A stretch of DNA of 64,000 nt from Maricaulis sp. (lineage in GTDB: Bacteria; Pseudomonadota; Alphaproteobacteria; Caulobacterales; Maricaulaceae): the NCBI RefSeq assembly GCF_017642925.1, contig NZ_JAEPOL010000002.1, positions 202,457 to 266,456 of the forward strand. The letters are read 5' to 3'. How positions within the stretch are numbered: position 1 is the stretch's first letter; every line of letters begins with the position of its first letter. Below the pieces are notes generated by a model. The model saw nothing but the letters and a program-made list of their open reading frames with translations, made no database searches and had not been told where the DNA came from. Shown here in pieces: positions 1 to 64,000 of the stretch. A program made the position numbers and the translations under genes.

Positions 1-66
1 CAGCCCGGCTTCGAGATGTGCCTTGTGCTGTTCGTAAAGTGCCCGTGCGGAGGGAGACGCCATCAT
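1..66 (-). CDS. Hypothetical protein, N-terminal fragment
   Basis: Open frame running off the left edge of the window on the minus strand. Two consecutive ATG codons (positions 66 and 63) lie 5 to 8 bases after an AAGGA Shine-Dalgarno-like sequence. The visible residues read MMASPSARALYEQHKAHLEA and continue out of the window. The start is plausible, but too little is visible to assign a family. There is no signal peptide in the visible part. Confidence 0.45.
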   Translation of the reverse strand, partial: MMASPSARALYEQHKAHLEAGL

Positions 67-172
67 TCATGTCCTTGCAACCGGACGCCGGAACTCCGCC
101 GCCCAAGTGAGTATGGTTTTGCAAGCAACATATACGGTGGGACCGCCTCTCCGCAAGACTCTGACATCTGAA

Positions 173-1885
173 CTAGGGCGTCTCCAGATCCAGGCCGGCC
201 GTGCCGATGCGCGAACGGGCGGTCAGGAGGCGGGAGGCGGTGTAGTCGCGGTCGCGCACCGTGCTGACGCCGACATAGTCCGCCTCGATCTCGTCGCGGC
301 GGGCGGTGATCAGGATGAAGCCGCGCTCGCGCACATTGGTGAAGCGGATATCGCGATTGGTCTCGACCAGCGCGCGCTGGGCAATGGCGTAGATCGTGTC
401 CTTGTCGCCATTGATATAGCTGTAGCCGGTCGGCGAGGTGATGCCCGTCGTGCCGAACTCGACGCCCACCCGTTCGCCATCGGCCGGGTGGTGCAGCTCA
501 TTGGCCCAGAACATGTGACTGTCGCCGGACAGCACGACCAGATTGGCGTCCGCCGCCCGGGCTGCGTCATAGAGCCGGGTGCGCGCGGCCGGATAGCCGT
601 CCCAGCTGTCCAGCCCGATCGGCAGGCCGAGCCGCGAACGCTCCAGCCAGGCCGCGGCATAGCCGCCGGCCTGCAGCGTCGCGGTCACCACGTCTTCCGG
701 GAAATGGCGCATATAGTCCGGCGAGCGCATCTGGGCCATCACGGTCTGGTTGGCCAGGATCTGCCAGGCGATACCGCGCTCGCGCGAGGCCCGCATCTGC
801 GCCGCCAGCCAGGCTTCCTGCGGCGCGCCCAGCATGCTGCGTGACGGGTCGGCCAGCACCTCGCGCTCGAAGCGGGCGATATCCGGCTCGCCGTCGCGCA
901 CGGGCATGTCGCGGTCATAGCTGAGCTGTTCGTCGCGGCCGGTCAGACGGCTCTCGATCACCAGCACCGTGCCGATCTGACCGAAATCATAGACCCGGTT
1001 GAGACGTTCGGCCGCCTGGCCGGCCTCGGGATCGCGCATCGGCATCCATTCGAAATAGGCGGTCAACGCCGCATTGCGGCGAGCCAGCCAGCGGCCCTCG
1101 GTTTCCGGATCGTGATTGCCGGCCCCGTCGGCCCAGCTGTTATTGGCCGTCTCGTGATCGTCCCAGATGGTGATGAAGGGCGCGGCGGCATGGGCAGCCT
1201 GCAGGTCCGGGTCGCGGCGATAGAGCGCGAAGCGCGCGCGGTAATCGTCCAGCGTGACGATCTCGTGCTGCGGCTCCAGCAGGCGGCCGAGCTCGCGCCC
1301 GGTGGCGCCGTCATACCCGTCTTGGCCATACTCGTAGATATAGTCGCCGACATGGATCACGGCATCCAGCTCGCCGGCTTCGGCGATCTCGCGATAGGCG
1401 TTGTAGAAACCGGAGACATAGTTGGCACACGAGGCCAGCGCGAGGCGGACCGGCGCATCCCCGCCGGCGGGCAGCGTCCGCGTGCGGCCGACAGCCGACA
1501 CGGCCCCGCCGGCATGGAAGCGGTAGAAGTAGGTGCGGCCCGCAGCCAGACCGCGCACGTCCAGCTTCACGGTGAAGTCGCGGGCGGCGGAAGTTTCCGC
1601 GGCGCCCTGGCGCACGATGCGGGAAAAGCCCTCATCCTCGGCCAGTTCGAACCCGACAGTCAGCGAGCGGACATCGTCTTCCGGCACGGCCCGTGTCCAC
1701 AGGACGACACTGTCGGAACGCGGATCGCCGCTGGCGACGCCCCAATCGAAGCGGGCCGGGCTGTCGGCCCTTGCCTGTGAGGGCAGGCCGCCGCCCAGCA
1801 CGGCAAAGCCGCCACCGAGAACACCCAGCACGCCGCGGCGTGTGGCAGACAGGAAGGCAGGAGAGGTCGGGCGGGAGCCGGTCAT
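173..1885 (-). CDS. phoD: PhoD-family alkaline phosphatase/phosphodiesterase, Tat-exported
   Basis: 570 aa. The N-terminus carries a twin-arginine signal (ATRRGVLGVLGGG), which is how PhoD enzymes are exported. An Ig-like N-terminal domain is followed by the metallophosphatase core with the family blocks LASCANY, HVGDYIYEYG, IWDDHETANN and LSGDSHMFWANEL, which supply Asp, Asn and His metal ligands. PhoD enzymes use calcium and iron and hydrolyse phosphomono- and diesters in the periplasm or outside the cell. The ATG at 1885 is preferred over an upstream in-frame start because GGAG lies 6 bases ahead of it. It sits last in the sigma-1/FecR-1/TBDT1 series but is separated from TBDT1 by a terminator-like hairpin, so it may have its own promoter or partial read-through. 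Confidence 0.9.
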   Translation of the reverse strand: MTGSRPTSPAFLSATRRGVLGVLGGGFAVLGGGLPSQARADSPARFDWGVASGDPRSDSVVLWTRAVPEDDVRSLTVGFELAEDEGFSRIVRQGAAETSAARDFTVKLDVRGLAAGRTYFYRFHAGGAVSAVGRTRTLPAGGDAPVRLALASCANYVSGFYNAYREIAEAGELDAVIHVGDYIYEYGQDGYDGATGRELGRLLEPQHEIVTLDDYRARFALYRRDPDLQAAHAAAPFITIWDDHETANNSWADGAGNHDPETEGRWLARRNAALTAYFEWMPMRDPEAGQAAERLNRVYDFGQIGTVLVIESRLTGRDEQLSYDRDMPVRDGEPDIARFEREVLADPSRSMLGAPQEAWLAAQMRASRERGIAWQILANQTVMAQMRSPDYMRHFPEDVVTATLQAGGYAAAWLERSRLGLPIGLDSWDGYPAARTRLYDAARAADANLVVLSGDSHMFWANELHHPADGERVGVEFGTTGITSPTGYSYINGDKDTIYAIAQRALVETNRDIRFTNVRERGFILITARRDEIEADYVGVSTVRDRDYTASRLLTARSRIGTAGLDLETP

Positions 1886-1910
1886 GGCAGTCTCCGGAAG
1901 TCGCAAAAGG

Positions 1911-1949
1911 CAAAGAGAAAGGCGGGCCGGGCGGCGAACCGCCCGGCCC
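1911..1949 (-). terminator. Terminator-like hairpin after TBDT1
   Basis: Perfect 11-bp inverted repeat (1924-1934 with 1939-1949, loop CGAA). On the minus strand it is followed by a pyrimidine-rich, T-containing stretch. It lies between the stop of TBDT1 and the start of phoD, so it could attenuate or end the receptor transcript. Confidence 0.65.
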
Positions 1950-1956
1950 GGCCGGA

Positions 1957-4650
1957 TCAGAAGTCGTAGCTGAGATTGATGCGGAAGATGCGGGGCAGGC
2001 CCGGCATCACGGCCACTTCCTTGTAGACCTCGGCCGACGGCGTGAAGTAGCGCTCGTCGAAGAGGTTATCGATATTGGCCGAGACCGTGAACGCGCCCAC
2101 TTCCAGGAAGCCGGACATGCGGGCCAGCGTGTAAGCCGGCAGCTCGATATCGCCGGTCATGATGCCGCCGGTCTCGGACACATAGGTCGCGCCGGCCGTG
2201 ATGCCGGCGAGCATGTCGTGACCGCCATAGCTGAACGGGTCGGTCGTGTAGGTGCCGAACAGGCTGAGCACGGTTTCCGGGATGGTGTTCAGCTCGTAGC
2301 CGTCGGCGAGATCGGCAAAATAGCCGGCATTGTTGAAGGCAAAGGTGCCGCCATAGCCGGCCACAGGATCGACGCCGAACAGGTCCGGACGCACCTGCAG
2401 GTATTCACCATTGCCGGCGCCGGGCGCATCGACCCGCGTCTGCTGGATGGTGGCCGAGCCGATGAAGGCCAGATTGTCGGTCGCCAGCCAGTGGATCTCG
2501 GCCTCGAACCCTTCCGCCGTGGTGCCGTCGACATTGCCGAACATGTCGGCCTGGCGGCGGTGCTGCTCGTAATAGGCCAGCCCGCCGAAGAGATTGCCGT
2601 CCAGCAGCGAGAACTTCACGCCGACTTCACGCAGTTCCGATGGCGAGATGTAGAGACCGGCCTCGATGGTCCCGACGCTGACACCGCCGGTCTGGGTGGA
2701 TTCCAGAGCGCGCGGCTCGGCATAGGTGATGTAGGGCGTGAGACCGAAGGGCGTCTCGTAGCGCACCGACAGCGACCAGGTCATGGCGCCGTCACTGTCC
2801 GAGACCAGCGTATTCGCCGTCCCGAACACCGTGGCGCCGGTATTGATCGCCTCGACGTCGAAATGGTCGTAGCGCAGACCGGCCAGGACGCTCAGGCGCT
2901 GGAACAGGGTGATGTCGGAGACGGCAAAGACCGCCTGCGAATTCCACTCCATGTCATGGCGCGAGTCCCAGATGATCTCGCCGCTGGCATCGCGCGGCAG
3001 CGCAATCCGGTCGGTCGCCGTCGGCCCCTGCGAGAGATCGCGGCGGTCCAGGGCGATATAGCCCGACAGGAAGCTCTCATACTGCTGGGCTTCATGCGTG
3101 CGGTAGGCGGCCCCCACCACGCTGTCGGCGCGCAGGTTTTCCCCCATCTCGGAGTGGAAGCTGTAGCTGCCGCGCAGCTCGACTGCCGTCGCTTCGTAGT
3201 CGGCGCCGAAGCCGAAACTGTTATAGCGCTGGTTCTCGATGTGATCGCGGAAGATCTCGACGGCGAAGCGGTTGCCATTGTCCGCCTCGTGCGCAAGCGA
3301 GGCGTACCCCGTCAGGGTCTCGCTGTCATTATAGTCGCCCGGATCGGCGAAGATGTTGCTGCCGTCCAGCGTCGTCGTGCCGACACCGGTATCGAGCGCA
3401 AACTCGGGACGATTGGCGCCGCCGTATTCCTTGATCTGGCGAAGGTTCGACAGTCCCCAGCTGGCACCGACAACCGCATCGATCTCCGAATAGCTCAGAT
3501 ATCCGTCGCCATCGATGTCCTGCAGGTCGGTGTCGCGGCCGGTGATATAGGTGCCATCATCGATCAGCGCCTGGGTGACGCGGTTCCAGCCCGGCGTCTG
3601 GATCTGGCCGGACTCGTCGAAGTACATGGCGTTGAGCTCGACGCTCCAGTTGCGGCCCAGATCGGAGACATAGGTCGCCTGGATATTGGTGTGCTCGGGC
3701 TCGATGAAATTATAGTAGGAGCCGGAATCCTCGAACTCGCCGAACAGGTGGAAACCGCCCTGGCCGGCCGGGATCGCCACTTCACCCGACACGACACGGC
3801 GGTCATGGGACCCACCGGAGACGGTCACCGAACCGGTCACGGCATCGACATAACGCCCGTCAACGCCGTCACGCGCGGTGCGCGGAATGAAGTTGAGCAG
3901 GCCACCCACCTTGCCCGGACCATAAATCGGCGAGGACGGACCGCGCAGCACTTCCACATAGGCTGCCGCGCTGAGATTGGACGAGAAATTGCCGCGGTTC
4001 TCGATGCGCTTGAAGCCCTGGAAATAGGTATCGGCCAGGGTGCCGCGCACATTCAGATTGCCCGGAACGCCGAAGAAGCTGGCCGTGAACGTGCCCGGCA
4101 CGGCGGCCAGCAGATCGTCGACATCTTCCATGCCGAAACGGTCGATCGTGATCTCGCTGACCCGGCTCGCCGAGCGCGGCGTTTCCAGCAGGGAGCGGGA
4201 AAGACCGGTCAGCGAGTCGGTCGCCTCGGTCTGCAGCTGGTTGAGCGGATCGACGCGGGTGCCGGTGACCTGGATCGCCTCGACCTCGTTCTCGCGGATC
4301 GTGCGGGAGGGCTGGGTCGTCAGCGGTTCGATCACCACGGCGCCGTCGGCGGTGACCCGATAGCCCAGATTGGTCCCGCGCAGCAGGATGCCCAGCGCCT
4401 CGAACGGCTCGGAGACGCCGGACACGGAGGCCGAGCGCAGCCCGTCCAGCAGCGGCCCGGGCGCGACGATCACGAGGCCGGTCTGCGAGGCCAGTGCATC
4501 GATGGCGCTGTCCAGCGGCTGGGCCGCGATACGGATTTCGGCATTGACTGCCGGCGCCTCCTGCGCGGCCGCGCCTGTCGCTGCCAGCAGCGCGGCGGCC
4601 AGCGCGGTGGAAAGAAGCCGGACGCGCCGTCCCGTGTGTCCGTTACTCAT
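1957..4650 (-). CDS. TonB-dependent receptor with STN signalling domain (TBDT1)
   Basis: 897 aa, FecA-type outer-membrane transporter. A signal peptide ends near GAAAQE. It is followed by a secretin/TonB N-terminal (STN) domain (about residues 36-105), a plug domain and a 22-strand barrel ending in the terminal aromatic residue (RINLSYDF). The STN domain talks to a FecR anti-sigma protein, and FecR-1 plus sigma-1 lie directly upstream on the same strand. The start at 4650 gives a clean signal peptide, whereas upstream in-frame codons add a non-secretory leader. An extracellular stretch at about residues 378-389 (DNA 3484-3519) reads as a textbook EF-hand calcium loop. The substrate cannot be read from sequence; a phosphatase downstream suggests a phosphorylated compound, which is an inference only. 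Confidence 0.9.
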   Translation of the reverse strand: MSNGHTGRRVRLLSTALAAALLAATGAAAQEAPAVNAEIRIAAQPLDSAIDALASQTGLVIVAPGPLLDGLRSASVSGVSEPFEALGILLRGTNLGYRVTADGAVVIEPLTTQPSRTIRENEVEAIQVTGTRVDPLNQLQTEATDSLTGLSRSLLETPRSASRVSEITIDRFGMEDVDDLLAAVPGTFTASFFGVPGNLNVRGTLADTYFQGFKRIENRGNFSSNLSAAAYVEVLRGPSSPIYGPGKVGGLLNFIPRTARDGVDGRYVDAVTGSVTVSGGSHDRRVVSGEVAIPAGQGGFHLFGEFEDSGSYYNFIEPEHTNIQATYVSDLGRNWSVELNAMYFDESGQIQTPGWNRVTQALIDDGTYITGRDTDLQDIDGDGYLSYSEIDAVVGASWGLSNLRQIKEYGGANRPEFALDTGVGTTTLDGSNIFADPGDYNDSETLTGYASLAHEADNGNRFAVEIFRDHIENQRYNSFGFGADYEATAVELRGSYSFHSEMGENLRADSVVGAAYRTHEAQQYESFLSGYIALDRRDLSQGPTATDRIALPRDASGEIIWDSRHDMEWNSQAVFAVSDITLFQRLSVLAGLRYDHFDVEAINTGATVFGTANTLVSDSDGAMTWSLSVRYETPFGLTPYITYAEPRALESTQTGGVSVGTIEAGLYISPSELREVGVKFSLLDGNLFGGLAYYEQHRRQADMFGNVDGTTAEGFEAEIHWLATDNLAFIGSATIQQTRVDAPGAGNGEYLQVRPDLFGVDPVAGYGGTFAFNNAGYFADLADGYELNTIPETVLSLFGTYTTDPFSYGGHDMLAGITAGATYVSETGGIMTGDIELPAYTLARMSGFLEVGAFTVSANIDNLFDERYFTPSAEVYKEVAVMPGLPRIFRINLSYDF

Positions 4651-4696
4651 GGTGAAACCCCTCTCAAAAGGAAGCCCGGCGGGCTTGATCGAAACC

Positions 4697-4727
4697 AGGC
4701 AGACCGGCCTTGCCGTCCGGTCTGCCT
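4697..4727 (-). other. Stem-loop between FecR-1 and TBDT1
   Basis: Perfect 11-bp inverted repeat (4697-4707 with 4717-4727, 9-base loop) in the leader of TBDT1. The T-rich flank is on the plus-strand side, so it is not a standard terminator for the minus-strand operon. It could tune the ratio of regulator to receptor mRNA. Confidence 0.5.
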
Positions 4728-4788
4728 CCTTTTGACGGGGAGCCGTGTCAGCTCTTTTCACGTGCGGGAGAAGTTTCGCAAAAACTTC

Positions 4789-5826
4789 TTATTCAGCGGG
4801 CCCGGGACGCCGGATCACGAAGCCGCCATCCCCGGTCCGGACAAGCTCCAGACCATGGCTCAGCGCAATGCCGGACAGGGCTGTTTCCAGCTGGTCGATG
4901 CGGAAGGACGACGTCACGCGCAAGGCGCCGAGATCGGCACTGCCCAGGCGCACGCCGCCGGCATGATAGCGGTTCACGTCGGCGACGATGTCGACGAGCG
5001 GCGTGTCGCGATAGGCCAGCCGGGTCTGCATCCAGCGGGCGGCCTGGTCCGGCTGCATCTGTTCACGCTGCCAGGGCGCGCCGGCCTCGGCGACAATGCG
5101 GTCGCCGGCCTGCAGCACAGCATCGCCGCCACCCTGACCCTGCACCCTGACCCGGCCTTCCACGACGCCCACCGCGGTCGTGCCGGAGGAGCGATTGACC
5201 TCGAACACGGTGCCCAGCACCGTCGCCGACAGGGTGCCGGCCTGCACGGTAAAAGGCCGGCTCTCGTCGCGGGCGACGTCGAACAGCGCATCGCCGCCGG
5301 ATACCAGGCGCACCGCCCGTGCATCGCGGCCGAAATCGACCCGGATCGCGGTGCGCCCGCCCAGCGTGACCCGGCTGCCATCGGCCAGTTCGACCTCGCG
5401 GATTTCACCGATCGCGGTGTGATAGACCTGCGTCCGGCCGGCGCCCGGCGCTGTCACAAGCGGATCGCCCGGCAGGGTGAAGAACACGACAAGCGCCAGC
5501 GCCGCCGCGGCCAGGCCCGCGCCACCTGCAGCCAAGAGCCCCCGGGAGCCCAGAACCGCCTGCAGCCAGGACCGTATGCCACCGCCGCCACGCACAGCCC
5601 GCCGCTCACGCGCCGCAGCGCGGTCCAACGCCTGGGCATTCAGGGTCTCGTCCCAGCCCAGGTCCGACCACAGCGCATCGACCTGCGCAAAGGCGGCGGC
5701 ATGCGCCGCAGACGCATCGAGCCAGTCGCGCAACGCCCCGGCCTCGGCCGGGGTCAGCCCGGCAAGCTGACGGACGTGCCAGTCGCGCGCCTGCGTGGCG
5801 ATCGGGGTTTCCTCGGCTGCGCTCAT
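4789..5826 (-). CDS. FecR-family anti-sigma/sensor protein (FecR-1)
   Basis: 345 aa. The cytoplasmic N-terminal domain (about residues 1-85) has the WLDxSxxHxxAF pattern of FecR regulators. One membrane segment follows (about 105-125, AAALALVVFFTL), then the periplasmic FecR domain and a C-terminal STN-like DUF4974 domain. In the family, the periplasmic part senses the loaded receptor and the cytoplasmic part holds or activates the ECF sigma factor. The ATG overlaps the sigma-1 stop codon (ATGA), which indicates translational coupling. TBDT1 follows on the same strand. Confidence 0.9.
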   Translation of the reverse strand: MSAAEETPIATQARDWHVRQLAGLTPAEAGALRDWLDASAAHAAAFAQVDALWSDLGWDETLNAQALDRAAARERRAVRGGGGIRSWLQAVLGSRGLLAAGGAGLAAAALALVVFFTLPGDPLVTAPGAGRTQVYHTAIGEIREVELADGSRVTLGGRTAIRVDFGRDARAVRLVSGGDALFDVARDESRPFTVQAGTLSATVLGTVFEVNRSSGTTAVGVVEGRVRVQGQGGGDAVLQAGDRIVAEAGAPWQREQMQPDQAARWMQTRLAYRDTPLVDIVADVNRYHAGGVRLGSADLGALRVTSSFRIDQLETALSGIALSHGLELVRTGDGGFVIRRPGPAE

Positions 5827-6335
5827 TCTTCCTCATCCGTCGCGAGTGCGGCCTGCAGGGCCGTCAGGGCCCGGGCGATCTCGCGGCTGATACCCGCCTG
5901 CGACAGACCCGTCTCCTGCGCAATCTGCCGGTAGCTCAACTCCTCGATACGGCTCATCACGATCAGGGTGCGCTGGCGCTCGGGCAAGGCCCGGATCGCC
6001 GCATTGAGACGCGAAAACCGCTCCTTGGAAGATAAGACGTTTTCAGCCGTTCTTTCTTCCACCCGGGCAAGCAGCGGATCGGTTTTCTGCCGTTCGGCAT
6101 GGCGCTGGCGCACGCCCATCTTGCGCAGCTCGTCGATCATCCAGTTGCGCGCCATGGCGAACAGGAAAGCCCGCGGCCGTTCGACACGCGCCGCCGCGCC
6201 CAGTTCGATATATTTTTCGAAAGCGATCTGGATGGCGTCGTCGGGATCGGGCGGGCCGTCTCCGAAACGCCAGCGCAGCGCCTGGCCAAGCGCGGCGCTG
6301 TGCTGTGCGTAAAGACGTTCCAGTGCGGCCTTCAT
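5823..6335 (-). CDS. FecI-like ECF sigma factor (sigma-1)
   Basis: 170 aa. It has sigma-70 region 2 (about 15-75, with DPDDAIQIAFEKYI and RAFLFAMARNWMIDELRK) and region 4 (about 110-165, LPERQRTLIVMSRIEELSYR and a helix-turn-helix). Regions 1 and 3 are absent, as in ECF factors. The start at 6335 is preferred because the upstream in-frame extension is arginine/alanine filler. It is coupled to FecR-1 by ATGA overlap and probably drives TBDT1 when that receptor is loaded. Confidence 0.9.
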   Translation of the reverse strand: MKAALERLYAQHSAALGQALRWRFGDGPPDPDDAIQIAFEKYIELGAAARVERPRAFLFAMARNWMIDELRKMGVRQRHAERQKTDPLLARVEERTAENVLSSKERFSRLNAAIRALPERQRTLIVMSRIEELSYRQIAQETGLSQAGISREIARALTALQAALATDEEE

Positions 6336-6398
6336 GGACAGGGCTCCCGCCGGTCGCGCTGCCCATATCAAGCCGCCGCACCGCCCGCAATGGCGGCG

Positions 6399-6431
6399 TC
6401 AGGGGTATCGCACCGGCGTGCAACCCCCTGA
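6399..6431 (-). other. Stem-loop between FecR-2 and sigma-1
   Basis: TCAGGGG (6399-6405) pairs with CCCCTGA (6425-6431), and inside it GCAC pairs with GTGC around a CGGC loop. No T-run follows on the minus strand. It may end the TBDT2/sigma-2/FecR-2 transcript inefficiently or sit in the sigma-1 leader. Confidence 0.4.
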
Positions 6432-6450
6432 TGTCGCGCGGCCGTCGGCC

Positions 6451-7521
6451 TTACCCGCGCCAGTCGAGCATGATCCGGGCGGTATCGTCCTCGCGCTCGG
6501 CTTCGAGCGGATAGATCGTCGTCACGGCCGACAGGAAGTTCTCGACCGAACCCGCCCAGAAGGTGCCGCTGACGCGCAGATCGCCCAGATCCTCGTCCGC
6601 AAGAGCGATCTGCTGGCGCGAGTAGCGATTGACTTCGGCGACAGCGGCCGACAGCGGCTCATTCTCGAATACCAGACGCCCGCGCCGCCAGCTCATCGCG
6701 CGGTCGAGGCTCTCCGCATCGACCTGTTCGGCGACAACATCGCGGCCGGCCAGGCGCTGGCCCGGCTCCAGCTCGACCACGCGGCCGGCCTCCTCACCGT
6801 CGCGGGTGACGACTTCGGCCACCTCGACCCGCCCTTCCAGCAGTGTCACCGACACGTCATCGCCATCGATCCGCACCTCGAACTCGGTGCCGATGGCGGT
6901 GATCCGGCGATCGCCGGCCAGCACCACGAAGGGGCGTTCGGGATCGTGGGAGACGTTGAAGACGGCCTGACCGCGCAGCATCACGATCTCGCGTTGTTGC
7001 GGGCTGAAGGCGAGGCGAACCTCGGTGGAGGTATTCAGCTCGACCTGCGAACCGTCTTCCAGCGGCACCGTCGAGCGTTCGCCGACAATGGTCTCGATCG
7101 TGTGCTCGGGCGGCGGCATGCGGACCGACGCCATCTCCGCGACGACGGTTTCGCCGGCGCTTTCCAGACCGGTTCCCATGCGCCAGCCCGGCTGCACGAA
7201 GAGCGCTGCGCCGATCATCATCACCAGACCGGCCGCCAGGGCCATCGCCCAGACCGGCGGGCGCGCACGCCGGCGCCGTACGCTCTCGATCAGCGCATCG
7301 CGCCGCAGCGCTTCGAAGGCCGGCGAATGCTCGAGCGCGGCGCTGGCGCTCCAGGCGTGACGCACGGCGTCATAGGCCGAGCGGTTGGCGTCGCTCTCCT
7401 CGATCCAGATGCGGAACGCCTTGCGGGTCGCGGCCGAGCAATCGGCCTTGCGCATCTGGACGAGCCAGTAGGAGGCCTGTTCGTGCCGGTCGGCGGCGGG
7501 ATAATTCACGGCCGTGCTCAT
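6451..7521 (-). CDS. FecR-family anti-sigma/sensor protein (FecR-2)
   Basis: 356 aa. It has the same architecture as FecR-1: a cytoplasmic N-terminal DUF4880-like domain with a cysteine (Cys28), an arginine-rich stretch just before the membrane helix (about 95-115, WAMALAAGLVMMIGAALF), a periplasmic FecR domain (about 150-260) and a C-terminal STN-like part. The start codon overlaps the sigma-2 stop (ATGA). It is the regulator of the second cassette and the likely partner of the STN domain of TBDT2. Confidence 0.9.
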   Translation of the reverse strand: MSTAVNYPAADRHEQASYWLVQMRKADCSAATRKAFRIWIEESDANRSAYDAVRHAWSASAALEHSPAFEALRRDALIESVRRRRARPPVWAMALAAGLVMMIGAALFVQPGWRMGTGLESAGETVVAEMASVRMPPPEHTIETIVGERSTVPLEDGSQVELNTSTEVRLAFSPQQREIVMLRGQAVFNVSHDPERPFVVLAGDRRITAIGTEFEVRIDGDDVSVTLLEGRVEVAEVVTRDGEEAGRVVELEPGQRLAGRDVVAEQVDAESLDRAMSWRRGRLVFENEPLSAAVAEVNRYSRQQIALADEDLGDLRVSGTFWAGSVENFLSAVTTIYPLEAEREDDTARIMLDWRG

Positions 7522-8060
7522 ACCGTCCGTCCCTTCATGCGACGGGTGATGGCGGCCAGTGCCTTGATCATGTGTTTTTCGACCGTACTCACGGAAAGAC
7601 CCATTGCATCAGCGATTTCTCGATACTTCAGACCATCCAGACGATGCAACAGAAAGATTGTTCGAGTCTTCTTCGGCAACCTCTGGAGAGCCGCCTCGAT
7701 CCGGCGCAGATCGTCGCGCACGACGGCCATCCGCTCGGGGGATCCGCCCCCTTCGCCATGGAAGGCCTCGTCGAAGGGTTCGTGCATCTCGCTCTGGCGG
7801 ACGCGCGCCCGGCGCGCCTTGTCGCGCAGGAGATTGACGGCGATCTGGAAGATATAGGCCTGCGGATTGTCCATCCGCGAGGCGTCCTCCATCTGCGCGA
7901 GGCGGGCGAAGACTTCCTGCACCAGGTCCTCGGCATCGGACGGCGATCCGGTGCGGCGCAGGAAGAAGCCGTTCAGCGCGCCGGAATAGTCCACAGCGAC
8001 GGTTTCCAGCCAGCGCTCGGACGTTCCCGGCAGTGTTTGTGTCAGTCGTGGCGCCTTCAT
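7518..8060 (-). CDS. FecI-like ECF sigma factor (sigma-2)
   Basis: 180 aa. Region 2 is at about 25-95 (SPSDAEDLVQEVFARL, NPQAYIFQIAVNLLRDKARR) and region 4 at about 120-175 (LPKKTRTIFLLHRLDGLKYR, then a helix-turn-helix with SVSTVEKHMIKAL). The ATG at 8060 is chosen over an in-frame codon at 8120, which would only add a non-conserved leader. It lies downstream of TBDT2, the reverse of the usual sigma-FecR-receptor order, and is separated from it by a hairpin, so it may also have its own promoter. Confidence 0.9.
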   Translation of the reverse strand: MKAPRLTQTLPGTSERWLETVAVDYSGALNGFFLRRTGSPSDAEDLVQEVFARLAQMEDASRMDNPQAYIFQIAVNLLRDKARRARVRQSEMHEPFDEAFHGEGGGSPERMAVVRDDLRRIEAALQRLPKKTRTIFLLHRLDGLKYREIADAMGLSVSTVEKHMIKALAAITRRMKGRTV

Positions 8061-8096
8061 TGCCGCCGTCCCTTTTCCCTGCGCCTGAAAGCGCAA

Positions 8097-8126
8097 GTCA
8101 GCGCGGGCCGGAAAGCCCACGCTGAC
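8097..8126 (-). other. Hairpin between TBDT2 and sigma-2
   Basis: 12-bp inverted repeat with one mismatch (8097-8108 with 8115-8126, 6-base loop). On the minus strand the stem is not followed by a clear T-run, so it is an attenuator or mRNA-stability element rather than a firm terminator. Confidence 0.5.
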
Positions 8127-8180
8127 AGTGCTTGCGACCGTATATCCGGTCTCATGGTCGGTCTCCCGGACCGCATGCGG

Positions 8181-11100
8181 TCAGAAGGTAGCGCGAACGC
8201 CCACCGTGATTGTCCGGCCGCCATTGAACTGCATATTCGCCGGATAGAAGAAGTCCGGAGACCCTTCCCCGCCATAGGAGCCCGTTCCGAGGATCACTTC
8301 TCCCTCATCGTAACTGGAAAGCAGGTTGTCGCCTTCCAGGAAGAAGATGTAGCGGGCGCCGCCACGCTCGAGCGTATAGCTGGCCATCAGGTCCAGCGTC
8401 TCGAACTCCGGCACAATCGTGTTCAGGTTGAACTCGTCATAGGCCCGCACCAGCTCGGATTGATAGGTATAGAGCAGGCGCCCCGAGAAGCCTCCGGCCT
8501 CGTAGCCGACCGACAGGTTGCCGGCCCATTCGGCCTGGTTGGCCAGTGGCCGTTCGAGATTGAGTGCGAAAGTATCGCCGTTTTCGTCGACTGCACTGAC
8601 ATCGGTCCCGAAAGCGGCCTCCGTCCAGGTCACATTGCCCATGATCTGGACATTCTCCAGGAAGCGCGGCCAGCTCGCGGGCAGGAAGTCCAGATTGGTC
8701 GCCCCTTCGAACTCGAACCCGTAGATCTCGCCGCCCTCGCCATTCTCCGGGCGCTGCAGATAGTAGCTCGTCGCCGGCGACAGCGCGAGTTCGGGCCGGG
8801 TGGCAATCAGCGGCGCCAGAAGCTCCGCGATCCGCCCCTCGATATCGGCAGGATTGGCGACCTGCACGACATTGGTGATGTTGCCGGAGATGTCCTTGTA
8901 GAAAATCGCCCCCTTCAGATAAGCTGGCCGGTCGCCGAAATAGCGTTCCAGGCCGATCTCGAAATTGTCGTTGATCTCGGGGTCGAGCTCGGGATTGCCC
9001 TCGCGGATCGTCGCCTCTTCCTCTCCGGGGCGCTGGTCGATCACGATGGTCAGCGGACGGTTCACAGCGATCAGGGACGGGCTGAAGATGGTACGGTTAT
9101 AGGCAAAACGGCCCACCCAGTTGTCGCCCGAGCGGTAGGTCGCGACGAGGCTGGGCAGGAATTTGTCGTTCGTGCCGGAATTGTCGTAATAGCCGATCAG
9201 CCCCGCGTCGATGAGTTCCCCACGCTCGACATACACGCCATTCGACTGGCGATAGATCGGGGTGGAAATGGCATTGCCCACGGTTTCCACCTGCTCGAAA
9301 CGGGCACCCCCGGTAACCGTAAGATCACCGACCTCGACCTCGCCCTGAAGGTAGGCCGCCATGCGCGTCTCTTCAGTCCGCGCCGTCGACAGTGCGCCGG
9401 AATTGTCAACCGGATCCGTGCGATTGTCGAACAGCCGATACGAGCCCGGATTGGCGTTCGCATAAGCGGTGACACCATCAAAAATGGTGCGCGCCGCGCC
9501 GCTCTGCAAAGAGGGGAGAACCACCTCTCCTGCACCGATCGCACCCAGATCGATGCGATCGAATACGCCGCCGAAATCATTCGCGGTCTGCCGCGTGGCT
9601 CCGGTTCTCAAATAATAGAACGCCGTCGGAGCGGACGTCGAAAGCACGTCATCGGAATTCACGCGCTCGGAGTCATCGTACTTGATACCGAATTTCACAT
9701 TGCTCAGAAAAGTCGATGCAAAATCATACTGGGTATCGAAGGCGACCGTCAGAAAATCCGCCGTGTTGTTTGACTCGATCTCCGACGCCGTGGCGACATA
9801 ATAGGTCTCCGGGTCGAAGAAGAAGTCGCGACCGGCCTGTGAAAGGGACAGGACCGGGATGCCGTCGCCGGCATAATTGACGACGCCGCCGACCATGCGA
9901 TCGGTACCGCCGGCGTCCGGATTGATGACATAGTTGGCCGGATCATAGAGCGACGCCACATCCGTGTTCGTGTCGGAGATTATCGAAATGGTCGTTTCGT
10001 CGACTTCCCGCGACGTCGTCGAGTAGCCGACCTTGTACTCGAAGGTCCAGCTGTCATAGACGGTGTCGCCGCGGATGCTGAAAACGTCGGTAGTCGTGGT
10101 TTCCACCCGGCTGCTGACACCCAGTGTCGGGCGGAAGGCACGGATGTATGTCCGGTGGCGCTCCTCCCCGCCGAGTTCCGGAATCGGCATCGTCGTGGCG
10201 CTGGTCAGACTGGAGGCTGAAGTCCGCGACGTGCTGCGTGTGTCTTCATTGGTTATATGCTGGTACTCGGCCCGCAAACGCGTGGAATCGTTGACATCCC
10301 ACGCTGCGAAGACCGAACCTGTGACATTCTCTACAGAACGGTCGCGCACGAAGGTATTCACACCGGTCACAAGACGGTCGGGCAGCGCGTCGTCGAACGG
10401 ATAATTGTAGGTATAGGGAAGCTCATAGATGGAGTCGTATCCCGCCGGCAGCACGGGCGCATCGATATCCACGAAACCGATATTGAAGTTGCGGCGATCG
10501 GATGTCCGGTACTGGATATTCCCGCCGATCGCAAAATTCTCCCGGAGCTGCGTGACCGCCGACGCATTATACTGGCTCTCATTGCCGAACACGTCGCTAT
10601 CGGGCATTTCGTGCTCGGCGCCGATGCTGAAATGACGCTCGCCATAGTCCAGCGCGCTGCGCGTCTCGATCTCGATCAGGCCGCCATTGGCGGTGCCCTC
10701 GTTTTCCGGCAGCAGGCTCTTCTGGATGGTGATCTGGCTGATATTGTCGGCGAGATAGCCGGTCAGGTCGACAGCGCGTTCGATGCCTGTGCCCTGCAGC
10801 TGCAGCCCGTTCAGCTGGATATTGATCGCTTCGGACGTGATGCCGCGCACCGACACCCGGTCGCCCTCGCCCGTTTCGGAATCCCGCTCGAAGGAGATGC
10901 CGGGAACGCGGCGCAGGGCCTCGGCGACGGACTCGGCGGGAAATGTGCCCAGCAGGTCGGCCGAGATGACCGTCTGGTTGTTCTCCGCATTGCGCTGCTG
11001 GTTCAGGGCCTGCAGAAAACCGCCGCGATTTCCCAGCACGACAATGGTTTCAGTGCCGCTGGGATTGAGCGTGAAATCCTGGTCGACCTCTTCGCCGGAG

Positions 11101-11696
11101 CCGACCCGGATCATCAGGCTTTCCTGCCCCGCGCCGACATATTCGGCGACGATCTCGTAGTTTCCCGGCGGCACGGCCGGCATGCGGTAGAAGCCGCGCT
11201 GATCGGTCACCGTGCGGATCGAGGTATTGGCGAGACGGATCACTGCACCGGCGAGGCCGGTTCCGGTATTGCTGTCGGTCAGGCGGCCCTCGATCGAGCC
11301 CGGCGCGCCGGTCTCCTGAAACCTGGCCGCCTCTTCCTGCTCCTCCGGACCGCTCCGTGTGGCATCCGGCGTGCGCGCATTGCCGCCGGTTTCCGGCGGA
11401 TCGGTCACCACGAAGACATCAGGCCGCGTCTGCTGCACTGCGAGGCCCGTCCCCGCGAGCATTTCCTGCAGCATGGCTTCCGGCGAGGCGCCGGCGGAGA
11501 CAGAACCCGCGTGCTTGCCCGCAACGACGTCGGGAGAATACAGGATCTCCACATTCTGCGTATTCGCCACACGGTTCAGCGCCGCAGCGAGATCTTCCCC
11601 CTCGCGTACGTCCTGACCATAAGCCGGCGACAGCGCGGCCAGCGCCAGCGATCCCGCCAGGGCCGTCGAGGCCAGGAGTTTGTTGAAAGCAGCCAT
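8181..11696 (-). CDS. Large TonB-dependent receptor with STN and carboxypeptidase-regulatory-like domains (TBDT2)
   Basis: 1171 aa. A signal peptide ends near PAYGQD. It is followed by an STN domain (about 30-95), a carboxypeptidase-regulatory-like beta-sandwich (about 125-205, EGRLTDSNTGTGLAGAVIRL), a plug (about 225-350, with the TonB-box-like ETIVVLG) and a long barrel ending in TVGVRATF. The ATG at 11696 follows GGGGA and gives the signal peptide; the open frame extends far upstream but contains no better start. Receptors with this double N-terminal extension are common in Caulobacterales and relatives and usually import glycans or peptides. The STN domain suggests signalling through FecR-2 and sigma-2. 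It is divergent from the M16 peptidase gene. Confidence 0.9.
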   Translation of the reverse strand: MAAFNKLLASTALAGSLALAALSPAYGQDVREGEDLAAALNRVANTQNVEILYSPDVVAGKHAGSVSAGASPEAMLQEMLAGTGLAVQQTRPDVFVVTDPPETGGNARTPDATRSGPEEQEEAARFQETGAPGSIEGRLTDSNTGTGLAGAVIRLANTSIRTVTDQRGFYRMPAVPPGNYEIVAEYVGAGQESLMIRVGSGEEVDQDFTLNPSGTETIVVLGNRGGFLQALNQQRNAENNQTVISADLLGTFPAESVAEALRRVPGISFERDSETGEGDRVSVRGITSEAINIQLNGLQLQGTGIERAVDLTGYLADNISQITIQKSLLPENEGTANGGLIEIETRSALDYGERHFSIGAEHEMPDSDVFGNESQYNASAVTQLRENFAIGGNIQYRTSDRRNFNIGFVDIDAPVLPAGYDSIYELPYTYNYPFDDALPDRLVTGVNTFVRDRSVENVTGSVFAAWDVNDSTRLRAEYQHITNEDTRSTSRTSASSLTSATTMPIPELGGEERHRTYIRAFRPTLGVSSRVETTTTDVFSIRGDTVYDSWTFEYKVGYSTTSREVDETTISIISDTNTDVASLYDPANYVINPDAGGTDRMVGGVVNYAGDGIPVLSLSQAGRDFFFDPETYYVATASEIESNNTADFLTVAFDTQYDFASTFLSNVKFGIKYDDSERVNSDDVLSTSAPTAFYYLRTGATRQTANDFGGVFDRIDLGAIGAGEVVLPSLQSGAARTIFDGVTAYANANPGSYRLFDNRTDPVDNSGALSTARTEETRMAAYLQGEVEVGDLTVTGGARFEQVETVGNAISTPIYRQSNGVYVERGELIDAGLIGYYDNSGTNDKFLPSLVATYRSGDNWVGRFAYNRTIFSPSLIAVNRPLTIVIDQRPGEEEATIREGNPELDPEINDNFEIGLERYFGDRPAYLKGAIFYKDISGNITNVVQVANPADIEGRIAELLAPLIATRPELALSPATSYYLQRPENGEGGEIYGFEFEGATNLDFLPASWPRFLENVQIMGNVTWTEAAFGTDVSAVDENGDTFALNLERPLANQAEWAGNLSVGYEAGGFSGRLLYTYQSELVRAYDEFNLNTIVPEFETLDLMASYTLERGGARYIFFLEGDNLLSSYDEGEVILGTGSYGGEGSPDFFYPANMQFNGGRTITVGVRATF

Positions 11697-11734
11697 TATC
11701 AGTCCCCATTTATCTGTAGCTGACCCCCTGAAAC

Positions 11735-11765
11735 GCGGCGTATGCGGAATACCTCCAATTTTTTT
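11735..11765 (-). promoter_or_regulatory. Candidate ECF (FecI-type) promoter of TBDT2
   Basis: A seven-A run, then TTGGAGGTATTCC and GCATACG, lies about 40-70 bases upstream of the TBDT2 start. An A-tract with a GGA-type -35 and a GC-rich -10 is reminiscent of FecI-type promoters. This is pattern matching only. Confidence 0.3.
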
Positions 11766-11889
11766 CGCGGCGGCTGCAGGCTTTTTGCACCGGGCGCAGT
11801 GTCGATGAAGATTTTGTGGAGGGAAGTACGCGATGCAGCGTCTTGGTGGGCATCCATACTGAAACGACGCTTGTACCCAAGGAGTCCCG

Positions 11890-14784
11890 ATGTCGCCTTC
11901 ACGATCCCTCGCCGCCCTGCTCGCGGCGACGACGATGCTGACCGCGCCTGCCCTCGCACAGGATGCCTCCGCCGAACGCCCGGGCTTCGCCCATATCGGC
12001 AGCGACCTGCCGCACGATCCGCGCATTCATTATGGCGAGCTGGACAATGGCGTGCGCTATGCCGTGATGCAGAATGACAGCCCGTCCGGCACGGCCTCGA
12101 TCCGCCTGCGCATCGCCGCCGGCTCGCTGGCCGAAGCCGAGGGCGAGGGCGGTATCGCCCACTATCTCGAACACATGGCCTTCAACGGGTCGGAGAATTT
12201 CGAGGAAGGCGAGATGGTGCGCACCCTCGAGCGTCACGGCCTGTCCTTCGGCGGCGACACCAACGCCCATACGAGCTTCGACGAGACGGTCTACAAGCTG
12301 AACCTGCCCAATACCGACGAAGACACGTTCGACGTCGCCATGATGCTGATGCGCGAGACGGCCGAATACCTGACGCTGGCGGATGAGGCGATCGACCGCG
12401 AACGCGGCATCATCCTGTCGGAAATGCGCAGCCGCAACACGCTGCAATACCGCGAGATCCTGGCCAACTGGGCCTTCCTGACGCCGCAGAGCGGGCTGGT
12501 GGAAAGCATGCCGATCGGCACGCATGACTCCGTCTCCGGCCTGACTTCGGAACAGATCCGCGGCTTCTACCACACGCACTACCACCCGCAGCGCGCCTTC
12601 GTGGTGATCGTCGGCGACCTGCCGGTCGAGCGGGCACAGGCCTATGTCGAGCAATGGTTCGGCGACTGGGAAAGCCCGCGCGAACCCGGCCCGATCGTGC
12701 GCACATCCGGACCGTCGGCAATGACGCCCGGCGCCGTGGCGCAATTCGCCGATCCCGACGTCATGCCGTCTGTCTCGATCGCGGTCCAGCACCCCTATGT
12801 CGACGAACCGGACAATGCCGCAACGCGCCGCCAGACCCTGGTCGAACAGCTCGGCAACCGTATTCTCTCGCAGCGCTTCCGCGTGCTCTCGCACGAGCCG
12901 GACGCCACCGTACAGCGCGGCTTCGTGCGTTCCGGCAAGCTGCAGGGTTCGGTCGAGACCGCCACGATCGAGATCGGCGGGCACCAGGAGAACTGGCAGG
13001 CCAATCTCGCCCTCGCCGAGCAGGAGCTGCGCCGCGCCCTGCAGCACGGTTTCAGCGAGGCGGAGCTCGCGCGCGAACTTGTCGAACTGCGCGCCCATTA
13101 CGAGAGCGAGGCCGATGCGGCCGATTCCGCCGAAACCCATTCGCGCTTCGGCGGCCTGACGCGCGAAATCATCCAGGCCTATGACAGCGACCGGGTGATG
13201 ATGCACCCGGCCGACCAGCTCGCCTGGTTCGAGACGGCCTCTCAGGATGTCACCGCCGAGGAGGTGACCGAAGCCTTCCGGGCCAACTGGACCGGTTACG
13301 AGACCCCGCTGGTCTTCCTCTCCACGACAGAGGAAGTGGAAGATCTGGAGGCGCAGGTTGCCAGCATCCTGGCGGAAAGCCGCACAGTCGCCGTGGAGGC
13401 ACCCGAGGATGATGGCGATCTGGAGTTTGCCTATACCGATTTCGGCGATCCGGGCACGGTCGTGTCCGATGTCACGCTGGACGAGGAGGATGCCCGCCTC
13501 GTGCGCTTTGCCAATAATGTGCATCTCAACATCAAGCGCACTGAGTATACCGAGGGCGAGGTGCAGGTGGTGGCCCGTGTGGGCGATGGCGCCCTCTCGC
13601 TGCCGCGTCGCGACGAAGGCCTGCGCCGGCTGGCGCTGAACCTGCTCAACAGCGGCGGCCTGGAGGCCCATACCAGCCTGGAAATCGACCGCATCCTGGC
13701 CGGCTCCGGCATCGGATCGCGCCTCTTCTTTGCCGAAGACAGTTCGAATATCCGCCTGTCCGGCACGGCCCCGGTCGACCGCATGCCCGACCTGCTCAAC
13801 CTGCTCACCGCCTACACCACGGCACCGGGCATGCGCGAGGATGCCGGCGAGCGCTACAAGGACCGGCTGAGCACTTGGTATCCGACCCACGACTCGACAC
13901 CGATGGGCGTTGCAAGCCGCGAGATCCCGCGCCTCATCCGCTCCGGCGACCGGCGTTTCGGTTTCGACGATCTGGACAATTTCCTCGATGCCGACCACGC
14001 CGAAGCGGCGGCCTGGCTGGAGGAACAGCTGACCCAGGGCGCCATCGAACTGACCGTGATCGGCGATGTCGATCCGGACGCCGTCATCGCCGAGGTCGCG
14101 CGCACTTTCGGTGCGGTCAACACCCGCCCCGAAGCACGCGGCAGCTATCCCGAGCAGACGGCGCTGGTCTTCCCGGACGGCGACGAAACGCCGGTCACCT
14201 TCACCCATACCGGTGAAGCCGACCAGGCGCTGCTGCGGGTCTACTGGCCCACGCCGGACGGAACGGATGTCCAGACCACCCGCGAGATGCGTGTCCTGCG
14301 CGGCCTGGTCCGCAACCGCATGGTCGACGAGATCCGCGAGCGCACCGGTGCGGCCTATTCACCGGGCGTCGGCATGTATTCCGATCAGGAATTCCCGGGC
14401 TATGGCTACATCTTTGTCCACCTCGAGCTTGAGCCGGAAGGCGTTCCCGGCGTGCTCGACCAGGTCGACATGGTGGCCTCGGAGCTCCGCTCCGGCAGCA
14501 TCGGCGAGGACGAATTCCAGCGGGCGCTCCGGCCGATCGCGGGCGATCTGGAATCCTCCACCCAGAACAATGGCTATTGGGACTATGTCCTGTCCGACGC
14601 CCAGTCCGGCGGCTGGGGTCTGGACGATCACCGCACACGGGTGTCCGGCTATGAGGCGGTGTCGCTGGAAGACGTGCAGACGCTGGCGCGGGAGGTCTTT
14701 GCCGAGGGCAATGCCGTGCGCGTGCAGATCCTGCCCGAAGATGCGGCCGGCGATGCCGGCGGCAGCGCCGACGGCGTCTACTAA
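11890..14784 (+). CDS. Secreted M16-family zinc metallopeptidase
   Basis: 964 aa. A signal peptide ends at APALAQD. The inverted zinc motif HxxEH is at residues 91-95 (HYLEHM), with the downstream zinc-ligand glutamate in ERGIILSEMR. Four M16 repeats fill the length, as in full-length pitrilysin/insulinase relatives (about 900-960 aa). These enzymes degrade medium-size peptides inside a closed chamber; the signal peptide puts this one in the periplasm. The start at 11890 has GGAG 6 bases upstream. It is divergent from TBDT2 across a 193-bp gap, which suggests that TBDT2 imports oligopeptides that M16 then trims (an inference). Confidence 0.93.
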   Translation: MSPSRSLAALLAATTMLTAPALAQDASAERPGFAHIGSDLPHDPRIHYGELDNGVRYAVMQNDSPSGTASIRLRIAAGSLAEAEGEGGIAHYLEHMAFNGSENFEEGEMVRTLERHGLSFGGDTNAHTSFDETVYKLNLPNTDEDTFDVAMMLMRETAEYLTLADEAIDRERGIILSEMRSRNTLQYREILANWAFLTPQSGLVESMPIGTHDSVSGLTSEQIRGFYHTHYHPQRAFVVIVGDLPVERAQAYVEQWFGDWESPREPGPIVRTSGPSAMTPGAVAQFADPDVMPSVSIAVQHPYVDEPDNAATRRQTLVEQLGNRILSQRFRVLSHEPDATVQRGFVRSGKLQGSVETATIEIGGHQENWQANLALAEQELRRALQHGFSEAELARELVELRAHYESEADAADSAETHSRFGGLTREIIQAYDSDRVMMHPADQLAWFETASQDVTAEEVTEAFRANWTGYETPLVFLSTTEEVEDLEAQVASILAESRTVAVEAPEDDGDLEFAYTDFGDPGTVVSDVTLDEEDARLVRFANNVHLNIKRTEYTEGEVQVVARVGDGALSLPRRDEGLRRLALNLLNSGGLEAHTSLEIDRILAGSGIGSRLFFAEDSSNIRLSGTAPVDRMPDLLNLLTAYTTAPGMREDAGERYKDRLSTWYPTHDSTPMGVASREIPRLIRSGDRRFGFDDLDNFLDADHAEAAAWLEEQLTQGAIELTVIGDVDPDAVIAEVARTFGAVNTRPEARGSYPEQTALVFPDGDETPVTFTHTGEADQALLRVYWPTPDGTDVQTTREMRVLRGLVRNRMVDEIRERTGAAYSPGVGMYSDQEFPGYGYIFVHLELEPEGVPGVLDQVDMVASELRSGSIGEDEFQRALRPIAGDLESSTQNNGYWDYVLSDAQSGGWGLDDHRTRVSGYEAVSLEDVQTLAREVFAEGNAVRVQILPEDAAGDAGGSADGVY

Positions 14785-14813
14785 CCCCCACGGCCGTCGC
14801 AACGGCCATGGAA

Positions 14814-14850
14814 AGCCCCTGCCGCACCCTCCGCGGCAGGGGCTTTTTTT
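14814..14850 (+). terminator. Intrinsic terminator after the M16 peptidase gene
   Basis: Perfect 12-bp GC-rich stem (14814-14825 with 14833-14844, 7-base loop) running into a run of seven T. It lies between two convergent genes and is a clear rho-independent terminator for the plus strand. Confidence 0.93.
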
Positions 14851-14881
14851 CTGGCCGGGCGAACGGGTATCGAGGCCGAAG

Positions 14882-15814
14882 CTAGTCCGTCCCGGCGGGC
14901 TCGCGGACGACCGTGCGGAAGCCGATATGGCTGGCCGAGAAGTCCCATTCCTGGGGCTGGCGGGCGGCCGGGCGGAAGCGGGCACAGAAGTCCGAGGCGC
15001 ACAGATAGGAGCCGCCGCGGATCGTGCCTGCCGCGCCGCTCGCGTCGAACGGGCTGGCGGTCCACTCCCAGACATTGCCGATCATGTCGAAAGCGCCGAA
15101 CGGATTGGCGTCATAGCAGGCGACCGGTGACAGTCCGGCAAACCCGTCATCGCCGCGATCGATGACCGGGAAGACGCCCTGCCAGGTGTTGGCCCGCCAG
15201 TCCCCGCCCGGCCGGAATTCCTCGCCCCAGGCATAGTCGGTGCCGTGACCGCCGCCGCGCGCCGCGATCTCCCACTCATCCTCGTCCGGCAGATCGGCTC
15301 CGGCCCAGTCGGCATAGGCGCGCGCATCGGCATAGGCGACATGGACCACCGGATAGCCCGCGCGGCCCTCGATATCGCTGCCCGGTCCCTCCGGATGACG
15401 CCAGCTCGCCCCCGGTACGAAGCGCCACCAATAGCCCGTCCCGGCATCGACGCCGAACACGGCCGAACCCGGCTCCAGCAGGGCCGGATCGATATCGGGA
15501 TAGTCGGCCGGATCGGGCTGGCGCTCGGCAATGGTGAGATAGCCCGTCGCCTCCACGAAGGCCGCGAACTGGGCATTGGTGACCTCGTGCGCATCGATAC
15601 CGAAGCCGGCGGTTGTAACGGTGCGCTCGGGCCTTTCCTCCGGATTGCGCACCGGACCGCCGATCAGATAGTCCCCGGCGGGAATGGCGACGCGTTCACC
15701 CGGCGTGACCGGGCGGCAGGCTTCGGCGTGCGGCGCGGGCGCGGAGGAGCCACCCGCGCCGCATCCCGCCAACATCCATGCCAGGCCCAGGACTGGCGGC
15801 AGGCGGGAGATCAT
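14882..15814 (-). CDS. Formylglycine-generating enzyme (SUMF1/EgtB/PvdO fold), lipoprotein
   Basis: 310 aa. The N-terminal lipobox (MLAGC) predicts a lipid-anchored periplasmic protein. The FGE fold follows, with IPAGDYLIGG at the start, the EVTNAQFAAFV block, NVWEWTAS and the active-site segment RGGSYLCASDFCARFR. The two cysteines (about 272 and 277) match the catalytic CxxxxC pair that binds copper in aerobic FGE, so it should be active in converting the Cys of CxPSR sulfatases to formylglycine. Two such sulfatases lie in this island. The ATG at 15814 overlaps the stop of the upstream MBL hydrolase gene (ATGA). The odd point is the exported lipoprotein form, because most bacterial FGEs are cytoplasmic. 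Confidence 0.87.
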   Translation of the reverse strand: MISRLPPVLGLAWMLAGCGAGGSSAPAPHAEACRPVTPGERVAIPAGDYLIGGPVRNPEERPERTVTTAGFGIDAHEVTNAQFAAFVEATGYLTIAERQPDPADYPDIDPALLEPGSAVFGVDAGTGYWWRFVPGASWRHPEGPGSDIEGRAGYPVVHVAYADARAYADWAGADLPDEDEWEIAARGGGHGTDYAWGEEFRPGGDWRANTWQGVFPVIDRGDDGFAGLSPVACYDANPFGAFDMIGNVWEWTASPFDASGAAGTIRGGSYLCASDFCARFRPAARQPQEWDFSASHIGFRTVVREPAGTD

Positions 15815-16899
15815 CGCCAATGGGAAAACTCCACAGCCTCCGACCCGGCGGGCAGCCGGATCACATCGCCATCGCGGGCCAGGCGCACCGGCCCGTCGAA
15901 CCGCGCCCGCGCCTCGCGCAGGAAGGCCGGCTCCATCAGCCGCGACGGCACCGGCGGCACGACATGGGTCAGCACCAGGGCGCGTGTGCCGCTGGCAGTC
16001 GCGGCCTCGGCGGCGCCGGCCGGCGTGGTGTGATAATCGAGAATATCCACCGTGATCGTCGCCAGACTGGCCAGGCCGCGATCCGATGCGGCCTGCGTGA
16101 TCGGCGCGACCATGCGCGGTTCCAGCGCTTCGACGATCAGCACGTCGGCGCCCTCTGACAGGACCGCAAAGCCCGGCGAGCGCCCGGCATGCAGATCGCC
16201 GCTGATCACCAGCGAGCGGCCGGCATAATCGAACCGGTAGGCCACGGCCGGATCCGCCGGCGCATGATCGACCCGCACCGCGCGCACGACGAGATCGCCA
16301 TCCTGATAGACCGTGACAGGCGCGGTACCGTCGCCCGGCTGGAAGACCTGCGCTGCCAGTCCGCGCCCGGCGGGCGGCGCGATGGCGGCTCCGTGATGGC
16401 CGGTGCGATAGGTGCTGTCGAGCGCATAGGCGGCGTTGAACCCGTCGACCACGGCCTCGACGCCCGGCGGACCGTGCACCGGCAGCGGCGCTTCGGCGGC
16501 GCGGCCGATCCAGCGCTGCAGGCCCAGATCGCCCAGATCGCTGAGATGGTCGGAATGGAAATGCGTCAGGAAGGCCGCCTCGATCGCGCCGGCCGGCAGG
16601 CCGGACAGGAGCAGGTTCGCCACCGATCCCGAGCCGCTGTCGACCACGAAGATCCGCTCGCCCGCGATCACGGCGACACAGGCCTGCGCCCGCGTCGGGT
16701 CGGGCAGCGGCGAGCCGGTGCCGCAGAACATCACATGCAGCCCGTCAGGCAGTTCGCCCAGCCGGTCGCGGCCCACGCGCTGCGAAACCTGCTGGGCAAA
16801 GGCGCGCTCGCCCAGGCCCGGCAGAAAGGCCTTCGCCGACACGGCCAGCAGAGCCAGCACCCCCAGAACCACCGCCGCGATAAGGATCAGACGTTTCAT
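15811..16899 (-). CDS. MBL-fold metallo-hydrolase, membrane-anchored
   Basis: 362 aa. One N-terminal membrane helix (about 4-26) is followed by a metallo-beta-lactamase fold with the HxHxDH motif at residues 113-118 (THFHSDHLSDL) and later His/Asp ligands (SGDLHAG, LTHVVPP). The resemblance is to RNase Z/arylsulfatase-like MBL hydrolases with a periplasmic catalytic domain. The ATG at 16899 overlaps the stop of the upstream thioredoxin-fold gene. It sits between sulfatase and FGE genes in one operon; the substrate is unknown, and a sulfate or phosphate ester is possible. Confidence 0.85.
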   Translation of the reverse strand: MKRLILIAAVVLGVLALLAVSAKAFLPGLGERAFAQQVSQRVGRDRLGELPDGLHVMFCGTGSPLPDPTRAQACVAVIAGERIFVVDSGSGSVANLLLSGLPAGAIEAAFLTHFHSDHLSDLGDLGLQRWIGRAAEAPLPVHGPPGVEAVVDGFNAAYALDSTYRTGHHGAAIAPPAGRGLAAQVFQPGDGTAPVTVYQDGDLVVRAVRVDHAPADPAVAYRFDYAGRSLVISGDLHAGRSPGFAVLSEGADVLIVEALEPRMVAPITQAASDRGLASLATITVDILDYHTTPAGAAEAATASGTRALVLTHVVPPVPSRLMEPAFLREARARFDGPVRLARDGDVIRLPAGSEAVEFSHWR

Positions 16900-18161
16900 G
16901 CGCCTTGCTCCGCCATGTGTTGAAGGGCGTCCTCGACGACCCAGAGCCGGTCCTGGCCCCAGACGGCGCAATCGCCGGCCCGGTAGCTGGGCACGCCCCA
17001 CAGGCCGAGCCCGGCCAGTTCGGTGCGATGCCGTTCGGCGACCGCCCGCCAGCTCTCGTCCGCCAGGGCGGCATCGACATCGGCGCGGTCCAGCCCGGCG
17101 CGTTCGGCCATGATCCGCAGGCCGCGATCGCTGCCGCCATCGAGCCCCTCCGACCAGGCCCCGCGCAGGAAGCTCAGCAGGAAGGCCTCGCCCTTGCCCT
17201 GGCCGATCGCGCGATGCAGCACGGCCAGACCGCGCTCGGTGGGCCGCCCCAGCGGATCGGAGATATCGCCGAAGGGCAGGCCGAGCCGCTGCGCCTCGCG
17301 GGCGCAATCCTTGAGGAAATAGACGCCCTTGCGGCGCGGCACCGGCAGGCTGCGCATCACCATGGGCAGGACGAAATGGATATCGACCTCGACATTCCAG
17401 CGCCGCGCCAGCGCAAACACGCGTTCGGCCGCGAGATAGGTGTAGGGGCTGCGCAGGGAGGGGTAGAAGGTCAGCCGCGCCCCACCGCAATCGCCTGTCC
17501 GGCTGCTCTCGTGCAGCACGGGAATTTGTGGCGTGAGGCCCGCATCACCTGCCTCGCCGATCAGCCGCGCCTCGAGATGGTGCAGCCGGTCGGCCGCCCA
17601 ATACCATTCGCCCTCATACCAGAGCGTCGCCGACTGGAAATGCCCCAGCCGGTCGCGCAAGGCCTCGCCCGCCTGGCGGGCCGCCGCGGCCCTGATCCCG
17701 CCCGGCGGCAGATCCCCGCCGCTCCACAGGGCGGTATCGATTGCGGCAATCCGCTCCAGCGCGTCCGGAGCATCGAGACTTTCGGCCGCCGCTGCTTCGG
17801 CCGCCGCGATCCGCTCGGCCGTCGGCGGATTGGTGAGGTCCGGCACATCCAGGCCCAGACGCCGGGCCAGCCGGGCGCTGTCGGCGAGGGCGAAGGCGTC
17901 GAGCTGGTCCGGTTCCGGCGCGACAGCCGCTTCCGGCAGGCCGACGAGATGGCAGACAATGTCGGCATCGAAACGGTCGGCAAGCGCGCGCACCAGGCCC
18001 GGCATCAGCACGCTGGCGGGATCGCCGAAGCGGTGGAAGTAGAGGAATTGCCGGCGCGTGCCCCGGGCCTGCCGCTTGCGCCGGGCCGACAGGCGGGCCG
18101 CATCGCGCCGCTTCAGGCTGGTCACCCGGCGATAGACGAGACGTTTGAGCCAGTTACGCAT
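16896..18161 (-). CDS. Tandem DsbA/HCCA-isomerase-like thioredoxin-fold protein
   Basis: 421 aa. It has two thioredoxin-fold domains of the DSBA-like/2-hydroxychromene-2-carboxylate isomerase (kappa-GST) family, at about residues 35-200 (FLYFHRFGDPASVL) and 215-415 (RLTFYPSLRSPYTYLAAERV). Neither domain has a CxxC motif, so it is not an oxidase of the DsbA type and may be a glutathione-dependent isomerase. There is no signal peptide. The start is uncertain: an ATG at 18161 or a TTG at 18173 overlapping the sulfatase stop. It is co-transcribed with sulfatase-1 and the MBL hydrolase. Confidence 0.75.
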   Translation of the reverse strand: MRNWLKRLVYRRVTSLKRRDAARLSARRKRQARGTRRQFLYFHRFGDPASVLMPGLVRALADRFDADIVCHLVGLPEAAVAPEPDQLDAFALADSARLARRLGLDVPDLTNPPTAERIAAAEAAAAESLDAPDALERIAAIDTALWSGGDLPPGGIRAAAARQAGEALRDRLGHFQSATLWYEGEWYWAADRLHHLEARLIGEAGDAGLTPQIPVLHESSRTGDCGGARLTFYPSLRSPYTYLAAERVFALARRWNVEVDIHFVLPMVMRSLPVPRRKGVYFLKDCAREAQRLGLPFGDISDPLGRPTERGLAVLHRAIGQGKGEAFLLSFLRGAWSEGLDGGSDRGLRIMAERAGLDRADVDAALADESWRAVAERHRTELAGLGLWGVPSYRAGDCAVWGQDRLWVVEDALQHMAEQGA

Positions 18162-18169
18162 GCCGGTTC

Positions 18170-19813
18170 TCAATTGGGCCAGTGGACATAGTCATCCTCC
18201 GCCGTGCGCGGCTCCAGGAGGTGCCGGTCGATGAAGACAGGCGGCTCGACGAGGCTTGGCCAGATCGGCTCGGCCTGCTCGGCATCCAGAGCCTCCAGCC
18301 GTGCCATCATCGCGGCAAGGCGCGCCGGTTCGGCGTCTGCCAGATCGGTCTGCTCGGTCGGATCCTCGGCCAGGTTGAACAGCCAGGTGCGTTGCGGATG
18401 TTCGGACACTTGCAGCTTCCAGCCCTCGTGCATGAGCACGCGATAATGGCCGGACCGCCAGAACAGGGCGCGGTCGGGGGCCGGACCGCCCGTGGCGACA
18501 TCGATCAGGTCGATACCGTCAATGGTCCGGTCGCCCGGCAGGTCGGCCCCGGCCGCGCGCGCCGCCGTGGTGAAGAGATCGACATGAGCGGCGGGCGCCT
18601 CGATGACGGTGCCCGGCGTCACCCGCGCCGGCCATTCCACCAGCATGGGCACGCGGATGCCGCCCTCGAAAAAGGTCGCCTTCCAGCCGCGGTAAGGCGC
18701 GTTGAGATCGGGAAAGCCGATATAGCCCGGTGCGCCATTGTCCGAGGAGAAGACGATGATCGTGTTCTCCGCCAGCCCCTCTTCCGCCAGGGTCTCGCGC
18801 ACCCGGCCCACGGCCCGGTCGACCGCCCGGATCATCGCCGCATAGATCCGCAGCCGCTCATCCTCGATATGCGCCAGCGCCTCGACGTCCGAACGCAGCG
18901 CCTGCAGCGGCGTGTGCGGGGCATTGAGGGCGAGATAGAGGAAGAAGGGCCGGTTGCGGTTGGCCTGGATGGCGCTGACCGCCTGATCGGCGAAATAGTC
19001 GGTCATATAGCCATCCGGCGCAAAGCGCTGCGAGCCGTTCCAGCGCACGGCATAGTTCAGATTGGCCCACAGGAAGGGATCGATCGGATCGAAATCCTGG
19101 CGCAGATTGACCGCGTCGGGATGGTCCGGCGGCAGGAAGAGCGCGGCGCCGGGGTAGAAGCCGACCCATTCGTCAAAGCCCTGGTTCTGCGGCTGGAAGG
19201 GTTCTGCGGCCCCCAGATGCCACTTGCCGATGAACAGGGTCCGGTAACCGCTGTCGCGCAGGATTTCCGCCATGGTGATCTCTTCCGGCGGCAGGCCCTG
19301 CTGGTCGGTCGGGATCGCCTCGGCAACCCGGTCCTCATGGAAGATCGCCTCGCGCGGGCCATAGTCGAACGAGCCGACCAGGCGGTGGAAGGCCACCGGC
19401 GCCGGTGTGAATTCAAAACCGAACCGCGTCGCATAGCGGCCGGTCATGATCGCGGCGCGCGAGGGCGCACAGGTGGCATTGCCGGCATAGCCGTTGACGA
19501 AGACCGCACCATTGGCGGCGATGGCGTCGATATTCGGGGTCGGCACATCGCCGGCCGCCAGCCCGCCGCCGAATGTGGTGATGTCATTGATGCCCAGATC
19601 GTCGACCAGGATGACGATGACATTCGGCGACCGCTCGCCCGGGGCGGTATCGGCCGTCTGCGGCCCCTGATCCCAGACCACCTGTTGCGTCTCGCCGATC
19701 GGATCGCGCCAGCGGTCGAGCATGCCGGGCAGCGCAATCCGGTGAGGCCAGGCCAGCGCCAGCGCGCCGGCGAGCAGGACGACAATGCCGCCGAGGATGA
19801 AAAGCCAGCGCAT
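18170..19813 (-). CDS. Membrane-anchored arylsulfatase (sulfatase-1)
   Basis: 547 aa. An N-terminal membrane helix (about 4-22) is followed by a type I sulfatase domain. Metal ligands are Asp71-Asp72 (ILVDDLG). The formylglycine site CAPSR has Cys115, followed by AAIMTGRY. Further blocks are TLFIGKWHLG and VFSSDNGAPG, with a C-terminal sulfatase subdomain. The Cys-type site requires an FGE, and one is encoded 3 kb downstream in the same operon. It hydrolyses a sulfate ester; substrate class is not readable, though algal polysaccharides or sulfated aromatics are typical. The start at 19813 has GGACGA upstream and follows the GST stop closely. Confidence 0.92.
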   Translation of the reverse strand: MRWLFILGGIVVLLAGALALAWPHRIALPGMLDRWRDPIGETQQVVWDQGPQTADTAPGERSPNVIVILVDDLGINDITTFGGGLAAGDVPTPNIDAIAANGAVFVNGYAGNATCAPSRAAIMTGRYATRFGFEFTPAPVAFHRLVGSFDYGPREAIFHEDRVAEAIPTDQQGLPPEEITMAEILRDSGYRTLFIGKWHLGAAEPFQPQNQGFDEWVGFYPGAALFLPPDHPDAVNLRQDFDPIDPFLWANLNYAVRWNGSQRFAPDGYMTDYFADQAVSAIQANRNRPFFLYLALNAPHTPLQALRSDVEALAHIEDERLRIYAAMIRAVDRAVGRVRETLAEEGLAENTIIVFSSDNGAPGYIGFPDLNAPYRGWKATFFEGGIRVPMLVEWPARVTPGTVIEAPAAHVDLFTTAARAAGADLPGDRTIDGIDLIDVATGGPAPDRALFWRSGHYRVLMHEGWKLQVSEHPQRTWLFNLAEDPTEQTDLADAEPARLAAMMARLEALDAEQAEPIWPSLVEPPVFIDRHLLEPRTAEDDYVHWPN

Positions 19814-19814
19814 C

Positions 19815-20516
19815 TCAGTCGTCCTTGCCTGTGGTTACGATGGTGCGTGCACCGCGCACGAAGGTCTCGGCCTTGTTCTTCGCCTCGCTGCCGCCCAGCA
19901 ATTCGGAAATATCGACCGGCACCTTGACGCCCGCCTGCGCGGCGGGCCGGTCCTCGATCTGCGCAATCCAGCGATTGAGATGGGGGAAAGGCTCGCGGTC
20001 GACACCGGACCAGAAGGCCGTGCGCGCCCAGCACCAGTTGGCGATGTCGGCGATCGAATAATCCCCGGCCAGATACTCATTCTGCGCCAGCTGGCCGTCG
20101 AGCACACCGAACAGGCGCGCCGTCTCGGCCTGGTAGCGCTGGATGGCGGCTTCGATCTTCTCCGGCATATAGCGGTAGAAGACATTCGCCTGGCCCATCA
20201 TCGGCCCCAGCCCGCCCATCTGGAACATCAGCCATTGCAGCACGGCCATGCGCTGTTTGGTGTCCGACGGCATGAAGCGGCCGGATTTCTCGGCCAGATA
20301 GATCAGGATGGCGCCGGATTCGAAGATCGTCAGATCGGCCTCGCGATCGACGATGACCGGGATGCGGCCGTTCGGGTTGAGGGCGAGGAATTCGGGGGTC
20401 TTCTGCTGGCCTTTCATCAATTCGATCGGGTGCACCTCATAGGGCAGCCCCGTCTCCTCAAGCATGACCGACACTTTCCAGCCGTTCGGCGTCGGCGCCG
20501 TGTAGAGATCGATCAT
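19815..20516 (-). CDS. Nu-class glutathione S-transferase / disulfide reductase, YfcG-like
   Basis: 233 aa. The N-terminal thioredoxin domain has [16 protein letters not shown], the TPNG-K signature of YfcG/YghU enzymes that use glutathione to reduce disulfides. The glutathione-binding [10 protein letters not shown] follows, then a helical C-terminal domain. It is cytoplasmic. The ATG at 20516 has GGGAGGA upstream. First gene of the minus-strand operon leading to sulfatase-1, with only a few bases between them. Confidence 0.87.
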
Positions 20517-20557
20517 CGCGGTCCTCCCCGGAATTTTGTCCTGCTCCCGCAGGCGAT

Positions 20558-20594
20558 TTGACGTGACGCTAGATTGTGGCATTGTGCGTGTCAA
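20558..20594. promoter_or_regulatory. Candidate promoter/operator between divergent genes
   Basis: The 108-bp gap between the GST operon and the membrane-protein/TetR/GST operon contains TTGAC (20558-20562) and GTCAA (20590-20594), with GACGC and GCGTG inside them, as an imperfect inverted repeat. It could be the operator of the adjacent TetR regulator (21014), which would control both directions. Weak evidence. Confidence 0.3.
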
Positions 20595-20624
20595 TTGTTT
20601 GCTTTCGAGCGGGAGACGCCTGGC

Positions 20625-21017
20625 ATGCTGCAACCCATCCTTCGTGCGACGACCGGCCTGGCCGGCGCCGGCCTTGTCTTTCTGGGCCTTCTGGCCCTGC
20701 TGGTCCCGATGCGGCTGATGCCCCATATCGGGCTGGAAAGCCCCGAGGCGCTGGGCCTCAACTTCATGCGCGGCGATGTCGCCGCCTCGCTCGGCCTGAT
20801 CGGGCTTCTCGCCCTGCGCGCCGCGCTGGCGGGCGACGGACGGCGTCTGGATATTCCGCTCGCCTGGGCCGGCCTGGTGATCGCAGGACGCCTCCTCGGA
20901 CCGGTGCTGGATGCCGGCGCCATGGCGCACGCCTCCGCCCTCGTGCCGGGCCTCCTTCTCTTTGCCCTGATGATGCCGGCCCGTCTGTGGCTGCGCCCGG
21001 CCGGAGCGGCCGCATGA
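20625..21017 (+). CDS. Small integral membrane protein, DUF4345-like
   Basis: 130 aa with four predicted hydrophobic helices (about 8-25, 45-62, 73-92, 100-120) and little else, resembling small four-helix proteins annotated DUF4345. The start at 20625 follows GGGAG by 9 bases. The stop overlaps the start of the TetR gene (ATGA). Function unknown. Confidence 0.7.
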
Positions 21018-21634
21018 CCCGTCCCGCTCCCACCGACGGGCGTCATGCCCGGCGCAATGCCAGCCGCGAGAAGATCACGCGCGCCTTCCTGGAATTCGTC
21101 CGCGAGGGCGTGAACGAGCCCGGCGCCCAGTCTGTGGCGGAACGCGCCGGGGTCAGCGTGCGCACCGTTTTCCGCTGTTTCGAGGACATGGAAGCGCTCT
21201 ACCAGGAATTGTCCGAGGCCGTGCGCGCTGAATTCCTGCCGCGCGCCGTGCTGGATCTCAACACGGCCGACCGGATGGAGCGCCTGAAACGCCTCGTGGC
21301 CAACCGCGTGGCGATGTTCGGCGAGATGGAGCCCTATCGCCTGGCCGCCGAGGATTATCGCGGCCGCTACGAGACGTTCGAGGACGACTACCACTTCCTG
21401 CTCGCCAAAGAGCGCGAGCGCCTCGAGATCGCCATCAATCCGGACGGCGCGCTGTCCACCGAACTCTTCGACGCGCTCACTGCCGTCACCGGCTTCGGCT
21501 ATTGGCGCCGCCTGCGGTTCGATCTGGATCTCAGCCGGGCCGGCGCCGCCCGCGTGATGGAAATGTCGGCCTGCGCCATCCTGGACACGCTGGACCGCAT
21601 TCCACCGGTCGATGACGAGGGCGGCGTCCGATGA
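21014..21634 (+). CDS. TetR/AcrR-family regulator
   Basis: 206 aa. The N-terminal helix-turn-helix lies at about residues 17-62 ([20 protein letters not shown]) with a variable ligand-binding C-terminal domain. It is coupled by ATGA overlaps to the membrane protein before it and to the GST-like gene after it, so it probably controls this small operon and perhaps the divergent GST/sulfatase operon. Confidence 0.88.
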
Positions 21635-22785
21635 ACGCGCCCCTCACCCTCTATGGCGTACCGGCCTCCTATTACACCGGCAAGGCCCGCGCCTATCTGC
21701 GCAAGCAGGGCATTGCCTTCGAGGAGTATTCCAGCGCGCATCCAGGCTACGGCGAACGCATCTTCCCGGCGATCGGGCGGTTCGTCCTGCCGGTGCTGGA
21801 AACGCCTGACGGCACGATTGTCCAGGATTCCGACGACATTATCGGCTGGCTGGAGGCCCACGGCGCGCCGCGTCTGAGCTGCCATCCGCCCGGACCGGTC
21901 CAGCGCGTGCTGTCGCACTTCTTCAACCTGGCGGGCAGCGAAGGCCTGATCCGCATGGCGATGCATTATCGCTGGAGCTATCTGGACCGGCAGGACCCGT
22001 TCATCGCCGCCGGCTTCATCCATGGCATCGCGCCGGAAAGCCCGGCGGAAGAGGCCGATGCCCTCGCCCGCCCCATGATGGGCAAGCTGTCGGGCTATCT
22101 CGGCATTCTCGGCGTCAATCCCGACAGTATCGAGCATATCGAGGCCAGCTATCACCGGCTGCTCGACGCCTTCCAGGCCCATCTGGCGCACCATCCCTGC
22201 CTGTTCGGCGCCTGGCCGAGCCTGGGCGACTACGGGCTCTACGGTCCGCTCTTCGCCCATCTCGGCCGCGATCCGGTGCCCGCCTTCGAAATGAAGCAGC
22301 GCGCCCACCGCGTGTTCCGCTGGACCGAGCGTGTTGCCGCGCCCAATCTGGATATCCTGGAATATCCCAGCTATCCGCATCATGGCTTCCTGCCGGACGA
22401 TGCCGTGCCGGATACGCTGCTGGCGATCGGGCAGGTTCTGGCCGGCGAGCTTCTGCCGGAGATCACCGATCAGGTCGATGCCTTCAATCGCTGGGCCTCG
22501 GAACAGACCGGCAGCGCCGGTACGCGCCTGCTCGACAAGCCGCACAAGCGGGCTGTCGGCACCACGCAGACACGCTGCTACGGCATCGGCTTCACCTCCG
22601 GCGTCTCGCCCTACCGCGTCTACCTGCTGCAAAGACTGCAGGACGCGCTGGCCGCTCTTGATGACGGGCCGCGCCAGCGCGCTGCCGGCTGGTTCGAAGC
22701 CGCCGGGCTGACACCCCTGTTCGACGCGAAGATCGACCGCCGCATTGCCCGGCACGGCAATGCCGAGGTCTGGGAGAGCGACTGA
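21631..22785 (+). CDS. GST N-terminal-domain protein
   Basis: 384 aa. The N-terminal thioredoxin fold (about 4-85) has YTGKARAYLRKQGIAFEE and VQDSDDIIGWLE, typical of glutathione S-transferase family N-terminal domains. The remaining 300 residues form a long helical C-terminal region (DYGLYGPLFAHL is GST-C-like) that exceeds the usual 200-230 aa GST length. It is cytoplasmic. The start overlaps the TetR stop, and sulfatase-2 begins 3 bases after its stop. Role probably detoxification or thiol chemistry; substrate unknown. Confidence 0.75.
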   Translation: MNAPLTLYGVPASYYTGKARAYLRKQGIAFEEYSSAHPGYGERIFPAIGRFVLPVLETPDGTIVQDSDDIIGWLEAHGAPRLSCHPPGPVQRVLSHFFNLAGSEGLIRMAMHYRWSYLDRQDPFIAAGFIHGIAPESPAEEADALARPMMGKLSGYLGILGVNPDSIEHIEASYHRLLDAFQAHLAHHPCLFGAWPSLGDYGLYGPLFAHLGRDPVPAFEMKQRAHRVFRWTERVAAPNLDILEYPSYPHHGFLPDDAVPDTLLAIGQVLAGELLPEITDQVDAFNRWASEQTGSAGTRLLDKPHKRAVGTTQTRCYGIGFTSGVSPYRVYLLQRLQDALAALDDGPRQRAAGWFEAAGLTPLFDAKIDRRIARHGNAEVWESD

Positions 22786-22787
22786 TC

Positions 22788-24548
22788 ATGACCCGCCATA
22801 TCGTCACCACCGGCCTCGCCGTTCTGGGCCTTCTTGCCGCAAGCACCGGCACGGGCCTCGCCCAGGAAACGGACACGCGGCCGAACATACTGGTCGTGGT
22901 GGTGGACGATGCGGCCTTCATGGATTTCGGCGCCTATGGCGGTGAGGCCCGCACTCCGGCCATCGATGCCCTCGCCCGGCGCGGCATGCTGTTCACCGCC
23001 CACCGCTCGACACCGCTTTGCGCCCCCTCGCGCGCCATGCTGCTGACCGGTCTGGACGCCCACCGGGCCGGGGTCGGCACGATTCCCGAAGTGATCCCGC
23101 CGGAACATCGCGGCGCGCCGGGCTATCGCCTGTCGCTGGATCCGTCGGTCGCCACCATTGCGGAAAGCCTGCAGGAGGCCGGCTATTTCACGGCGATGAC
23201 CGGCAAGTGGCATCTGGGCCATGGCGCGGGCGAGACGCCGGACGCCCAGGGGTTCGACCGGTCCTTTGCACTCGACGCCTCCGGGGCCGACAACTGGGAA
23301 CAGAAATCCTACATGCCGTATTATCGCGGCGCGCCCTGGTTCGAGGATGGGCAGCCGGCAACACTGCCGGAGGACTTCTACTCCTCGCGCTTCATCGTCG
23401 ACCGCATGATCGACTATCTCGACACGCCGGAGCGGGACGGCCGGCCCTTCTTCGCCTATGTCGCCTTCCAGGCCATCCACATCCCGCTGCAGGTCGATCC
23501 GGCCTATACCGACGCTTATATCGACACCTATGCCGGCGGCTGGGACGCGCTGCGCGAGGACCGGCTGGACCGCGCCATCGATCTCGGCCTCGTCGCACCG
23601 GACACGGTGCTGGCGGAAACGCCCGGCAGGCTGCGGTCCTGGGACAGTCTCACCGACGCGCAACGCACGCTCTACACCCGCTCGATGGCCGTGAATGCCG
23701 GCATGCTGGAGGCGATGGACGCCCATCTGGGCCGGCTGATCGATCATCTCGACGCGACCGGTGCGCTGGACAATACGCTGATCGTCATCACCTCCGACAA
23801 CGGTCCCGAACCGAGCCATCCGGTGGGCGAGCCGGGCTTCCGCTTCTGGATGTTCCGCAACGGTATCAGCTGGGATGTCGAGACGCTGGGCGAGCCGGGT
23901 ACGACCGCCTTTATCGGGCCGGAATGGGCCTTCGCCGCAGCATCGCCGTTCAACCTGTTCAAATTCTACGCCTCGGAAGGCGGGCTGCGCGTGCCGCTGG
24001 TGATGGCCGGACCAGGCATTGCACAGGGCGGGCGGGTCGGCGCCGCGACCAGTGTTGCCGATATCGCCCCCACGCTCGCCGACGTTGCCGGGCTCGATGC
24101 CGATCCGGCCCGCTTTACCGGACGGTCGCTGGCCGGCCTGCTGACAGGAGCGCCGGACACGGGTTTCGCCGAAAGGAGTATCGGGTTCGAGGTCTCCGGC
24201 AATGCCGCCTTCGTGCAAGGGCGCTGGAAACTCGTGCGCAATCTGGCGCCCTGGGGCAGCGGCGAGTGGCAATTGTTCGACATCGAGGCCGACCCCGGCG
24301 AGACCACCGATATGGGGGATATCGAGCCTCTTATCCTCGCCCGCATGATTGCGTCGTATAATGACTGGGCGGAGACCGCCGGCGTCCTGCCCATGCCCGA
24401 GGGCTACAGCGTGCACCGGCAGATTTTCCGCAACGCGATCCGCCGTCAGCTGAGCTTCTACTGGCCCTGGCTGGCCGGTATCGCGCTGGTCCTGGCCGGA
24501 GGCATCGGCATGATCGTCTTCAGCCGCCGCAAGACGCACAGCAACTGA
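22788..24548 (+). CDS. Arylsulfatase with C-terminal membrane anchor (sulfatase-2)
   Basis: 586 aa. A signal peptide ends near GLAQE. Type I sulfatase domain: metal Asp40-Asp41 (VVVDDAAF), formylglycine site CAPSR at Cys78, MTGKWHLGHG and ITSDNGPEPS. A C-terminal hydrophobic helix followed by SRRKTHSN (about 560-586) anchors it with the catalytic part in the periplasm. Sulfatase-1 is anchored at the opposite end. Cys-type, so it depends on an FGE such as the one at 14882. Last gene of the TetR/GST operon. Confidence 0.92.
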   Translation: MTRHIVTTGLAVLGLLAASTGTGLAQETDTRPNILVVVVDDAAFMDFGAYGGEARTPAIDALARRGMLFTAHRSTPLCAPSRAMLLTGLDAHRAGVGTIPEVIPPEHRGAPGYRLSLDPSVATIAESLQEAGYFTAMTGKWHLGHGAGETPDAQGFDRSFALDASGADNWEQKSYMPYYRGAPWFEDGQPATLPEDFYSSRFIVDRMIDYLDTPERDGRPFFAYVAFQAIHIPLQVDPAYTDAYIDTYAGGWDALREDRLDRAIDLGLVAPDTVLAETPGRLRSWDSLTDAQRTLYTRSMAVNAGMLEAMDAHLGRLIDHLDATGALDNTLIVITSDNGPEPSHPVGEPGFRFWMFRNGISWDVETLGEPGTTAFIGPEWAFAAASPFNLFKFYASEGGLRVPLVMAGPGIAQGGRVGAATSVADIAPTLADVAGLDADPARFTGRSLAGLLTGAPDTGFAERSIGFEVSGNAAFVQGRWKLVRNLAPWGSGEWQLFDIEADPGETTDMGDIEPLILARMIASYNDWAETAGVLPMPEGYSVHRQIFRNAIRRQLSFYWPWLAGIALVLAGGIGMIVFSRRKTHSN

Positions 24549-24649
24549 GCACAAACGGGGTCACAAGGGGGGCGCTATGTCCCTCTTGTGTGCACCTTAT
24601 GTCATACCAATCGGGCAGGTGTGCACACGGTTCGAGCCACCAAAAGACC

Positions 24650-24684
24650 CGGGTGCCGAACGGTTTGACACCGTCCGGCACCCG
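24650..24684 (-). terminator. Long GC-rich hairpin downstream of the carboxylase operon
   Basis: 15-bp stem with one mismatch (24650-24664 with 24670-24684, loop TTGAC). On the minus strand it is followed by TCTTTTGG. It lies immediately after the stop codon of the gene remnant and ends the minus-strand carboxylase transcript. It also separates that operon from convergent sulfatase-2. Confidence 0.7.
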
Positions 24685-24870
24685 TCAGTCGGAGGGGTGG
24701 CGTCTAAAATTGGTCTCCCAGCTGAGCAGTCCGTTCAGGGCCGCGAACAGGATCACGATCAGGATCGCCACAGCGAGCACCAGGCTCCACAGTTTGGCGA
24801 ACCCGCTCTGCCCGCCCTGCCAGACGGTGAAGGCATTCCACAGAGCTAACGCGAAGGCCGGTGGTGCCAG
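24685..24870 (-). pseudogene. C-terminal remnant of a membrane protein
   Basis: An open minus-strand frame of about 60 codons ends at a TGA (24685-24687). Its residues include ALWNAFTVWQGG and a typical 20-residue hydrophobic helix (LVLAVAILIVILFAALNG), then a polar tail RRHPSD. There is no start codon with a ribosome site; the frame is closed by a stop just upstream, next to the end of the carboxylase gene. It looks like the last membrane segment of a larger protein, possibly an S12 hydrolase with a membrane tail, whose front part was lost. Confidence 0.5.
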
Positions 24871-24912
24871 ACCAACGCGGATAGGTCTCGGAATTGGTGT
24901 ATGTCCGCGTTT

Positions 24913-27900
24913 TTAGGTGGCTGGCAACCGTGCCGCAACCGTATCCAGTCCGCGCAGGATCCATTCCCGCGTCGAGGCCGGGTCAATAACGTCGTCGATT
25001 TCCATAAATTCTGCGACGGTGAGCGCCTTGCCCTCGTCGTAGAGGCCCTGGAGCTTGACATTGAAATAGGCGGCGCGTTCAGCCTCGTCCTCAATGGCTT
25101 CCAGCTCGCGGCGGAAGCCGAGACGGACGGCGCCTTCCAGCCCCATCGCCCCGAACTCGCCGGTCGGCCAGGCCACCGCGAAAAAGGGCGAGTGGAAACA
25201 GCCTCCGACCATGGCCTGGGCGCCGAGCCCGTAGGCCTTGCGCACGACCACGCTGAACAGCGGGACGGAGAGCTGGGCCCCGGCGATGAACAGCCGGCAC
25301 GCCTTGCGCACCTGGCCCTTCGCCTCGACATCCGGCCCCACCATGAAACCCGGCGTGTCGCACAACGACAAGACAGGCAGGCCGTGGGCGTCGCACAGGG
25401 TGAGGAAATCGGTCATCTTGGAGGCCGCATCGGCGTCGATCGCCCCGGAAATCACCTGCGGGTCGTTGGCGATCAGCCCCATCGGACGCCCGCCGATGCG
25501 CACCAGCGCGGTCACCGCGGCCCGGCCGTAATCCGGTTTCAGCTCGAGCACGCTGTCGACATCGGCCAGCTGGTCGATCACCTCACGAATATCGTAGACG
25601 CGCATCCGGTTTTCCGGGATCAGGCTGCGTAACCGCCGCGGATCGTGGGCGTCGAAATCGGCGACGGTCCCCTGGAAATAAGACAGGTAGCGCTTGGCGA
25701 CAGCCACAGCTTCGGCCTCGTCCGCCACGACGATATCGATCACGCCATTGCGCCGCTGCATATCGACGGGACCGACCTCGCCGGGCTTGAACACGCCGAG
25801 CCCGCCGCCCTCGATCATCGCCGGCCCGCCCATGCCGATACTGGCATTCTCGGTCGCGATGATGACGTCGGCACAGCCCAGCAGAGCTGCATTGCCGGCA
25901 AAACAATAGCCCGACACGATCCCCACCAGCGGGACCTTGCCAGAGAGTTTGGCAAACCGGGCGAAGGTGGGGATGTCCAGGCCCAGGCGTGTATCGGTCT
26001 CGCCGGGCCGGCCGCCGCCGCCCTCGGCGAACACGACCAGCGGCACGCCAGCGCGTGCGACCAGGTCGATCATCCGGTCCTTCTTCTTGTGATTATAGGC
26101 GCCCTGCGTGCCAGCAAAGACGGTGAAGTCGTAGGCGAAGACACCGCAGCGCGACGTATCCTCGCCGAACGTGTCGCCATTGATGGAACCGAAGCCGGCA
26201 ATCATGCCGTCGGCCGGACTCTTATCGCGCAGTTCCTCCGGCGCGCGGCGGCTGCGCTGGGCAGCGAGGTTGAAGGCGCCATACTCCATGAAACTGCCCG
26301 GGTCGCACAGATCTTCAACGTTCTCGCGCGCCGTGCGCTGGTTGCGGCTGCGCCGCCGCGCCACGGCATCCGGCCGGCTGGCGTCCTCCAGCTCGGCCCG
26401 GCGCACGAGCATCTCTTCCAGATCGGGGCGGATGTGATCGGGATCGAGGGCGGCGGCCTCCACGGCCGCATCCTCCAGCCCCTCGACCGGCTCGAACGTG
26501 CCCAGGCACTGGTCTTCCGTGACCGGATCGCCGGGACCGACGCGCCAGTTCGCGACGACGCCGTCGGCGGGGGCGGCCACCTCGTGCTCCATCTTCATGG
26601 CTTCGATGATGAGCACGGGCTGCCCTGCCCGCATCGTGTCGCCCGCCGCCACCTCGACGGAGACCACCACGCCGGAGGTCGGCGCCCTGACGGCCTGCTG
26701 ACCCGCGGGCAACGGTGCTTCGGCCGACGGGGGTGAAAGGTCCGCGGCGGCCGTCTGGTCCGCATCCGCCTCCAGAGCCGTAGCCGAGACGACCAGCTCG
26801 CTCATCACCCGGTCGGCGAAGGCGGTGTCGGCCGTGCCGTCGAGCACTTCCGGCCGGTCGAGCAGGGCCTCCAGCAGGCTCCGATTGGTCTGGCAGCCCT
26901 CGATCCGGAATTCGTGAAGCGCGCTCTTCGCCCGCGCCACCAGGGCCGAAAAGCCGCCGCGCTCGCTGTGGACGATCAGCTTGGCGAGCAAGGTATCGAA
27001 GGCAGGGTTCGGCCGGTATCCCGCATGACCGGCCGTATCGATCCGCAGCCCCGGGCCGGTTGGCGGTTCGAACCGGGTAATCTGGCCGGCCGCCGGCCGC
27101 ACCGCCCCGTCGTCCGATACGATTTCCGCATTGATCCGGGCCTGCAGGGCGGTGCCGCGCAGCGGCAGCGCGCCATCCGCCAGCCCCAGCTCCGCCAGCG
27201 TCGCGCCTTGAGCCAGACGCAGCTGTGTCTGGACGAGGTCCAGCCCGGTCACCGCCTCGGTCACGGTATGCTCGACCTGCAGGCGCGGATTGGCCTCGAT
27301 GAAGGCAAACCGCCCGTCCGGCCGCACAAGGAATTCGAAGGTTGCCAGCCCGAGCACGCCCGACGCTTCGGCCAGGCGCAGCGCGGCGGCGGTCATGGCC
27401 TGGCGCTGGTCCGGATCGATTGTCGGGCTCGGGGCGATCTCGACCAGCTTCTGCCGGTTGCGCTGCAGCGTACACTCGCGCTCATGGGCATGGATACAGG
27501 CACCGGTGCGGTCGGCCAGGATCTGGATCTCGATATGGCGTGCGTGTTCGACCAGTTCCTCGACATAGAGGTCGGGATTGCCGAAGGAGGCCTGGGCCTC
27601 GGCCTGGCACGCCTTGAACGCGGCCTCGATCCCGGCGGCATCGCGCACCGGGCGGGTGCCGCGCCCACCGCCGCCGGCGATCGCCTTGAGCATGACCGCA
27701 CCGTCCTGGCCCAGTGAGCGAAGGAAGTCGCGGACCGTGGCGGCATCCACCGGACCGCCCAGGCCTTCGGGGACCGGCACACCGTGATCGCGAGCCAGAT
27801 CGCGGGCGCGGGCCTTGTCGCCCAGCAGGGCGAGTGTGGCCGGCCCTGGCCCGACAAAGATCAGCCCCGCCTGCGCGCAGGCCTGGGAAAACGCCGCGCT

Positions 27901-28155
27901 TTCGCTGAGAAATCCATAGCCCGGATGGACCGCATCGCAGCCGTGTTCGCTGGCTGCGGCCACCAGGGCCCCTATATCGAGATAGGCCGCCGCGCCCCGC
28001 CCCGGCAGAGCATGACGGACATCGCCGAAATCGAGATGACGGGCCGCATCCTCGTCGGACGAATGGACCATGACAATGCGGAGCCCGACTTCGCGCGCGG
28101 CGCGGGCGATCCGGATGGCGATTTCGCCACGATTGGCGACGAGCAGACCGGTCAT
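24913..28155 (-). CDS. Single-chain acyl-CoA carboxylase (biotin carboxylase + BCCP + carboxyltransferase)
   Basis: 1080 aa. A biotin carboxylase lies at about residues 1-445 (LLVANRGEIAIRIARAAREV, the ATP-grasp glycine loop GGGGRGTRP and EANPRLQVEHTVTEAVTG). A biotinyl carrier domain lies at about 485-555 with the biotin site EAMKM (Lys521). A carboxyltransferase with N and C halves fills about 575-1080 (FAEGGGGRPGE, GYCFAGNAALLG, LSLCDTPGFMVG). Acyl-CoA carboxylases normally split these over two subunits; the one-chain layout matches the long-chain acyl-CoA carboxylase (LCC) family. It adds CO2 to an acyl-CoA using ATP. It is last in the operon GPH transporter-SDR-carboxylase, whose promoter carries operator A, so it probably acts on acyl-CoAs made by the divergent ligase operon. 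Confidence 0.9.
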   Translation of the reverse strand: MTGLLVANRGEIAIRIARAAREVGLRIVMVHSSDEDAARHLDFGDVRHALPGRGAAAYLDIGALVAAASEHGCDAVHPGYGFLSESAAFSQACAQAGLIFVGPGPATLALLGDKARARDLARDHGVPVPEGLGGPVDAATVRDFLRSLGQDGAVMLKAIAGGGGRGTRPVRDAAGIEAAFKACQAEAQASFGNPDLYVEELVEHARHIEIQILADRTGACIHAHERECTLQRNRQKLVEIAPSPTIDPDQRQAMTAAALRLAEASGVLGLATFEFLVRPDGRFAFIEANPRLQVEHTVTEAVTGLDLVQTQLRLAQGATLAELGLADGALPLRGTALQARINAEIVSDDGAVRPAAGQITRFEPPTGPGLRIDTAGHAGYRPNPAFDTLLAKLIVHSERGGFSALVARAKSALHEFRIEGCQTNRSLLEALLDRPEVLDGTADTAFADRVMSELVVSATALEADADQTAAADLSPPSAEAPLPAGQQAVRAPTSGVVVSVEVAAGDTMRAGQPVLIIEAMKMEHEVAAPADGVVANWRVGPGDPVTEDQCLGTFEPVEGLEDAAVEAAALDPDHIRPDLEEMLVRRAELEDASRPDAVARRRSRNQRTARENVEDLCDPGSFMEYGAFNLAAQRSRRAPEELRDKSPADGMIAGFGSINGDTFGEDTSRCGVFAYDFTVFAGTQGAYNHKKKDRMIDLVARAGVPLVVFAEGGGGRPGETDTRLGLDIPTFARFAKLSGKVPLVGIVSGYCFAGNAALLGCADVIIATENASIGMGGPAMIEGGGLGVFKPGEVGPVDMQRRNGVIDIVVADEAEAVAVAKRYLSYFQGTVADFDAHDPRRLRSLIPENRMRVYDIREVIDQLADVDSVLELKPDYGRAAVTALVRIGGRPMGLIANDPQVISGAIDADAASKMTDFLTLCDAHGLPVLSLCDTPGFMVGPDVEAKGQVRKACRLFIAGAQLSVPLFSVVVRKAYGLGAQAMVGGCFHSPFFAVAWPTGEFGAMGLEGAVRLGFRRELEAIEDEAERAAYFNVKLQGLYDEGKALTVAEFMEIDDVIDPASTREWILRGLDTVAARLPAT

Positions 28156-28177
28156 CGGGCCTCCGATTGTTACAGGA

Positions 28178-28960
28178 TCAGTCCTTGTGCATCACGCCGG
28201 CGGCCAGGAATCCCCCATCGACGGCCAATACATGGCCATTGATGTAACCGGCTTCGCGACTGGCGAGAAACAGGGCGGCCGCGGAGACTTCCTCCGGCGT
28301 GCCGTAGCGATCAGCCGGAATGGCCCGGCGATAGACTTTGCGGGTGGTGTCGCTATGCATGCGGGCCACCAATTCGGTCTCGATGGCGCCCGGCGCCAGT
28401 GCATTCACCGTGACGCCGGCTGAGGCCAGCTCGACGGCCAGAACGCGGCTGAGCATGATCACTCCGCCCTTGGCTGCACCATAGGCGGCCCGGCCGGTGC
28501 CGCCGGCGACGCCTGCGGTGGATGCCAAATTGACGATGCGACCGTACCCGGCCTCGGCCATGACCCGCCCGGCGGCCCGGTTGATGGCGAACGTCCCCGT
28601 GAGGTCGGTGTCGATAATACGCGACCATTCCGCGTCGGTGGTATCCAGAAACGGCCGTTCGATACCGATCCCCGCGCTGTGAACGAGGATGTCCAGACGG
28701 CCACCTCCGGCCGCCAGGCATTGCGCCACCACCGCGTCACAACGGGCACTGTCGGTGACGTCGAGTTCGACCCCGTCCACCGGGGTCGACGTCAGGGCGG
28801 CAAGTTCGGCGACAGTCTCGCACAGGCGGGTCGCGTCACGGTCGGCTACGATCAGCCGCGCCCCGGCACGGGCGAAGTCGCGCGCGACGGCACGACCGAT
28901 ACCGCTGGCACCGCCAGTGATGAGCGCCGTCTGGCCGGTGAAGTCGGCGATCAGGGTCAT
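28178..28960 (-). CDS. Short-chain dehydrogenase/reductase
   Basis: 260 aa classical SDR: cofactor loop TGGASGIGRA (about 14-23), NAG-like HSAGIG, a catalytic Ser, and YGAAK for the Tyr-Lys pair (about 155-159), then PGAIETEL. The Asp after beta-2 (VADRD) favours NAD over NADP. It oxidises or reduces a hydroxy/keto group, for example in 3-hydroxyacyl-CoA. The start at 28960 overlaps the transporter stop (ATGA), and the carboxylase gene follows 22 bases after its stop. Confidence 0.9.
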   Translation of the reverse strand: MTLIADFTGQTALITGGASGIGRAVARDFARAGARLIVADRDATRLCETVAELAALTSTPVDGVELDVTDSARCDAVVAQCLAAGGGRLDILVHSAGIGIERPFLDTTDAEWSRIIDTDLTGTFAINRAAGRVMAEAGYGRIVNLASTAGVAGGTGRAAYGAAKGGVIMLSRVLAVELASAGVTVNALAPGAIETELVARMHSDTTRKVYRRAIPADRYGTPEEVSAAALFLASREAGYINGHVLAVDGGFLAAGVMHKD

Positions 28961-30273
28961 GAAACCGGGTCGGCCGCGGGCCGCGGCGTGCCGGCCCGGT
29001 ACTGCAGCACGGCCGGCACGCTGAGCAGTGCCAGCGCGGACGGGATCAACGCCACCGCGACACGGATCCAGAACAGGGCGCGGTCGGACTGTGCCTCGGC
29101 ACCGGAGACGAAGCCACCGGTGCTCAGGACCAGTCCGACCACGAGCGGGCCGAGGGCAAGCCCGCCCTTCTCGACGGCCGTCCACACACCGGTAAAGGTT
29201 CCGGCGGCATCGCGGCCGTCCTCGCGAGCGTCATGGATGATGTCGGTGAGCATGGCGAAAGGCAGGAGCTGGAGCCCCCCGAAGCCCATGCCGACCACGC
29301 CGGTCATGGCGATGACCAGCGTCCAGTCTTCGGGCCCCGCTGCCAGCCAAAGCCCGGCCAGGCCGACGACCGTGATCAGTGCCGCGGCCAGATAGGCAGG
29401 CACTTTTCCGGTCAGGCGCGAGATCGCTGCCCAAGCGAACATGGACAGGATGGTGCCGCCCAGCAGGGCGAGGAAGACCGTGGAGATCGCCCCTTCGCTG
29501 CGGCCGGCGATCTGGGTGACATAGTAGGGCGTGGAGCCGGTGAACACGCCAAGACCGCCGAGCTGGATGATGTAGGCCAGCGCCAGCATGCGGAAGCGTC
29601 CGTCACGCAGCGCGTCCAGGAAATGCGCCTTACGGGCCGCCTTCGGGGCCGGAATGACCGGCGCGCGGGCGGTGCCGAAGAATGCAATCAGCATGGTTGC
29701 GGCACAGGCCCCGCCCAGTACCCAGGACATGGCGGCAAAACCGCCCCGTCCTCCGCCGAAGGCCTCCAGCAGCGCCGGCGCTGCGGCCGACCCGGCCAGC
29801 ACACCGGCCATCGCGAAACTCATCCGGTAGGCCATGATCGAGGCCCGCTCGTCGGGATCCGTGCTCATCTCGGCGGGCATGGACAGATAGGGGACAGCGA
29901 ACACGGTGTAGGCCGTGGCGCTGAGCACATAGACAATGGTGACATAGAGGAAGTTCCAGCGCTCGCCCGGCAGGTCCGGTGCGCTGAACAGGAAAACGAA
30001 GCTGAGCGCGGTCAGGATACCGCCGGCCAGCAGATAGGGGCGCCGGCGCCCCAGCGGGGAGCGGGTCCGGTCGGATACCCACCCCATGAAGGGATCGGTT
30101 ATCATGTCCCAGACTCGGGGTAGAAAAACCGCCAGACCCGCAAGGGCCGGCGAGACCGAGAGAATTTCGGTCAGATAGTAAAGCAGGAGGACGCCGGGCA
30201 CGGTGAGATAGATACCGGTGCCGATAGAGCCAATGCTGAAGGCCAGAACTATACGTCGGGGCGTTCTTTGCAC
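28957..30273 (-). CDS. MFS transporter, GPH (MelB-like) family
   Basis: 438 aa with twelve hydrophobic helices. The first loop carries the GPH signature DxxxDPxxGxxSDRTRS (WDMITDPFMGWVSDRTRS) and GRRRPYLLAGG. GPH carriers are cation symporters for glycosides, and related members serve other organic acids. The start is a GTG at 30273, supported by GGGAGGA 5 bases upstream; no ATG gives the complete first helix. First gene of the transporter-SDR-carboxylase operon, divergent from the MaoC operon across operator A. Confidence 0.88.
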   Translation of the reverse strand: MQRTPRRIVLAFSIGSIGTGIYLTVPGVLLLYYLTEILSVSPALAGLAVFLPRVWDMITDPFMGWVSDRTRSPLGRRRPYLLAGGILTALSFVFLFSAPDLPGERWNFLYVTIVYVLSATAYTVFAVPYLSMPAEMSTDPDERASIMAYRMSFAMAGVLAGSAAAPALLEAFGGGRGGFAAMSWVLGGACAATMLIAFFGTARAPVIPAPKAARKAHFLDALRDGRFRMLALAYIIQLGGLGVFTGSTPYYVTQIAGRSEGAISTVFLALLGGTILSMFAWAAISRLTGKVPAYLAAALITVVGLAGLWLAAGPEDWTLVIAMTGVVGMGFGGLQLLPFAMLTDIIHDAREDGRDAAGTFTGVWTAVEKGGLALGPLVVGLVLSTGGFVSGAEAQSDRALFWIRVAVALIPSALALLSVPAVLQYRAGTPRPAADPVS

Positions 30274-30369
30274 TGCGTCCTCCCGGAATGGCCCCGGACG
30301 ACCGGTGGCCGCTCAAGGTGGGAGAGAACCTTGAATGCGTCCAGACCGGACATCCGCCGCCCCTGTCCA

Positions 30370-30411
30370 TTGACTAAAACTGAAAATGACGCCAACCTCA
30401 TATTTAGTCAA
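30370..30411. promoter_or_regulatory. Operator A: nested concentric palindrome
   Basis: Inner 18-bp site GAAAATG-ACGC-CAACCTC (30382-30399) lies exactly centred inside a perfect 9-bp outer inverted repeat TTGACTAAA/TTTAGTCAA (30370-30378 and 30403-30411). It is in the gap between the divergent transporter and MaoC operons. The inner site matches operators B-F elsewhere in the window. Confidence 0.75.
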
Positions 30412-30438
30412 CACGAAGCTTCCGGACAGGATGTGAGC

Positions 30439-30942
30439 ATGAGCGAAGCCGCACGCGAAATCAGCACCTTCTCCCACTTCGCCGCGGGCGACGAGGTCGG
30501 AGTTTCCGCCTGGATACCGGTGGAACAGAGCATGATCTCAGACTTCGGACGGGTCACGCTCGACCCCGATCCGATGCACATCGACCCGGACTGGGCCGCG
30601 GCCAACGGACCCTATGGCGGCACCATCGCCTTCGGCTTCCTGACCGTCTCCCTGCTCACCCACATGCTGCACGACGCAATGGGCAGCGATCCCCAGCGCG
30701 CAACGGGCGAGAACGGCCACTTCCTCAATTACGGCATGGACTACATGCGCCTGCTCTCGCCGGTGAAGGTGGGAAGCCGCGTACGCGGCCGGTTCAAGGT
30801 GCTGGAAACGCGGACCGACGCGAAAGGGCGCGACATCGTGAAGTTCGGCTGCGAGATCGAGATCGAGGGGAGCGAGCGCCCCGCACTCGTCGCCGAATGG
30901 CTGTCCATCTGGATGCCGCCCGAGGCCGCAGCCTCCGCCTGA
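30439..30942 (+). CDS. MaoC-like enoyl-CoA hydratase
   Basis: 167 aa hot-dog-fold protein. It carries the hydratase-2 motif in the form DPDPMHIDP (Asp42 and His47 match the catalytic Asp/His; Asp44 replaces the usual Asn), then YGGTIAFGFLTVSLL, the conserved lid. MaoC enzymes hydrate 2-enoyl-CoA to (R)-3-hydroxyacyl-CoA. The ATG at 30439 is preceded by AGGA. First gene of the MaoC-ligase-crotonase operon, starting 40 bases after operator A. Confidence 0.88.
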   Translation: MSEAAREISTFSHFAAGDEVGVSAWIPVEQSMISDFGRVTLDPDPMHIDPDWAAANGPYGGTIAFGFLTVSLLTHMLHDAMGSDPQRATGENGHFLNYGMDYMRLLSPVKVGSRVRGRFKVLETRTDAKGRDIVKFGCEIEIEGSERPALVAEWLSIWMPPEAAASA

Positions 30943-30975
30943 GCCCCTCCCTCACGCCATCCGGATATCCACGTC

Positions 30976-32607
30976 ATGACAGCACCCGCCCATCCGCCGC
31001 ATACGCTTCCGCCGACCTTTCCGCGCATCAGCGACTATGTGGCCCACTACGCTGAGCACACGCCCGACGCCGAGGCCATGGTACTGGACGATGAGCGCAT
31101 CAGCTATCGCGTCTTCAACGACCGGATCGATGCCCTCGCCAGGGCGCTGATCGCGGCCGGCGTAGAGAGAGGCGACCGGGTGGCGACGCTTTCCACGCCC
31201 AGTCCCGACTACTTCCTGGCCTTTCTGGCCACGGCGTCAATCGGCGCGATCTGGGTCGGTATGAACCCCCGCTACCAGCTGGAAGAACTCGCGTATGTCG
31301 CCGGAGACAGCGCGCCGGTCGTCCTGCTCGCCCGCTCGCGGATGGACGGACGCGACTATGCCGGCGACCTGCTGGAACTGAAGGCGCGCACGCCCTCGAT
31401 CCGGCAATTGGTCATCTTCGAACGCGACAGCGATCACATACCGGACGGCGCGGTCGCATTCGGGGACTTCCTGGAGGCGGGCGCGTCGCTTTCAGGTAAC
31501 GCCCATGTCGCACAACGTAACGCTAGCGGCGGCCGCGATGCCTGCATGATCGTCTACACGTCGGGCTCGACCGGAAAGCCCAAGGGCGCCCTGCTGCATC
31601 ACGAGGGCATTGTCGGCTTCAGCGTCGAACAGCACGGCATCTGGCCGATCCGACCCATGCGCGCGCTCAACTATTTCCCGATCAACCATATCGGCTGCGT
31701 AGTGGACGTCTCGACCCCCACCCTCACCGCCGGCGGTACGATCGTGTTTCTCGAGCACTTCTCACCGCGCCGCTCGCTGGAGCTGATGCAGGACGAGAAG
31801 GTCTCCTTCTGGGGCTCGGTGCCCAGCACCTTCCAGCTGCAGTTCGCAGATCCCGATTTCGACACATTCGACCTGTCGTCCGTGCAGATGGTTATGTGGG
31901 GCGGCGCGGTCATGCCGCGCGAGCTGATCGAGCGCCTGCTCGGCTACAATGTCCCGCTGGCCACGAATTACGGGCTCACCGAATCCGGCAGCGCCATCAC
32001 CATCGTACCGCCGAGCCGGGATATCGACCTGTTGTCCGGGACCGTCGGCTATCCCTTCCCCGGCACCGAGGTGCGTCTGGTCGACCCGGAGGGCAATACC
32101 GTCGCCGACGGCCAATCGGGCGAGATACTGGCCCACTCGGTCTACAACATGCTGGGCTACTGGAACCGGCCCGAGGCCACGGCGGAGACGCTGCTGCCGG
32201 GCGGCTGGCTGGCGACCGGCGATATCGGCCGGCGCAATCCGGACGGCAGCTACTCCATCGTCGGGCGGGTGAAAGAGATGTACAAATCCGGCGGCTACAA
32301 CGTCTATCCGCGTGAGGTGGAGACCGTTCTGGAAAGCCATCCGGCCGTCGACATGGCCGCGGTGGTCAGCACAGCCGACCCCGTCTGGCAGGAGGTCGGC
32401 GTGGCCTACATCCTGCCCGGGGGCGATCTCGACCTGGACGATCTCAAGGCCTTCTGCCGCGGCCGCTTGGCCAATTACAAACAGCCCAAGCGCTTCGTTG
32501 TTCTCGACGAACTGCCACTGCTGCCGATCGGCAAGGTCGACAAGGTTGCGCTGAAGAAGCGGGCCGCCAACGACTACCGGCCGGCGGACGAAGGAGCGAC
32601 GGCATGA
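30976..32607 (+). CDS. Acyl-CoA synthetase (AMP-binding, class I ANL)
   Basis: 543 aa. ATP/AMP motif YTSGSTGKPKGALL (about 193-206), A5 motif NYGLTESGSA, A7 TGDIGRRNPDGSY, A8 hinge GRVKEMYKSGGYNVYPREVE and the A10 catalytic lysine in LPIGKVDKVALKK. It activates a carboxylic acid to acyl-AMP and acyl-CoA. The fatty or aryl acid is not known, but the adjoining hydratases and carboxylase indicate further breakdown of the CoA thioester. Its stop overlaps the crotonase start (ATGA). Confidence 0.92.
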   Translation: MTAPAHPPHTLPPTFPRISDYVAHYAEHTPDAEAMVLDDERISYRVFNDRIDALARALIAAGVERGDRVATLSTPSPDYFLAFLATASIGAIWVGMNPRYQLEELAYVAGDSAPVVLLARSRMDGRDYAGDLLELKARTPSIRQLVIFERDSDHIPDGAVAFGDFLEAGASLSGNAHVAQRNASGGRDACMIVYTSGSTGKPKGALLHHEGIVGFSVEQHGIWPIRPMRALNYFPINHIGCVVDVSTPTLTAGGTIVFLEHFSPRRSLELMQDEKVSFWGSVPSTFQLQFADPDFDTFDLSSVQMVMWGGAVMPRELIERLLGYNVPLATNYGLTESGSAITIVPPSRDIDLLSGTVGYPFPGTEVRLVDPEGNTVADGQSGEILAHSVYNMLGYWNRPEATAETLLPGGWLATGDIGRRNPDGSYSIVGRVKEMYKSGGYNVYPREVETVLESHPAVDMAAVVSTADPVWQEVGVAYILPGGDLDLDDLKAFCRGRLANYKQPKRFVVLDELPLLPIGKVDKVALKKRAANDYRPADEGATA

Positions 32608-33359
32608 GCCCGGTTCTCTACGAGACCGGCGGCCGCGTCGCGCGGATCACGCTGAACCGACCGGCCCGTCTCAACGCCATCAACGGGGCCATGCTGGACG
32701 GGCTCAACGCGGCGCTGCAGCAAGCTCATGACGACGCGGAAACAGACATCATCCTGCTCGCCGGATCGGGCACCGCCTTTTGTTCCGGCGACGACCTGGT
32801 CGAGCTGGCGTCCAACCCACCCCGGCGGGAAGGGCTGGAAGTCGCGATCGACCGGCTGCAGACCATCACCCGGCTGATCATGTTCGGCCCGAAGACGGTA
32901 GTCTGCGCCGTGCGCGGCTGGGCAATCGGCGGCGGCGCCTCCTGGCCGCTCAATGCCGACATGGTCATCTGGAGCGAAACCGCCGGCATCCGCTTTCCCG
33001 AAGGCCTGCACGGCCTCTTTCCCAGCGGCGGCGCGACGGTCCTGCTGGAACGCTTCTGTGCGCCGCACCGGGCGAACGAGATCCTGATGCTGGGCCGGCC
33101 GCTGAAAGGGCCCGAGCTCGTCCGTGCCGGACTGGCCACCGACCTGGTTCCCGCCGCCGATTTCGACGACCGCGTCTCGGCCTGCCTGCACGGGCTACTG
33201 GCCCTGCCGTCCGGCACGCTGGCCCGCTACAAGACGGCCCGCATCGCCTCCTTGCGCGATCCGGTCGAATGCGCGCTTCAGGCGGAAACCCGTCAGCTGG
33301 CGGACGCGATCGATGCCCTGATCGCGTCCGGCCATTTCCCGGATATCAAAAGGGCCTGA
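32604..33359 (+). CDS. Crotonase-family enoyl-CoA hydratase/isomerase with one catalytic Glu missing
   Basis: 251 aa crotonase fold. CoA-binding FCSGDDLVELA forms the first oxyanion hole and GWAIGGGASWPLNAD the second. The position equal to Glu144 of rat hydratase (GGGxE) is Ser113, whereas the second catalytic glutamate is kept in FPEGLHG (Glu133). Single-Glu crotonases are often isomerases, thioesterases or lyases rather than true hydratases, so the exact reaction is open. Coupled to the ligase gene by ATGA overlap; end of the operon, converging on the S15-type hydrolase gene only 3 bases away. Confidence 0.87.
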   Translation: MSPVLYETGGRVARITLNRPARLNAINGAMLDGLNAALQQAHDDAETDIILLAGSGTAFCSGDDLVELASNPPRREGLEVAIDRLQTITRLIMFGPKTVVCAVRGWAIGGGASWPLNADMVIWSETAGIRFPEGLHGLFPSGGATVLLERFCAPHRANEILMLGRPLKGPELVRAGLATDLVPAADFDDRVSACLHGLLALPSGTLARYKTARIASLRDPVECALQAETRQLADAIDALIASGHFPDIKRA

Positions 33360-33362
33360 GAC

Positions 33363-35231
33363 CTACTCGTCCGACCAGGGCCGCATCGGTACGGAGATAC
33401 GGCTGGCAGCCTCGCCCCCGCGCGCGATCTCGAACACCTCGTCTTCGCCGTTGGAATAGCGCCGGAAATAGGAGGCGTCGGTCCCGGCGATGGCCACGCG
33501 CAGCCGGTGGCCGGCCTCGATCCGGGCCGCGACGGGGAAGAGCGCGAACTCCACCGCCATCTGCTCGCCCGGCACGACCGGCAAGGCGTCCTCGCGACGA
33601 TAGCTGTGCGGCGCCGGGCCCATGTCGTAGGGCAGGGTCTGCGGATCCGCCGGTGCCCGGTGGATGGCGCGGAACTGGCCCTCGGTAAGATAGGTCACGC
33701 GGCCGTCCGGCGCGACATCTTCGAGATAGACGTGGAAGACGGGATCGTCGGTCGCGGTGGCGACATGCAGCTCGATCACCGGCGTGCCGGCGACCTCCAT
33801 GTCCGCCTCGAAGGCCGCGGTATCGAAAGCGATCAGCTTGCCGTCCTCTTCACGCCGGTCCGGATAGGCCGGCGCGGTGCCGAACTGGGTGGACCAGCGG
33901 GTGCGGTCGCCTGTCTGCGCCGTGAAGTCGACCTCGTAGACATCGACACCCGCCACGCCCGGCCGGGCGGTGCTGAGCGTGTTGCCGGCGGCGAGGAAAA
34001 AGTCCGTATCGGCGACGCCTTCCGGCGGCCAGTCCGCCGTCTCGCGGTATTCGCCCGCGCCCATCACATAGTAGTGGATGATGCGGTCATCGTATCCGCG
34101 CTCCATGATACGATTGTAAAAGCCGTCCATCACAGCGAACTGGTCGTCCGGCGCGGGACGGGGGGCCTCGATATCCGGCAGGAAGGGATCGGCCAGCACG
34201 CGGTTGGAGTGGTCATTCCCCGTCAGCCAGATCTCCATCGGCACGTCCGGTGCCGAACGCCAGCGCGCCAGCGCAGCCTCAGCGGTGCCGCCATCGACCC
34301 AGCTGCCCCAGACCTGGGCCGGCGTCGCCTCGCGGCGGATGCCGTCCAGATGGGCGGCCGGTGCCGACTGGAAGAAGACATAACCGTTGAGCCCGGCATC
34401 GTCGTGGAATTCCATCTGGGCGTAATCGTCCGGCGCCCAGCGCTCGCGCCCGGCCAGCGCCTCCCGCAACAGGGCATAGTCGTCATCCCCGTCTACCGGT
34501 GCCAGGATCGGCCATAGCGGCGCGCAGTCCTCGGCCCGGGCCAGGCAGTCATAGTCCTCGCCTGGCCGCGGCGAACGGCCCTCGTCGGCGGTCTTGGTCG
34601 CCCCACCCCAGTTCTGCAGGAACCACTCATTGGCTACGCCGCCGGGGAAGAAGAGCTGCAGGAAGACGTCGAAGTCCACCTCGCGGATGATCGCCCCCTT
34701 CAGCGCCGGCGCTGGCCGGCTGGTGGCGATGTCGGCCGTGTCCGCCATGTAGGACGTGCCCTGCGCAAAGACATTCCCGTCCGACCAGGGCTGGGCGGCG
34801 ATATGGCCGATCAACACGTCCATATCCTCGATTTCCGCCGGCCCGATATCCACCCGCCGGGGGCCGAAGGAGGAGGTCGAGCCGCGCGTGTCGACCGACG
34901 CCAGCACGTAGCCAGCCTCCACGAAGCGTTCGAAGCTGCGGATCATGCCCTCGCGCCCGTAGCGGGTCTGCACCAGGATTGTCGGACGCGGGGTCTCGGG
35001 CTCGACCCCGCCGGGATAATAGAGGCTCATCGCCACGCGGACGCCATCCGCCATCTCGACATAATAGGACCGGTCGGAGCGCCGGACCTCGGCCTCGGCG
35101 GCCGGTTGCGCCGCGTCTTCAGCGCCCTCGCCTGCCGGCTCCGTGCCCGGGGAACAGGCCGTAAGCAGGAGGACGAGAGCGGTGCCGGCCAGAAGGACGG
35201 ACGCGCGGCGGGTGCGGGCGTGGATCGGCAT
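33363..35231 (-). CDS. CocE/NonD (S15-type) hydrolase, lipoprotein
   Basis: 622 aa. A lipobox LLTAC (Cys26) predicts a lipid-anchored periplasmic protein. The alpha/beta-hydrolase domain has the nucleophile in AQGTSYMAD (Ser160; the second Gly of GxSxG is Ala). A helical cap and a C-terminal jelly-roll PepX-C domain (about 420-620) follow. The family includes X-Pro dipeptidyl peptidase, cocaine esterase and glutaryl-acylases, so it cuts an ester or amide, likely an acyl-amide or terminal dipeptide of the imported compound. It follows TBDT3 by 10 bases in one operon under operator B. Confidence 0.88.
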   Translation of the reverse strand: MPIHARTRRASVLLAGTALVLLLTACSPGTEPAGEGAEDAAQPAAEAEVRRSDRSYYVEMADGVRVAMSLYYPGGVEPETPRPTILVQTRYGREGMIRSFERFVEAGYVLASVDTRGSTSSFGPRRVDIGPAEIEDMDVLIGHIAAQPWSDGNVFAQGTSYMADTADIATSRPAPALKGAIIREVDFDVFLQLFFPGGVANEWFLQNWGGATKTADEGRSPRPGEDYDCLARAEDCAPLWPILAPVDGDDDYALLREALAGRERWAPDDYAQMEFHDDAGLNGYVFFQSAPAAHLDGIRREATPAQVWGSWVDGGTAEAALARWRSAPDVPMEIWLTGNDHSNRVLADPFLPDIEAPRPAPDDQFAVMDGFYNRIMERGYDDRIIHYYVMGAGEYRETADWPPEGVADTDFFLAAGNTLSTARPGVAGVDVYEVDFTAQTGDRTRWSTQFGTAPAYPDRREEDGKLIAFDTAAFEADMEVAGTPVIELHVATATDDPVFHVYLEDVAPDGRVTYLTEGQFRAIHRAPADPQTLPYDMGPAPHSYRREDALPVVPGEQMAVEFALFPVAARIEAGHRLRVAIAGTDASYFRRYSNGEDEVFEIARGGEAASRISVPMRPWSDE

Positions 35232-35241
35232 GGCTTATCCC

Positions 35242-37449
35242 CTAGTAGCGCAGGTTCAGGCTGACGCCGACGGTGGCCGGGTCGTTGAGCACGATGAATT
35301 TCTGACCGACCACATCCTGACTGGACAGATCAAACAGGCGTTCCTTCACCGTCTCGTCGAAGATATTGCGACCCCACAGATTGATCCGCCAGCGGCCATC
35401 CGACGATTCCAGACCGATATTGAGGTTCACCAGAGCGTAGGCGTCGACATGGCCGTCCTCCTGGTTGTCGACGGTGAGATAGCTCTCTCCACGCATCAGC
35501 ACCTCGCCACCCACGAACCAGTCGGTGCCCGGCGTCAGGGGCGTCCGGTATTCAGCATTCAGATTGGCCGTATAGTCCGGCGCCCGAGGGATGTCGGCAA
35601 GCGGTGCACCGTTGGGAAGCGTGCCCTCGTCGAACTCGGCCTCCAGCAGCGCGGCGTTGAAGCCAAGCGTCAGATTGTCGGTCGGCTGGGCAAGGATTTC
35701 CAGTTCCAGCCCCTGGCTATGCGCCGCGCCAGCATTGACGATGATCGGATCGTAAACGGGCGTCGCTGGATTGTCGCCTGCGACCTGGATATCACTCCAG
35801 TCCATATAGAAGGCCGTGACATTGGCCTGCATCAGTCCGTTGAACAACGTCGTCTTCAGGCCCGCCTCGTAGTTCCACAGGGTTTCCGGGTCGAAAGAGA
35901 TGCCGTTGGCGTCGCCCAGCGCATCGTTGAAACCGCCGCTCTTGAAGCCGCGGCTGACCGTGGCATAGCCCATGACGTCGGGCGTGAAGCGGAAGCGCAC
36001 ATTGGCACTGGGCGTGAACTCGGCCCAGTCGTCCTCGGCGGAGACGGCGAAGTCGCCGCCCAGCAGGCCGACCGGATCGGACTGGGAATAGTTGATCGAC
36101 TTTTCCTCGGTCGTGTAGCGACCGCCCAGGGTGAAATCGAGCCGGTCGGAAACGTTCCACGTGCCCGCGCCGAAGACGGCAATGCTGGTCGTGTCCATGG
36201 CCGCATCCGAGCCCGCCTGGATACCGGCTAGCGACGGCGCCCCGAGCAGGGTCATCAGATCGCCGCCCAGCTCGATGAAGCTGAGATTGTTAGTCTCCTG
36301 CTGGTAATAGTAGAGGCCACCGACCCAGTCGAAATCACCGCTCGACCAGGACAGGCGCAGCTCGTTGGAGAAGCGCGAGACCTCTTCGGGATCCCCGTCA
36401 TAGGCCCATTCCAGCGCCGACCGGTCGGTGTCGGTGCGGTTGGCATAGTCGTGCGTGCGGTAGGCGGTGATGTTCACCAGCTCCACATCGCCGATCATGG
36501 TCATGAAATGGGAGGCCACGCCCCAGGCTTCGGACCGCTCATAGGTGATGTCGTCGGCATAGACATTACGGTCGAACGGATCAGCGTTACGCGGCAGGCC
36601 GTACAGATCCAGCACCGTCGCGAAGGTGGTGGCGTCGTTGTAGTTCAGCGTCTCAAAGACCAGCGAATCCTGGTCCACCTCGCGATAGTCGGCGCTCAGC
36701 CGCCACTCGGTCTGGTCGCCGATATCAAACAGGAGCTGGCCGCGGGCCGACCAGGAATCCTCGGTGTTCACCTCCTCGTCGAGCACGACATTGTAGGACG
36801 TGCCGCCGCGCTGGTTACGCACGAAGGCGAGCCGGCCGGACACACGGTCGCCGATCAGCGGACCGCTGACCCCGCCGCCGATGCGGCGGTGATCGTAATC
36901 GCCGATCTCCGCTTCCAGATAAGCCTCGAACTCGTCGGTCGGACGGGCCGTGGTGTAGTGGATGAGCCCGCCGATCGTGTTGCGGCCGAACAGCGTGCCC
37001 TGCGGACCGCGCAGGACCTCGATCCGTTCCATGTCGAACAGGTCGATCGTGGCCCCTACCCCCTGACCGAGGAAGACCTCGTCGAGATAGAAGCCGACAG
37101 CACCGTCGGCACCGGCCGAACCGGAACCGCCGATCACGCCGCGCAAGGAGGTGGGCGAGAGCTTTTCGTCGCCGTAATTGCCGTAGGCCAGGCCGGGCGT
37201 GCGGATCGCGACGTCGGCGATGTCGGTGATGCCGGCCCGTTCGATCATGCCCTCGGTGAAGGCCGTCACCGAGATCGGCGTTTCCTGGATCGACTCCTCG
37301 CGCTTGCGGGCGGTGACGACGATCGTCTCGATGCCGCCGCGCACCTGCGTGCCGGCCGCGGCATCGGTGTCCTGCGCCAGGACGGTCCCCGCCGCCGCGG
37401 TCAGGGCCAGAACGCTCGCACCCGCGAGTCCCGTTTTATGACAATTCAT
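35242..37449 (-). CDS. TonB-dependent receptor (TBDT3)
   Basis: 735 aa. The signal peptide ends near GTVLAQ. TonB box IETIVVTARKREES, a plug with EVLRGPQGTLFGRNTIGG, and a barrel ending NLRY. No STN domain, so it is a simple transporter and does not signal to a FecR. The start is at 37449, with GGAGGA upstream. An in-frame ATG at 37470 is rejected because it would sit against operator B and would lengthen the signal peptide. Operator B (37476-37493) lies 27-44 bases upstream, and a TTGACA hexamer (minus strand, 37520-37525) lies further upstream. Confidence 0.92.
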   Translation of the reverse strand: MNCHKTGLAGASVLALTAAAGTVLAQDTDAAAGTQVRGGIETIVVTARKREESIQETPISVTAFTEGMIERAGITDIADVAIRTPGLAYGNYGDEKLSPTSLRGVIGGSGSAGADGAVGFYLDEVFLGQGVGATIDLFDMERIEVLRGPQGTLFGRNTIGGLIHYTTARPTDEFEAYLEAEIGDYDHRRIGGGVSGPLIGDRVSGRLAFVRNQRGGTSYNVVLDEEVNTEDSWSARGQLLFDIGDQTEWRLSADYREVDQDSLVFETLNYNDATTFATVLDLYGLPRNADPFDRNVYADDITYERSEAWGVASHFMTMIGDVELVNITAYRTHDYANRTDTDRSALEWAYDGDPEEVSRFSNELRLSWSSGDFDWVGGLYYYQQETNNLSFIELGGDLMTLLGAPSLAGIQAGSDAAMDTTSIAVFGAGTWNVSDRLDFTLGGRYTTEEKSINYSQSDPVGLLGGDFAVSAEDDWAEFTPSANVRFRFTPDVMGYATVSRGFKSGGFNDALGDANGISFDPETLWNYEAGLKTTLFNGLMQANVTAFYMDWSDIQVAGDNPATPVYDPIIVNAGAAHSQGLELEILAQPTDNLTLGFNAALLEAEFDEGTLPNGAPLADIPRAPDYTANLNAEYRTPLTPGTDWFVGGEVLMRGESYLTVDNQEDGHVDAYALVNLNIGLESSDGRWRINLWGRNIFDETVKERLFDLSSQDVVGQKFIVLNDPATVGVSLNLRY

Positions 37450-37475
37450 CCCCTGCCCTCCTCCAAGCATTTTAT

Positions 37476-37493
37476 GAAACTGTCCTCAGTTTC
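37476..37493. promoter_or_regulatory. Operator B, perfect 7-4-7 palindrome
   Basis: GAAACTG-TCCT-CAGTTTC, a perfect inverted repeat in the TBDT3 promoter. It is the best copy of the motif shared by six promoters here. An AT-rich stretch containing TAAAAT (minus strand) follows directly on the gene side. Confidence 0.8.
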
Positions 37494-37615
37494 GTATTTT
37501 GGGGAGCAGTTTTCCCTGCTGTCAATGGGGGATTTCCAAGCCGCGATTTCGGGCATGAAGATGCGGCCCCGGCGCAACGATGCGCAGGGCAGAAAGACAC
37601 GTATCAGGGAAGAGT

Positions 37616-38374
37616 TTACGCTTGGCCGCGTGTCGTCTCTCGCGGCTTGAACTCGAGCGCAGTCAAGGACTTGGCCAGACCTTCCAAGCCGCTCGGCAGG
37701 TCGAGGCCAGGGTAGAGGACCCTGAACCAGATGACCGAGAGCGCCTTCGCCAGATCGTCGGCCTCGGGTGCCGCCTTTTCCAGGAAATCGACGAAATCCG
37801 TATCCGGATAGACCACGACCCGGCGCATGATCTCGTCCATCATCGAGCCCAGAGCCCAGACTGCGAACAGCGCTGCGCTTGGATCAACCGAACCGTCGGG
37901 ATGATTCTTCACCACGCTGCGCGCGACGCGCTCGTACCAGGCGCGGTTGGTGGAATGGACCAGACGGCTGAAATCCCCGTCCTCGTCACTCATCTGGAAG
38001 ACGCTGCGCATCAGGCCGGCATTGGCCCGCACGGTCTCAATCCAGCTGGCATTGGCGTAGTGGATCGAGTCGAAGGGCCCGTGACCGCGGCCGGCCTGAT
38101 TGGTGCCGACGAGTTGCATACCTTCGAGGAATTCGCGCAGCACGGTCAGCGCCACATCCTTCTTGTCCTTGAAGTACATGTAGAAGGAACCGTCGGACGA
38201 CTTGGCCGCCTTGGTAATGTCGCTGACCCGCATCGCATGATATCCGGTCCGCTCCAGCACGCGCGCCGTGGCAAGCTTGAAGCGTTCGCGGGTGCGTTCG
38301 CCCTTGCGCTTGGGCGGATCGTTCTTCAGGCGCCGCGCGAGCTGCGCCTTGTAGCTTTCGACTGTGGCTTCCAT
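37616..38374 (-). CDS. TetR-family regulator, probable controller of the peptide/acyl regulon
   Basis: 252 aa. An N-terminal helix-turn-helix lies at about residues 35-75 (HAMRVSDITKAAKSSDGSFY, then MYFKDKKDVA), and a long ligand domain follows. There are two adjacent starts, GTG (38377) and ATG (38374); the ATG is used with GGGAAG upstream. It sits in the middle of the operator-bearing region, between the DppA/TRAP operon and TBDT3. A diverged copy of the same palindrome (operator F) lies 83 bases upstream, as expected for autoregulation. TetR proteins usually repress and release DNA on ligand binding; acyl-CoA would be a natural ligand here. Assignment of the operators to this protein is inference. 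Confidence 0.87.
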   Translation of the reverse strand: MEATVESYKAQLARRLKNDPPKRKGERTRERFKLATARVLERTGYHAMRVSDITKAAKSSDGSFYMYFKDKKDVALTVLREFLEGMQLVGTNQAGRGHGPFDSIHYANASWIETVRANAGLMRSVFQMSDEDGDFSRLVHSTNRAWYERVARSVVKNHPDGSVDPSAALFAVWALGSMMDEIMRRVVVYPDTDFVDFLEKAAPEADDLAKALSVIWFRVLYPGLDLPSGLEGLAKSLTALEFKPRETTRGQA

Positions 38375-38456
38375 CACTTCCCGCTTGTTCGCCCCGACTG
38401 CTCGTCATGCCGCGCGGCGCGGTTGTCGTGGCCGGAACAGGTATCCGGACAGATAT

Positions 38457-38474
38457 GAGGTTCGCTTCATAACC
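38457..38474. promoter_or_regulatory. Operator F (diverged copy) before the TetR gene
   Basis: GAGGTTC-GCTT-CATAACC. Read on the minus strand, the 22 bases covering this site match operator A at 17 of 22 positions, including ten consecutive bases AACCTCATAT. The second half is degenerate. It is located between the dppA stop and the TetR start. Confidence 0.5.
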
Positions 38475-38526
38475 GCTTTCGGCACGTCATGACAAACGGC
38501 ACATGCGCCGCCACCTCGCCGGCCGG

Positions 38527-39360
38527 TCAGAACAGCGCGCCTTTGGGATCGTAGGCCGCCACGAAATACAGCATCGCATTGAGCTGCAGCACGTCGCCCG
38601 CCCGGAAACGCACCGTATGCGCTGCCACCCGCTCGACGATCGGCAGATAGGCCAGAAGTTCGGCGGCCTGGCGCCGTTTCAGCGTCAGCTCTACCTCCAG
38701 CGGCGCCTGCGATAGGGCCGAGACCTCCGCCGACGGCAGGGCCCGCACGGCCTCTTCGGCGGCGGCCCGGATTTTCGCGCGGCCGGCCGCCGGGGTCAGC
38801 GACCGGGCGGAACTCGCACCGAAGGCCGCCTTTGTGGTTACCGTGGCGGCGCCCGGCAGGATACGCTGTACATGGCCGGTATAGGCATTGTCGCCGGTGG
38901 CCAGCAGGACAGGCACGCCGAAATGCGCGGCGATGGCGGCATTGAGATCGGTTTCCGACCAGCTTTCGCCGTTCACCGTCACATCCGCGATCAGACGCCC
39001 GCTCATCGTGTGGGCCAGCACGCCGTCAGACGATCCGGCGCCGGCGTGATGCCCGATGAAGAGCATGCCGTCGAACCGGCCCTGCTCGATGCCCTGCATC
39101 ATCACCAGCGGGCGCGGCCAGCCCTGGACCAGTTCGACCGCGTCGGGGAAATCCGAAATCAGCAGGTTGCGGCCATTGCCGTGACTGTCGGCGACCACGA
39201 TCTCGCCGGCCCCGGCGGCCCGTGCGCCCTCGATCGCGGCCAGCACTTCGCCGGTCATCAGGCGCCGCGCTTCGTCATGTCCCGATCCGGACGGCTGGAG
39301 CTGGTCGATATCGACCACGCCAGCCACCCCTTCGATATCCGCGCAGATATAGATTCGCAT
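38527..39360 (-). CDS. dppA: D-aminopeptidase DppA-like (M55)
   Basis: 277 aa. All zinc ligands of the Bacillus DppA family are in place: Asp8 and Glu10 (ADIEG), His60 (ADSHGNGRN), His104 (FIGHHAG) and Glu132 (NGESWSE), at nearly the same numbering. DppA removes N-terminal D-residues, typically D-Ala, from short peptides in the cytoplasm as a decamer. There is no signal peptide. The ATG at 39360 lies 4 bases after the DctQ stop. It is the last gene of the TBDT4-TRAP-DppA operon, so it would act on a peptide brought in by the TRAP carrier. Confidence 0.92.
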   Translation of the reverse strand: MRIYICADIEGVAGVVDIDQLQPSGSGHDEARRLMTGEVLAAIEGARAAGAGEIVVADSHGNGRNLLISDFPDAVELVQGWPRPLVMMQGIEQGRFDGMLFIGHHAGAGSSDGVLAHTMSGRLIADVTVNGESWSETDLNAAIAAHFGVPVLLATGDNAYTGHVQRILPGAATVTTKAAFGASSARSLTPAAGRAKIRAAAEEAVRALPSAEVSALSQAPLEVELTLKRRQAAELLAYLPIVERVAAHTVRFRAGDVLQLNAMLYFVAAYDPKGALF

Positions 39361-39364
39361 GGCG

Positions 39365-39892
39365 CTACCCCTCGTCCGCGACTGCGCCGCCACCGGCGGC
39401 GCGCAGTTCGAAAATGGCCAGTTTCAGCACCGCCTGGATCATGACCAGGCCGGCATAGAGCGGCAGGATCGCCACGACGATGCCGAGATTCCAGTCCAGC
39501 GACTCAGTATGACGGGCCGAAGCCCGCGCCACGAAGCCGAGAGAATTTACCAGCAGCACGCCGAGGAAAACCGCAATGCAGGCGCTGCCCGACCAGGCCC
39601 GCAGGCGGCGCAGCCACAGGGGATGCCGATCGGTGACCTGGACCAGCACCGGGTCGGCATCCTGGTGGAACGCCACCACGCCGCCCAGAAGCCCGCTCCA
39701 CACCATCGCATAGCGCGCGCCCTCCTCGGTCCAGGACGGCGCATCGCTGAACCCGTAACGGCCGACGATCTGGATGAAGACCAGCCCCAGCATCAAGACG
39801 AGAAATCCGGCCGCACCGGCCCAGACGACGCGGTTCAGCCCGCCGGCCAGCCGGTCCAGCCCGGCCGCGATCCGGTGTGGGGTGCCGCTCAT
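39365..39892 (-). CDS. dctQ: TRAP transporter small membrane subunit (DctQ)
   Basis: 175 aa with four hydrophobic helices and the DctQ pattern RYGFSDAPSWTEEGARYAMVW. Together with DctM it forms the sodium-driven permease of a TRAP carrier in the inner membrane. The start overlaps the DctP stop (ATGA). Confidence 0.9.
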   Translation of the reverse strand: MSGTPHRIAAGLDRLAGGLNRVVWAGAAGFLVLMLGLVFIQIVGRYGFSDAPSWTEEGARYAMVWSGLLGGVVAFHQDADPVLVQVTDRHPLWLRRLRAWSGSACIAVFLGVLLVNSLGFVARASARHTESLDWNLGIVVAILPLYAGLVMIQAVLKLAIFELRAAGGGAVADEG

Positions 39893-40890
39893 GCCCGCGT
39901 CTCCCGCGCCAGCTCGACAAAGCGCTCGACCGCCTCCGGCGGCGCCATGCGCGGATAGGCGGCGCGCACACGCTCGGCGAAGATGCGGCGCAGGGCCGGG
40001 TCCGGTTCGATCACCTCGATATCGATCTCCGCCAGCGCCGCCATTTCCCGCTCCCGGCCATTCAGGGCCCAGTCGCGATTGGCCCGATGCCCAGCCGCCA
40101 CCGCCCGGTCGACGGCGGCGCGGCGTTCCGGCGTCAACGTCTCCAGCCAGCGCGCCGACAGCATCACGGCCCGGTGGGCGGCGCTCATATTGAGGTCGAG
40201 GAAATAGCCGATCTGCGAGCCGTGTCCGAACAGGACCGGCGCCAGCGGCGGGTTGAAATAGCCCTGGGCGATGCCGGTCTGCAGCGCCTGGGGCACCTCC
40301 TCCCAGGCCACCTGGACGCCCGACGCGCCCAGAGCCTCTATCATCAGCAGGTCGAGCCGCCCCATCGCCCGCAGGCGCAGGCGTTCCACATCGGCGATCT
40401 CGTGGATCGGGGTGCGCGCCGTGAACAGGCCGCTCATCCCGCCCAGCAGGGCGGCGTCGGCAAAGACCAGTCCCGCCGGATCGAGCTCGCTCGCCAGCCA
40501 GGTGCGGAAGGCGGGCGCGGCGATGAAACGTTCGAAATGACCGATATCGTCCAACAGGAAGGGCAGGCCCGGCGCGCGATACGCGTCCGAATAGGCGACC
40601 AGCTCGGTGATGCCGGCGTCATTGGCATGCAGCAGGCCCAGCCCCGTCATCTCGGTGCGGTCCGGTTCGCTGCCCAGCGCGGAATTGGCCGAGATTTCCA
40701 CGCTCAGCCCGGCCGCGTCTAGCGTCCGTGCGAAGGCGTCCATCCAGATCCACACGCCGTTGACGGGCGAGTTGGCGGCGCCGGCCAGCGCTGCCAGCAC
40801 GTCGCGCCGGTGTCCGGGGGCACCGCAGGCCGTCACGGCCAGCGCCCCGCCGGCGGCCAGCACCGCCCGGCGTGTCCGGCCCCGGCTCAT
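39889..40890 (-). CDS. dctP: TRAP transporter substrate-binding protein (DctP), lipoprotein
   Basis: 333 aa. The N-terminus combines a twin-arginine stretch (RTRRAVLAAGG) with a lipobox (AVTACG), so it is likely a Tat-exported, lipid-anchored binding protein rather than the usual soluble one. It has the DctP fold, with ERLRLRAMGRLDLLMIEALG carrying the conserved arginine that pairs with a substrate carboxylate. It should bind an acidic compound such as an acyl-amino acid or acidic peptide. Starts and stops overlap with DctM and DctQ. Confidence 0.85.
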   Translation of the reverse strand: MSRGRTRRAVLAAGGALAVTACGAPGHRRDVLAALAGAANSPVNGVWIWMDAFARTLDAAGLSVEISANSALGSEPDRTEMTGLGLLHANDAGITELVAYSDAYRAPGLPFLLDDIGHFERFIAAPAFRTWLASELDPAGLVFADAALLGGMSGLFTARTPIHEIADVERLRLRAMGRLDLLMIEALGASGVQVAWEEVPQALQTGIAQGYFNPPLAPVLFGHGSQIGYFLDLNMSAAHRAVMLSARWLETLTPERRAAVDRAVAAGHRANRDWALNGREREMAALAEIDIEVIEPDPALRRIFAERVRAAYPRMAPPEAVERFVELARETRA

Positions 40891-42164
40891 GCCAGCCCCA
40901 GTGCGCGCGGCAGCGCCAGGGTGAGGTCCGGCGTGAAGGTCAGGAAGAGCAGGATCACGATCTCCAGCAGGATGAAGGGCGCGATCGCCCGCATCAGCCG
41001 CCAGTAGGATGCCCCGGTCACCGAGGACACGATCAGCACAGCACCGCCCAGGGGCGGGGTGATGAGGCCCATCGTGATGGCCAGACAGATCATCACGCCC
41101 AGATGCACCGGATCGGCGCCGAGCACATAGGCGGCCGGCGCCAGAATGGGCGCGATCAGCACCAGGGCGATCTGGGTGTCCAGTATCATGCCGCTGACCA
41201 GGAAGACGCCGACCAGGATCAGCAGGAAAGTGTCGAGCCCGACACCCAGCCCCTCGGTCCAGGCGCGCACCAGTTCCGGCACCCCCATCAGGGAGGCGAG
41301 GAAATTCGCGGCGGCCCCGGCGACGAGGAGCGAGAAGATCGCGCCGGTCAGCCGTGTGGCCCCGCCGATGGAGTCGCGCAGCATGGGCCAGTCCAGCGTG
41401 CGGTAGACCGCCGCCGCGGCCAGCGCGGCGAGCACGGCCAGCGCCCCGGCCTCGGTCGGCGTGACCAGGCCGAAGACGATGCCCGCTAGGATCACCACCG
41501 GCATCAGCAGCGACGGGGCCGCCTGCACGGTGGTTGCGACGGCCGGCGGGCGCCGCTCGGCGGCCGGATGATCGCCCAGCCGCGCGAAGACGGCATTTGC
41601 GGCAAACAAGCCGGCAGCGAGCACCAGGCCGGGCACGATCGCCGCGGCAAACAGGGCCGCCACGTCGACGCCCATGATGGCGCCGTAGAAGATCAGGATG
41701 ATGCTGGGCGGGATGATCGGCCCGATCATGGACGAGGCCGCCGTGATCGCGCCAGCATAGTCAGCCGTATATCCGCGCTCGCGCATGGCCGGGACCAGCG
41801 TCGTCGACAGCGCGGCGGCGTCCGCCATAGCCGATCCGGACACGCCGGCGAAGAAGAGCGAGGTGGCGATGTTCACATGCCCCAGCCCGCCGCGGGCACG
41901 GCCGACCAGAAGGGCGGAGAAGTCGATCAGCGCCCGGGTGACCCCGCCGCGATTCATCAGCTCGCCCACCAGCACGAAGAGCGGCATCGCCATCAGCGCG
42001 AACACGTCGAGCTGGGAAAAGGCACGCCGGGGCAGGGCGGCGAGAAAGGCCTCCTGCCCCAGCGCGGGGAAAGCCAGTATCCCGGCCGCGCCGAGCGCCC
42101 AGGCCAGGCCGGCGCCCGCGGCGATCGCGGCCAGGGGCGCCAGAATGGCGAGGGGTTTGAGCAC
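40887..42164 (-). CDS. dctM: TRAP transporter large permease subunit (DctM)
   Basis: 425 aa with about twelve helices. Family blocks are MAMPLFVLVGELMNRGG, SLFFAGVSGSAMADAAA, SSMIGPIIPPSI and LGLITPPLGG-like GLITPPLGGAV. The start is taken as a GTG at 42164 with GGGAG upstream; an earlier in-frame codon would overlap the TBDT4 reading frame. It follows TBDT4 by 19 bases, an uncommon but clear receptor-plus-TRAP pairing that gives a two-membrane import route. Confidence 0.88.
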   Translation of the reverse strand: MLKPLAILAPLAAIAAGAGLAWALGAAGILAFPALGQEAFLAALPRRAFSQLDVFALMAMPLFVLVGELMNRGGVTRALIDFSALLVGRARGGLGHVNIATSLFFAGVSGSAMADAAALSTTLVPAMRERGYTADYAGAITAASSMIGPIIPPSIILIFYGAIMGVDVAALFAAAIVPGLVLAAGLFAANAVFARLGDHPAAERRPPAVATTVQAAPSLLMPVVILAGIVFGLVTPTEAGALAVLAALAAAAVYRTLDWPMLRDSIGGATRLTGAIFSLLVAGAAANFLASLMGVPELVRAWTEGLGVGLDTFLLILVGVFLVSGMILDTQIALVLIAPILAPAAYVLGADPVHLGVMICLAITMGLITPPLGGAVLIVSSVTGASYWRLMRAIAPFILLEIVILLFLTFTPDLTLALPRALGLA

Positions 42165-42183
42165 GGGGCTTGGGCTCCCGGGT

Positions 42184-44361
42184 CTAGAAGCGGCCGCGCA
42201 GTTCGACACCCCAGGTCTGCGGGGCGCCGAGCGCCTGGATCTGCTGCCCGGGGATAATCACGCCAGCGCTGCGGCGCACGGCATAGGTCTCGTCGCCGAT
42301 ATTGCGGCCCCACAGCATCACGCTCCACCGATCGTCCTGGAAGGTGAAGCCGGCGCGGGCATTGATCAGCGTCACATCGTCCTGGCTGTAGTCCGGATTG
42401 TTCTCCGGGCCGAAGAAGAGCGAGCTGCGATAGCTCAGGTCCGCATGAGCGATGAATTCCATCCCTTCGGCCACCGGCGCGTTGAAGTCGGCGGCGAGGG
42501 ACAGCGTGTGATCGGGGGCCTGGGGCAGGTCGTTGCCGGAATAGTCGGCGCCGGCCGAGGTGGCGTTGGTGAAGTCCTCGAAGCTCGCATCCAGGAAGCT
42601 GTAGGAGCCGGAGAATGACAGCGCGCCGTTGACCTGCCAGAGGCCTTCCAGCTCGATGCCCGACGCTTCGGCAGTCGCGGCATTGGAGGTGGTGAAGGTC
42701 GGCACGCCGCCCACATTGATCAGCTGGTTCACCTGCAGGTCGGAATAGTCGAGCCAGAACACCGAGCCGGCCAGATAGACCGCGCCACCGGCCAGCGTGG
42801 TCTTCACACCCGCCTCGTAGCTGTTGACGAATTCGGGGTCGTACTCGGCATTGTCGTTCGGCATGATCGAGAAGACGTTGTAGCCGCCCGATTTGTAGCC
42901 CCGGCTGTAGGATGCATAGACCAGCCAGGTTGCATTGGGCTCCCAGTTCAACGTGATCGACGGGGTCACCTCAGCGTCGGAGCGCGAGAAGCTGCGCTCG
43001 GGCTGGGTCGGGGCGAGAAGCTGGTAAGGATCGCCGATCTGACTGTGTGTGACTTCCTTCTCGTCCCCGGAGTAACGCAGCGCGCCGGTCACGCTGACCG
43101 CATCGGAAAAGTGGTACGTGCCCTGTCCGAACACGGCATAGCTGGTGGTCTCCAGATTGCCGAAGATGTCGGCGCTGACCTCGGTGGGATAGATGCCCAG
43201 ATCCGGACCGATCACCGCGTTGGAGATCGTGTCGAAGGTCTCGTGGCTGAAGAAACCGCCGACGATGTAGTCGAACACGCCGCCGGTATCCGAGGTGAAG
43301 CGGATTTCCTGGGAGAACTGTTCGTGATCCTCGCTGATGCCCGAGCGCAGCTGGTTGAGGATGCTGAAATCATTGTCGTTCGAGTTGTACCACTCGAAAG
43401 TGCGGAAGGCCGTGAGCGAGGTCAGCACGCCGCTGTCGAAGTCCCAGTCGGCCTGCAGCGAAACGCCCCAGACATCGCGCGTCTGTTCCGAGCCGAAGTC
43501 CTGCGCCACCCGCCGGTCTTCCGGATCGGCGTCGGCCAGCGGGCTGCCGGCCAGCACGCCATTGTCGAGGATTTCCGACGCACCGCCATTGGTGTCGTTC
43601 GACGCCATGTCGGCGCGGAAGGTCAGCTGCAGCGTCTCGGACGGATCCGCCACGAAGGTCAGGCGTGCGCCGAGCTCGTCCTGGTCGTCCAGCTCGGTGC
43701 CGGTGAAGGTATTGTCGGTATAGCCCGCCCGCGTCTGCGAGGACACCGAGATCCGCGCCCGCGCATTCGGCGTGAAGATCACGTCGCCGGCGGCGTAGAG
43801 GCTCAGTGCGCTGTAGTTGCCGGCGGAGATGATGCCCTCGAAACTCGGCTCGTCGCCGGGGCCCTGGGTGATCATGTTGAGCGCGCCGGCAATGGTGTTC
43901 TTGCCGTACAGCGCGCCCTGCGGACCGCGGATCATCTCGACCCGTTCCAGGTCGTAGAGATTGGTATTGATGGTCGTCGGACGGGCCTGATAGACGCCGT
44001 CGACGAACACGCCGACCGACTGTTCCACGCCCGGATTGTTCGGATTGGAGGAGATGCCGCGCACCGTGATGATCGTCGAACGCAGGCCGTTGCCCGTATT
44101 GATGTAGACGTTCGGGAAGACCGAGGCGATGTCGTCGAGACGCTCCACGCCCCGCTCCTCCAGTTCCGCCGCGCCGAGCGCGCTGACCGAGGCGGACACG
44201 TCGAGGATCGACTGCTCGCGCCGCTGCGCGGTGACGACGATCACGTCGGCCGATACGCTCTCATCGGACTGGGCCTGAGCGGCCGCTGCCGACAGCCCGG
44301 CAGCGAGAACCGCGCCCGCGGCGGTCGAGATCAGTTCCTGTTTCCAAATCGTACGGCTCAT
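42184..44361 (-). CDS. TonB-dependent receptor (TBDT4)
   Basis: 725 aa. The signal peptide ends near AAQAQS. TonB box DVIVVTAQRREQS, a plug with EMIRGPQGALYGKNTIAG, and a barrel ending ELRGRF. No STN domain. The ATG at 44361 is preferred over a TTG two codons upstream. It heads the TBDT4-DctM-DctP-DctQ-DppA operon; operator C lies 44-61 bases upstream and touches the end of the M81 gene, so read-through from the M81 promoter is also possible. Confidence 0.92.
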   Translation of the reverse strand: MSRTIWKQELISTAAGAVLAAGLSAAAAQAQSDESVSADVIVVTAQRREQSILDVSASVSALGAAELEERGVERLDDIASVFPNVYINTGNGLRSTIITVRGISSNPNNPGVEQSVGVFVDGVYQARPTTINTNLYDLERVEMIRGPQGALYGKNTIAGALNMITQGPGDEPSFEGIISAGNYSALSLYAAGDVIFTPNARARISVSSQTRAGYTDNTFTGTELDDQDELGARLTFVADPSETLQLTFRADMASNDTNGGASEILDNGVLAGSPLADADPEDRRVAQDFGSEQTRDVWGVSLQADWDFDSGVLTSLTAFRTFEWYNSNDNDFSILNQLRSGISEDHEQFSQEIRFTSDTGGVFDYIVGGFFSHETFDTISNAVIGPDLGIYPTEVSADIFGNLETTSYAVFGQGTYHFSDAVSVTGALRYSGDEKEVTHSQIGDPYQLLAPTQPERSFSRSDAEVTPSITLNWEPNATWLVYASYSRGYKSGGYNVFSIMPNDNAEYDPEFVNSYEAGVKTTLAGGAVYLAGSVFWLDYSDLQVNQLINVGGVPTFTTSNAATAEASGIELEGLWQVNGALSFSGSYSFLDASFEDFTNATSAGADYSGNDLPQAPDHTLSLAADFNAPVAEGMEFIAHADLSYRSSLFFGPENNPDYSQDDVTLINARAGFTFQDDRWSVMLWGRNIGDETYAVRRSAGVIIPGQQIQALGAPQTWGVELRGRF

Positions 44362-44404
44362 GGTCAATCCCCCAAGAAAACCTGCTGCGAAACCCGCTTA
44401 AACG

Positions 44405-44422
44405 AAATATGAGATCAGTTTC
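44405..44422. promoter_or_regulatory. Operator C before TBDT4
   Basis: Read towards TBDT4 the site is GAAACTG-ATCT-CATATTT. The distal half is identical to operator B and the gene-proximal half is degenerate. The last bases overlap the M81 stop codon. Confidence 0.65.
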
Positions 44423-45911
44423 ACTTATTTTGCAAATCTGTCAACAAACTTGCGACCGGCAAAACATCGTCGACCGGCCAGACCGGCCGCTGAAGGTGTT
44501 GATAGGGCAGGCTCGCCAAGTCCGGATTCATCGCGGTAGGCGTGCCGACCGACAAGATCCGGTCAGCCAGCGGTGCGAAGGAGGCGCGGAAATGGGTCGA
44601 GGATTTCAGGACGATAATCGCGTAGTCCGACGGGTCCGCACCGGTCGCGGTAAACAGGCCCGGCCACAGCGCCTCGCGCCGGCTGCCGCACAGGATGAAA
44701 TCGGCAAACCCGGTCCTGAACCGGGCCACCGGCCCGACCGGCGGCCCCGCCGCCGCGTCCGCCGGACCCCGCTCGACCCGTTCGGCCAGTCCGGCCACCA
44801 CCCCGTCGACCCGGATCGGATCGCCGGAGAGCCGGGACATCCGGCCGCCAATATCGAGCGTCAGGCGCGCGCCGGTCCCGGCCTTCAGACACGCGTCCAG
44901 CGAGACCGGATCGTTGAACAGGGCCACGCCGATACCCCTGTATCCGGCATCGCGCAGGACCGCGACGAGATGAGTGGCGTCGCCATCGGCGCCCCCGCCC
45001 GGATTGTCTGACGCGTCGGCCAGCACGATCCGCTCGCCGGCATGATCGGCGATGCGCGCCAGCCCTTCGGCGATGGATAGCGGCCGTTCCGCCGCCTCTT
45101 CCGCGATGGCGGCGAAGTGTTCGGCCAGGGTCAGGGCCGTCCGGCCGGCCAGCTCCCGATCGCCATCCGCATAGACCAGGAGTTTGGCGCCATTGTCGGC
45201 ACTGTCGCTCCAGGGGAATCCGTGGATCAGCGACACCGAGAGCACACCGCCCGCGCCGGTTTCGGCCTCGCGCATGGCGCGGACGAAGGCACGCATCGGA
45301 TCGCGCGTCGTCGGAAAGCCGCCCAGGGCCCGGCAGGCCACCACCGCCGCCACGGGTCGCGTTTGCCCCTTCACCAGCGCATGAGCGAGCATGAACAGCT
45401 CCCGGCCGCGCTCGGCCACATCGGTATGGGGATACTCCTTGTAAGCATGCAGCAGATCCGCCGCGTTCAGCATAGCGGGGCTAAGCGTGGCGTGCAGGTC
45501 CAGTAGGCCGGCCACGACGGTGGCCCGGCCCGCGACCTCGCGGATCGCGGCGAGGAGATCGCCTTCGCAGTCCGGCACGCCATGCGCCGCCATCGCGCCG
45601 TGCAGGTCGAGCAGGACAAGGTCGACCGGCAGGCTCGCACTCAGGGCATCGAGGATGTCCCGCTTCAGAGCGGTATAGGCCCCGGCCGTGACAGGCCCGC
45701 CGGGCACGGCATAGGCCACGGGTCCGCGGTACACCTCCATCCCGGCTGCCCGTGCCGACTCAATCATGGCGCTACAACCAGGATGGGTCAGGGCGCACAC
45801 CGGCCCCTCGCCCGCTGCCGAATAGGCACCGGCCCGGAAGTCCGCGAGCGTCGTAGCGCGCGCGACAAAACTGTTCGTTTCCGTCCGCAGAGCGGCGACG
45901 TAAGCTCTCAT
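44421..45911 (-). CDS. M81-family metallopeptidase, MlrC-like
   Basis: 496 aa, near the usual MlrC length. The family's residues are visible: Glu11 (RTETNSF), the LLDLHGAM block (Asp102, His104), GLLDLHATL (Asp138, His140) and KEYPHTD (His162), the zinc site, then the C-terminal domain with ADASDNPGGGADGDAT. In microcystin degraders MlrC cuts the linear products next to the beta-amino acid Adda, but the M81 family is broad and most members have no known substrate. It is cytoplasmic. Divergent from the DmpA-like gene across operator D and directly upstream of TBDT4. Confidence 0.88.
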   Translation of the reverse strand: MRAYVAALRTETNSFVARATTLADFRAGAYSAAGEGPVCALTHPGCSAMIESARAAGMEVYRGPVAYAVPGGPVTAGAYTALKRDILDALSASLPVDLVLLDLHGAMAAHGVPDCEGDLLAAIREVAGRATVVAGLLDLHATLSPAMLNAADLLHAYKEYPHTDVAERGRELFMLAHALVKGQTRPVAAVVACRALGGFPTTRDPMRAFVRAMREAETGAGGVLSVSLIHGFPWSDSADNGAKLLVYADGDRELAGRTALTLAEHFAAIAEEAAERPLSIAEGLARIADHAGERIVLADASDNPGGGADGDATHLVAVLRDAGYRGIGVALFNDPVSLDACLKAGTGARLTLDIGGRMSRLSGDPIRVDGVVAGLAERVERGPADAAAGPPVGPVARFRTGFADFILCGSRREALWPGLFTATGADPSDYAIIVLKSSTHFRASFAPLADRILSVGTPTAMNPDLASLPYQHLQRPVWPVDDVLPVASLLTDLQNK

Positions 45912-45933
45912 GCCGCAATCCTGACAATTTTAT

Positions 45934-45951
45934 GAGGTTGACGTCAATTTC
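45934..45951. promoter_or_regulatory. Operator D between M81 and DmpA-like genes
   Basis: GAGGTTG-ACGT-CAATTTC on the plus strand; 5 of 7 base pairs of the arms match as a palindrome. It is in the divergent promoter region and may serve both directions. The plus-strand half is the one shared by all sites (CAnTTTC). Confidence 0.7.
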
Positions 45952-46049
45952 ATTTTTTTTCACTGTTCCGGTCATACAGCCCCTGCTGTCCCCGGACCGG
46001 GACAGCGAAAGGAACCGACCCCGTTGTCCATGCCGGAGACCATGAGACC

Positions 46050-47210
46050 ATGAAGACCAGTCACTCCCTGATATCCATCGCCTTGGCCGGCGGCCTTGTC
46101 ATCACCTCGGCGGCCTGCGCCCAGGACGCGCCCCGGGCCCGCGACATTGGCATTCCGCTGGAAGGCGAGACCGGACCGCTCAATGCCATCACCGATGTGG
46201 CAGGCGTCGAGGTCGGCCAGTTCAGCCTGAACGAGGGCGACACCCATACCGGGGTGACAGCGATCTTCCCGCGCGGCCGCACGGCGACCGACGGCGTCCC
46301 CGCCGGCATCTTTTCCTTCAACGGCACCGGCGAGATGACCGGCGCGCACCTGATCAACGAGTTCGGCGCCTTTTTCGGTCCGGTCGCGATCACCGGCACA
46401 CTGGGTGTCGGCGCCGCCCGCGACGGCATCCTGGACTGGACCGCGCAGAATTTCGACGATCCCACCGTGCGCTTCAGCCGCGTGCTGCCGGTCGTGGCGG
46501 AAACCTATGACGGCGGGCTGAGCGATGTCTGGAGCATGGCCCTGACCCCCGAGCATGTCGTCGCGGCACTGGATGCCGCCCGGCCGGGACCGGTCGCGGA
46601 AGGCGCGGTCGGCGGCGGGACCGGCATGGTCTGCTACTACTTCAAATGCGGGATCGGCACGTCGTCGCGCGTCGTGCACTACGGCGAGGACATCGCCTTT
46701 ACCGTCGGCGTGCTCGTCCAGGCCAATCATGGCGGGCGCGACCAGTTGCGCATCGCCGGCACGCCGGCCGGCCAGGAGATCGACGACCTGATGCCGCGTC
46801 GCGCCAGCCAGGCCGATGCGGCCGGCGAGGGCGACGGTTCGATCATCATCGTGATCGCCACCGATGCACCGCTGCTGCCCGACCAGCTGCGCCGCCTGGC
46901 GCGCCGCGCCACGATCGGCATGGGCCGCACCGGCGGACAGGGCGATTCCAGCTCGGGCGACATCTTCCTCGCCTTCACCACCGCCAATCCGGTGACGCTC
47001 GGCGCGGGCGCGCCGCTCGACTATCAGAGCATTCCCGGCGAAGCGCTCGACCCGCTGTTCGACGGTGTCGTGCAGGCCACCGAAGAAGCCATTCTCAACG
47101 CGCTCGTCGCCGGCAGCGACACGACCGGGCGGGGCAATTCGCACGTCTACGGTCTGCCGCATGACCGGGTTCGCGAAATTCTCGCCCGCTACGGCCGACT
47201 CGAAGACTGA
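46050..47210 (+). CDS. P1-family (DmpA/BapA-like) aminopeptidase, exported
   Basis: 386 aa. A signal peptide ends near AACAQD. It belongs to the self-processing N-terminal nucleophile family of DmpA (D-aminopeptidase/D-esterase) and BapA (beta-peptidyl aminopeptidase). The processing site is Gly263-Ser264 in GEGDGSIIIVIATDAP, with Asn226 (QANHGG) and Ser302-Asp304 (SSGDIF) as active-site neighbours; DmpA has Glu where this has Asp304. It should release N-terminal D- or beta-amino acids in the periplasm. First gene of the DmpA-S12-PhyH operon driven from operator D. Confidence 0.88.
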   Translation: MKTSHSLISIALAGGLVITSAACAQDAPRARDIGIPLEGETGPLNAITDVAGVEVGQFSLNEGDTHTGVTAIFPRGRTATDGVPAGIFSFNGTGEMTGAHLINEFGAFFGPVAITGTLGVGAARDGILDWTAQNFDDPTVRFSRVLPVVAETYDGGLSDVWSMALTPEHVVAALDAARPGPVAEGAVGGGTGMVCYYFKCGIGTSSRVVHYGEDIAFTVGVLVQANHGGRDQLRIAGTPAGQEIDDLMPRRASQADAAGEGDGSIIIVIATDAPLLPDQLRRLARRATIGMGRTGGQGDSSSGDIFLAFTTANPVTLGAGAPLDYQSIPGEALDPLFDGVVQATEEAILNALVAGSDTTGRGNSHVYGLPHDRVREILARYGRLED

Positions 47211-47232
47211 TCCACACACAAGGACACACGCC

Positions 47233-48657
47233 ATGATCCAGAGACTTGCCCTGCCGGCCGCCATGACGGCCCTCGCCGCCGCCGGCAGCCTGCTCGCCGG
47301 CTGCGCCACCGCGCAGCCCGCAGCCGACCCTCAGACCGCCGCCATCGACGCCCTGGTCGCCGACGCCCAGTCGTCGGCGCCCTATCCGGGCCTGGCGGTA
47401 TCCGTGCGCCGCGGCGACACCCTCATCTACGAGGCTGCCTATGGCGAAGCGGACCTGGAACAGCACGCCGCGGCCACGCCCGACACCGTGTTCCAGATCG
47501 GCTCCATCACGAAGTCCTTCACCGCCCTCATGATCGCCCAGCTGGCGGCCGAGGGCCGGATCGACATCGAGGCGCCGATCTCCACCTATCTGCCGGACTA
47601 TTCCGGGCCGGCCCGCGACGTGCCGGTGCGCGACCTGATGAACCACACGGCCGGGCTGGTGAACTACACCGCCCTGCCCGACTTCCCCCAGGGCAGCCAA
47701 CGCACCGTCACGCGCGAGATCATGCGCGACTATTTCGAGGATGCCGACCTGCTGTTCGAACCGGGCACGGCCTTCTCCTATTCCAATTCGGGCACCTATA
47801 CGCTCGGCCTGATCATCGAGGCGGTGACCGGACAGACCTATGACGCCGCACTCGCCGAACGCGTGCTGGAACCGCTCGGCCTCGACCGCACCTATTATGC
47901 CGGCTACGAGCGCGTCATCGAGGGCAGGGCCGAGGGCTATGTCGTCGGCGAGGACGGTTTCCTCAACGCGCCCCAGCTCGATCCGCTGGTGCCCTTCTCG
48001 GCCGGTGCCCTTCTGTCCACCGTCCAGGACATCCAGGACTATATCGACCAGGTGCAACGCCAGAACGTGTTCGGCGACGCGGTCCGCGACATGCTCTACG
48101 AACAGGTCGAACTTGGTGGCGATACGCTGGCCTATGCCCTCGGCGCGCTGGTGATCCGCGACTGGGAAGGCCATCGCAAGATCGCCCATGCCGGCGATAT
48201 CGACGGGTTCGCGGCCTACATGTCCTACTATCCCGACGAGGATCTTTCGATCATGGTGATGGGCAGCACGCGCGACGTCGCGCCCACGCCGGTGGGCCTT
48301 GAACAGAAGATCGCCCGCATCGTCTTCGACCAGCCGCGCCCGACGCCGTCGATCGATCCGCTGGCCGACAGCGAGATCGCGGCGATAGCCGGAAACTATG
48401 ATGCCAGCTACATGCGGATCGGCATCGACCGTATCGGCATTCTGCCGCGCGAGGGCGGGATCGCCTTCCGCATCGGCGGTGTCGATGCCCAGGGCCCGGC
48501 CATCCCGCTGCTTCACCTGGAAGGCCGTACCTTCCTGGCTGCCCATGACGACGAGATGGTGTTCAGCTTCTCGCCCGAGGACGGCGGCACGCCGGAAGAC
48601 CTGACCGTCGACTGGCTGGGCGGCGGCATTCCCTTCGTCCGCGCAGCCGGGGAGTAG
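47233..48657 (+). CDS. S12 serine hydrolase (beta-lactamase/MlrB-like), lipoprotein
   Basis: 474 aa. Lipobox LLAGC. Penicillin-binding-protein-like motifs: SITK (Ser91, Lys94), YSN (in FSYSNSGT) and HAG (in IAHAGDIDG), the S12 catalytic set. The C-terminal 130 residues form an extra beta-rich domain as in PBP4*-like and MlrB-like hydrolases. MlrB, which cuts linear microcystin, is an S12 protein of this size class, but S12 enzymes are widespread, so function is only suggested by context. The start at 47233 has AAGGA upstream. It lies 22 bases after the DmpA-like gene. Confidence 0.88.
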   Translation: MIQRLALPAAMTALAAAGSLLAGCATAQPAADPQTAAIDALVADAQSSAPYPGLAVSVRRGDTLIYEAAYGEADLEQHAAATPDTVFQIGSITKSFTALMIAQLAAEGRIDIEAPISTYLPDYSGPARDVPVRDLMNHTAGLVNYTALPDFPQGSQRTVTREIMRDYFEDADLLFEPGTAFSYSNSGTYTLGLIIEAVTGQTYDAALAERVLEPLGLDRTYYAGYERVIEGRAEGYVVGEDGFLNAPQLDPLVPFSAGALLSTVQDIQDYIDQVQRQNVFGDAVRDMLYEQVELGGDTLAYALGALVIRDWEGHRKIAHAGDIDGFAAYMSYYPDEDLSIMVMGSTRDVAPTPVGLEQKIARIVFDQPRPTPSIDPLADSEIAAIAGNYDASYMRIGIDRIGILPREGGIAFRIGGVDAQGPAIPLLHLEGRTFLAAHDDEMVFSFSPEDGGTPEDLTVDWLGGGIPFVRAAGE

Positions 48658-48662
48658 GCGGG

Positions 48663-49460
48663 ATGATCGACGACGACGCGAAGGCAGACTACGCACGCGA
48701 CGGTGTCTGCGTGCTGCGCGGCGCCTTCGCGCCGGCGTGGATCGAGACCGTGGCCGAGGGGGTTCGCCAGGCGCTCGACGCGCCCGGCCCCCACGGCGAA
48801 CGCTACGGCCCCGCCGGGGCGGAGCGCTTCTTCGGCGATCTGGACATGTGGACGCGCCTGGACCCGTTCCGGGACTTCGTCATGAACTCGCCCGCCGCCG
48901 AGATCGCCGGCCGGACGATGGGGTCGTCCACGGCGACCTTTCTCTACGACCAGATGCTGGTGAAGGAACCGGGCAGCCAGCAGCGCACGCCCTGGCATCA
49001 GGACCAGCCCTATTGGGCCGTCAGCGGTTTCCAGGTCTGCTCGATCTGGATGCCGCTGGATCCGGTGCCCCGCGAAGTGTCGCTGGAATTCGTGCGCGGC
49101 AGCCATCGCTGGGACCAGGCCTTCAATCCCACCCATTTCGCAGACGGCACTCCCTATGCCGGCACCGGCCTGCCCAGCCTGCCCGATATCGAGGCTGACC
49201 GGTCGGCCTATGACATCGTGTCCTGGGATCTGGAACCCGGCGATTGCGTGGTGTTCCAGGCGATGCTGGTGCATGGCGCGCCGGCCAATCCCAGCGCCGG
49301 GCGCCGGCGGGTCCTGTCGACGCGCTGGCTGGGCGACGATGCCCGCTTCTGGCGGCGTCCCGGCGAGATCGCCGTACCGACCACCCTGCCCGATCTGGAA
49401 GACGGCGCACCCTTTTCTGGACCGCTGCATCCGACTGTCTGGCGCCGCGAGGCCGGCTAG
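48663..49460 (+). CDS. Phytanoyl-CoA dioxygenase (PhyH) family protein
   Basis: 265 aa Fe(II)/2-oxoglutarate dioxygenase: HxD at His112-Asp114 (PWHQDQPYW), distal His204 (MLVHGAPAN) and the 2-oxoglutarate arginine in GRRRVLSTRW. It hydroxylates an unactivated carbon, in this family often an acyl chain or a small amide. It starts 5 bases after the S12 gene, so it is part of the same operon. In this setting it could hydroxylate the acyl part of the substrate before beta-oxidation; that is inference. Confidence 0.88.
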   Translation: MIDDDAKADYARDGVCVLRGAFAPAWIETVAEGVRQALDAPGPHGERYGPAGAERFFGDLDMWTRLDPFRDFVMNSPAAEIAGRTMGSSTATFLYDQMLVKEPGSQQRTPWHQDQPYWAVSGFQVCSIWMPLDPVPREVSLEFVRGSHRWDQAFNPTHFADGTPYAGTGLPSLPDIEADRSAYDIVSWDLEPGDCVVFQAMLVHGAPANPSAGRRRVLSTRWLGDDARFWRRPGEIAVPTTLPDLEDGAPFSGPLHPTVWRREAG

Positions 49461-49474
49461 CTCCAGAGTACAGG

Positions 49475-50452
49475 CTAGCCCCAAAGCACGGGCCGGGGCG
49501 GGTCGACCCGACCGGCGTCGAATGTGAGCCCGTTCGGCCAATCGTGCGCAAGAAGCAGCGGCCCATCGATGTCCACGAAATCGCACAAGCACCCCAGGAC
49601 GAAACTCGGCGCCATCGCCAGCGAGGTCCCCATCATGTTGCCGACCATCAGACCGAGGCCCGCCTCCCGCGCCATGCGGGCCAGGCGCATCGCCTCGGTC
49701 AGCCCGCCGGTCTTGTCGAGCTTGATATTGATGCGCTGGTAACGGCCGCGCACGGCGTCCAGCTCGCCCGAATGCAGGCAGCTTTCGTCGGCGCACAGGG
49801 GCACCGGCGAGACATATCCGTCCAGTGCCGCATCCTGGCCGCGCGGCAGGGGCTGTTCGAGCATTTCCACGCGCAGGCGCGCCATGGCGGGCGCCACGTC
49901 GCGAAGCTGTTCGATCGTCCAGCCTTCATTCACATCGACAACCAGGACCGCGTCGGGCCGCACGGCGCGGATCGCCTCGATCCGCTCGACCGGGCGGTCG
50001 GCATTCAGCTTCACCTTGAGCACCGGAACCGGGCCGGCCCGCCGGGCCGTGTCCGCCATCATCTCCGGGTCCGGCTCCAGACCGATGGTGACGGCAGTGG
50101 TCAACCGCCGCGGCTCGACGCCGATCAGCGCCCAGATCGACCGTCCGCTCCGCTTCGCATCCAGATCCCAAAGGGCGCAGTCGACAGCATTGCGCGCGCC
50201 GCCCGGCGGCAGGACAGTCTGCAGCACATCGCGCGTGATGCCGTCCGGGTACGCAGCGATGAAGGCCCGCACTTCCTCGAGAATGCTCCGCGCCGTCTCG
50301 CCGCAATAGAAGACGCCCTCGGCCTCGCCCCGGCCGCGATGGCGACCCTCCTCGGCCGTGACGATGAGCGCATGGGTGGCATCGAAGACGGCGCTTGCAA
50401 TACGGAACGGGGCCTTCAGCGAAAACCGGTGGAGCTCGACGGTCAGGCGCAT
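49475..50452 (-). CDS. dgcA: DgcA-like N-acetyl-D-glutamate racemase (enolase superfamily)
   Basis: 325 aa enolase-superfamily enzyme of the dipeptide epimerase/muconate-lactonising subgroup. Catalytic KxK is Lys146-Lys148 (LKVKLN); metal ligands are Asp173 (VVDVNEGW), Glu199 (EMLEQP) and Asp222 (CADES), with the second lysine in INIKLDKTGG. Paired with a DUF1611 gene it matches the DgcN-DgcA pathway described in marine Proteobacteria, where DgcA racemises N-acetyl-D-glutamate to the L form. A plain L-Ala-D/L-Glu epimerase is the alternative. Its ATG shares one base with the stop of dgcN. Confidence 0.85.
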   Translation of the reverse strand: MRLTVELHRFSLKAPFRIASAVFDATHALIVTAEEGRHRGRGEAEGVFYCGETARSILEEVRAFIAAYPDGITRDVLQTVLPPGGARNAVDCALWDLDAKRSGRSIWALIGVEPRRLTTAVTIGLEPDPEMMADTARRAGPVPVLKVKLNADRPVERIEAIRAVRPDAVLVVDVNEGWTIEQLRDVAPAMARLRVEMLEQPLPRGQDAALDGYVSPVPLCADESCLHSGELDAVRGRYQRINIKLDKTGGLTEAMRLARMAREAGLGLMVGNMMGTSLAMAPSFVLGCLCDFVDIDGPLLLAHDWPNGLTFDAGRVDPPRPVLWG

Positions 50453-51468
50453 TACGCCTCGCCCCTGCCCTGCAGTAGCCGATCGGCGATCGCACCGCCG
50501 CCGGTGCGGACCGGATCGATGACCGGCAGACCCAACCGAGCCGCAGTCTCCGCGATCAGCGCCTCTGCCGCCGCAGCGTCCAGGCCCGCGGTGTTCAGAC
50601 TGACCCCTGCGCAGTAACAGTCCGGACTGGTCAGCCGGGCCGCCTCCAGATTACGGGCGATCGCGGTCTCCAGCGCCGGCGTGGGATAACCGTCGAAGAA
50701 TGCGATCTTGTCGCGGCCCGCCTGGTGGCAGAGCACGACGGCTTCCGGTTGGGCGCCGTGTAGCAGACCGAGCGACACGCCTGCATAGGCGGGATGAAAG
50801 AGCGAGCCCTGCCCCTCGATCACGTCCCAGTGATCCGCTCCGGCCGCCGGCGCCAGCACTTCGGCGGCCCCGGACATGAAGTCACCGATCACCGAGTCGA
50901 TGGCAAAGCCGCGGCCGGAGATCAGCACGCCGGTCTGGCCCGTCGCACAAAAATCCGCTTCAACGCCCCGTTCGCGCAGGGCCCGCCAGAGGGCGAGGGC
51001 CGTATACTTCTTGCCCACAGCGCAGTCCGTACCGACAGTCAGCACACGATGCCCCGGACGCGGCAGTCCGCTGCCGATCGGCAGACCCGGCGGCGGGTCG
51101 CGTAGGTCCGTGAGCTTACACCCCGTCGCGTCGGCCAGAGCACGCAGCGCGCCGAGTGCGTTGAGCCGGATGTGCAAGCCCGCGGCAATATCCAGACCAG
51201 CCTCGAGCGCGGCACGGAACACATCGAGCCAGCGGTCGTCCATCGCACCGCCCGGGCTGGCTGTGCCCACCACGAGCGTTTTCACGCCCGCCGCCCGCGC
51301 GGCCTCGATCGTCATGTCGGGCAGGCCGAGATCGACAGCCCCGGCGCTCAGGCGCAGCTGACCCGCACAGCGTTCCGGCGCCCAGTCGGCGATCCCCGCC
51401 CCGGTCTTGGCGATCAGGCGGTCCGGCGCATCACCGAGAAAGATGAGATAGGGTGGAAGGACCTTCAT
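50452..51468 (-). CDS. dgcN: DgcN-like D-glutamate N-acetyltransferase (DUF1611)
   Basis: 338 aa. DUF1611 fold with an N-terminal Rossmann domain (MDDRWLDVF region) and a C-terminal P-loop (VGTDCAVGKKYTALAL, about 145-160), then TGQTGVLISG, GDFMSGAAE and EGQGSLFHPAYAGVS. DgcN of marine bacteria acetylates D-glutamate so that DgcA can racemise it. Directly upstream of dgcA with a one-base overlap. The operon has operator E 48-65 bases ahead of the ATG. Confidence 0.88.
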   Translation of the reverse strand: MKVLPPYLIFLGDAPDRLIAKTGAGIADWAPERCAGQLRLSAGAVDLGLPDMTIEAARAAGVKTLVVGTASPGGAMDDRWLDVFRAALEAGLDIAAGLHIRLNALGALRALADATGCKLTDLRDPPPGLPIGSGLPRPGHRVLTVGTDCAVGKKYTALALWRALRERGVEADFCATGQTGVLISGRGFAIDSVIGDFMSGAAEVLAPAAGADHWDVIEGQGSLFHPAYAGVSLGLLHGAQPEAVVLCHQAGRDKIAFFDGYPTPALETAIARNLEAARLTSPDCYCAGVSLNTAGLDAAAAEALIAETAARLGLPVIDPVRTGGGAIADRLLQGRGEA

Positions 51469-51515
51469 GCTCGCAATCGCTTTGCAATCTACGCCCGCAA
51501 ACGGGCCATTTTAAT

Positions 51516-51533
51516 AAATACGATATCAGTTTC
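51516..51533. promoter_or_regulatory. Operator E before dgcN
   Basis: Read towards dgcN the site is GAAACTG-ATAT-CGTATTT; the distal half equals operators B and C. TTAAAAT follows on the gene side. Confidence 0.65.
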
Positions 51534-51540
51534 ATTTTTT

Positions 51541-51961
51541 CAGACAAGGCCGTAAAGTGCTTGCACGACACGTCCCTTGCAAGCGAACGCTGCAAACGCC
51601 TGCACAGCAGAAACTCTCAGGATCGAAAGCCATCCGTCACACCGGCGGCGTCACGGCACTTGCCGCGCCGTCGGTCGGTCTTCGCAATGCCAGGGAATAG
51701 TAGCTGCTGTCATATGAGCGTGGGCGGGGCTCGCAGGGCCTAGCGTCTGTACGACGATTTCGCGAAGATCGGCTCGAACGGGTTCCACCGGAACCGTACC
51801 ATCGCGCCCGCCCCTTAAGGTCAGTGTTCGTGCCGCGACCTGCATGGCGGCCATGGGAAAGGCCCGGCGCCTATCTCGCAGAGCCCCCGGTCGCCGCAGG
51901 CGCACAAGCTCTGCGACGTCTGATTGCGTTGAGCGCTCGACACCTGACTGAATTGGAGCGA
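51541..51961. other. Gap with no recognisable gene
   Basis: About 420 bases between operator E and the end of the aminotransferase gene. A minus-strand frame (51651-51905) lacks a start with a ribosome site and its translation matches no family I recognise. The plus-strand frames are low-complexity. It may be decayed coding sequence. Confidence 0.5.
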
Positions 51962-53239
51962 TCAGCCCGCCGTGGCCTTCAGGGCCTCAGAGAACACATC
52001 CAGACCCTCGTCGAGTTGCTCCATGGGGATCGTCAGCGGCGCCAGGAAGCGGATGACATTTCCCCGCACACCGCAGGACAACAAGAGCAGGCCGCGCTTT
52101 CGGGCTTCGGCCACCAGCGCAGCGGTTCTCGCGGCATCCGGCACATCCGCATCACCGTCCACGACAAGCTCCACCGCCGTCATGGCCCCCAGCGTCCGGA
52201 CTTCGCCGACACCCCGGTCGGACTGACGCAGGGCCTCGCAATGGCGCACAATCCGGTCACCGATCTCGATCGCGCGCTGACACAGGTCTTCCCGTTCGAT
52301 GGTCTCCAGCACGGCGAGGCCGGCTGCACACCCCAGCGGCGAACCGCCATAGGTACCGCCCAGCCCACCCGGCCCGGCAGCATCCATGATCGCTGCCTTG
52401 CCGATGACGCCGGAAATCGGAAAGCCGCCGGCCATCGCCTTGGCGACCGTCATGAGATCCGGCTCGATGCCGGCGTGCTCCACGGCGAACATCGCCCCGG
52501 TGCGCGCAAAACCGGTCTGGATTTCATCGGCGATCAGGAGGATGCCATGCGTGTCACAGAGGCCGCGAAGAGCCTGCATGAAGGCCGGCGATGCCGCATA
52601 GAAACCGCCCTCGCCCTGCACAGGCTCGATGATGATTGCCGCGACCCGCGAGGCTTCGATGTCGGACTTGAACAGGCGCGCGATCGCATCCAGCGAGGCG
52701 GCTTCGGAAATGCCCAGATAAGGCGCCGGGAAAGGCACGTGGTATATGTCTGACGGGAAGGGACCGAAACCGGTCTTGTAAGGCACCACCTTGCCGGTCA
52801 GCGCCATGCCCATCATCGTGCGGCCATGAAAACCGCCGGAAAAGGCGATCACGCCCGGCCGCCCCGTTGCCGCACGCGCAATCTTGATCGCGTTCTCGAC
52901 CGCCTCGGCGCCCGTGGTCAGGAAGATGGTCTTTTTCGGCGTCTCGCCGGGGGCCAGCGCATTGAGCTTTTCGGCCAGCGCCACATAGGGCTCATACGGC
53001 GTCACCTGGGCGCACACATGGGAGAAATTGTCCAGCTGGGCAGCCACGGCGGCCTTGATGGCCGGGTGATTATGCCCGGTATTGGTCACGGCAATGCCGG
53101 CCGCAAAATCGATATAGCGGCGGCCTTCCGCGTCCCATATCTCGGCATTGCTGGCGCGTGTCGCGAAGACCGGGTGCATCATGCCAAGACCGCGCGGAAT
53201 GGCGACCTCACGGCGTTTCCAGAGCGTTTCGTTGTTCAT
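51962..53239 (-). CDS. gabT: 4-aminobutyrate aminotransferase (class III PLP)
   Basis: 425 aa fold-type I aminotransferase. [14 protein letters not shown] holds the PLP-binding Asp238, and [13 protein letters not shown] the Schiff-base Lys267. The overall pattern ([39 protein letters not shown]) is that of GABA/5-aminovalerate aminotransferases. It moves the amino group of GABA or a similar omega-amino acid to 2-oxoglutarate. It follows gabD by 17 bases on the same strand, together giving the GABA shunt to succinate. Confidence 0.92.
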
Positions 53240-53256
53240 ACGTGTGTGCCGCCGGA

Positions 53257-54714
53257 TTAAGCCGACAGGCCTCCCATCAAGGTGTATTTCATATCCAGAT
53301 AGTCATCGAGGCCATGGCGCGATCCCTCGCGGCCAAAACCGGATTGCTTGACGCCGCCGAACGGCGCGGCGGCCGACGACAGGATGCCCTCATTGACACC
53401 GACCATGCCGTAGTCGAGCGCGTCGCTGACCCGCCAGGCCCGGCCCAGATCGCGGGTATACAGATAAGCGGCCAGACCATATTCGGTGTCATTGGCCATG
53501 GCGATAACGTCCGCCTCGTCATCGAAGCCGATCAGCGGCGCCACCGGGCCGAAGATCTCCTCCTGCATCACGGACATGTCCGGCGTCACGCCATCCACCA
53601 CGGTTGGCGCATAGAAGAGCTCCCCGGCGGCATGCTTGGCTCCGCCTGTCACCAGCCGCCCGCCCTTGGCCAGGACATCCGCGACCAGGCGTTCGGTCTT
53701 GGCAAAGGCCGCCTCGCTGATCAGCGGACCGATCTCCACACCCGCCTCGTCACCACGTCCGACCTTGAGCGCCCTCACCCGCTCCGCCAGACGTTCGGCA
53801 AAGGCCGGCCGGATGGCATTGTGGACGAAGACCCGGTTGGCACAGACGCAGGTCTGACCGGCATTGCGGAACTTGGATGCCATCAGTCCTTCGATTGCAG
53901 CGTCCAGATCGGCATCGTCGAACACAATGAAGGGCGCATTTCCGCCCAGCTCCATCGACAGGCGTTTTACCGTCGGCGCGCATTGGGCAATGAGCTTGCG
54001 GCCCACCGCGGTCGAGCCCGTGAAAGAGAGTTTGCGAACCGTTGCGCTGGTCGTCAGCACGCCGCCGATCGCCGCCGCATCGGTGCCGGTGACAACATTG
54101 AAAACGCCAGCCGGGATGCCGGCTTCCACGCTCAGCCGGGCGGCCAGTAGCGCCGACAGCGGTGTTTCCGCCGCCGGTTTGGCGACCAGCGTGCAGCCAG
54201 CCGCCAGCGCGGCCGCGGCCTTGCGCATCAGCATGGCATTGGGAAAATTCCACGGCGTGATCGCCGCACACACGCCAACCGGCTTGCGGGTCACCAGGAT
54301 GCGCTTGCTTTCGGACGGGGCGGGAATGATCTCGCCATAGACCCGGCGGGCCTCCTCGGCGAACCAGTCCAGATAGGAGGCGCCGTAGAGTATTTCGCCG
54401 CGCGCCTCGGCCAGCGGCTTGCCGTTCTCAAGGGACAGCACCCGCGCGAGGTCGTCCGCCTGTTCCACCATCAGATCGCGCCAGTGCCGCAGGCGCGCCG
54501 CCCTCTGGTCCGCGGGAAGAGCGGACCAGGCTGCAAGCGCCGCGGCGGCGGCATGGATTGCTGCCTGCGTTTCCGCCTCGCCGCAATCGGCGACGGACGC
54601 GATCACACGTCCGGTGGCCGGATCATGCACATCGAACCGGCGTGCCGAAGCCGCATTACACCATTTGCCGTCGATGAAGGCCTGCGTCGGCCAGTCCGGA
54701 CCCACATCCAGCAT
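53257..54714 (-). CDS. gabD: Succinate-semialdehyde dehydrogenase
   Basis: 485 aa aldehyde dehydrogenase: ITPWNFPNAMLMRKAAAALA, catalytic Glu255 (MELGGNAPFIV), Cys289 (NAGQTCVCANR), EEIFGPVAPL. Best fit to GabD; the CVC around the active Cys is typical. It oxidises succinate semialdehyde to succinate. The ATG at 54714 is used; a GTG at 54732 is in frame and adds six residues. Between an MFS carrier and gabT. Confidence 0.9.
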   Translation of the reverse strand: MLDVGPDWPTQAFIDGKWCNAASARRFDVHDPATGRVIASVADCGEAETQAAIHAAAAALAAWSALPADQRAARLRHWRDLMVEQADDLARVLSLENGKPLAEARGEILYGASYLDWFAEEARRVYGEIIPAPSESKRILVTRKPVGVCAAITPWNFPNAMLMRKAAAALAAGCTLVAKPAAETPLSALLAARLSVEAGIPAGVFNVVTGTDAAAIGGVLTTSATVRKLSFTGSTAVGRKLIAQCAPTVKRLSMELGGNAPFIVFDDADLDAAIEGLMASKFRNAGQTCVCANRVFVHNAIRPAFAERLAERVRALKVGRGDEAGVEIGPLISEAAFAKTERLVADVLAKGGRLVTGGAKHAAGELFYAPTVVDGVTPDMSVMQEEIFGPVAPLIGFDDEADVIAMANDTEYGLAAYLYTRDLGRAWRVSDALDYGMVGVNEGILSSAAAPFGGVKQSGFGREGSRHGLDDYLDMKYTLMGGLSA

Positions 54715-54780
54715 GGAACCATCCCCTGTCACTGTTATGGGGCCAGATTGCCGGTTTGCTCACTCGCGTAATAGGGCCAG

Positions 54781-56010
54781 TTAGGCGCGATCCGTCGAAC
54801 CAGTTTCCAGGTCCTGCCCGCGGGCCTGTCCTCGCGCCTCATCGAGGCACCGCGCCGGCCAGAGCATGAAGACCAGGCTGAGGAACAGGCCAAGGATGGC
54901 GATATTGACCAGCATGCCGAAGCCCGCCCCGCCACCCAGAATGGTGCCCGCGATCATCGGGCCGGACGCCAGTCCCATTTTGGAGATAAAGCCGGCGAAG
55001 GCTGAGGCCCGCCCTGCGGCATCGAACTCGGCCGTCATGCCGAACAGGTAGGCGATGACGAAACCCCAGGTAATGCCGGTTCCGCAATTGGCGATCATGT
55101 AGGCAGCCGGATGACCGCTGAAATGGAACAGCGCCGTGCCGGCAAAGGTCAGAAGCATGGACACCCCCAGCAACCAGAACCGGCCAAAGCGCAGACCGCA
55201 TACCATTACAAGGAGGGGCCCCGCCAACGCGACCCAGGTCGCCAGGCCCAGGGCGGTCGACACGTAGGACCGGTCCAGGCCGTAGTCGATGCCCAGGCGG
55301 ATGATGTAGGCGAGCAAGCCCATATTGGCCGCCTGGAACAGGAAGATCGCCACATAGGTCAGCGCGAGCGGCGGCCAGTCGATGCGGCTGTTCGCGTGCT
55401 TGGCAGTCTCGCGCGGCGGGTATTCAGCCAGAAAGGGCAGCATCACCAGCGTTGCGGCGCTGAACAGGGCCAGGGCGATGAACAAGGCCTGCGTTCCAAA
55501 GACCGGTGCCAGCGGCGGCAGAACCATCACGGCCAGCCCGCCCAGACCGAACTGGACGAAAAGCAGCATGCCGAAGGTCCGGTCCGGGTTTGCGGTCCGG
55601 GCGATAACGGCGAAAGCCGTACCCGTGAGCACTCCCCCGACAACCCCATGGGCAAGGCGCACCGGCAACAGCACCTCGAAACCGGCAATCCAGATCGAGG
55701 CTATGTCCACGGCAATCAGGATGACAAGACATATCCAGGCCATACGCCGCCACGGCCAGCGCTTCACCAGGAACACGGCCGCCAGAGCCCCGATGGCAGC
55801 ACCGTAGATATTCGCCGACCCGATTTGACCGGCCTGCTCGTCAGACAGACCAAGACCACTGACGAGACCGTCGACGATGGCGGCCATGATGTTGACGTAA
55901 AACAAGCCCGCCGTTGCCAGAAAGGCCAGCATGACCGCCGCAATCAGCCCGTCGGGCGCGGCCGTGAAATGCGAAAAAGGCATGCGCGGCGTCTGGCTGT
56001 GAGCGGTCAT
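54781..56010 (-). CDS. MFS transporter
   Basis: 409 aa with twelve helices. The first half has GSANIYGAAIGALAAVFL and the loop KRWPWRRMAW. The 12-helix organisation is typical of MFS carriers, but the substrate is unknown; an amine or GABA-like compound is suggested by the neighbours. The ATG at 56010 overlaps the stop of the S12 gene (ATGA). Confidence 0.85.
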   Translation of the reverse strand: MTAHSQTPRMPFSHFTAAPDGLIAAVMLAFLATAGLFYVNIMAAIVDGLVSGLGLSDEQAGQIGSANIYGAAIGALAAVFLVKRWPWRRMAWICLVILIAVDIASIWIAGFEVLLPVRLAHGVVGGVLTGTAFAVIARTANPDRTFGMLLFVQFGLGGLAVMVLPPLAPVFGTQALFIALALFSAATLVMLPFLAEYPPRETAKHANSRIDWPPLALTYVAIFLFQAANMGLLAYIIRLGIDYGLDRSYVSTALGLATWVALAGPLLVMVCGLRFGRFWLLGVSMLLTFAGTALFHFSGHPAAYMIANCGTGITWGFVIAYLFGMTAEFDAAGRASAFAGFISKMGLASGPMIAGTILGGGAGFGMLVNIAILGLFLSLVFMLWPARCLDEARGQARGQDLETGSTDRA

Positions 56011-58130
56011 CTTGCGTCCTCGCAATAGGGTTGGATGGCATGGGATGCGACGGCTGCGCGCCGCCAGGCGAACTCGCGGCCGTCGCTGACATAGGCATAG
56101 ACCTGGCCATTGGGGATCAGCGCGAGGGTTATGCCGCCATAGCCGGAAAGCGCCGGGATCCACACGTCCGACGCACAGCCCAGCGCCGGACCGGCATTCC
56201 AGGCCCAGAATCCGTTCTGATAGCGTTGGACATCACTTCCGGCGGCCAGACCCCGATCGGCCGGATCGCGCTGCAGCGCTGCGGCCAGCATGGCCGGATC
56301 GGCCCACGCATCCCCTCCGACCTGACCGCCCTCCTGCAGGAAGCGGCCCAGCCGCATCATGTCGTCCAGCGTGAGGGTCAGCCCCCAGCCGCTAACCGGT
56401 TGGCGGACCCCGTCATAGGAACGCCGGGTCGTATCCATCAACCGCGACAGGTTCAGTTCCCGCCAGAGCGGGACCAGGAGATCGTCATAGAAATCGGCAT
56501 CGGCGCGGCCGGTCTGCGCCCGCCAGAAGGCCTGCATGGCTGTGCCCAGAACATAAGTATCGGTCGTGTGGTACACCCAGCGCGCGCCGGGCTCGGACTG
56601 GCGCGGGTGCTGATTGCAGGCCAGGTCGATGCGTTCGGCGTGGGTCGAGCGGGACATGAATTCCCAAAGCTCCGGCGCGCCTTCATCCGCATCGAACTCT
56701 GCCGACGTGTAAAGCCCGGTGGCCATATCCAGGGCGTGCTCGAAAGTGACACCGGCCCAGCGCTCTGCGTCGCACGCATCGACATAGTCGGAAACCAGCG
56801 ACGCGCTCGCGCCGGGATAGAGATGTTCCAGGCGCATCAGCGCCAGGCCGGCGACGACAGATTTGGCCAATGAATAGGATGGCAGGGCGAGGCCCGCACA
56901 GAAGGGATCCGGGCCGAAGCGCGTCTGGCAACCGCCCGCGTAGACAACGTCATCGATCAACACGCCGAATACACTCATCGCCTCCGGCGACACTTCGAGC
57001 GGCGAACCGAAACCGGCCGGATCGGCACCTTCGAAACCTTCGGCGAGCGCTGCGATGTGCCGTCGCTCGAACGGCTGATCCTCGCGCGGCAGATCGGCCG
57101 GCAATTCAATCGGCTCGACCGAAACACTCAGCCGGCTCCAGAGATCGAACTGGTGGTAGGCACACGTCTCCGCCCCTATCTGCAACACGCCCTGCGCGTC
57201 TTCTCCGGACGCATCGGCCCCGATGGCCAGCCAGCCGGTGTGAAGACAATTGGCATTGCGTTCCTGCAGGGCCACGGGGAAACGGACCTGCCAACCTCCC
57301 GCTACCAGCCAGACGTGCCCAGGCTGGACAACCCATTCCCAGTACGGGCTGTCCCCGGGCTGCGGTCCCCGCTGCAACGGCCAGGCCCGCCCGTCCCGGC
57401 CGACCCAATCCACCTGCAAAGGTGGAATGGCCGTGATGCCGGGTTCGCCTGCATAGTCGAACTCGTCGTGGACAACCCGGAAACCGTCGGGGGTCTCCCG
57501 TCCGCCCAGCCGGATTTTAAAGGACATCACCGTTTCGGGCACTACTGCACCGGCCGGCATGGAAAAAGCCTGCGCCGCCAGAGGGGCCGACAAGGGTCCA
57601 GAGCCTTCCGGGATCTCCTGCGCCAGCTCTGCAGCAGGCCTGGACCAGCCCACCCGCAGGCCATCAGCCCAGCAGGTATCATTGCTGGCATTGCCATCAA
57701 TACGCACGCGAACGGCAATCCACGGACGCCCGGCAGCGTCCGGCACATCTGCCCCCACGCGATGCAGGCTGACCGCATCATCCAGCCCGTCGCCGATCTC
57801 CCCCGCCAGGCGCCACGTCTGGCCGTCGATCGAGGTTTCCAGCCGGCAGGTGTCCGTGCCTTCCAGATCATCCGCGGCAAAACTGGCGGCCACGCGAACC
57901 TGAACCGCGTTCTCGGGCAAAGCGACCACTGTCGCAGCCCAGGCATTGCGCTGCAGCCGCAGGGAGTGATTGCCGGCATATTCGGTAAGACGGATATCGC
58001 CGCGCCCCGCGTCACCGCGCCAGCGCTCTCCCAGCCCGGACTCGAAGTCGTCCTCGAAGCCCCCTTGCGCCCACGCGGCCGTGCCACCGAGAAGAACCAG
58101 AGCCGCAGCAGCGAGCGACACCGTTCTCAT
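56007..58130 (-). CDS. Exported S12-like serine hydrolase with long beta-rich N-terminal region
   Basis: 707 aa. A signal peptide ends near AAWAQG. About 380 N-terminal residues form beta-rich domains (FEDDFESGLGERW resembles a concanavalin/jelly-roll-type entry), then a beta-lactamase-like S12 domain with the SxxK motif SLAK (about Ser419) and a YHTTDTYVLG Tyr motif. Many cysteines in the N-terminal part suggest disulfides. It is periplasmic. The gene overlaps the sulfotransferase stop and the MFS start. It probably cuts an amide or ester before uptake by the MFS carrier. Confidence 0.82.
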   Translation of the reverse strand: MRTVSLAAAALVLLGGTAAWAQGGFEDDFESGLGERWRGDAGRGDIRLTEYAGNHSLRLQRNAWAATVVALPENAVQVRVAASFAADDLEGTDTCRLETSIDGQTWRLAGEIGDGLDDAVSLHRVGADVPDAAGRPWIAVRVRIDGNASNDTCWADGLRVGWSRPAAELAQEIPEGSGPLSAPLAAQAFSMPAGAVVPETVMSFKIRLGGRETPDGFRVVHDEFDYAGEPGITAIPPLQVDWVGRDGRAWPLQRGPQPGDSPYWEWVVQPGHVWLVAGGWQVRFPVALQERNANCLHTGWLAIGADASGEDAQGVLQIGAETCAYHQFDLWSRLSVSVEPIELPADLPREDQPFERRHIAALAEGFEGADPAGFGSPLEVSPEAMSVFGVLIDDVVYAGGCQTRFGPDPFCAGLALPSYSLAKSVVAGLALMRLEHLYPGASASLVSDYVDACDAERWAGVTFEHALDMATGLYTSAEFDADEGAPELWEFMSRSTHAERIDLACNQHPRQSEPGARWVYHTTDTYVLGTAMQAFWRAQTGRADADFYDDLLVPLWRELNLSRLMDTTRRSYDGVRQPVSGWGLTLTLDDMMRLGRFLQEGGQVGGDAWADPAMLAAALQRDPADRGLAAGSDVQRYQNGFWAWNAGPALGCASDVWIPALSGYGGITLALIPNGQVYAYVSDGREFAWRRAAVASHAIQPYCEDAR

Positions 58131-59692
58131 GAGACACCCAATTGGCGGGCCAGCGGCGCAAGCTGCTCGGCATAACGCCGCCATAGCCCGACCGAGCTGC
58201 TGTAGAGCGGCTGACGCACCTGCGCGGCGCTGTGCGTGGCCGATGGGCTGGCATTGCGATGAAAGTCGAGGCAGGCCGGTTCAAACGCCACACCGACTGC
58301 GTCGAGCAGCCGCCGCGTCTCGCCGTCCTGATCGGCGATGATGTCCTCGTAGCGCACATCATGGACGCGGCCGGGCAGAACGGCATGCCAATGCGTCATC
58401 AGCCGGTCCTTGGCCTGCATGTAGGCGGCCAGATCGGCGAAGTCGTAGGAATAGGGGTAGCCCATTCGGAACAACGCCTTGTAGAGCGATTAGGCATTAT
58501 CCATCGGGTCGCGATGGACATGGATGATGCGGGCGCCGGGCAGGGCGGCCGCGATCAGTCCGATATAGAGAAAGTTCGCCGGCGCCTTGTCGACGAAGAA
58601 GCGGGCATCGCCCCGCCTTCCGGCAAGACGCTCAAGATAGGCCGTCCCCAGTACCGCCGGATCCAGCGCTGCCGCGGCGTCGATCAGCTGCGCCTTTCCG
58701 CCAGCCTGCCGGCACAGCCCGGTCAGGGCGAGCGGAAAGTCATTGAGTTCACCCAGGCTCTCGATCTCGCTGTGAGCACTCAGGATACGGTCCGTCAACG
58801 TGCTGCCGCTGCGCGGCAGGCCCAGGATGAAGACCGGACCTTCGGTTTCAACGCCGGTCCCGGCTCCGTCCAGCCACGTCCGGTCGAACCGTTTTGCAAG
58901 CGCGTCCATGATCGCGACGTCGCCACGGACGTCATAGCGCATCATGGCGCGCCGGGCGTCCGCCCCGGCCTTCAGGGCTTCAAAGCTTTCGGTGTCACGG
59001 CCGAGATCCTCCAGCTCCTTGGCGAGGGCGAAATTCAGCTGCACGGGCGCCAGCGCGGTACGGTGCGGCACCCGGAGCATTCGGCGCAATTCATCGACAT
59101 GATTGCGGGCGGGCGTCTGCGTTCGCAACGTCGAACGGTTATAGTAGGCGTCATAATCATGAGGCGCGCGCCGGATAGCCGTATCGAAAGCCTGTTCAGC
59201 CTCGTCGAGCCGGCCCACGGCGATGAGATGCGTGGCGCGCGCATAGTGCAGCTCCGCGGCCCCTGGCTTCAGCGCCAGCGCCTGGTCAAAACAGTCCAGG
59301 GCTGCCTCCGGAAGACCGCACTGACCCAGACCTTCCCCTATCCTGGCAAGCCAGTTGGCGTCGTCATCTGCATCGGCTCGCATGTCCCGGAAGGCCGACG
59401 CCGCTTCTTTCACCCGCCCGAGGTGAACGAGGGCCTCGGCATCCATCAACCGCGCCAGGGGAGAGGCCGGGTCAAGCTTCAGGGCCGCCCCCAGCGCCTC
59501 GCGCATCCCGGCATGATCGCCGGCCATCTGGAGGCAGCGGGCAAGTGCCAGCCAGCCATCGATATAGTCGGGAAACTCGGATGTCAGCGCACGCGCTTCG
59601 GGCAAGCCGGCATCCACCCGGCGGGTTCGCAGGGCCTGGTCAATCCGGGCGAGCCGGGCTTTCGGGTCGGCAGGAGAAATGGCGGCATCCAT
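58127..59692 (-). pseudogene. TPR-containing sulfotransferase interrupted by an in-frame stop
   Basis: The frame from 59692 encodes TPR repeats (about residues 20-240) and a sulfotransferase domain with the PAPS loop GLPRSGSTL (about 285-293) and HVHRDPMDNA. It then meets a TAA (58490-58492). The same frame continues for 120 codons without shift (SLYKALFRMGYPYSYDFADL and onward) to a stop at 58127. That tail is the normal C-terminus of the family, so one base change broke a full-length gene of about 521 codons. TPR-sulfotransferases often sit next to TonB receptors, as here beside TBDT5. Possible sequencing error. Confidence 0.85.
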
Positions 59693-59739
59693 GATGAAAA
59701 ATCGGGGCAGCCCGGCCGGACCGCCCCGATCCTATCCGA

Positions 59740-62124
59740 TCAGAAGGAATAGCGCAGCGTCGCGCCCAGGGTGCGCGGCAAGGCAATCATTTCCTTGTTG
59801 CCATTGCCGAAATAGCCCTCACCCGGAGCCGTGCCCATATAGGCTTCGGTAAACACGCCGGTGACGCCTTCCTCATTGGTGATGTTCTTCACCCACAGCG
59901 ACAGGTCGAGGTTATCGCGCGTCAGCGTGGTGGTCAGGTTCCAGATCGAGAACCCGTCCAGCGGCACGTTGAAGGTCGGCGACGTCGACACTGCATTGCG
60001 GGTCTCGGACTGGTAGTAACCGTCCAGCCGGGTGAAGGAGACCCAGTCACCCAGGTCGCGGGTGTAGTCCAGTGACCAGTTCAACTGATGCTCCGGCGTT
60101 CCCGGCAGCATGGCACCGTCCAGGGCGATCGGCAGGGCCGGTGCCGGACGATCAGGGGCGTGGAAGTCGGCACTGAGCTGTGCGTCGATGTAGGCATAAC
60201 CGAGCGCGTAGTGCCAGGCGTCACCGACAAAGCCCTCGAGAGACGCTTCAAGACCGTAGGTTCGGGCGGCATCACCGTTCTGGACCGCGAAGAAACCCCA
60301 GTTGGTCGTCGAGGTATTGAATTGCGGATCCGACCAGTCGACGTAGAACAGGCTGACATCATAGATGAAATTGCCCCGGTCTCCCTTGATGCCGATCTCG
60401 TAGTTGATCACCGAGTCAGACCCATACATCTGCCAGGCCGGATCCTCGGCATAATAGCCGGACAGCGGCACGGCATTGGCGCCCCCCCGGCGATAGCCCT
60501 CCGAGATGGTGGCATAGAGCATGTCCTCCTCGGAGAAACGCCAGGCACCGTTCAGCTTGAACAGGATGTCGTCTTCGGAGGTTTCGAAATTGGCGTTCAC
60601 GTCCGGGAAGAGGCCGGCCCACAAGGGCAGCGCCATATAGGTGTCGTTCTCGGACTCATTGTCGAAATAGCGGCCGCCGAAGGTGATATCGAGATCGTCA
60701 GCGGCATGCCAGGTCAGTTCGCCGAACAGGGCTGTTTCGGTGAAATGCTCGGTCTGGCGATAGTCCCAGTCCTGATCACCGCTGACTGCACCGGCCGCTC
60801 CCGGAAGCAGGGTATCCCACCAGTTCTTGAAGCCGACCAGATAGCTCTGCTGAGTCATTTCGCGTTGCTGGCTGCGATAGAATGCGCCCACGACGTAGTC
60901 GAAATTGCCGCCATCATCCGACACCAGACGCACTTCCTGGATCACCGCCTCGTCGGCATAGGAGCGCACGGCCTGGGCCATCGGACGCGGATAATTATAG
61001 TAGAAACCCAGCCAGCCTGCCTGGGCATAGAAGCCGGTATTCTCGCTGATGCTGTCACCGGAATGGTCGTAATGGGAGGTCGAGGAGGTCAGGGTCGCAA
61101 AACCCAGATCCATTTCGGCCTCCAGCGAGGTCATGTTGATGTCGCGACTGGACGGCTCGAGCTGGATCGAGCCGTTCTCATACTCGTCATAGGCATTGCC
61201 AAAACCGTCAAAGCCAACGGTTTGCTGCCGGCGGCCACCGACGTCATCCGACTGACGCGCATGCACGATGCGGATCGACGCATTGTCGGTCGGCTCCAGC
61301 AGCAGCGTTGCACGGCCCATCCAGGTATCGAACGTGTCTGCGTCTTCCTCGACACGATACGAAGCAGCCGGGTCCAGCACGCCATTGGGTGCGACCGGCA
61401 CCCCATTGGCGTCGAGTTCATAAAGGTTCACATAGTCGGTGATGCCAGGATAGTCGCCGAAACTGCCCACAAGACGCAGCGCCGCGCGTTCGCCCAGCGG
61501 AAGGTTCAGCACCGCATCGGCCGCGATACCGAAATCGTCCGACCCGTTGACGTGGGACAGCGAGCCGGTAACCGAGCCGCCGAACTCACCCAGTTCCGGG
61601 TCACGCGTGATGTAGCGGATCGTGCCGCCCAGGGCGCCGGACCCGTAGAGCGTGCCCTGCGGACCGCGCAGCACTTCCACACGCTCGAGGTCGCGCAGCG
61701 CGAAGTTGGCGAAGATCGGTGTGTCATTGACATAGGTCGAGACCGAGGCGACCGACGAGACGGCATAATCGCCCAGCGCATTGCCATCCACGGCGAGCCC
61801 CCGGATACGGGCCGCGTTCATTGTGCCGGAATTGCGGGCGCCACGGTCCACCACGGTCACCCCCGGGATCGAGCGGAGCAATTCCGCCTCATCCAGGATT
61901 TTGCCGGCTTCGATCGCCTCACCGCCGACGGCGGAAATATTGTAAGGAACGTCCGACACGGTTTCCTCACGGCGCGTCGCCGTCACCGTGATCACGTCGC
62001 GCACGGTGGCGCCTTCCTGAGCCAGAGCGACACCGCCCAGCCCGGTAGTGGCGAGCGCTGTTCCGCCCATCAGCAGGGCCATCAGCCCGCCTTGTGTCGA
62101 GATCTTCATATTTGTCTTGCCCAT
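59740..62124 (-). CDS. TonB-dependent receptor (TBDT5)
   Basis: 794 aa. The signal peptide ends near GVALAQ. TonB box DVITVTATRREETV, a plug with EVLRGPQGTLYGSGALGG, and a barrel ending LGATLRYSF. No STN domain. The ATG at 62124 with GGAGGA 6 bases upstream is preferred over a more distal in-frame start. It lies in the minus-strand run nitrilase-TBDT5-sulfotransferase-S12-MFS-gabD-gabT, so it probably imports the compound that ends as an omega-amino acid. Confidence 0.92.
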   Translation of the reverse strand: MGKTNMKISTQGGLMALLMGGTALATTGLGGVALAQEGATVRDVITVTATRREETVSDVPYNISAVGGEAIEAGKILDEAELLRSIPGVTVVDRGARNSGTMNAARIRGLAVDGNALGDYAVSSVASVSTYVNDTPIFANFALRDLERVEVLRGPQGTLYGSGALGGTIRYITRDPELGEFGGSVTGSLSHVNGSDDFGIAADAVLNLPLGERAALRLVGSFGDYPGITDYVNLYELDANGVPVAPNGVLDPAASYRVEEDADTFDTWMGRATLLLEPTDNASIRIVHARQSDDVGGRRQQTVGFDGFGNAYDEYENGSIQLEPSSRDINMTSLEAEMDLGFATLTSSTSHYDHSGDSISENTGFYAQAGWLGFYYNYPRPMAQAVRSYADEAVIQEVRLVSDDGGNFDYVVGAFYRSQQREMTQQSYLVGFKNWWDTLLPGAAGAVSGDQDWDYRQTEHFTETALFGELTWHAADDLDITFGGRYFDNESENDTYMALPLWAGLFPDVNANFETSEDDILFKLNGAWRFSEEDMLYATISEGYRRGGANAVPLSGYYAEDPAWQMYGSDSVINYEIGIKGDRGNFIYDVSLFYVDWSDPQFNTSTTNWGFFAVQNGDAARTYGLEASLEGFVGDAWHYALGYAYIDAQLSADFHAPDRPAPALPIALDGAMLPGTPEHQLNWSLDYTRDLGDWVSFTRLDGYYQSETRNAVSTSPTFNVPLDGFSIWNLTTTLTRDNLDLSLWVKNITNEEGVTGVFTEAYMGTAPGEGYFGNGNKEMIALPRTLGATLRYSF

Positions 62125-62186
62125 GATGCTCCTCCGGCCCGAGCCGGTCCCCTTTTGTCTCCGCGGCCCTGTCCGGCCGCCCGTCA

Positions 62187-63107
62187 CTAATCGATGATCG
62201 TCAGCCTGGGCTTGCGATCCGCGCCCTCGTCCGCAGCGTCTTCGGTTGGTTCTTTGCGTTCTTTTTCCGGCATTTCGAGCGGACCCATCGCTTGCATGAC
62301 CTGGCGCCGGGCGCCCACGGTTTCGTGCAACGGGAAACGCACATCGCTGTCGCGGAAGCTCTTGAGCACCTGGCCCAGCCCCTGCCAGCCCCGATGGCGC
62401 ATGCGGCTGACCTGGTCGAGATCAAGGTCGAGGGCGATAATTTCGCGGCCGGCGCCGGTTTCGCAGATCACATCGCCACCCGGACCGTAGACGGCCGACC
62501 GGCCCACACCGAGATCGCCCGCCAGGTTCACATCGACGAAGTAGCACTGGTTGATCGCGGCGTTGGCCCGCGCGATCGACAATTCCACATCGCGATCGAT
62601 CGTGTTGGTCATGGTCGGCAGGAGGATGACTTCGGCCCCCATGCCAGCCAGCGTCCGGATCATTTCCGGGAACCACATGTCATAGCAGATGGCGATGCCG
62701 ACCCGCCCCGCGCCGGGAATGTCGAACACGACATAGTCGCGGCCCGGCTCAACCCCCGCCTCGTACGGCAGAAACGGAAACATCTTGTCGTAGCGGGCCA
62801 CGACCTCGCCGGACGGATTAAAGACCGGGGTTGTATTGAAGATCGCGTCACCCCGGCGTTCATAAAGTGAGCCGGGCACCAGCCAGAGACCTGTCTCCAC
62901 TGCGAGCGCGGCCAAGCGTTGTTCGGTCTCGCCGCCCGCAGGCTCGGCGAGATCCACGCTGGCCCCATGTATTGCAAGCTCTCCGATGACAACCAGGTCG
63001 AGCCAGGGGAACCGCTTGGCCACGGCCCGCACTTCACGCTCCACCAGTTCCAGATTGCCTGTCGAACCAGCGGCCAGTTGCAGAGCAGCGACGCCGAGTG
63101 ATGCCAT
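62187..63107 (-). CDS. Nitrilase-superfamily amidase (carbon-nitrogen hydrolase)
   Basis: 306 aa. Catalytic triad Glu43 (VIGELAIHG), Lys108 (RYDKMFPF) and Cys141 (AICYDMWFPE) of the C-N hydrolase fold. Branches of this family are omega-amidases, N-carbamoyl hydrolases and aliphatic amidases; the exact one is not decidable. It is cytoplasmic. The start at 63107 has GGAGGAAA upstream. The C-terminus has an unusual charged tail (about 280-306). It may release the omega-amino acid fed to gabT. Confidence 0.88.
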   Translation of the reverse strand: MASLGVAALQLAAGSTGNLELVEREVRAVAKRFPWLDLVVIGELAIHGASVDLAEPAGGETEQRLAALAVETGLWLVPGSLYERRGDAIFNTTPVFNPSGEVVARYDKMFPFLPYEAGVEPGRDYVVFDIPGAGRVGIAICYDMWFPEMIRTLAGMGAEVILLPTMTNTIDRDVELSIARANAAINQCYFVDVNLAGDLGVGRSAVYGPGGDVICETGAGREIIALDLDLDQVSRMRHRGWQGLGQVLKSFRDSDVRFPLHETVGARRQVMQAMGPLEMPEKERKEPTEDAADEGADRKPRLTIID

Positions 63108-63256
63108 GAATCCGTTTCCTCCCGCGGCCTCCCGGAAGCAGGCCCTGTCCATTCAGTGACGGGAGCATGACAGTCAGGCCAGGCCGCGGTTAGAACCAGT
63201 TGATCGCGGGGTATAGGGCCAGATCCGGCGCAGAACTCGCTTCTGATGAGGCCAGG

Positions 63257-64000
63257 TCAGACCGTTGAGGGCGCCGACGCCAGCACGGCCTGATCGACGA
63301 CATGCCCTGCCTGGTCGAGCCAGAGCAACAGATCGCCCTCGATCGCGACGGAGAACCCGAGCACTTCCCCGAAGGCCCAGTTTCGCCACTGGCGGACCCA
63401 TTGGTCTCCGTCCACCCACCAGCGGCCTGCATCGCGATCCTCTCCGGCATAGCCGGCCTGGCCTGTCATCCGGCCGTCCGCGTGCAACTCGATCGTGCAG
63501 GGATCGCCGTAGACCGTCTTGTAGAGCAGGGTCGCACCGGCAAGACGGTCGTGCAGCTCCGAGGCTGCAAGCACGTGGAAGGATGGATGATCGTCAGAAC
63601 CCGCTTCAGCCAGAGCCCGCATCGCCATCGACAGTTCCGCAATACCCTTGCGGATCGCCGGCGCGGCCAGCGATGTGACGCCCAGCCGGAACATGGTTTG
63701 TGCCTTGGGTGCCTCGGCAAACCAGTGGTCGGCTGGCTCGATCAGAATGCCGCGGGCTTCCGCGGCACGGATCACCGCCTGTGCATCCATGCCTTCGGGG
63801 CCGCGGACCCAGTAGGAGGTTCCTCCTTCCACTGGTGCGACGGCTATGGACAAGGGGCGGTAGTGGTTCAGCGCGTCGCGCAAGGCGATCAGCCGCTCAG
63901 CGCAAACCCGGGTCAGGCGCCGCATCATGGCATCATAGTGTCCAAGCGACAGGAAGAAGGCAGCCGCGCGCTGATTGTTGGGGGAGGGCCGTCGCGTGGT
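63257..64000 (-). CDS. MocR/GntR-type aminotransferase-like regulator, C-terminal part (truncated by window edge)
   Basis: 247 residues are visible of a gene that continues beyond position 64000. The sequence NNQRAAAFFLSLGHYDAMMR and the following block are typical of the C-terminal half of the fold-type I aminotransferase domain of MocR (GabR/PdxR) regulators. After it an extra domain of about 80 residues (GRMTGQAGYAG to the end, Trp-rich) is present, which is not usual for MocR proteins. A regulator of the GABA operon would fit its position, since Bacillus GabR is a MocR protein, but the DNA-binding part lies outside the window. Confidence 0.75.
   Translation of the reverse strand, partial: TTRRPSPNNQRAAAFFLSLGHYDAMMRRLTRVCAERLIALRDALNHYRPLSIAVAPVEGGTSYWVRGPEGMDAQAVIRAAEARGILIEPADHWFAEAPKAQTMFRLGVTSLAAPAIRKGIAELSMAMRALAEAGSDDHPSFHVLAASELHDRLAGATLLYKTVYGDPCTIELHADGRMTGQAGYAGEDRDAGRWWVDGDQWVRQWRNWAFGEVLGFSVAIEGDLLLWLDQAGHVVDQAVLASAPSTV

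What the first reader, a model, noticed from the sequence alone, without database searches (positions are those of the whole stretch)
30370..51533. One 18-bp palindrome at five (possibly six) promoters defines a candidate regulon
Sites at 30382, 37476, 44405, 45934 and 51516 read, towards the genes, GAAAATG-ACGC-CAACCTC, GAAACTG-AGGA-CAGTTTC, GAAACTG-ATCT-CATATTT, GAAATTG-ACGT-CAACCTC and GAAACTG-ATAT-CGTATTT. The distal half GAAAnTG is kept in all five, the spacing is identical, and an AT-rich stretch such as TAAAAT follows in most. A sixth, weaker copy (38457) precedes the TetR gene. All sites are intergenic (site C overlaps the end of the M81 gene by 2 bases), and together they cover every transcription unit from the GPH transporter to dgcN. 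I saw no copy upstream of the sulfatase genes or the GABA operon. The similarity to the GAAAC-type palindromes of fatty-acid TetR regulators such as PsrA points to the TetR at 37616.
Basis: partly seen in the sequence, partly recalled or inferred. Interest (0 to 1): 0.85.

Follow-up and report, generated by a model that had tools for sequence, protein, structure and literature searches.

The report
TetR operator set of peptide-degradation island
Five matching DNA switches, plus a shorter sixth, sit in front of the genes of one catabolic gene cluster, and the same switches recur at matching places in related bacteria that carry the same repressor gene, so this is very probably one repressor's private regulon for breaking down an unusual peptide or acylated compound.

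Summary
In detail: the five palindromes are where stated. A matrix built from them, scanned over 15 regions (32-40 kb) around TetR relatives in 13 other genomes, gives 41 sites >=16, 34 intergenic, against a mean of 0.3 intergenic for 200 permuted palindromes; with all 22 regions, 43 and 35. Orthologous promoters carry the site at conserved distances. In the 3.61-Mb home genome the refined 20-bp form (<=2 mismatches) occurs at 6 places: A-E and one coding place. TetR-linked dgcN regions have 22 sites in 158 kb (8 of 8 regions); 19 regions with dgcN but no such TetR have 4 in 372 kb (4 of 19). Corrections: the shared core is a 14-bp dyad TGA-N8-TCA, which the sixth copy also fits; the spacing is not PsrA's; the regulon reaches 24913 through a GPH-SDR-carboxylase operon. 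Best explanation: a local, probably self-regulated TetR repressor, perhaps relieved by an acyl-CoA, controlling uptake and catabolism of an acylated or D-Glu-containing peptide. Binding, repression and ligand are inferred. New member of a known kind.

The parts
30381..30400 (+). Operator A, between GPH (-) and MaoC (+)
   Evidence: Sequence; PWM 20.8; the same gap carries a site in G765a, G789, G736, G592 and Pacificimonas L136
37475..37494 (+). Operator B, upstream of TonB receptor 1; near-perfect palindrome, just downstream of a sigma70-like -10
   Evidence: present upstream of TBDR1 in 8 of 10 relatives' regions with a TBDR1 of >=54% identity, not in G635 and L144
38456..38469 (+). Operator F (probable), 14-bp core TGA-N8-TCA upstream of TetR
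   Evidence: does not match the 18/20-bp form
44404..44423 (-). Operator C, upstream of the TonB receptor 2 / TRAP / M55 operon
   Evidence: present between M81 and TBDR2 in 6 of 6 module-2 regions, scores 11.7-18.0
45933..45952 (-). Operator D, between M81 (-) and S58-S12-PhyH (+)
   Evidence: present between S58 and M81 in 6 of 6 module-2 regions, scores 13.5-17.5
51515..51534 (-). Operator E, upstream of dgcN-dgcA, between a -35-like and a -10-like hexamer
   Evidence: weaker counterpart (14.3) upstream of DgcN in G726 and G667a
37616..38374 (-). TetR regulator (252 aa)
   Evidence: Pfam TetR_N 3.9e-9; model pLDDT 88.5
24913..28155 (-). Biotin-dependent acyl-CoA carboxylase, end of the likely GPH operon
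   Evidence: Pfam; 22-nt gap to the SDR
28178..28960 (-). Short-chain dehydrogenase
   Evidence: Pfam; start from gene call; overlaps GPH by 4 nt
28957..30273 (-). GPH/MFS_2 symporter
   Evidence: Pfam, NCBIfam gph 203.5 bits, cut-off 231.35
30439..30942 (+). MaoC-like dehydratase
   Evidence: Pfam
30976..32607 (+). AMP-forming acyl-CoA ligase
   Evidence: Pfam
32604..33359 (+). Enoyl-CoA hydratase/isomerase family
   Evidence: Pfam
33363..35231 (-). CocE/NonD (S15) hydrolase
   Evidence: Pfam, NCBIfam CocE_NonD 238.2 bits, cut-off 66.3
35242..37470 (-). TonB-dependent receptor 1
   Evidence: Pfam
38527..39393 (-). M55 D-aminopeptidase
   Evidence: Pfam
39365..42209 (-). TRAP transporter DctQ, DctP, DctM
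   Evidence: Pfam
42184..44367 (-). TonB-dependent receptor 2
   Evidence: Pfam
44421..45911 (-). M81 (MlrC-like) metallopeptidase
   Evidence: Pfam; NCBIfam MlrC 296.4 bits, cut-off 999
46050..47210 (+). S58 (DmpA-type) aminopeptidase
   Evidence: Pfam
47233..48657 (+). S12 serine hydrolase (beta-lactamase fold)
   Evidence: Pfam; start from gene call
48663..49460 (+). PhyH-type dioxygenase
   Evidence: Pfam
49475..50452 (-). DgcA, N-acetyl-D-Glu racemase
   Evidence: NCBIfam 400.6 bits, cut-off 400
50452..51468 (-). DgcN, N-acetyltransferase
   Evidence: NCBIfam 456.1 bits, just under the cut-off of 480

Best explanation
The palindromes are operators of the TetR-family regulator at 37616-38374. 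Their common core is a 14-bp dyad TGA-N8-TCA. Most sites extend it towards a 20-bp palindrome TGAAAnTGAnnTCAnnTTCA, in which a second core would overlap the first by 8 bp, so one or two dimers could bind. The regulator represses the promoters of a catabolic island (24913-51468), probably including its own, which encodes two TonB receptors, TRAP and GPH transporters, several peptidases, D-glutamate catabolism (DgcN/DgcA) and an acyl-CoA pathway. Repression is perhaps lifted by a CoA thioester made by the island's own acyl-CoA ligase. Shown by computation: the sites, their conservation, their near-confinement to the island and their co-occurrence with the TetR. Inferred: binding, repression, autoregulation, the ligand, and acquisition of the island from outside the family.
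For: 41 sites >=16, 34 intergenic, in 15 TetR-bearing regions against null means 1.1 and 0.3; all 22 regions: 43 and 35 against 1.25 and 0.4. Intergenic DNA is 61,807 of 588,937 bases in the 15. De novo dyad counting in the relatives, window excluded: ATGA-N7-CTCA in 17 segments against 0.8 expected. Same orthologous gaps and distances. 5 of 6 genome-wide matches are A-E. Equal-span control: 8 TetR-linked dgcN regions have 22 sites in 158,389 bases (8 of 8); 19 dgcN regions without a TetR relative have 4 in 372,221 bases (4 of 19). At E <=1e-20 the TetR is in 1 of 137 family genomes, the home genome. Helices of the type [DE]G[STL]FYxY[FY][KR]DK go with the motif; four relatives with PVLYxY (G801, G817, G691, G667b) have 0 sites >=16. 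All six module-2 TetR genes have an exact 14-bp core across the start codon. None of the other 19 island genes has a DNA-binding regulator domain by Pfam.
Against: No binding or expression data. The 15 regions were chosen from 22 by TetR identity after the hits had been seen; the 22-region count is given for that reason. Three relatives with the same helix type (L139, L142, L143) have no site >=16, only intergenic variants at 12.6-15.4; L144, with another helix, has 4 hits >=16. G635 has one site and none before its TBDR1; G592 has none before its DgcN. Module-2 sites upstream of TBDR2 go down to 11.7. Site E lacks an exact TGA-N8-TCA. The window's TetR promoter has only the short form, and the cores across module-2 TetR starts are also coding. 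Promoter-like matches are at chance level (2 against 1.6). The sharing of TGA-N8-TCA among sites is partly built in, since sites were found with a matrix that favours it. No GC anomaly marks the island. Fold matches to FadR are weak (best E 5e-5, TM 0.5-0.56).
Confidence: 0.86

Rival explanations
1. The palindromes are operators of a different, unlinked regulator (for example a global one), and the TetR is a bystander.
For: No binding data; the window's TetR promoter carries only the short core; L144 has strong hits with a different helix.
Against: Genome-wide matches are nearly confined to the island; sites recur across families with the TetR and are 13 times rarer per base around dgcN loci without it; they broadly follow the recognition helix.
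Confidence: 0.08
2. The TetR is a true PsrA/FadR-type regulator of general fatty-acid metabolism.
For: Weak HTH and fold similarity to Bacillus FadR; acyl-CoA genes in the regulon.
Against: Misses the FadR cut-off (41.2 of 200 bits); PsrA spacing differs; the only other close genome-wide match is in coding DNA of a tolA-like gene.
Confidence: 0.05
3. Chance or mobile palindromes of AT-rich intergenic DNA.
For: The loose 18-bp pattern occurs at 18 places genome-wide; perfect short dyads in relatives are only at shuffle level.
Against: Permuted palindromes give 0.3 against 34 intergenic hits in relatives; positions relative to start codons are conserved.
Confidence: 0.01

Closest known systems
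FadR of Sulfolobus acidocaldarius (SaFadR)
   Same: One TetR repressing a 30-kb cluster from four genomic sites, a dyad motif, one- or two-dimer binding, release by acyl-CoA (PMC6449355, abstract text and passages seen); among the Foldseek hits (6en8, 6el2)
   Different: Sequence relation is distant; 16-bp motif; lipase/beta-oxidation cluster, not peptide or D-Glu genes
FadR (YsiA) of Bacillus
   Same: Fold and HTH similarity; acyl-CoA genes as targets (PMC6449355 passage)
   Different: Below the family cut-off; its operator was not compared by any search
PsrA of Pseudomonas
   Same: TetR family; GAAAC arms
   Different: N4 spacing against N8 here; not named among the 50 fold rows shown or the 8 NCBIfam hits
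mlr microcystin pathway and DgcN/DgcA D-glutamate pathway
   Same: M81 and S12 hydrolases, DgcN and DgcA in the regulon; diverged TetR, MaoC and TonB receptor in Sphingosinicella microcystinivorans (L146), and also acyl-CoA ligase, CocE and GPH in Novosphingobium THN1
   Different: None of the 20 island genes is of the CPBP/Abi type (MlrA's family by my recall); M81 far below the MlrC cut-off; no link to mlr genes found

Membership tests
TetR family | TetR_N HTH domain over the Pfam cut-off | tested here: met
   36.6 bits, cut-off 24
TetR family | All-helical fold with C-terminal ligand domain | tested here: met
   Model pLDDT 88.5, helices only; 87 PDB matches with E <=0.001, the 50 rows shown being transcriptional regulators by title
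PsrA | Operator GAAAC-N4-GTTTC | tested here: not met
   Arms 8 apart in site B; core TGA-N8-TCA
FadR (Bacillus type) | NCBIfam equivalog score over 200 | tested here: not met
   41.2 bits
FadR (Bacillus type) | Release from DNA by long-chain acyl-CoA | not testable with these tools
   Needs a binding assay
Microcystinase MlrC | NCBIfam MlrC exception score over 999 | tested here: not met
   296.4 bits
DgcN/DgcA D-Glu pathway | Both proteins at equivalog level | tested here: inconclusive
   DgcA 400.6 against 400 met; DgcN 456.1 against 480 just missed

The most novel reading that the evidence does not exclude
The island is a complete pathway for an acylated or beta-amino-acid-containing, D-Glu-containing nonribosomal peptide (a cyanopeptide such as a microcystin or nodularin type, or its linear fragments): outer-membrane uptake, D-/beta-peptidases, D-Glu racemisation and CoA-dependent breakdown of the acyl part. 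It would be switched by a TetR that senses the CoA thioester of that acyl part. The window joins two modules that other genomes keep apart under two TetR paralogues, so one repressor has taken over both.
Probability: 0.17. Interest if true: 0.75.

Novelty: new member of a known kind. Interest (0 to 1): 0.47.

Why it matters
It gives a defined operator, a candidate regulator and a defined target set for an uncharacterised catabolic island whose module 1 is seen in Caulobacter/Hyphomonadaceae, Sphingomonadales and a Niveispirillum (names). The regulon groups genes that annotation alone would treat separately (DgcN/DgcA, M81/S58/S12/M55 hydrolases, TonB receptors, an acyl-CoA pathway) into one inducible pathway. 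That makes the substrate question testable with a single reporter.

Tried and rejected
PsrA identity by operator: rejected on spacing. Hit C30:82064: inside the end of what I read as a tolA-like gene, rejected. First dgcN control: 22 loci away from the TetR, +-1.5 kb, had 0 sites >=16 (best 15.4), but by the same yardstick only 1 of 7 TetR-linked dgcN loci had one, so I set it aside and repeated it over about 20 kb; from the 22 I left out L118, L126 and L129, whose genomes hold a TetR relative elsewhere, giving 19. Sites at the TetR start in module 2 (12.4-13.9 in four regions): first taken as chance; the check found an exact 14-bp core across the start codon in 6 of 6, so they stay open, but they are coding and the six are related. 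Direct literature on this regulon: nothing seen in the listings (open-access library only). M81 relatives on plasmids: 383 records, 12 seen, none of them the THN1 plasmid, so no mlr link shown or excluded. Promoter scan: chance-level counts. GC profile and tRNA scan gave no island boundary. One further 14-bp core at 4653 lies outside the regulon.
Full report
Observation. A matrix from four sites finds the fifth at ranks 9, 12, 2, 5 and 5 of 63,983 positions for A to E. The bare 18-bp pattern is not specific (exact at 18 places genome-wide, 4 of them A-D). The 20-bp form TGAAANTGANNTCANNTTCA with up to 2 mismatches is: 6 places in 3.61 Mb, five being A-E, the sixth inside coding DNA. With up to 3 mismatches there are 44 strand hits against 8 for the reversed control.

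Independent test. At E <=1e-20 the TetR gene occurs in 1 of 137 genomes of its family, the home genome only, in 9 of 385 of the class sample and in 21 of 398 of the order sample, the home genome counted each time. I fetched 28 regions around relatives. Twenty-two went into; after seeing it I kept 15, with TetR identity of about 42% or more, for the main count, leaving G620b (41%), G801, G817, G691, G667b, G532 and G609. With a matrix from the window sites, the 15 regions hold 41 hits >=16, 34 intergenic; 200 permuted palindromic matrices average 1.1 and 0.3, maximum 9 and 4. At >=18 it is 28 and 26 against 0.3 and 0.1. All 22 regions give 43 and 35 against 1.25 and 0.4, maximum 11 and 8. De novo counting of spaced 4-mers in the relatives' intergenic DNA, window excluded, finds the same element (ATGA-N7-CTCA in 17 of 233 segments against 0.8, TGAA-N6-CTCA 16 against 1.0). 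Perfect 5- and 6-mer dyads in the same call are only at shuffle level (top count 6 against null maxima 3 to 5).

Positions. The gap GPH/MaoC (site A) carries a site in 4 of 4 regions with that divergent pair and in Pacificimonas. The gap S58/M81 (site D) and the gap M81/TBDR2 (site C) carry one in 6 of 6 module-2 regions, scores down to 13.5 and 11.7. TBDR1 relatives of at least 54% identity have it in 8 of 10, G635 and L144 being the exceptions. DgcN has a weak one (14.3) in G726 and G667a; in the six module-2 regions it lies behind a receptor gene whose promoter has the site (in G765b that gene went unnamed); G592's DgcN has none. Centres lie 36-48 nt before MaoC in 7 of 8 cases (the eighth 72) and 32-46 nt before M81 in the 5 cases listed, window included; G577 and G765b fell out of that list because the script's gene call covered their site.

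Anatomy of the site. In 40 of 42 sites >=15.5 (window included) at least one TGA-N8-TCA is present, in 5 of them both registers; this is partly built in, as the sites were found with the window matrix. TGAR-N6-YTCA is 0.60 per kb between genes and 0.07 per kb within genes in the 15 regions, and 4 against 0 in the window; four scrambled control dyads reach at most 0.11 per kb. Six relatives' TetR promoters have TGAR-N6-YTCA within 260 nt, of the 22 examined besides the window's (G635, G562a, G562b, S. lycopersici, Niveispirillum, ERG5), and several carry a full site. In module 2 the exact core spans the TetR start codon in 6 of 6, where it is also coding. Overlapping cores suggest one- or two-dimer binding as described for SaFadR and QacR (PMC6449355, passages); that is inference.

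Link to the TetR. Over equal spans of about 20 kb, 8 TetR-linked dgcN regions have 22 sites >=16 in 158,389 bases (8 of 8 regions); 19 dgcN regions with no TetR relative at 1e-10 have 4 in 372,221 bases (4 of 19). The 15 main regions have 2.78 sites per 40 kb; 13 regions with more distant TetRs have 0.61 (5 hits in 326,339 bases), and 67 loci of weakly related TetRs have 0.25 (7 in 1,141,672 bases) (count of loci). The helix is [DE]G[STL]FYxY[FY][KR]DK in 14 of the 15 (G667a's was not displayed), and different in the twelve other relatives shown (G193's, QGTFYLYFKDK, is close); those of G493, G304 and G223 were not displayed. Against a clean rule: L139, L142 and L143 share the helix but have only variants below 16, and L144 with another helix has 4 hits; L136, L139, L140, L142, L143, L144, L146 and L216 were printed but left out of the rates.

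What the regulon does. By Pfam and NCBIfam the island holds two TonB receptors, TRAP and GPH transporters, M55, M81, S58, S12 and CocE hydrolases, PhyH, DgcN/DgcA, and an acyl-CoA ligase, MaoC, ECH, SDR and biotin carboxylase. GPH, SDR and carboxylase overlap or nearly touch, so site A should control genes down to 24913. Relatives show two modules; in G765 they are separate loci with separate TetRs. A tree (five distant rows dropped, G667a not included) puts the window TetR in the module-1 clade (support 0.99) and the module-2 TetRs in their own clade (1.00). The window therefore probably has one TetR for both modules. Substrate: an acylated or D-Glu-containing peptide is my inference. The presence of a diverged TetR plus parts of module 1 in two microcystin degraders (THN1's status from PMC6167471, passages; Sphingosinicella's from its name and a title in the listing) is a lead only.

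The TetR itself. Model pLDDT 88.5. Foldseek nearest by E-value: FadR of B. halodurans, DarR, EthR, FadR of B. subtilis; TM (query) 0.49-0.65 among them, highest for EthR. It meets no curated equivalog. Operator B differs from PsrA by spacing. An acyl-CoA ligand is plausible, about even odds.

Verdict. A real, conserved, local regulon; the regulator assignment is strong by comparative evidence, binding and ligand untested. New member of a known kind.

Noticed in passing
window 24913-30273 (-): GPH, an SDR and a biotin acyl-CoA carboxylase form one likely operon, extending the regulon beyond the finding's span; the carboxylase is divergent to DgcN with a weak site (14.3) in G726 and G667a.
   Followed up: partly
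L146 3199-7470 and L216 20001-35870: Diverged relatives of the TetR with MaoC and TonB receptor (L146), and also acyl-CoA ligase, CocE and GPH (L216), in the microcystin degraders Sphingosinicella microcystinivorans and Novosphingobium sp. THN1 (megaplasmid).
   Followed up: partly
window 51962-63928: The GABA-transaminase/SSADH block next to the island also lies beside the island in G319 (another family); no site was found upstream of it in either.
   Followed up: no
home genome C28:11069-12070: A second DgcN (50% identical) lies elsewhere in the home genome.
   Followed up: no
window 4653-4666: An isolated intergenic copy of the 14-bp core TGAR-N6-YTCA outside the regulon, probably chance.
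   Followed up: no
L079/L080 (G667a): TetR and several island genes appear split by frame shifts in this metagenome-assembled genome, perhaps sequencing errors.
   Followed up: no
L144 5423, 9881, 10751: Sandaracinobacter has two such TetRs, the one displayed with an altered recognition helix, and intergenic-looking sites of a variant type (TGACGTCAGT, TGATATCAGT), a possible specificity shift; G620b has a similar variant at 19395.
   Followed up: partly
L004 1456-1480 and five other module-2 TetR genes: The 14-bp core spans the TetR start codon in 6 of 6, with the middle six bases differing, a possible autoregulatory operator inside the gene.
   Followed up: partly
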